Below are positions 1-20,700 of a DNA stretch of 20,700 nucleotides, in pieces. A program made the translations under genes and the position numbers. The stretch comes from a virus. Each line of letters starts with the position of its first letter. The stretch's first letter is position 1. The notes beneath the pieces were generated by a model that had not been told where the DNA came from, searched no databases, and was given only the letters and a program-made list of their open reading frames with translations. Location: the IMG/VR virus record IMGVR_UViG_3300017749_000174, positions 1 to 20,700 of that record. One strand, written 5' to 3'.

Positions 1-22
1 TAATAGATAGTATTATTATACT

Positions 23-667
23 ATGCATTATGAAACAACACCTTTATTCTCTACACCTCTTCTAAAGTCACACTTAGGACCATTAGATCCTATTACACTT
101 GCATGGCTCAAGCGTTTAGATTATCCAAATAGCGCAGTTGCTCAGTATGGTAACGAAGATCATTTGCCTGAATCAGAAAGAGGATTTGATATATTAAGTC
201 AACCAAAGTTATTAAATTTAAAAACTTTAATTAAACGTGCAGTAGATTATTTTGCTTATACAGTACTAGATGTTATTGACGATGTTGAGTTTCAACTTAC
301 TACTAGTTGGATTAATAAAATGAATACTGGTAGTGATATAGAATTACACAATCATGCTAATGCTGTAATTAGTGGAGTATACTATCCTGATGTAGGACCA
401 ACTAGTAATCCTCTTACGTTTAAAAAGAACAGACAACACTTAAATAGTTTTCCTGAACATGTACGTCCAGATACAAAACAAAACTGGAGTCAATATACTT
501 CAGGCGAATGGACTGTAAAACCAATGACAGGTGACGTATTAATCTTTCCTAGCCATTTAGAACATACTGTTGCTAGAAGTTTGGATAAACAAGATAGATA
601 TAGTTTGGCTTTTAATTATTTTCCAAAAGGAAAAATAGGACAAAATTCAGTTAGGACTTTTATATGA
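23..667 (+). CDS. 2OG-Fe(II) oxygenase-like protein, copy 1
   Basis: A 214-aa protein resembling the small phage/bacterial family of putative 2-oxoglutarate/Fe(II)-dependent oxygenases (TIGR02466-like), whose substrates are generally unknown. Visible motifs are the HNH residues at about 109-111 followed by SGVYYP (the HxH-type metal site), GDVLIFPSHLEHTV at about 170-183 giving the distal His (H181), and RYSLAFNYF at about 192-200, whose Arg would bind the 2OG carboxylate. Together these suggest a cupin (double-stranded beta-helix) fold. The next gene is a diverged relative and starts inside this stop codon (ATGA overlap). No clear Shine-Dalgarno is visible in the 22 bases before the ATG, so the gene may be translated from an upstream operon lying outside the window. 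Family assignment is from motifs; the substrate (nucleobase, protein or small molecule) is unknown. Confidence 0.8.
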   Translation: MHYETTPLFSTPLLKSHLGPLDPITLAWLKRLDYPNSAVAQYGNEDHLPESERGFDILSQPKLLNLKTLIKRAVDYFAYTVLDVIDDVEFQLTTSWINKMNTGSDIELHNHANAVISGVYYPDVGPTSNPLTFKKNRQHLNSFPEHVRPDTKQNWSQYTSGEWTVKPMTGDVLIFPSHLEHTVARSLDKQDRYSLAFNYFPKGKIGQNSVRTFI

Positions 668-1281
668 AATATCAAACTACACCGTTATTTTCAATTCCGT
701 TATTCTATGCAAATATAGGATCAGTTAATGCTGAAACAATGACATGGATTGAAAACTTAGATTATCCAGACGAAGCGGCTGGACATGATCATACTTCAGA
801 CAAATATATTTTAAATAGTCCTCAACTATTGTCACTTAAAGAACAAATTCAAAATGCTTGTAATGTGTTTACAAAAGAAGAATTAAAAATAAATGATGAT
901 GTAGAATTTGAAATGCAGAATAGTTGGATTAATAGACATGTAAAGGATGAACAAAATACACTACACTGGCACAGCAATGCTATGTTAAGTGGAGTATATT
1001 ATATACAAAATGAACCAGATGCTGGAGATATTGTATTTCAAAAGTCACATTTATATTATAACTTATTTCATGATACAGTAAGAGTATCTTTTAAAGAACC
1101 TACACAATACAATACAAACGAATTTTATGTATCACCAAGGTCAGGCGATCTAGTGTTATTTCCAAGTCATTTGGAACATATGGTTACCCCAAATCTAACA
1201 ACAACTCCACGATACAGTTTAGCATTTAATTTCTTTGCTAGGGGGACTGTAGGCGGCGGAACATCGGAACTTAAATTATGA
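664..1281 (+). CDS. 2OG-Fe(II) oxygenase-like protein, copy 2
   Basis: A 205-aa relative of the preceding protein. Both begin with a similar M-x-Y-x-TTPLFS N-terminus and share an SWIN segment, an H-x-H metal motif (HWH at about 101-103) followed by SGVYY, a GDLVLFPSHLEH block with the distal His, and RYSLAFNFF near the C-terminus. All predicted iron and 2OG ligands are therefore present in both copies. The middle regions differ substantially, so this is an old duplication rather than a recent repeat. The ATG overlaps the upstream stop by 4 nt and the stop overlaps the next ATG by 4 nt, so the two oxygenases and the dNMP kinase are probably translationally coupled. The substrate is not deducible. 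Confidence 0.8.
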   Translation: MKYQTTPLFSIPLFYANIGSVNAETMTWIENLDYPDEAAGHDHTSDKYILNSPQLLSLKEQIQNACNVFTKEELKINDDVEFEMQNSWINRHVKDEQNTLHWHSNAMLSGVYYIQNEPDAGDIVFQKSHLYYNLFHDTVRVSFKEPTQYNTNEFYVSPRSGDLVLFPSHLEHMVTPNLTTTPRYSLAFNFFARGTVGGGTSELKL

Positions 1282-1889
1282 TTATAGGAATATGCGGCTT
1301 AATTGGCTGTGGTAAAGGAACAGTAGGAGATATCTTAGTTGAGAATCACGGATTTACAAAACTAAGTTTTGCTGATAAATTAAAAGATGGCGTAGCAACA
1401 GTATTCAATTGGGATCGTACTATGCTTGAAGGGGACACTGTAGAAAGCAGAGAATGGCGCGAAACACAAGACGACTTTTGGACTAGAGAAACTGGACGTA
1501 CAATTACACCTAGACTAGTGTTACAAGAGTTTGGTACTGATTGTATGCGTCATGGATTTAATGATGGTATTTGGGTAAGTTTAGTAAAACAAGAATTAGT
1601 TAAATATCCTAATAAAAATTTTGTTATACCTGATGTACGTTTTCCAAACGAAGCAAATATGATTAAGAGCATACACGGCGAAGTATGGCGTGTAAGACGT
1701 GGACAAGATCCTGTATGGATGCGTATGTATCAAGACATTGGTGTTGAACCTAAAGATGTACATGAGTCTGAATGGCGCTGGGCGAACGTTGATTTTAATA
1801 ATATTATATATAACGACTTAGGTATTAACGAACTTAAAAGTCAGGTAAAAGGTCTCCTTGTTTCCAACGAACACCTTGCTTCTGCATAA
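1278..1889 (+). CDS. 1: Deoxynucleoside monophosphate kinase (T4 gp1-like)
   Basis: A 203-aa P-loop kinase. The N-terminus MIIGICGLIGCGKGTVGDIL contains the Walker A loop (GLIGCGKGT, residues 7-15), followed by LSFADKLKDGVA, typical of T4 gp1-type dNMP kinases that convert dNMPs to dNDPs for phage DNA synthesis. A QEFGTDCMR segment and the VIPDVRFPNEA block (about 116-126) are further family features. It is coupled to the oxygenase upstream by a 4-nt overlap. Its last 56 bases are shared with the 3' end of the HNH-type gene on the opposite strand, so the C-terminal residues may have been altered when that gene arrived. The enzyme assignment is firm; exact substrate range is unknown. Confidence 0.88.
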   Translation: MIIGICGLIGCGKGTVGDILVENHGFTKLSFADKLKDGVATVFNWDRTMLEGDTVESREWRETQDDFWTRETGRTITPRLVLQEFGTDCMRHGFNDGIWVSLVKQELVKYPNKNFVIPDVRFPNEANMIKSIHGEVWRVRRGQDPVWMRMYQDIGVEPKDVHESEWRWANVDFNNIIYNDLGINELKSQVKGLLVSNEHLASA

Positions 1890-2169
1890 TACGTTGACAG
1901 TTTGCACATATAGTTTTTAAGTTTAGAATACTACAATTTTCTAAATTACCATCTATATGATATACATTAAATTGCTCATGGTGCTTACTTTTAAATCCGC
2001 ACTTTTCACAACTGTCCTTTTTAGTATATCCTCTTTGCTTCCATTTTGGTACACCGTGCTTTGGCCCATTGCGTAAACATGTTTCACACTTCTTTCGATA
2101 GTATGTTTTGCCGGCTTTCTTATAGTTTATAGCCGCTGGTCGTAGTTTACAATCACATAAAGGTCTCAT
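1834..2169 (-). CDS. HNH-type zinc-finger protein, possible homing endonuclease relative
   Basis: A 111-aa protein with several Cys pairs: C28/C31, C54/C57 (CEKC) and C88/C91 (CANC). Between the last two pairs is the HNH-like core YHIDGN (about 70-75) followed by NLKTICANCQ. This matches the CxxC...H-hidgN...NL..iCxxC layout of phage HNH proteins. However, the usual HH is YH and the final His after the last Cys pair is Gln, so nuclease activity is uncertain. It is the only complete gene on the minus strand and overlaps the 3' end of dNMP kinase by 56 bases. A GGTAAATA late-promoter-like octamer lies 4 nt before its ATG. It may be a free-standing homing-type endonuclease or a degenerate DNA-binding relative. 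Confidence 0.75.
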   Translation of the reverse strand: MRPLCDCKLRPAAINYKKAGKTYYRKKCETCLRNGPKHGVPKWKQRGYTKKDSCEKCGFKSKHHEQFNVYHIDGNLENCSILNLKTICANCQRIMQKQGVRWKQGDLLPDF

Positions 2170-2173
2170 GTTG

Positions 2174-2181
2174 TATTTACC
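2174..2181 (-). promoter_or_regulatory. Late-promoter-like octamer for the HNH gene
   Basis: Read on the minus strand this is GGTAAATA, followed by CAAC and the ATG of the HNH-type gene. It matches the octamers before the + strand late genes, in particular GGTAAATA before gp17. A start about 6 nt downstream would fall at or just inside the ATG. Confidence 0.45.
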
Positions 2182-2236
2182 ACACCTTTTTGGTCCCTTT
2201 TTCTGGTGTTATTATAGGCATTTTAATTTCAATTCA

Positions 2237-2244
2237 TATAAATA
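2237..2244 (+). promoter_or_regulatory. T4-type late promoter of gp18
   Basis: A perfect TATAAATA, the T4 late promoter -10 consensus. It sits in the intergenic gap 38 nt before the gp18 ATG. A transcript starting 5-7 nt downstream would have a leader of about 25 nt containing the AAGGAG ribosome-binding site at 2262-2267. It is the only copy in the window with T at the first position; the others have G. Confidence 0.8.
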
Positions 2245-2274
2245 CTATGAACACTTTTATTAAGGAGAAACACA

Positions 2275-5200
2275 ATGGCATTATCATCACCAGGTGTTGA
2301 GGTTAAAGTAATAGACGAAAGTTTTTACACGCCCAGCGAACCAGGCACCGTACCAATGATATTTGTTGCTACCGCACAAGATAAACAAAATGGCGGCGGG
2401 ACTGGTACAGCACCAGGAACGACAGCGGCAAATGCAGGTAAACCTTTTTTGGTTACCTCACAAAGAGATTTAGTAGAAACATTCGGCGAACCAAAATTTT
2501 ATACGGATACTAACAATAATCCGATACATGCAGGCGAACTTAATGAATATGGACTACAAGCGGCTTACTCACTATTAGGTGTAAGTAACAGAGCATATGT
2601 AGTTAGAGCAGGCGTTGACCTAAGTGGGTTGACAGCAAGTGCAGATGCTCCAACAAGTAACCCAGCAAATGGCACATATTGGGTAGATACAGCAAGCAAT
2701 GTATATGGTATCTTTGAATGGAATTCAGCAGGAGCAAATACGCTCGGCGGTCAATCGTTTGGATACAAAAAGCCATTAGTAATTACAGATGCAACTAGAC
2801 TATTTGGCGAAGTTGCAACAGGCGCACCAAAAACGTCAGTAGGCGCAGTAGGCGACTATGCTATTACAGCGGCAAGTACACTACACAAACTATACTACAA
2901 AAATGAAAGTGGTACATGGGTTGAAGTAGGAACTGGCGCATGGAAAGCAAGTTGGTCTACAACAGCAGGTACTGCTGGTGCAACAACAACTTCAGGCTTG
3001 AACTTTACTATTAACAGTACTACAGTTACAGCAAACGCAACAGACGCAACAGCATTAGCGGCAGTAATTAATGGTTTAAGCATTAGTGGTGTTACAGCAA
3101 CAGTTGAAGCGGCTAACGATATATTAAGATTACACTCAACAGGTGTTAACATTGTACTAGCAGAAGGCACAGGCGCATTAGGCGACATGGGTCTTGTAGC
3201 AGGAACATATGCGGCACCAGCGTTGAATATTGCTCCTCATACAAGTGTTCCCGAGTTTGGTGCAAGTGATACAACTCCACGTCCAACAGGAAGTATTTGG
3301 GCAAAGACTACTACACCAAATAAAGGTGCTAAATGGGCAATCAAAGTTTGGAATGATGCAACTAAATTATGGGACACAAAAGATGTTCCAATTTTTAGTT
3401 CAAACCAAGCGGCTCTAGCAACACTTGATAAAGCAGGCGGCGGTTTAAATCTTGCAACATCAAGTCTTTATATTAAATCAAACGATGCTGAAGCATCTGA
3501 TTTAGTAGCAAACTTTAAAGTGTACAAACGCAATTCAACAGGTGCAACAAGTATTACTTCAAGTGCAGTAACTACACAAGCATCTAGTGGTACAGCATCA
3601 TTTACTCTTCAAGAGTCAATTGTAGGCAGTGCAACACTAGGAAGTGCAGTAACAATTTCACAGGCAGTTGATGGTGATGCAGGTGATGCTGATCATATTG
3701 CAGGTGCAATTAACTCAGCAGGACTTACAAATGTAAGTGCAAGTGTTGACTCACAAAACAGAGTTGTAATTTCACACTCAAAAGGTGGTGATTTTAGAAT
3801 TAAAGATACAAGTGGTCACTTAGCAGAAATTGGTTTTAGTATAACAGATACTGCAAACTTATATACTGCTCCAGCAGGCGATACAAGTGCAGACTTTATT
3901 GCTACAAACTGGAAAGTTTTATCAGCAACTAATAGTTCAAGTGCTCCAACTGCTTTAGCAGTAGACGGAACATTATGGTACAATAGTATTGTTGACGAAG
4001 CAGACATTATGGTACACAATGGTACAACTTGGGTAGGTTATCAAGATACGTCTAGTCCGTACTTTGCGGCGGCGGCAGGTGATAAAACTGATCCATTAGG
4101 ACCAATTGTAAGTGCTACTGAGCCGTTAGCGGCAACAGGACAATCAGATGGAACTGGTCTTAAAGACGGTGACCTTTGGATTAACACTACAAATATTGAC
4201 AAGTATCCAGAGATTTATCGCTGGTCACATGCTAAACAACTTTGGGTGTTATTAGATTCAAGTGATCAAACAACATCAGATGGTGTATTGTTTGGTGATG
4301 CACGTTGGTCAACAGCAGGTTCACTTAGTAAAGAAGCAACTATTGTAGATTTACTAGCAAGTAACTTCTTAGATCCAGATGCTCCAGATCCAGCATTGTA
4401 TCCAAAAGGTATGATTTTATTTAACACACGCAGAAGCGGATTTAATGTTAAGAAATTTGTACGTAACTATATTGATACAACAAGTGAAAACGGACGTCAA
4501 GGAGATGCATTAATGAATTCTTACTATCCACACAGATGGGTAACTGAGTCAGCAAATAATGCAGACGGTTCAGGTAAGTTTGGTCAATCAGCACAGAGAG
4601 CAGTTGTTGTACAAGCAATGCAATCAATGATTAACAGCAACCAAGACATTCGTGATGATGAATCAAGAGTGTTTAACTTAATGGCGGCACCAGGATATCC
4701 AGAACTAATTGGTGAAATGATTTCACTAAACTATGACAGAGGCTTAACAGCATTTGTTGTAGGCGATTCACCAGCAACACTAGATTCAAGTGCTACATCA
4801 CTAAACGAATGGGGTACAAACGTTGCCCTTGCAGTTGAAGATAACAGTGACGGTCTAGTAAGTAGAGATGAATACTTAGGTGTTTACTATCCATGGGGCT
4901 TTACAAGTGATAACGCAGGTAACAACGTTGTTGTTCCGCCGAGTCATATGATGCTAAGAACTATTGCGTTAAGCGATCAAGTTTCGTTTCCATGGTTTGC
5001 TCCAGCAGGAACAAGACGTGGTGGAATTACTAACGCAACAGCGACAGGGTATATTGATAACGAAGGAGAATTTGTTTCAATTGCACTAAACGAAGGACAG
5101 CGTGATACGTTGTTTGGTATTAGTGTAAACCCAATTACATTTATTACAGGCGCAGGACTTGTTTGTTTTGGACAAAAAACAAGAGCAAGAAATGCAAGTG

Positions 5201-5523
5201 CATTAGATAGAGTAAACGTTGCTAGACTAGTAATATACATGCGTAGCCAACTTAATAAACTTGCTAAGCCTTACATCTTTGAGCCAAATGATAAAATCAC
5301 ACGTGATGAGATCAAACAAGCGGCTGAAAGTCTAATGCTTGAGTTAGTTGGTAGTAGAGCACTATACGACTACATTGTAGTATGTGACGAATCTAACAAT
5401 ACTCCTAGTAGAATTGATAGAAACGAACTATACTTAGACATTGCAATTGAACCAGTTAAGGCTGTGGAATTCATTTACATTCCACTTAGACTTAAGAATA
5501 CAGGAGAGATTGCAGGATTATAA
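2275..5523 (+). CDS. 18: Tail sheath protein gp18, enlarged
   Basis: The contractile tail sheath subunit, which polymerises around the tube and contracts to drive injection. The N-terminus MALSSPGVEVKVIDES and the C-terminal region (about 700-1082), including the FVVGDSP, YYPWGF, VPPSHMMLRTIA and EFIYIPLRLKNTGEIAGL segments, are typical of T4-like sheaths. At 1082 aa it is far longer than T4 gp18 (659 aa). The excess lies at about residues 120-690. That region holds five degenerate repeats with a G-x-[LIY]-W or related opening and a later W (about 132-155, 190-225, 337-370, 562-590, 629-660). It also holds two modules (about 240-312 and 445-530) resembling flagellin/FliD IN-type repeats. The start is supported by AAGGAG 7 nt upstream and by the late promoter. 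Confidence 0.93.
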   Translation: MALSSPGVEVKVIDESFYTPSEPGTVPMIFVATAQDKQNGGGTGTAPGTTAANAGKPFLVTSQRDLVETFGEPKFYTDTNNNPIHAGELNEYGLQAAYSLLGVSNRAYVVRAGVDLSGLTASADAPTSNPANGTYWVDTASNVYGIFEWNSAGANTLGGQSFGYKKPLVITDATRLFGEVATGAPKTSVGAVGDYAITAASTLHKLYYKNESGTWVEVGTGAWKASWSTTAGTAGATTTSGLNFTINSTTVTANATDATALAAVINGLSISGVTATVEAANDILRLHSTGVNIVLAEGTGALGDMGLVAGTYAAPALNIAPHTSVPEFGASDTTPRPTGSIWAKTTTPNKGAKWAIKVWNDATKLWDTKDVPIFSSNQAALATLDKAGGGLNLATSSLYIKSNDAEASDLVANFKVYKRNSTGATSITSSAVTTQASSGTASFTLQESIVGSATLGSAVTISQAVDGDAGDADHIAGAINSAGLTNVSASVDSQNRVVISHSKGGDFRIKDTSGHLAEIGFSITDTANLYTAPAGDTSADFIATNWKVLSATNSSSAPTALAVDGTLWYNSIVDEADIMVHNGTTWVGYQDTSSPYFAAAAGDKTDPLGPIVSATEPLAATGQSDGTGLKDGDLWINTTNIDKYPEIYRWSHAKQLWVLLDSSDQTTSDGVLFGDARWSTAGSLSKEATIVDLLASNFLDPDAPDPALYPKGMILFNTRRSGFNVKKFVRNYIDTTSENGRQGDALMNSYYPHRWVTESANNADGSGKFGQSAQRAVVVQAMQSMINSNQDIRDDESRVFNLMAAPGYPELIGEMISLNYDRGLTAFVVGDSPATLDSSATSLNEWGTNVALAVEDNSDGLVSRDEYLGVYYPWGFTSDNAGNNVVVPPSHMMLRTIALSDQVSFPWFAPAGTRRGGITNATATGYIDNEGEFVSIALNEGQRDTLFGISVNPITFITGAGLVCFGQKTRARNASALDRVNVARLVIYMRSQLNKLAKPYIFEPNDKITRDEIKQAAESLMLELVGSRALYDYIVVCDESNNTPSRIDRNELYLDIAIEPVKAVEFIYIPLRLKNTGEIAGL

Positions 5524-5533
5524 TTCATAAAAT

Positions 5534-5555
5534 GAGCCCCTGAAATATGGGGTTC
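5534..5555 (+). terminator. Hairpin after gp18, weak terminator or processing site
   Basis: Arms GAGCCCC (5534-5540) and GGGGTTC (5549-5555) form a 7-bp stem with one G-U pair and an 8-nt loop. No T-run follows, so it is not a classical intrinsic terminator. It may stabilise the 3' end of the sheath mRNA or attenuate read-through into gp19. Confidence 0.5.
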
Positions 5556-5561
5556 GTTAAT

Positions 5562-5569
5562 GATAAATA
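5562..5569 (+). promoter_or_regulatory. Late-promoter-like octamer for gp19
   Basis: GATAAATA followed by C, 22 nt before the gp19 ATG. It lies just past the gp18 hairpin and just ahead of the AGGAG ribosome-binding site (5578-5582). It differs from the T4 consensus only at the first base. Confidence 0.65.
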
Positions 5570-5591
5570 CTTGTAACAGGAGCAAAAAGAT

Positions 5592-6221
5592 ATGGCAATT
5601 TCAACACTCTCAAAAATTACAGTACCACTAGCGAGCGATAGTAGTTCATCAACACAAGGTTTGTTGATGCCGAAACTACAGTATCGTTTTAGAGTGACAC
5701 TTGAGAACTTCGGTGTATCAACACCAACTACAGAATTAACAAAACAAGTTATTGATGTAACACGCCCAACAGTAAACTTTGAGGAATTAGAAATCCCAAT
5801 TTACAACAGTAGAGCATACCTAGCAGGTCGTCCTACTTGGGAAGCAATTACATTGAACTTAAGAGAAGACGTTAACAACAGTGTACAAAAACTAGTTGGC
5901 GAACAACTTCAGAAACAATTTGACTTTTTCGAACAGTCAAGTGCGGCATCAGGTATTGATTACAAATACACAACACGTATTGAAATCTTAGATGGTGGTA
6001 ACGGTGCTAACACACCAAACGTACTAGAAACATTCGAGTTATACGGTTGCTTTATCCAAAACGCAAACTATAACACACTAGCATATAGTTCAAATGAACC
6101 AGTAACTATTGCATTAGCAATACGTTACGACAACGCTATCCAATCACCACAAGGTGAAGGAATTGGTACAGCAGTTGGTAGAACTATTAATAGTCTAGTA
6201 ACAGGCGGCGGCGGACTATAA
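5592..6221 (+). CDS. 19: Tail tube protein gp19
   Basis: A 209-aa subunit of the inner tail tube through which DNA passes. It has the family's pattern of an early beta strand (LQYRFRVTLENFG, about 29-41), a middle segment VTRPTVNFEELEIPIYNSRA, the W-x-x-I-T-L-N-L strand, and a C-terminal region with an ELYGCFIQ strand. It ends in a Gly-rich tail. It is longer than T4 gp19 (163 aa). Placement directly after gp18 is the usual T4-like order. The ATG is preceded by AGGAG at a 9-nt spacing, and the gene is followed by a strong terminator, so gp19 can be made as its own transcript, suiting a very abundant structural protein. Confidence 0.92.
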   Translation: MAISTLSKITVPLASDSSSSTQGLLMPKLQYRFRVTLENFGVSTPTTELTKQVIDVTRPTVNFEELEIPIYNSRAYLAGRPTWEAITLNLREDVNNSVQKLVGEQLQKQFDFFEQSSAASGIDYKYTTRIEILDGGNGANTPNVLETFELYGCFIQNANYNTLAYSSNEPVTIALAIRYDNAIQSPQGEGIGTAVGRTINSLVTGGGGL

Positions 6222-6253
6222 TAAGTTTTTAACATTGCCATAGTATTAGAAAG

Positions 6254-6278
6254 AGGGTGGCTTAGGTCACCCTTTTTT
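6254..6278 (+). terminator. Intrinsic terminator after gp19
   Basis: Arms AGGGTG (6254-6259) and CACCCT (6268-6273) form a 6-bp GC-rich stem with an 8-nt loop, followed directly by a T-run. It lies 33 nt after the gp19 stop. Confidence 0.85.
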
Positions 6279-6303
6279 ATTTTATACGCACTTTTCTTTT
6301 AAG

Positions 6304-6311
6304 GATAAATA
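6304..6311 (+). promoter_or_regulatory. Late-promoter-like octamer for the 388-aa gene
   Basis: GATAAATA, ending exactly 5 nt before the ATG at 6317. Because it follows a terminator, a new start is needed here. A start 5-7 nt after the octamer would fall on the ATG, giving a leaderless mRNA. An AAGGA at 6301-6305 overlaps the octamer and could serve as a ribosome-binding site only on read-through transcripts. Confidence 0.65.
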
Positions 6312-6316
6312 TTTGT

Positions 6317-7483
6317 ATGGCCAATATACTCAACGGATTTTTAAATAATGTTTTACAGGGTGCAACAAATCCTGGTGGTAACCTAAAAGGTTACGACCAT
6401 GCCGCTAGACTATTTACAGACGACAGTATGCGTCTTGCGCCAAAAACTAAATTCCTTTATCATGTTGTATTTGAACTAAGTGCAAGTGCCCAAAAAATGC
6501 AACCTCAATTAGATCAACGCCATAAAAACGAAATTAATATGCTTGTAAAGTCAGCAGATTTACCTAAGTTTAGTATTCAAACTGCAACTAAAAATATGTA
6601 TAATCGTAAAAAGAATTTACAAACTAGCATTGAATATGATCCGATTAACATTACTTTCCATGACGATAACATGGGATTGACTACAACATTAATGGAAGCA
6701 TATTATAGATATTACTACAGAGATGGAAATTATAGAAGCGAAGGAATTTCTCCTCCATACAATCCTCGTAATACATATCAAGGTAAAGAATTACAAAATT
6801 ATCGTTATGGATTAGATAATGATCATACTGAACCTTTCTTTAATAAGATTACAATCTTTCAAATGGCAAGACATGAATACTTAGGATATACTTTAGTTAA
6901 TCCGTTAATTACAGGTCTTACACATGATCAAATGGATAGTGCAGATAACAGCACACCTTCACAAAACCAAATCAGCGTAGCATACGAAGCAGTATTTTAC
7001 AGTAGAGGTCCAGTAGGCGAAAATAGTCCTAAGGGATTTGCAACTACTCATTATGATAAAACTCCTAGTCCGTTAACAATAGGCGGAGGTGGAACTAACA
7101 GTCTATTTGGCGGAGGTGGTGTTATAGGTGGCATTAGTGATATCCTTGGAGACATTGCTGGCGGGCAATTTAATTTAGGTACTGCATTGACAGCGTTTAA
7201 TACATTTAAAAATGCTAAAAATTTAAGTAAAGAAGGACTGCGGGAAGAAGGATTTAATATCTTGAAACGTACAGTTACAAATATTGGTAGAGAAGGTGTT
7301 AGTGGATTAGGTAATATTAGTATTCCAAAACAGTCAGGCAACGGCGGCACTGCTTCAACTACTTCAACAGTAGGCGGCACAGTAAATACTAACAGTGCAT
7401 TATATCAAGATAAGATACTACAAGCGTCTGGCAATTCAAGTGTCGGTAGTACATTACAATCACTAAGAAACGGCGGAACATAA
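6317..7483 (+). CDS. Tail-tube-like virion protein with Gly/Ser/Thr-rich C-terminus
   Basis: A 388-aa protein, probably structural. The N-terminal 240 residues carry segments that parallel gp19: a KTKFLYHVVFE strand (about 43-53), a V-K-S-A-D-L-P-K-F segment, NMYNRKK, and an INITFHDD strand corresponding to gp19's ITLNLRED strand. This suggests a tube-fold paralogue, such as a baseplate tube-initiator (gp54/gp48-like) or an accessory tube protein as found in other marine T4-like phages. A long Tyr-rich loop (YYRYYYRDGNYR, then about 40 residues) is inserted. From about residue 245 the chain is low complexity, rich in Gly, Ser, Thr and Asn. Position between gp19 and the head-completion gene supports a tail role. 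The family assignment is inference; no gene symbol is given. Confidence 0.72.
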   Translation: MANILNGFLNNVLQGATNPGGNLKGYDHAARLFTDDSMRLAPKTKFLYHVVFELSASAQKMQPQLDQRHKNEINMLVKSADLPKFSIQTATKNMYNRKKNLQTSIEYDPINITFHDDNMGLTTTLMEAYYRYYYRDGNYRSEGISPPYNPRNTYQGKELQNYRYGLDNDHTEPFFNKITIFQMARHEYLGYTLVNPLITGLTHDQMDSADNSTPSQNQISVAYEAVFYSRGPVGENSPKGFATTHYDKTPSPLTIGGGGTNSLFGGGGVIGGISDILGDIAGGQFNLGTALTAFNTFKNAKNLSKEGLREEGFNILKRTVTNIGREGVSGLGNISIPKQSGNGGTASTTSTVGGTVNTNSALYQDKILQASGNSSVGSTLQSLRNGGT

Positions 7484-7486
7484 TTC

Positions 7487-7852
7487 ATGAGTAGTAGTTT
7501 AAAAATAACACCCGTTGATAGTTCAAACGAAACAAAAGAATTCTTTAACAAATATTTTACTGATACAATTTCTTATAGTGCAAATCAAGTTGACTCTGTA
7601 GTAGGGTTTTTTCTTAAAAGAGGATTTGATGAAACTTCTGCAACAGGTATTGCTACAGTGCTTTTGCAACAAGCAAAAGTAGATGAAGTAAATGTATTCA
7701 CTTTGTTAGACACTCTTAAAGGATTAACTGATGTACAAGTTAGTGGTCTAGTTGGTGAAATTGTAAATTATAATAGATCCAAAATAAGTGTTATTGGATT
7801 TAAAGTTACCGACATGGTCACGAAGCAAGAGCAACGAAACATAGTGGTGTAA
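7487..7852 (+). CDS. Small conserved-looking phage protein, unknown function
   Basis: A 121-aa, mostly helical protein beginning 3 nt after the preceding stop and ending 3 nt before the next ATG, so it is co-transcribed with its neighbours. It has no transmembrane segment, Cys pair or catalytic motif that I recognise. Two short stretches, EFFNKYF (about 18-24) and VVGFFLKRGFD (about 38-48), suggest packed amphipathic helices. The C-terminus is basic and polar. Given the flanking tube-like and head-completion genes it may be a minor virion or assembly protein, but that is inferred from context only. Confidence 0.7.
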   Translation: MSSSLKITPVDSSNETKEFFNKYFTDTISYSANQVDSVVGFFLKRGFDETSATGIATVLLQQAKVDEVNVFTLLDTLKGLTDVQVSGLVGEIVNYNRSKISVIGFKVTDMVTKQEQRNIVV

Positions 7853-7855
7853 ACC

Positions 7856-8290
7856 ATGGGACGTTTTGCTCAAGGAAAATATAATTTAAAAAACCCAGAC
7901 AAGTATATTGGAAACAGAACTCCTACATATAGAAGTAGTTGGGAATTTGCATTTATGAAGATGTGTGATGAACATGCTTATATTCAAGCATGGGCTAGTG
8001 AAGCAGTAAAGATTCCTTATAGAAATCCATTAACAGGTAAACATACAATATACGTGCCTGACTTTTTTATTGCATATGCAAATAAAGGTGGCAGTAGAAA
8101 AGTTGAAATAATAGAAGTTAAACCTGAGAACCAAACATTAAAAGAAAAACTTGGGCGTAGCAAACACAATCAAGCGGCATGGATTGTAAATCAAGCAAAA
8201 TGGGAAGCCGCTAGAGCATGGTGTAAACAAAAGGGTATGTTTTTTAGAATTGTTACTGAAAAAGATATTTTCCATAGCGGCAAACGATAA
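7856..8290 (+). CDS. 4: Head completion nuclease (T4 gp4-like), PD-(D/E)xK fold
   Basis: A 144-aa protein with the residues of a PD-(D/E)xK nuclease in order: E30 in RSSWEFAFM, D69 in VPDFFI, and E87-x-K89 in EIIEVKP. This matches T4 gp4/gp50-type head-completion proteins (T4 gp4 is about 150 aa), which act on filled heads and are thought to process the DNA end before tail joining. The fold also resembles the TnsA catalytic domain. The C-terminus has a basic KWEAARAWCKQKG helix. The gene starts 3 nt after the previous stop, and its own stop lies within the late-promoter octamer of the next gene. Confidence 0.82.
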   Translation: MGRFAQGKYNLKNPDKYIGNRTPTYRSSWEFAFMKMCDEHAYIQAWASEAVKIPYRNPLTGKHTIYVPDFFIAYANKGGSRKVEIIEVKPENQTLKEKLGRSKHNQAAWIVNQAKWEAARAWCKQKGMFFRIVTEKDIFHSGKR

Positions 8291-8293
8291 ATA
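8286..8293 (+). promoter_or_regulatory. Late-promoter-like octamer for gp16
   Basis: GATAAATA straddling the TAA stop of the gp4-like gene, 26 nt before the gp16 ATG. A start about 6 nt downstream leaves a leader of about 20 nt with only a weak GGAA ribosome-binding site. Confidence 0.6.
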
Positions 8294-8319
8294 ATAGTAG
8301 CAGTTAATGGAATATTAAA

Positions 8320-8823
8320 ATGACAAAGAAACTACAAGATTTGCTAGATTTACCAGATTCGAAAAAAATTATCGATGAAGCATCTAATCAAGAAAAGCAA
8401 CAAAAGAAATACGAAGTTGCTGAGCAAAAAGAAACTATGCGTGATATAGCAGAGTTTGATAAGATTGCTGGTGCGTTGCCTAGTGTCAAAGGACTAGGCG
8501 AAAAAGCAGATAGTGAATTGAATGAAATTGCAGATAAAGCACTACAAAGTTATGAAGATTTAATGGATCTTGGTATGAATGTAGAAAGTAGATATAGCGG
8601 TAGAGTATTTGAAGTAGCAGGATCTATGCTTAAGACATCATTAGATGCAAAAGTTGCAAAAATGGATAAAAAATTAAAGATGATCGATTTACAACTTAAA
8701 AAAGAAAAACAAGATAAAGATCAACCCATAGAAGACGCTGGTATTGTAAACGGGCATGGCGCTATTGTCACTGATAGGAACAGTCTATTAGCGAGATTAA
8801 AAGATATGGATAAAGATAAATAG
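8320..8823 (+). CDS. 16: Small terminase subunit gp16
   Basis: A 167-aa, almost entirely helical, charged protein. Its length is close to T4 gp16 (164 aa). The N-terminal LQDLLDLPD segment resembles the corresponding part of T4-like gp16. A central coiled-coil-prone region (about 75-130) contains SRYSGRVFEVAGSMLKTSLDA followed by a Lys-rich helix, matching the oligomerisation core of small terminases. It recognises DNA and stimulates the gp17 ATPase at the start of packaging. Unlike in T4, it is not adjacent to gp17: two other genes and a terminator lie between. Assignment rests on length, helical pattern and context. Confidence 0.75.
   Translation: MTKKLQDLLDLPDSKKIIDEASNQEKQQKKYEVAEQKETMRDIAEFDKIAGALPSVKGLGEKADSELNEIADKALQSYEDLMDLGMNVESRYSGRVFEVAGSMLKTSLDAKVAKMDKKLKMIDLQLKKEKQDKDQPIEDAGIVNGHGAIVTDRNSLLARLKDMDKDK
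8815..8822 (+). promoter_or_regulatory. Late-promoter-like octamer for the 187-aa gene
   Basis: GATAAATA formed from the last codons and part of the TAG stop of gp16, 19 nt before the next ATG. An AGAGGA ribosome-binding site (8828-8833) follows at the expected start point. Confidence 0.6.
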
Positions 8824-8841
8824 TAATAGAGGATAACCGTC

Positions 8842-9405
8842 ATGAAAACATTTACACAAATATTAACAGAGTCTAAAAAGACTTATGAATTTAAAATTGG
8901 TCTTGCAGGCGATATGGCAGAAGGATTTCAAGATAAACTTGAAACTGCTCTTAAAAAGTTTGATGTTGTATCAATGTCAAATGGCAAGAAAACACCTATA
9001 CAAGAAAGACCACTAGATTTTCCACAGTTGCAAAACATGGAAGTTACATACTATGATGCAGAAGTAGGATATCCAACTACTCCGCAAGTATTACAAGATT
9101 ATATTTGTAAGTGTTGTGAATGTGACCAAAGTTATATTATTGTAAGAAATGCTAACGATCCTAGAGAAGAATACCAAGCACCAAAAAGTGGCGAACCTTA
9201 CGAAACAAGACTTGATACTTTAGAGATGGAACAAGCAGATCCAAAAGCACAAGACAGTGTTGCTGGTAACAGAGTAATGGATTTACTCAAAGAGTTAGAA
9301 GTAGCACGTAAAGAACGTAATACAGATCCAATGGAAGCGGCGCCGCAAGGCACGAGCAAAGACATTGATGATTCAGAAAATACTAAAGCAGTTGTAGGAG
9401 GCTAA
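8842..9405 (+). CDS. Unknown acidic protein next to terminase, possible virion protein
   Basis: A 187-aa protein I do not recognise by function. The N-terminus MKTFTQILTESKKTYEFKIG is of the short 'TFxxxLxE' type seen on several marine T4-like phage structural proteins, and its LTE matches the (L/I)xE rule of the T4 prohead protease. The next section (about 15-110) looks like an alpha/beta domain in which one partner strand holds a CKCCECDQSYIIVR segment with four Cys. The C-terminal 80 residues are charged and probably disordered. It is preceded by a late octamer and a good ribosome-binding site. AGGAGG at its own 3' end serves the following gene. Context (between gp16 and gp17) points to a head or packaging role. 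Confidence 0.7.
   Translation: MKTFTQILTESKKTYEFKIGLAGDMAEGFQDKLETALKKFDVVSMSNGKKTPIQERPLDFPQLQNMEVTYYDAEVGYPTTPQVLQDYICKCCECDQSYIIVRNANDPREEYQAPKSGEPYETRLDTLEMEQADPKAQDSVAGNRVMDLLKELEVARKERNTDPMEAAPQGTSKDIDDSENTKAVVGG
9396..9401 (+). promoter_or_regulatory. Strong ribosome-binding site of the 243-aa gene
   Basis: Full AGGAGG lying inside the last codons of the upstream gene, 5 nt before the ATG at 9407. It sets the start and indicates efficient translation. Confidence 0.8.
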
Positions 9406-9406
9406 T

Positions 9407-10138
9407 ATGAAAGATCTATTACAAAAATTAACGGACCTAGAGAACACTTTAGATTCAATGGACCCAACACCAAAAGAAGTTAAGCAAATTAATGAAGCGG
9501 CTTCAATGAGTATTAATATGTCAGGTGAAACAGCAGATGATGTTGCACGCCTAGTACAAATTATGCGTGATGGTGGAGCACCAGATGCAGGCGAAATGAA
9601 GCCAGACATGATGCCACCAATGGGACCACCAGATATGGGTAAGATGCGTGACCTAGTTAAAATGGCACCACCAATTGACATGGACGGAATGGACGGACCA
9701 CCAGATATGCCAGGCATGGACAAAGGTGATGACAAAGATGCTATTATGGGCATGGATATGGAAGATGACGTAGAAGAAGCAGGCTACGACAACTCACCAG
9801 AAGAAGATTATAAAGATCATAACTATATGACTAAAGATTTATCAGGCGGTATTAACCGTGAGAAGAAAGCATATGCGGCCGCTCAAGACGGCGATAATGC
9901 AATGGCTGTAGAAGAATTACAATCAGCATTACGTGATGCACTTATGTCTAAAATGGCAGAAACAGATGAAGTAGTTGAAGCAGAAGAAGATGACTTTGAC
10001 GAATCAGGATGTGTAGGCGAAATGAAAAAACTTATGGCAAGCGGCTGTACTAAAACAGAAATGTTCCAAAAAGTACAAGACGGATACGGTTGCGGTAAAG
10101 GTCAATTCGAAAAACTATTCGCGGCACACTGCGGCTAA
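9407..10138 (+). CDS. Unknown Met/Asp/Pro-rich acidic protein
   Basis: A 243-aa protein of three parts. Residues 1-55 are helical and include KQINEAASMSI, where INE followed by Ala matches a prohead-protease site. Residues 56-125 are low complexity and very rich in Met, Asp, Pro and Gly. Residues 126-243 include YMTKDLSGGINREKKAYAAA, an acidic Glu/Asp run (about 185-199) and a compact C-terminal module with four Cys (202, 214, 229, 242) that could bind metal or form disulphides. The AGGAGG ribosome-binding site is 5 nt before the ATG. The gene ends at a strong terminator. I know no function; a packaged or scaffold-like role is suggested only by neighbours and acidity. Confidence 0.75.
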   Translation: MKDLLQKLTDLENTLDSMDPTPKEVKQINEAASMSINMSGETADDVARLVQIMRDGGAPDAGEMKPDMMPPMGPPDMGKMRDLVKMAPPIDMDGMDGPPDMPGMDKGDDKDAIMGMDMEDDVEEAGYDNSPEEDYKDHNYMTKDLSGGINREKKAYAAAQDGDNAMAVEELQSALRDALMSKMAETDEVVEAEEDDFDESGCVGEMKKLMASGCTKTEMFQKVQDGYGCGKGQFEKLFAAHCG

Positions 10139-10153
10139 TCCCCCCAACTATTC

Positions 10154-10180
10154 AATAGGACCTTCGGGTCCTATTTTTTT
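10154..10180 (+). terminator. Intrinsic terminator with TTCG tetraloop before gp17
   Basis: Arms AATAGGACC (10154-10162) and GGTCCTATT (10167-10175) make a perfect 9-bp stem closed by a TTCG loop and followed by a T-run to 10180. It separates the 243-aa gene from gp17. Confidence 0.93.
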
Positions 10181-10181
10181 C

Positions 10182-10189
10182 GGTAAATA
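10182..10189 (+). promoter_or_regulatory. Late-promoter-like octamer for gp17
   Basis: GGTAAATA, directly after the terminator T-run and ending 5 nt before the gp17 ATG. There is no ribosome-binding site between it and the ATG, so a transcript starting here would be leaderless. Confidence 0.6.
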
Positions 10190-10194
10190 TTACT

Positions 10195-11775
10195 ATGAGC
10201 AAATCACTAGACGGCGTCTTAATTAAGAAAGCCAATAAACGAGAAGCATTTACGAATGATCAAGTGGAACAGTTACTTAAATGTAGCGACACTAAATTTG
10301 GTTATGACTACTTTGCTCGTAACTTTGCATACATACAGCATCCTGTTAAAGGTAAACTTTTGTTTGATCCATTTGAATATCAAACACGATTGCTCCAAAG
10401 TTATCACGATTATAGATTTAATATTAATATGTTGCCTAGACAAACTGGCAAAACAACATGTGCCGCAATTTATTTGTTATGGTATGCAATGTTTGTTCCT
10501 GATCAAACTATTCTAATTGCCGCACACAAGTATACTGGTGCACAAGAAATTATGCAACGTATTAGATATGGATATGAAATGTGTGCTGATCATATTAGAG
10601 CAGGAGTTACAAACTATAACAAAGGCTCAATTGAATTTGAAAACGGTTCACGTATTGTAAGTGCCACAACAACAGGAAACACAGGACGTGGTATGTCCAT
10701 ATCATTATTATACTGCGATGAGTTTGCATTTGTTATGCCTAATGTTGCCACAGACTTTTGGACATCAATATCACCTACACTAGCAACAGGTGGTCGTGCT
10801 ATTCTTACAAGCACACCTAACAGTGATGAAGATACTTTTGCTACTATATGGAAACAGGCAGAAGATAAGTTTGACGAACACGGAAATGAAAACGAATTAG
10901 GACGTAATGGATTTCATAGTTTCCGTAGTTACTGGCAAGAGCATCCTGACAGAGATGATAAATGGAAAGATGAAGAACTAGGACGTATTGGTGAAGAAAG
11001 ATTTAAACGTGAATACGATTGTGAATTTTTAGTATATGACGAAACATTAATTAACTCAATTAAGTTAGCCGCACTTGAAGGTGACAATCCTATTATTAAT
11101 ATGGGGCAAACACGTTGGTATAAAAAACCTAGTCCAGGGTTTACATATGCTGTAGCACTTGATCCTAGTATGGGTACAGGTGGAGACAATGCGGCTATTC
11201 AAGTATTTGAATTACCTAGTTATGAACAGGTAGCAGAATGGCAACATAATCAAACTGCTATTCCAGCACAAATAAGAATAATGACAGATATATGTAAGCA
11301 TATTGAAAAAGAAACTGGCGATGCAAGTACAATCTATTGGAGTGTTGAAAACAACGGATTAGGCGAAGCCGCACTTATTGTTATTAATGACTTTGGTGAG
11401 GAGAATATACCTGGACTATTTGTAAGTGAACCTATTAGAAAAGGACATGTACGTAAGTTCCGCAAAGGATTTAATACTACACATGGCTCTAAAGTAACAG
11501 CATGTAGTCGACTAAAGACCATGGTTGAAAACGATAAAATGATTCTACACAGCAAACCTTTTATATCAGAACTCAAAAACTTTGTAGCAACAGGCTCAAG
11601 TTATAATGCAAAACTAGGGCAAACCGACGATTTAATTAGTGCAACGCTATTAGCACTCAGAATGATGGATGTACTCAAGGATTGGGATCCTAGAATCTAT
11701 GATACATTTAATCAGTCAGATCAGCACGGAGATTATATAGAGCCAATGCCAATCTTCGTTAGTAACAATTATTGA
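10195..11775 (+). CDS. 17: Large terminase subunit gp17
   Basis: The packaging motor: an N-terminal ATPase and C-terminal nuclease that cut concatemeric DNA and translocate it into the prohead. ATPase motifs are FDPFEYQTRLLQ (adenine motif, about 57-68), Walker A PRQTGKTT (81-88), Walker B LLYCDEFAFV with D175-E176, and the coupling motif TSTPNS (about 205-210). Nuclease acidic residues appear as D323 in VALDPSMGTGGD, E385 in VENNGLGE, and D478/D479 in GQTDDLISA. At 526 aa it is shorter than T4 gp17 (610 aa), with the difference at the N-terminus. It is separated from gp16 by two genes. Its TGA lies within the promoter octamer of the following gene. Confidence 0.96.
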   Translation: MSKSLDGVLIKKANKREAFTNDQVEQLLKCSDTKFGYDYFARNFAYIQHPVKGKLLFDPFEYQTRLLQSYHDYRFNINMLPRQTGKTTCAAIYLLWYAMFVPDQTILIAAHKYTGAQEIMQRIRYGYEMCADHIRAGVTNYNKGSIEFENGSRIVSATTTGNTGRGMSISLLYCDEFAFVMPNVATDFWTSISPTLATGGRAILTSTPNSDEDTFATIWKQAEDKFDEHGNENELGRNGFHSFRSYWQEHPDRDDKWKDEELGRIGEERFKREYDCEFLVYDETLINSIKLAALEGDNPIINMGQTRWYKKPSPGFTYAVALDPSMGTGGDNAAIQVFELPSYEQVAEWQHNQTAIPAQIRIMTDICKHIEKETGDASTIYWSVENNGLGEAALIVINDFGEENIPGLFVSEPIRKGHVRKFRKGFNTTHGSKVTACSRLKTMVENDKMILHSKPFISELKNFVATGSSYNAKLGQTDDLISATLLALRMMDVLKDWDPRIYDTFNQSDQHGDYIEPMPIFVSNNY

Positions 11776-11781
11776 TAAATA
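11774..11781 (+). promoter_or_regulatory. Late-promoter-like octamer for the 585-aa gene
   Basis: GATAAATA overlapping the gp17 stop codon and ending 5 nt before the ATG at 11787. No ribosome-binding site is visible, so this is a further candidate for a leaderless late transcript. Confidence 0.62.
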
Positions 11782-11786
11782 TTAAC

Positions 11787-13544
11787 ATGAAAGACTTAAA
11801 TAAAATTGGCGAAGAACTGTTTTCTAAACTACGTGGTAGATTTAAAAACATTCAAATCGGAAATCAAGAAGGTACAGTTACAAATGTACCTGGCGATTCT
11901 CGCTTCTACGACTTTGTATACGGCGATCAGGGCGGCAAAGTAAGTGTTAGTTTAGATGAAGATAGTATTGTAGTAATGTACAGTGAGAAACTTTTTTCTG
12001 AAAACGATACAAGGAAGAAAGAATGGTACGATTTTTTAAAAGAAATGAGAGTATTTGCTAAAAAGAGAATGTTAAATTTTGAAGTAAGAGACATACAAAA
12101 GTCAAACTTAGAAAAGAGAGATTACAAATTCTTATCTAATAAGAACGGAGATAACACCATGACAGAATCAACAATGTACGGAACTAGTAAAACTAGTTAC
12201 CAGAATATATCAGATGCAAGAATTTGTGTGAAGCACAGTGAAAGCATTAACCAAGAATTAGCAGGCGGACGATCACAGAAGATTGGAAGCATTTACATTG
12301 AAAGTGCAAACGGCGAACGTTTTAAATATCCATACAAACATTTAAACGGTGCAAGAGCAATGGCAAGACATGTAGCAGAAGGTGGCAACATGTACGATGA
12401 CTTTGGTAAACACATTGTTGGGTTATCAGAAGAAATGAATAAACTACGTAAGTTCAAAACATATATGTCAAGAAGCAGTGTCATGGCTGAAGGTCTTGCA
12501 GGATATATGGATGTTGTTAACGAGCGTCTCGAAGCAGTTAAGAGTACAGTAGCAAAACTTCAAAACAAATCACACTACACAGAAGCAACAACAAACTTTA
12601 CAAGTGTTGTACTTGAAGAAGTACCAGAAGATGTAGCAACTGATTGGACTGCACAACTTACTATTAAACAGTTCAATGAAGAACTAAAAAGTGTGTTCCC
12701 ATACATTTATAAATTAGTAAGTGAAGCAAATGCAATTAAAGAATTAGGACCTGAAGAACTTTTAGGTGAAGCAGATGACGACAAACAAGATAACGGGACA
12801 GATAAAATGGATGTTACTGACGCAGATAAGAAAATGAATACTCCTGCATACAAAAGAATGAAAGCAGGCGACAAACGCTATAACGATAAGACTACAAAAG
12901 ATGAATCAGCAATTCCATCAGAAGCAGACATTGATGCAGGCTTTGATGAAATGATGGGTCAGTTTAGCGAAAAAGCAAAACCAGACTTTTTAGATATGGA
13001 TGGCGATGGCGACAAAGAAGAGCCAATGAAAAAAGCAATCGATGATAAAGAAGATGGCGACGAAGACGAAACAGATGAAGGTAATGCATACGCACACGCA
13101 GTACGTAAAGCAAAAATGGACGGTAAGAAAAAAGGTGATAAAATAGATCATCCAGATAGTGACGAAGATGATATTACACTTGAAAAAGACCAAAACATAC
13201 CGTTACCAGAAAAGATTTTATCATTGTTTGATAGAGAAGAAGGATCATTTCCAAAAGGTGAAACAGCAGTACTAACTATGGTTGAAAAAGACTATGGTGA
13301 GCAGTATATTGAGCCAGCAAAGCAATTTATTGAAAAAATACTTAGTAAGTATGAATCAGTAATGACTGGTCCAGCAGTACAAGAGATGGAAGCAGAGCAT
13401 GAGCCAGAGAAGATTACACTGGCTGTAACAGCAGATATTGAAGCAATGAAAAGAGCGGCAGGCATAGGCGAGAGCGAAAGACCTGCTTCGAACACAAAAT
13501 TAGACGTTAGTCAAAACGATCTTTACAAATTAGCAGGGCTATAA
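11787..13544 (+). CDS. Unknown large acidic protein with DxDGDGD motif
   Basis: I chose ATG 11787 (585 aa) over an in-frame TTG at 11772, because the ATG sits at the conserved distance from the late octamer. Residues 1-115 look like a small folded domain. About 125-235 hold a second domain (ICVKHSESINQELAGG, then GERFKYPYKHLNGARAMARH and YDDFGKHIVGLSEEMNKLRK). About 320-470 are low complexity and extremely acidic, including KPDFLDMDGDGDKEEPMKKA at 398-417, a Ca-binding-loop-like D403/D405/D407/D409 array that lacks the usual acidic residue at loop position 12. The C-terminal 120 residues are helical. (L/I/V)xE sequences such as VSE followed by Ala (about 311-314) could be prohead-protease sites. 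I know no function; location and late promoter suggest a virion or assembly protein. Confidence 0.78.
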   Translation: MKDLNKIGEELFSKLRGRFKNIQIGNQEGTVTNVPGDSRFYDFVYGDQGGKVSVSLDEDSIVVMYSEKLFSENDTRKKEWYDFLKEMRVFAKKRMLNFEVRDIQKSNLEKRDYKFLSNKNGDNTMTESTMYGTSKTSYQNISDARICVKHSESINQELAGGRSQKIGSIYIESANGERFKYPYKHLNGARAMARHVAEGGNMYDDFGKHIVGLSEEMNKLRKFKTYMSRSSVMAEGLAGYMDVVNERLEAVKSTVAKLQNKSHYTEATTNFTSVVLEEVPEDVATDWTAQLTIKQFNEELKSVFPYIYKLVSEANAIKELGPEELLGEADDDKQDNGTDKMDVTDADKKMNTPAYKRMKAGDKRYNDKTTKDESAIPSEADIDAGFDEMMGQFSEKAKPDFLDMDGDGDKEEPMKKAIDDKEDGDEDETDEGNAYAHAVRKAKMDGKKKGDKIDHPDSDEDDITLEKDQNIPLPEKILSLFDREEGSFPKGETAVLTMVEKDYGEQYIEPAKQFIEKILSKYESVMTGPAVQEMEAEHEPEKITLAVTADIEAMKRAAGIGESERPASNTKLDVSQNDLYKLAGL

Positions 13545-13587
13545 TAGTCCTGTTATAAGTTTTATTTCTTTTTCTTTAAAAAAAGAC

Positions 13588-13616
13588 TTGACATTGTTAG
13601 CAGTTTAGTATATAAT
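13588..13616 (+). promoter_or_regulatory. Consensus sigma70-type promoter for gp32-uvsX-uvsY
   Basis: A perfect -35 TTGACA (13588-13593), a 17-nt spacer and a perfect -10 TATAAT (13611-13616), about 66 nt before the gp32 ATG. Host RNA polymerase could use it directly, which fits early or middle expression of recombination/replication genes, in contrast to the late octamers upstream. An imperfect inverted repeat (GTTAG at 13596-13600 and CTAAC at 13630-13634) flanks the -10 region. Confidence 0.85.
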
Positions 13617-13668
13617 AATAACTGTGCTACTAACAAACTAAGGCACAAAGGCTATAAGGCAATTACAT

Positions 13669-13674
13669 AGGAGG
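13669..13674 (+). promoter_or_regulatory. Ribosome-binding site of gp32
   Basis: Full AGGAGG 8 nt before the ATG, consistent with very high gp32 output. In T4 this region is where gp32 represses its own translation; the leader here (about 13622-13682) could hold a similar operator, but no pseudoknot is evident by eye. Confidence 0.75.
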
Positions 13675-13682
13675 CATTTATT

Positions 13683-14681
13683 ATGGCATCATTAGCAGAA
13701 ATCAGAGCAAAACTGAAATCTCAAGAAACGAACACTGGCGGACAACGCAGTGGCGGCGGCGACAACGCAATTTACCCATTTTGGAATATGCAAGAAGGAC
13801 AGAGTGCAACACTCCGTTTCCTTCCTGATGGTAACGCAGATAATACGTTTTTCTGGACAGAAAGACTTATGATCAAATTACCTTTTCCAAGCATTAAAGG
13901 TGAACCAGGCAGTAAGCCTGTACAAGTACAAGTTCCATGTATGGAAATGTATGGCGAAACATGTACTATTCTTAACGAAGTACGTGGTTGGTTTAAAGAT
14001 CCATCATTAGAAGATATGGGTCGTAAGTATTGGAAGAAGCGTTCATACGTATTCCAAGGCTTTGTAACTGAAAACCCAATTGGAGAAGATGCTACTCCAG
14101 AAAATCCAATTAGACGTTTTATTATTGGTCCACAGATTTTTCAAATCATTAAGCAGGCGCTTATGGATCCAGACATGGAAGAATTACCAACAGATTATAC
14201 TGCTGGTGTAGACTTCCGTCTTAACAAAACATCTAAAGGTGGTTATGCTGATTACTCAACATCAAGTTGGGCTCGTAGAGAGCGTCCACTTGTTGATGCA
14301 GAAATGAATGCTGTAAACACAAACGGGTTGTTTAATCTAGGTGATTTCCTTCCTAAGAAGCCAGACGAGATTGGCGTAAAGGTAATGCAAGAGATGTTCG
14401 AAGCATCTGTTGACGGACAACCTTATGATGCAGATCGTTGGTCACAGTACTTCCGTCCAAGTGGGATGCAAGCACGTACAGGTGATCCAATGAAGGCGGC
14501 AAGCCCACAAGCAACCGCAGTAAGTCAAAGTGCTCCAGTAGCACCTACACCGGCACCAGAAGCGGCACCTGCTCCAGTAGCAGAAGCAACTCCTGCGGCA
14601 CCGGCGACTGAAACTGCACCTGCAGACGGCAATGGCGCACAAGATATTCTAGCAATGATTAGAAATCGTCAAGCACAATAA
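13683..14681 (+). CDS. 32: Single-stranded DNA-binding protein gp32
   Basis: A 332-aa SSB that coats ssDNA in replication and recombination and works with UvsX/UvsY. A basic N-terminal segment (RAKLKSQ) precedes the core: YPFWNMQEGQSATLRFLPDG (about 31-50), FFWTERLMIKLPFP, and YVFQGFVTENP (about 122-132). These are typical of T4-like gp32. Only two Cys are present (C86, C94), so the T4-type His-Cys3 zinc site is incomplete. An Ala/Pro-rich linker (about 276-313) is followed by a short helix-like C-terminus GAQDILAMIRNRQAQ instead of the strongly acidic T4 tail. The gene heads the recombination operon behind its own sigma70-type promoter. Confidence 0.92.
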   Translation: MASLAEIRAKLKSQETNTGGQRSGGGDNAIYPFWNMQEGQSATLRFLPDGNADNTFFWTERLMIKLPFPSIKGEPGSKPVQVQVPCMEMYGETCTILNEVRGWFKDPSLEDMGRKYWKKRSYVFQGFVTENPIGEDATPENPIRRFIIGPQIFQIIKQALMDPDMEELPTDYTAGVDFRLNKTSKGGYADYSTSSWARRERPLVDAEMNAVNTNGLFNLGDFLPKKPDEIGVKVMQEMFEASVDGQPYDADRWSQYFRPSGMQARTGDPMKAASPQATAVSQSAPVAPTPAPEAAPAPVAEATPAAPATETAPADGNGAQDILAMIRNRQAQ

Positions 14682-14691
14682 TCAACATAAT

Positions 14692-14715
14692 GTGGGGGAT
14701 TAATTTCCCCTACAC
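14692..14715 (+). other. GC-rich hairpin between gp32 and uvsX
   Basis: GTGGGGG (14692-14698) can pair with CCCC (14707-14710) and CAC (14713-14715), with a 2-nt bulge and an 8-nt loop. No T-run follows. It could stabilise gp32 mRNA, reduce read-through, or be a processing site. Confidence 0.45.
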
Positions 14716-14737
14716 TTTGGCTTAACAAGGAGTAACT

Positions 14738-15835
14738 ATGGCTAAATCGTTCGACGTTAGTAAGTTCCGTAAGGACTTAACTAAAAGCATCTCAGGCATG
14801 AGTAGCGGCTTTAATGATCCTACAGATTGGATCTCAACAGGCTCATATGCACTTAACTATCTTATTAGTGGCGACTTCCACAAAGGTGTTCCACTAGGTA
14901 AGGTAACTGTATTTGCAGGTGAATCAGGCGCAGGTAAATCTTACTTTTGTTCTGGTAACATTGTAAAACACGCACAAGACCAAGGCATCTTTGTAGTACT
15001 AATTGACTCAGAGAATGCACTTGATGAATCGTGGCTACAAGCATTAGATGTAGACACATCAGAAGAAAAACTACTAAAACTTAACATGAGTATGATTGAT
15101 GATGTTGCTAAAACAGTATCAACATTTGTAGCAGACTATAAAGCAATGCCAGAGGAAGATCGTCCTAAAGTATTATTTGTAGTTGACTCATTAGGTATGT
15201 TATTAACACCTACAGACGTAGATCAGTTTAACAAAGGTGATATGAAAGGTGATATGGGTCGTAAGCCTAAGCAATTGACCGCACTTGTTCGTAACACAGT
15301 TAACATGATTGGTTCGCTTAACGTAGGCTTAGTATGTACTAATCACACTTATGCATCACAGGATATGTTTGATCCAGATGACAAGATTAGTGGTGGACAA
15401 GGTTTTGTTTACGCATCAAGTATTGTTGTTGCAATGAAGAAAATGAAACTTAAAGAAGACGAAGCAGGTAATAAGATCTCAGAAGTACGTGGTATACGTG
15501 CAGGCTGTAAAGTTATGAAAACTCGTTATGCAAAACCGTTTGAAGGTGTACAAGTAAAGATCCCATACGAAACAGGTATGAATCCTTACAGTGGTCTTAT
15601 TGAACTATTTGAGAAACAAGACTTGTTAGTGAAACAAGGCAACAGACTCAAGTATGTTGATCTAAACGGAGAAGAACATATTGATTATCGTAAAGCATGG
15701 ATGGTAGGTGAAAAACTTGATTTGATTATGTCGGAATATGCAGACAAAACAGCACCTTTGGTAAATACCGAGGAAGATGATGTAGAAGAAGCATTAACTG
15801 AAAATCAAATTGAGGAAACAGCCGCACATGAATGA
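14738..15835 (+). CDS. uvsX: RecA-like recombinase UvsX
   Basis: A 365-aa strand-exchange recombinase driving recombination-dependent replication and repair. Walker A is GESGAGKS (61-68), Walker B is VLFVVDSLG (145-153), followed by a loop-2 region SGGQGFVYASS (about 218-228) and a TNHTY segment (201-205). The N-terminal GFNDPTDWISTGSYALNYL is typical of T4-like UvsX. The C-terminus is acidic. AAGGAG 5 nt upstream fixes the ATG. The stop overlaps the next gene, placing it in the gp32-uvsX-uvsY operon. Confidence 0.96.
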   Translation: MAKSFDVSKFRKDLTKSISGMSSGFNDPTDWISTGSYALNYLISGDFHKGVPLGKVTVFAGESGAGKSYFCSGNIVKHAQDQGIFVVLIDSENALDESWLQALDVDTSEEKLLKLNMSMIDDVAKTVSTFVADYKAMPEEDRPKVLFVVDSLGMLLTPTDVDQFNKGDMKGDMGRKPKQLTALVRNTVNMIGSLNVGLVCTNHTYASQDMFDPDDKISGGQGFVYASSIVVAMKKMKLKEDEAGNKISEVRGIRAGCKVMKTRYAKPFEGVQVKIPYETGMNPYSGLIELFEKQDLLVKQGNRLKYVDLNGEEHIDYRKAWMVGEKLDLIMSEYADKTAPLVNTEEDDVEEALTENQIEETAAHE

Positions 15836-16064
15836 AGAACAAATACAGGAAGTTTGGACCTTATTTAAAGAATATTTAGATAAGAAACATGTAGAGACTG
15901 CCGCAGAACGCTATGTTGATTTATTAGCAGACTACGGCACAGACGATCACGTGTTAATAGAGTCTATGGGATCGTGTACAATACTAGACAATGCAATAAA
16001 GTATTATCTAGATGATGAAGAAGAAGTACACGACGACGAAGATGGATATGATTGGGAAGAATAA
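15828..16064 (+). CDS. Small acidic protein between uvsX and uvsY
   Basis: A 78-aa protein starting at ATG 15828 within the uvsX 3' end (8-nt overlap). An in-frame TTG at 15810 is less likely. Residues 1-60 look helical, with a TAAERYVDLLADYG stretch (about 24-37). The last 20 residues are almost all Asp/Glu with aromatic residues. From memory, other marine T4-like phages carry a comparable small gene beside uvsX, but I know no function. The acidic tail could mimic DNA or dock on UvsX/UvsY/gp32. The TAA overlaps the uvsY ATG, so the three are translationally coupled. Confidence 0.78.
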   Translation: MNEEQIQEVWTLFKEYLDKKHVETAAERYVDLLADYGTDDHVLIESMGSCTILDNAIKYYLDDEEEVHDDEDGYDWEE

Positions 16065-16516
16065 TGTGGTATAGTGAAGTATCTAGAAACATAAACAAAA
16101 TACCAGACGCGATTGCATACTTTGAAGCAGAATTAAATGATGCAAAGAATGAAGTCAAATTATCTGGTAACGTTGAACGTGCTTCTAGTGCTATGCCCGG
16201 TTTGGTTGAACATCGGTTTAATCAACTTCAAGAAATTGAAGCCATTTTAAACTACTTGAATATCGAACTACGTAGATTGCGTAGTTCGTATTTCAAAAAA
16301 TATCTTGAAAATTATCAACGTGCTTTGTCTAGCAGAGATGTTGATAGATATGTTGACGGCGAAGCAGACGTTGTTGACTATGAAAAAATTATAAATGAAT
16401 TCGCTCTCATGCGTAACAAATGGTTAGGAGTCTTAAAAGGCCTTGACCAGAAGCAATGGCAGATAACTAATATTGTAAAGTTAAGAGTTGCTGGCATGGA
16501 GGACGCATCCGTTTAA
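16064..16516 (+). CDS. uvsY: Recombination mediator UvsY
   Basis: A 150-aa helical protein starting at ATG 16064, which overlaps the previous TAA as TAATG. T4 UvsY (137 aa) loads UvsX onto gp32-coated ssDNA. Here a basic helical section (LNIELRRLRSSYFKKYLENY, about 64-83) is followed by a DGEADVVDYEKI segment (about 98-109) and a C-terminal helix with GLDQKQWQITNIVKLR (about 126-141). This parallels the length and helical layout of cyanophage UvsY proteins. Position directly after uvsX and the small acidic gene supports the call. Confidence 0.8.
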   Translation: MWYSEVSRNINKIPDAIAYFEAELNDAKNEVKLSGNVERASSAMPGLVEHRFNQLQEIEAILNYLNIELRRLRSSYFKKYLENYQRALSSRDVDRYVDGEADVVDYEKIINEFALMRNKWLGVLKGLDQKQWQITNIVKLRVAGMEDASV

Positions 16517-17313
16517 TGTATACATTTGTTACTAGCCTAAACAAGGCATATTGGAATTCAACTTCCAAAGTTAATATTAATAGTTGGGTAGAATGTTTAC
16601 CAGAAGATGTAAACATTGTAATTTATAGTGAAGAAAACATTGACATTGGAATCTTTCCAGAGCCACGTGTAAGTTTAAAGCCATTGTATGATAGCAAACC
16701 TTTGCTAGAATTTATTAACAAACATAAAGAAGATCCACACTATAATGGTCAAGTTGGTCGTAAGTTAGAAGGCAGTAGTAAGTCTTTTAAATGGCAAGGT
16801 ATTAAGTTTGCACATAAAACTTTTGCTATATTCCAAGAAGCAAAACTACACGACAGTGGTAAACTGTTTTGGTTAGATGCTGATGTGCTTATGCACAATA
16901 TGATTGATCATAAATGGTTAGATAATTTATTGCCAGACAATAAAGCAATTAGTTACCTAGGCAGGCCTGCAGAATATGATGAATGCGGATTAATGGGATA
17001 TAATTTAAACACACAATTCGCTAAAGATTTTCTTACAAGTTTTGAAAACCAATACACGGGTGGATTAGAACACCTAAGAGAAACTCACGACAGTTGGGTA
17101 TTTTATCAATTACGACTAGGTTTTGAAGATCAAAGTCCGTTCCTTAATTTAAATCCAACACCAAAAGATAATAAAAGTCCTTTTAATAATAGTGGAATTA
17201 ATAGTCATATGGTACACACAAAAGGAAAAAGTAAAGAACGTTTACAACAAAAATTCTTAAAAAGATTTGCATTAGCAAAAGAACGGGCATTGAGAGAAAA
17301 GCATGGAACTTGA
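16516..17313 (+). CDS. GT-A-like glycosyltransferase
   Basis: A 265-aa protein with the layout of a nucleotide-sugar transferase. The N-terminal strand MYTFVTSLNKAYW leads into a Rossmann-like half (VNIVIYSEENID). A KLFWLDADVLMH segment contains the D-A-D metal-binding motif (121-123). Acceptor-side residues may include DECGLMGYNLN (about 155-165), and a C-terminal HMVHTKGKSK lies at about 231-240. It overlaps uvsY by one base and the methyltransferase by 11 bases, so it is expressed with both. Its sugar and acceptor are unknown: host envelope glycan, virion protein or modified DNA base are all possible. Confidence 0.72.
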   Translation: MYTFVTSLNKAYWNSTSKVNINSWVECLPEDVNIVIYSEENIDIGIFPEPRVSLKPLYDSKPLLEFINKHKEDPHYNGQVGRKLEGSSKSFKWQGIKFAHKTFAIFQEAKLHDSGKLFWLDADVLMHNMIDHKWLDNLLPDNKAISYLGRPAEYDECGLMGYNLNTQFAKDFLTSFENQYTGGLEHLRETHDSWVFYQLRLGFEDQSPFLNLNPTPKDNKSPFNNSGINSHMVHTKGKSKERLQQKFLKRFALAKERALREKHGT

Positions 17314-17857
17314 AGCACACCTAGGCGGACACCAGGGTAAAACACATACTGATGAAGGAACACTTCGTTGGGCAATAGATAAACTAAAAGTAAAATCAAT
17401 GTTAGATGTTGGCTGTGGACCAGGTGGTATGGTCGAACTTGCAAATAGTTTAGATGTTGATGCATACGGAGTTGATGGCGACTACACTCTTGAAAGATAT
17501 AATGAATCTAAATTTATTATACATGATTTTACTAAAGGACCAGCACCAGTAGGCGGAAGTTACGACTTAGCATGGAGCGTTGAATTTGTTGAACATGTAT
17601 ACGAAGAATATATTCCTAACTATGTACAAGCAATGCAAAAATGTAAATTTTTGATTATGACTTATGCTCCGGTTGGGCACGGCGGACATCATCATGTAAA
17701 CGAAAATACACAAGATTATTGGATTCAAACAATGTCTGATTATGGGTTTAAATACCTAGAAGATCTAACATTAGAAATGCGTAGGCACAGTACTATGGGT
17801 AGTAAAAAGAAACATAAATTTTTAGCACGAACAGGATTACTTTTTAAAAAGTTATGA
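17303..17857 (+). CDS. Class I SAM-dependent methyltransferase
   Basis: A 184-aa methyltransferase. Motif I is MLDVGCGPGG (33-42), which binds SAM; the acidic residue ending strand 2 is in AYGVDGD (about 54-60). A later SYDLAWSVEFVEHV segment (about 86-99) is motif-IV-like, typical of small-molecule or sugar methyltransferases rather than DNA enzymes (no DPPY/NPPY). YAPVGHGGHHHVNENTQDYW (about 131-150) is a His-rich segment common in phage and polysaccharide-cluster enzymes of this group. It overlaps the glycosyltransferase by 11 bases, suggesting O-methylation of the sugar that enzyme transfers. Confidence 0.82.
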   Translation: MELEAHLGGHQGKTHTDEGTLRWAIDKLKVKSMLDVGCGPGGMVELANSLDVDAYGVDGDYTLERYNESKFIIHDFTKGPAPVGGSYDLAWSVEFVEHVYEEYIPNYVQAMQKCKFLIMTYAPVGHGGHHHVNENTQDYWIQTMSDYGFKYLEDLTLEMRRHSTMGSKKKHKFLARTGLLFKKL

Positions 17858-17873
17858 GGATAGGATAGAATTA

Positions 17874-18581
17874 ATGGAGCCATTCTTTTCTGTAGGTGTA
17901 AAAGAAAATTTTTTATTCGATATTTACGAACAAAAAAGTATAAAAAAGTTAGCAAAGTCTTTAGGGCCGATGTGGAAATACGCTGATTATAAGAGTAATC
18001 CTATAGAAACAAAATTAAATAAATTTGGATACAGAACAAAACAAGATTATCTACCAGACGAATATTATCTTATGCTCGGGTGTAGTCATACATTTGGACA
18101 ATATCTGCATGATAAAGATACAGCGGCAAACATGCTAGAAATACAACTAGGAAAACCTATAATTAATTTGGGAATCAGGGGCGGTGCATCTAATGCTATG
18201 GCTCAAAATTTACAACGACTGATGATGTCATCGTATCAAAAACCAAAAGCAATTTTCGCACAATGGCCGGAAATATACAGATATACATTTTTTGCGGAAA
18301 ATAGTGTAAAAAATATCACGGCTGGTGTAAAAGAACCTAAAAGATTACTAATATTTAAATATCTTTTAAACATGCCTAAGGTTTTTCAAACAGCAAGTAA
18401 TCATGCATATGAATATGTAAATAGTTTAGGGATACCAGTAATAAATTATTCTTTAAATGGTTGTAGTGCAGATTACTTTGGAATTAAAGAAATAGATAGA
18501 ATAGACTTTGCTAGAGATAATCTACATGCTGGCGCAGAAACAAATAAAAAAATAGCAAGTTTTGTAATGGAAAAATTATAA
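17874..18581 (+). CDS. SGNH/GDSL-like hydrolase or acyltransferase
   Basis: A 235-aa protein with ordered SGNH blocks. Block I is YLMLGCSHTFGQ with candidate nucleophile S71. Block II is INLGIRGGASNAM (about 97-109). A block III-like AQWPEIYRY (about 129-137) lacks the usual GxND. Block V DNLHAG supplies the D-x-x-H pair (D215, H218). SGNH proteins in glycan clusters often add or remove acetyl groups. A GAGGATAGGA-type ribosome-binding site precedes the ATG after a 16-nt gap. No signal peptide or membrane segment is visible, so it should act in the cytoplasm. Esterase versus transferase cannot be told apart. Confidence 0.75.
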   Translation: MEPFFSVGVKENFLFDIYEQKSIKKLAKSLGPMWKYADYKSNPIETKLNKFGYRTKQDYLPDEYYLMLGCSHTFGQYLHDKDTAANMLEIQLGKPIINLGIRGGASNAMAQNLQRLMMSSYQKPKAIFAQWPEIYRYTFFAENSVKNITAGVKEPKRLLIFKYLLNMPKVFQTASNHAYEYVNSLGIPVINYSLNGCSADYFGIKEIDRIDFARDNLHAGAETNKKIASFVMEKL

Positions 18582-18583
18582 TA

Positions 18584-19501
18584 ATGAATAAAGTAGTTGC
18601 CATAAAAGAACTATTATGGAGTTGGCATCCATTACCAACTGAATGGACTGTTGTACCGTATGCGGACAAAGCAACTATTAACAGTGCAGATGTACTTGTA
18701 CAATCAAATCAATCAGGAAGTAAAAAAGAACGCAAACTCGGCCACATATATAACTATGTGAAAGATTGTGGAAAGCCTTATATTGTAACAGAAAGTGCAG
18801 TCTTTAGAAAAAATATGGCAGACCCAGATCCAGGTAAGCCAGGAAAAACATATCATCGCTTTAGTTGGACAAGTTATTTTAGAGACGAAGGTGACTATTG
18901 TAATGCTAACAGTCCTAGTGATAGATGGGAACAAGTTCAAAAAGATCAAGACTTAGTTGTTAAAGATTGGCGCACTAAAGGTAACTATGTCTTGGTAATG
19001 TTACAGCGTCCGGGCGATAGTAGTTTAGTAAACCTACTTAAAAAGCACGGAAGTTATGAAGGATTTGTTACACATACACTAAATGAAATAAAAAAGTATA
19101 CTGATAGACCTATACGAGTACGTATGCATCCATCACGTATAGATAGACAACAAAAAATATTAAAAGACTTTGATGTACAATTAAGTGACAACTTACAAGG
19201 CGCAGGATTATTATCAGGCGGCGCAGGACTACAAGCAGACTTTGATAATGCGTGGTGTGTAGTAGGTTTTAATTCAAACGGACTTACTGAAAGTATAATG
19301 GAAGGCATCCCAACATTTAGTATGTGTCCTAGTTCAATGGCGTGGGATTGTAGTAATAAAGATTTAGCAAACATTGAAAACCCAGAAATGTTTGAGAGAC
19401 AACAGTGGTTAAATAATTTAGCATACTGCCAGTGGCGCGAAGACGAATGCCTAGCAGGATTGCCGTGGAAACATTTAAGGAAAAAATATGCCCAAAAATA
19501 A
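18584..19501 (+). CDS. Capsule-polysaccharide-synthesis-like glycosyltransferase (KpsC/KpsS-type)
   Basis: A 305-aa protein resembling the GT-B-like enzymes of capsule synthesis. Visible blocks are YVLVMLQRPGDSS (about 135-147), IRVRMHPSR (about 177-185) and VVGFNSNGLTESIMEGIPTF (226-245), where the Glu followed by Gly-x-Pro resembles a nucleotide-sugar site. A Trp/Cys-rich C-terminal section follows (AWDCSN, NLAYCQWREDECL). It starts 2 nt after the preceding stop and overlaps the GSCFA gene by 14 bases, so it is part of the same operon. Family similarity is from motif layout; donor and acceptor are unknown. Confidence 0.68.
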   Translation: MNKVVAIKELLWSWHPLPTEWTVVPYADKATINSADVLVQSNQSGSKKERKLGHIYNYVKDCGKPYIVTESAVFRKNMADPDPGKPGKTYHRFSWTSYFRDEGDYCNANSPSDRWEQVQKDQDLVVKDWRTKGNYVLVMLQRPGDSSLVNLLKKHGSYEGFVTHTLNEIKKYTDRPIRVRMHPSRIDRQQKILKDFDVQLSDNLQGAGLLSGGAGLQADFDNAWCVVGFNSNGLTESIMEGIPTFSMCPSSMAWDCSNKDLANIENPEMFERQQWLNNLAYCQWREDECLAGLPWKHLRKKYAQK

Positions 19502-20438
19502 ATTTGCAGATATAACAATACATCCTAACAGTGCTAAATTAAGTGCTGGTAATTTTAAAGTAGAAAAGAGTGCATGGCACAAAGGAGATGTAAATTATTT
19601 TCCTGCTAAGAAAGAACAGTTTGCAGACTTAGATGCAATGGCAAAAGAGTTTATATTTAAAGGATATGGTCCTGATACACCTATGTTTGGTAACGACGAT
19701 ACAGTAGTTACTATGGGTAGTTGCTTTGCAGATAGATTACGTAATTGGTTAAATGCAAACGGTAAAGGCACTAGTTATATTAATGTACCTGAAGGACTTA
19801 ATAATAGTTTTGCTGTAAGACAATATTTAGAGTGGGCGTTAACAGGCGACAGAAGTACTGATGCATATTGGTACGATAATGACAAGACACTAGGTGCATT
19901 TCAATGGCAACCAGACCAAGAACAACAAAAATTGTTACAACATTTCAAAGAAGTTAGTGCAGTTGTTGTTACATTTGGACTAGGCGAAGTATGGAAAGAC
20001 GTAGAAACAAACAACGTATTTTGGAGAGGTGTACCTGCAAAAAGTTACGATCCTGCAAAACATAAATGTGTATCTAGTACAGTACAAGAAAATGTAGATA
20101 ATATGAAACGCATTGTTGAACTTATCAAGACATATGCAGGTGCAGATAAAACTGTAATCTTTACACTAAGTCCAGTACCTCTAAATGCAACATTCAGCAA
20201 CCGACCTACAATGGTAAGTGACTGTGTTAGTAAAAGTATCTTACGTGTAAGTTTAGACCAGTTCTTTAATGAAAACAAGCACAATAATATTCATTACTGG
20301 CCTAGTTTTGAAATGGTACGTTGGGTAGGCGCACATACAGATATTCCTACACTGTTTGAAGACAACACAACAAGACATGTTAATAATGATATTGTAAAAA
20401 TTATTATTGAAAACTTTGTTGCTAAATTTTTTAAGTAA
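19488..20438 (+). CDS. GSCFA-domain protein
   Basis: A 316-aa protein of the GSCFA family, named after its motif, here VVTMGSCFADRL (GSCFA at 77-81). The family is related to SGNH hydrolases and found in polysaccharide clusters. Further blocks are VVTFGLGEVWKD (about 160-171), VIFTLSPVPLNATF (about 223-236), IHYWPSFEMVRW (about 268-279) and FEDNTTRHVNND (about 290-301), whose Asp and His could complete a catalytic set. The start overlaps the upstream gene by 14 bases with TTAAGGA as ribosome-binding site. It is a second probable hydrolase/transferase in this operon besides the SGNH-like gene. It meets the minus-strand gene tail to tail with an 8-base overlap. Confidence 0.82.
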   Translation: MPKNKFADITIHPNSAKLSAGNFKVEKSAWHKGDVNYFPAKKEQFADLDAMAKEFIFKGYGPDTPMFGNDDTVVTMGSCFADRLRNWLNANGKGTSYINVPEGLNNSFAVRQYLEWALTGDRSTDAYWYDNDKTLGAFQWQPDQEQQKLLQHFKEVSAVVVTFGLGEVWKDVETNNVFWRGVPAKSYDPAKHKCVSSTVQENVDNMKRIVELIKTYAGADKTVIFTLSPVPLNATFSNRPTMVSDCVSKSILRVSLDQFFNENKHNNIHYWPSFEMVRWVGAHTDIPTLFEDNTTRHVNNDIVKIIIENFVAKFFK

Positions 20439-20700
20439 ACAAACTATCTAAGTAACTTTGTTCTATTACTTTATCTTCTTTAAAGTATAAATTAATTACA
20501 TCATATAACTTATCTGAGTCTTTAAATTTAGTTGCAACGTCATGACTGCCATATGTAACTAACTTATTAATATTTGGATTATTAGGAATAAGATCCATAT
20601 GTTTTGTTTCATAACCTTTATGTCCAGAAATAAATGTGTAATCTGTCCACGGTACAAAATTCAAATGTTTATGTTTATATTTTTTAATATCTTTTCTATA
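20431..20700 (-). CDS. 3' part of a minus-strand gene, sulfotransferase-like at best
   Basis: The reading frame is open from the window edge (20700) to a stop at 20431, giving the last 89 residues; its start lies outside. The visible part begins YRKDIKKYKHKHLNFVPWTD and ends with DSDKLYDVINLYFKEDKVIE and a short tail. The pattern (a His/Lys-rich segment, a strand, then a terminal helix with x-LY-x-x-D-like spacing) is reminiscent of the C-terminus of cytoplasmic sulfotransferases, which occur in marine phage glycan clusters. This is only a guess, about one in four. It converges on the GSCFA gene and does not share its operon. Confidence 0.6.
   Translation of the reverse strand, partial: YRKDIKKYKHKHLNFVPWTDYTFISGHKGYETKHMDLIPNNPNINKLVTYGSHDVATKFKDSDKLYDVINLYFKEDKVIEQSYLDSLFT

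What the first reader, a model, noticed from the sequence alone, without database searches (positions are those of the whole stretch)
1..20700. GCAGC/GCTGC (GCWGC) seems absent, and Ala-Ala pairs are recoded to avoid it
I found no GCAGC or GCTGC on either strand, although GCAG, CAGC, GCTG and GCGGC/GCCGC are common. The effect is visible in codon pairs. Single Ala is mostly GCA or GCT, yet every Ala-Ala I inspected uses GCG or GCC first: GCG-GCG-GCG-GCA at 4066-4077, GCG-GCC-GCT at 9875-9883, GCC-GCA at 10462-10467, and the minus-strand HNH gene. Composition predicts about a dozen GCWGC sites, and the Ala-Ala pairs would add more. GCWGC is a known restriction-type motif (ApeKI/TseI/BbvI specificity), so this is a candidate second avoided word, independent of AGCT.
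Basis: partly seen in the sequence, partly recalled or inferred. Interest (0 to 1): 0.78.

Follow-up and report, generated by a model that had tools for sequence, protein, structure and literature searches.

The report
Jumbo phage purged of restriction words
A giant bacterial virus, probably marine, and its relatives have removed particular four- and five-letter DNA words from their genomes without changing their proteins, most likely to escape DNA-cutting enzymes of their unknown hosts, and the letters next to the few surviving words hint at what those enzymes read.

Summary
GCAGC/GCTGC (GCWGC) is absent from the window: 0 against 25 (Markov) or 33.5±2.6 (synonymous shuffles). AGCT is absent too (0 against about 51 or 55). 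All 36 Ala codons before GC are GCG or GCC, against 29 of 453 elsewhere; Ala-Ala pairs are not depleted. The window is a fragment of a jumbo myovirus distantly related to Pseudomonas phage PA5oct. A 182-kb contig of its clade has 0 GCWGC (193 expected) and 0 AGCT (about 395 expected). Many relatives lack GCWGC but keep AGCT; others lack CATG, ACGT, CTAG, CGCG or CTWAG; many lack nothing. In 227 overlapping sequences nine 4/5-mer classes ever fall to 6% of expectation, all palindromic or centre-palindromic, which points to Type II-like endonucleases; one asymmetric word (GCAGT, 9%) is an exception. Survivors follow flank rules: a 335-kb relative keeps 35 GCWGC sites, all GGCWGC or GCWGCC. Three methyltransferase families were not found in the avoider contigs tested. 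The nuclease genes followed occur in avoiders and non-avoiders alike. Best reading: avoidance of host restriction sites, a known strategy in an unusually complete, lineage-switching form. A phage-borne nuclease is not excluded.

The parts
1..20700 (.). whole window without GCAGC/GCTGC and without AGCT on either strand
4066..4077 (+). Ala codon run GCG-GCG-GCG-GCA in the 2275-5523 CDS, written so that no GCWGC arises
   Evidence: string checked; reading frame
9875..9883 (+). Ala codon run GCG-GCC-GCT in the 9407-10138 CDS, no GCWGC
   Evidence: frame
10462..10467 (+). Ala-Ala GCC-GCA in the terminase CDS, no GCWGC
   Evidence: frame
10195..11775 (+). terminase large subunit, the marker used to find the 80 relatives and to build the tree
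1834..2169 (-). 111-aa HNH-like gene, tested as a candidate nuclease: present in avoiders and non-avoiders alike
   Evidence: HNH pattern by eye; no Pfam family at E 0.001; weak PADLOC ZorE/homing endonuclease matches; distribution
7856..8290 (+). TnsA-like endonuclease N-terminal domain protein, orthologues in most records of the group irrespective of word status
   Evidence: PF08722 2.8e-22; orthologue column of G001 170443-170880

Best explanation
This is restriction-site avoidance. Hosts of these phages carry sequence-specific, mostly symmetric (Type II-like) endonucleases: one reading GCWGC (in some lineages effectively HGCWGCD) and, for the window's clade, a second reading AGCT. Each unprotected site risks a cut, so selection has replaced every site, mainly by synonymous change (GCG/GCC instead of GCA/GCT before GC), leaving the proteins intact. 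When a lineage meets hosts with other enzymes the old word drifts back and another is purged, which gives the patchwork of missing words over the tree. Shown: absence over whole contigs, synonymous recoding, palindromic character of the nearly eliminated words, lineage switching, flank rules. Inferred: that an endonuclease is the agent, that it is host-encoded, and that partly depleted lineages are recovering.
For: Absence over 182 kb of the window's clade (0 of 193 GCWGC, 0 of about 395 AGCT) and synonymous recoding. Only nine 4/5-mer classes ever reach 6% or less of expectation in 227 (partly overlapping) sequences and all nine are palindromes or centre-palindromes (P 8e-8 for the seven 4-mers, 0.004 for the two 5-mers). 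Words switch by clade: 10 changes on the terminase tree against a shuffled mean of 40.2. Symmetric tolerated flanks in N57, 35 of 35. No PF00145, PF01555 or PF02086 methyltransferase match in the avoider contigs tested, including the 335-kb N57 contig. Candidate phage nucleases do not follow word status. Literature: loss of Type II sites is a known phage strategy, complete or nearly so in about a tenth of genomes (PMC6286503); pelagiphages lose GANTC by clade (PMC9516812 passages); aquatic prokaryotes carry m4C at GCWGC and AGCT (PMC6329791 passages).
Against: No host is known and no enzyme of either specificity was found. GCAGT in G032 is an asymmetric word brought to 13 of 147, HGCAGT to zero, which a simple homodimeric Type II enzyme does not explain; GTWAC in G005 is only partly lost (46 of 231). 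Exact flank exceptions are sharper than I would expect of a plain restriction enzyme (recalled judgement). The lake methyltransferases for GCWGC and AGCT in PMC6329791 were listed there without a partner restriction system. Elimination is deep in the tree and shared by related lineages, which a vertically inherited phage gene would also explain.
Confidence: 0.72

Rival explanations
1. A phage-encoded endonuclease without a partner methyltransferase cuts host or rival-phage DNA at GCWGC (and AGCT). The phage protects itself only by having no such sites, and the enzyme's specificity changes between lineages.
For: No methyltransferase was found in avoider contigs. The group carries conserved nuclease genes: a 111-aa HNH in 13 of the 13 records with the adjacent sheath gene, a SegE-like GIY-YIG (PF19835), and in N57 an HNH_5 protein with a weak PADLOC Type II restriction enzyme match (8.7e-07). 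Motifs look related between lineages: GCWGC, HGCWGCD, HGCAGT.
Against: These genes also occur in phages that keep the words. The window's HNH is 76-79% identical to that of non-avoiders G005, G009 and G011 but only 60% to that of G006, which lacks GCWGC and nearly all AGCT as the window does. The SegE-like gene is in G005 and G031 too. HNH_5 93% identical to that of N57 sits in L293-L295, which keep 12 of 27, 11 of 26 and 9 of 21 GCWGC.
Confidence: 0.13
2. Another host DNA-targeting defence (for example an asymmetric Type IIS, Type III-like or BREX-like system) rather than orthodox Type II enzymes imposes the loss, at least for some words.
For: GCAGC/GCTGC can also be read as one asymmetric site on both strands; GCAGT in G032 is asymmetric.
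Against: All nine most strongly eliminated classes are symmetric. In N57 both flanks confer tolerance (21 left-only, 11 right-only, 3 both). ACTGCD is lost on both strands in G032, and PMC6286503 reports that avoidance is rarely seen for Type III and not for Type I sites.
Confidence: 0.1
3. Neutral composition or codon bias: the words are missing without any enzyme.
For: Other words (AACC, CTTA, CATG, GGCC) are mildly depleted in many of the contigs.
Against: Zero of hundreds expected; relatives of like G+C keep the words; GCSGC is enriched where GCWGC is gone (54 against 12.5 in shuffles); exact flank rules.
Confidence: 0.01

Closest known systems
Elimination of Type II restriction sites by lytic dsDNA phages (Rusinov et al. 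2018, PMC6286503; abstract, Results and part 1 of the Discussion read)
   Same: Palindromic short words lost to under a tenth of expectation in phage genomes, other words normal.
   Different: There the host and its enzyme are known or predicted; here neither is. Here whole contigs of 110-186 kb reach zero, the word set switches between close relatives, and survivors obey flank rules.
GANTC depletion that splits the pelagiphage tree (PMC9516812, passages seen)
   Same: Depletion of a methyltransferase target word by clade in ocean phages; about half of 33 genomes.
   Different: One word, tied there to the host's GANTC methyltransferase; here many words and no known host.
GCWGC and AGCT methylation in lake prokaryotes (PMC6329791, passages seen)
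   Same: The same two words are enzyme targets in aquatic prokaryotes (m4C in Chloroflexi and Thaumarchaeota genomes); one genome shows AGCT motifs qualified by flanks.
   Different: Methyltransferases listed there without a partner restriction system; no link to these phages.
Pseudomonas phage PA5oct
   Same: Nearest cultured kind by terminase (about 54% identity); DNA polymerase, QueE-like and exonuclease genes have homologues in the contigs.
   Different: No 4/5-mer is nearly eliminated in its 287 kb.

Membership tests
Restriction-site avoidance by phages | Short recognition-like words far below expectation over the genome | tested here: met
   0 in the window against 25-33 (GCWGC) and 51-55 (AGCT); 0 in 182 kb
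Restriction-site avoidance by phages | Avoided words are palindromic, as for orthodox Type II enzymes | tested here: met
   nine of nine classes at or below 6% of expectation; exception at a looser limit: GCAGT in G032, 9%
Restriction-site avoidance by phages | Sites removed by synonymous change | tested here: met
   Ala codon table and Ala-Ala count in the window
Restriction-site avoidance by phages | Host encodes the cognate restriction enzyme | not testable with these tools
   host unknown; the MAG that holds N57 is not a reliable host link
Phage-borne restriction-like nuclease with self-avoidance | A nuclease gene present in avoiders and missing or different in non-avoiders | tested here: not met
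   three candidate genes followed; other genes not followed, and part of the window clade's genome is not in hand
Phage-borne restriction-modification | Phage DNA methyltransferase | tested here: not met
   no PF00145, PF01555 or PF02086 match in the avoider contigs tested; other families not tested
7-deazaguanine DNA modification | TGT/DpdA-like transglycosylase on the phage contig | tested here: not met
   PF01702: 1 of 23 records, on MAG contig C54 and not on the phage contigs, although a QueE-like gene is present in G001 and G003

The most novel reading that the evidence does not exclude
These phages carry an uncharacterised, re-targeting nuclease of their own with no methylase. Their only immunity to it is the total absence of its target words, and the survivors (GGCWGC, GGCAGT, TGAGCT) spell out its flank-dependent specificity, which shifts between sister lineages (GCWGC, HGCWGCD, HGCAGT).
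Probability: 0.12. Interest if true: 0.85.

Novelty: new member of a known kind. Interest (0 to 1): 0.55.

Why it matters
Missing words in uncultured phage genomes are a footprint of the DNA-cutting enzymes that their hosts impose. In one jumbo-phage group there are at least nine such footprints, switching between close relatives and precise to the neighbouring base. They could be used to assign contigs to one phage lineage, to guess which uncultured hosts carry which restriction specificity, and to measure how fast phages lose and regain sites.

Tried and rejected
Chance or composition: rejected by Markov and synonymous-shuffle nulls. Local effect: rejected by whole contigs. The window's HNH as cause: my ORF-overlap filter first made it look absent from G006, G007 and G012; direct tblastn found it in all 13 of 22 sequences that carry the sheath gene, so presence or absence cannot explain the words. 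SegE-like GIY-YIG: found irrespective of word status. HNH_5 of N57: followed through 59 loci, no link. PF01844 HNH: 7 of 30 records, none over the cut-off. PF01541 GIY-YIG: 0 of 14. Methyltransferases: PF01555 0 of 22 and 0 in the MAG; PF00145 0 of 22 IMG/VR records, 2 of 6 cultured phages, and three hits on other contigs of the MAG; PF02086 2 of 22, one on G048 (whose 20.5-kb locus L300 avoids neither word) and one on MAG contig C32. Host: a BtuB-like receptor of G001 found no relative in genome contigs; DNA polymerase found a 335-kb phage contig in a Neomarinimicrobiota MAG, but MAG contig C48 looks phage-like by eye, so no host is claimed. tRNAs: 0 in 31 stretches. One paper that came up for GCWGC (PMC11094077) holds it only as a primer.

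Limits of the counts. Loci include near-copies, and the 227 sequences include loci that lie within the whole contigs also counted; the ten most distant loci (L341-L350) were left out of it. In one search a group label means at most 10% of expectation (L001 has one AGCT) and L057 was added by hand to the GCWGC-free rows (expectation 4). G009 was taken to 60,000 of 60,502 bases and G044 to 20,000 of 20,506. The 23 loci's GCWGC part were picked for low or partial counts: 12 give 27 of 27 tolerated flanks, the other 11 give 26 of 86. Four cultured phages besides PA5oct were sampled by 20-40 kb only (Atu_ph07 CCAGG 0 of 13, CBB GCGC 0 of about 10). Family scans were partial: A1 and A2 held 104 of the 135 G001 proteins listed, A3 held 86 of 102, A4 held 82 of 105, and long lists were cut at 25 families. 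Habitat is not stated by any search; 'marine' is inferred from recall of the sample series and from the MAG title.
Full report
Observation. The window (20,700 bases, 36% G+C) holds no GCAGC, GCTGC or AGCT. GCAGC and GCTGC are reverse complements, so they are one word on two strands. A maximum-order Markov model expects 25 GCWGC and about 51 AGCT sites. Shuffling synonymous codons within 23 genes, which keeps every protein and every codon count, expects 33.5 and 55.1; 0 of 1000 shuffles reached zero, while GATC and CATG match their shuffles. About 30 of 33 expected GCWGC sites per shuffle are in codon phase, that is Ala followed by Ala. There the phage uses GCG (27) or GCC (9) and never GCA or GCT; elsewhere GCA and GCT make up 424 of 453 Ala codons. 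Ala-Ala pairs are as frequent as expected (36 against 35.9). The DNA was changed and the protein was not.

What the window is. Its terminase large subunit is about 54% identical to that of the cultured Pseudomonas jumbo phage PA5oct. The window is a 20.7-kb virus record with no more sequence behind it. Terminase and DNA polymerase searches of IMG/VR each returned the capped 80 loci of 226 and 598 found.

Genome scale. G001 (182 kb, window clade): 0 GCWGC of 193 expected and 0 AGCT of about 395. G002 (96 kb): 0 AGCT of about 216, 1 GCWGC of 114. G003 (186 kb): 0 GCWGC of 207, AGCT ordinary. G007 (110 kb): 0 GCWGC of 131, AGCT 232 of about 319. G006 (84 kb): 0 GCWGC of 86, AGCT 10 of about 199. 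G012 (45 kb): 0 GCWGC of 45, AGCT 7 of about 92. G008, G009, G011 and the 287-kb PA5oct genome have no 4- or 5-mer below a tenth of expectation.

Phylogeny. On a tree of 81 terminases, taking at most 10% of expectation as loss, 29 loci lack both words, 18 lack GCWGC alone, 4 lack GCWGC and are low in AGCT, 3 lack CATG, 2 lack ACGT, 1 lacks CTWAG and 24 lack none; the labels need 10 changes against a shuffled mean of 40.2. AGCT loss appears in two separate clades, both without GCWGC. Of 37 AGCT-zero loci among those of three searches, only L207 and L308 keep GCWGC sites, all six in tolerated flanks. Observed/expected for GCWGC has a heap at zero (52 of 168 loci below 0.1) and a broad heap near one, with a tail between. 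I read the tail as words returning after the pressure ended; that is inference.

Type of word. In 227 partly overlapping group sequences, testing every 4- and 5-mer class wherever its expectation is 14 or more, nine classes ever fall to 6% or less: AGCT (41 of 217 sequences), GCAGC (38 of 143), CATG (3 of 226), CGCG (3 of 57), ACGT (2 of 224), CTAAG (2 of 169), GGCC (1 of 135), GCGC (1 of 125), CTAG (1 of 215). All nine are palindromes or centre-palindromes; drawn at random this has P 8e-8 for the seven 4-mers and 0.004 for the two 5-mers. Short symmetric words are what dimeric Type II enzymes read (established knowledge). The exception is GCAGT, an asymmetric word at 13 of 147 in G032, just above the limit.

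Flank rules. N57, a 335-kb phage contig from a Neomarinimicrobiota MAG, keeps 35 GCWGC of 413 expected, and all 35 are GGCWGC or GCWGCC. In six records that keep GCWGC, 160 of 774 sites are of that kind (P about 1e-24). Even this kind is fewer than the roughly 85 that this share of 413 would give, so it is tolerated, not neutral. Twelve other low-count loci give 27 of 27; eleven partly depleted loci give 26 of 86. The one site of G002 is also GGCAGC. So in these lineages the eliminated motif is HGCWGCD; G001, G003 and G007 lost the tolerated kind as well. In G032 all 13 surviving GCAGT sites are GGCAGT (ACTGCC). In G006 and G012, 9 of 10 and 6 of 7 surviving AGCT sites lie in AGCTCA/TGAGCT, against 8-9% of AGCT sites in G031, G005, G003 and N57 and 20% in G008. 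In N57 either flank confers tolerance (21 left only, 11 right only, 3 both), which fits symmetric recognition. GTWAC in G005 is only partly lost (46 of 231) and shows no such sharp rule.

Mechanism. The simplest account is restriction-site avoidance. Complete or nearly complete loss of sites is reported for about a tenth of phage genomes, mainly for orthodox Type II sites and non-temperate dsDNA phages (PMC6286503; abstract, Results and part 1 of the Discussion read). About half of 33 pelagiphages are depleted in GANTC, by clade (PMC9516812, passages). Lake genomes carry m4C at GCWGC (Chloroflexi) and AGCT (Thaumarchaeota), and one shows flank-qualified AGCT motifs, though those methyltransferases were listed without a partner restriction system (PMC6329791, passages). 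The avoider contigs tested show no match to PF00145, PF01555, PF02086 or PF01702, so they have no known modification of these kinds to rely on.

Could the enzyme be the phage's own? The candidates followed do not fit. The window's 111-aa HNH is in all 13 of 22 sequences that carry the adjacent sheath gene, and its similarity does not follow word status. The SegE-like GIY-YIG gene is in G001, G003, G004 and N57 but also in G005 and G031. The HNH_5 protein of N57 (169 aa, PF14279 7.8e-16) has close homologues in avoiders and in phages that keep the words, although it also gives a weak Type II restriction enzyme match in PADLOC (8.7e-07). However, something like 100 kb of the window clade's genome (judged from 287 and 335 kb against 182 kb) was not in hand, family scans were partial, and a novel nuclease fold would be missed. 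I keep this rival at about one in eight.

Novelty. In the searches (open-licence PubMed Central only) I saw no paper on word loss in this phage group. A survey of marine jumbo phages, PMC9123017, has no occurrence of 'restriction', 'methyltransferase' or 'endonuclease' in its main text (passages seen). The kind of phenomenon is known. What is unusual is zero over 110-186 kb, two words at once, switching among relatives, and base-exact tolerated flanks.

Noticed in passing
G001 (contig of L013) 112126-114338: Phage-borne TonB-dependent receptor (PF00593/PF07715), BtuB-like by eye, followed by a DUF6580 protein (PF20221). No relative found in genome contigs.
   Followed up: partly
N57 (G045:C57), about 1-78 kb: Many host-like metabolic genes: PEP carboxykinase, alternative oxidase, heme oxygenase, bilin reductase, NifU, phosphate-transport-like components, ribonucleotide reductase.
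   Followed up: no
G032 (contig of L186): GCAGT/ACTGC at 13 of 147 expected, all 13 survivors GGCAGT/ACTGCC: an asymmetric avoided word, HGCAGT.
   Followed up: partly
window 1-20700: GGCC (9 against 23.5) and CGCG (4 against 12.5) are also below the synonymous shuffles, but not eliminated.
   Followed up: no
L318-L325 and L332, L034/L035/L037, L017/L077, L220: Other relatives with zero CGCG (L318-L321, L323-L325, L332), CATG, ACGT or CTAG.
   Followed up: partly
L350, L348, L341: More distant loci from the HNH_5 search lack other words: L350 AGCT 2/47, CCGG 3/29, CCAGG 3/22; L348 CCAGG 0/20; L341 GGCC 0/18.
   Followed up: no
G001 18903-19829 and G003 3638-4507: QueE-like radical SAM gene as in PA5oct, without a TGT/DpdA match on those contigs.
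   Followed up: partly
G045 (MAG RS350): One MAG holds two contigs of this phage group (C57 335 kb, C77 153 kb; both match SegE-like PF19835) and a contig C48 with a C5 methyltransferase that looks phage-like by eye: the bin seems rich in viral DNA.
   Followed up: no
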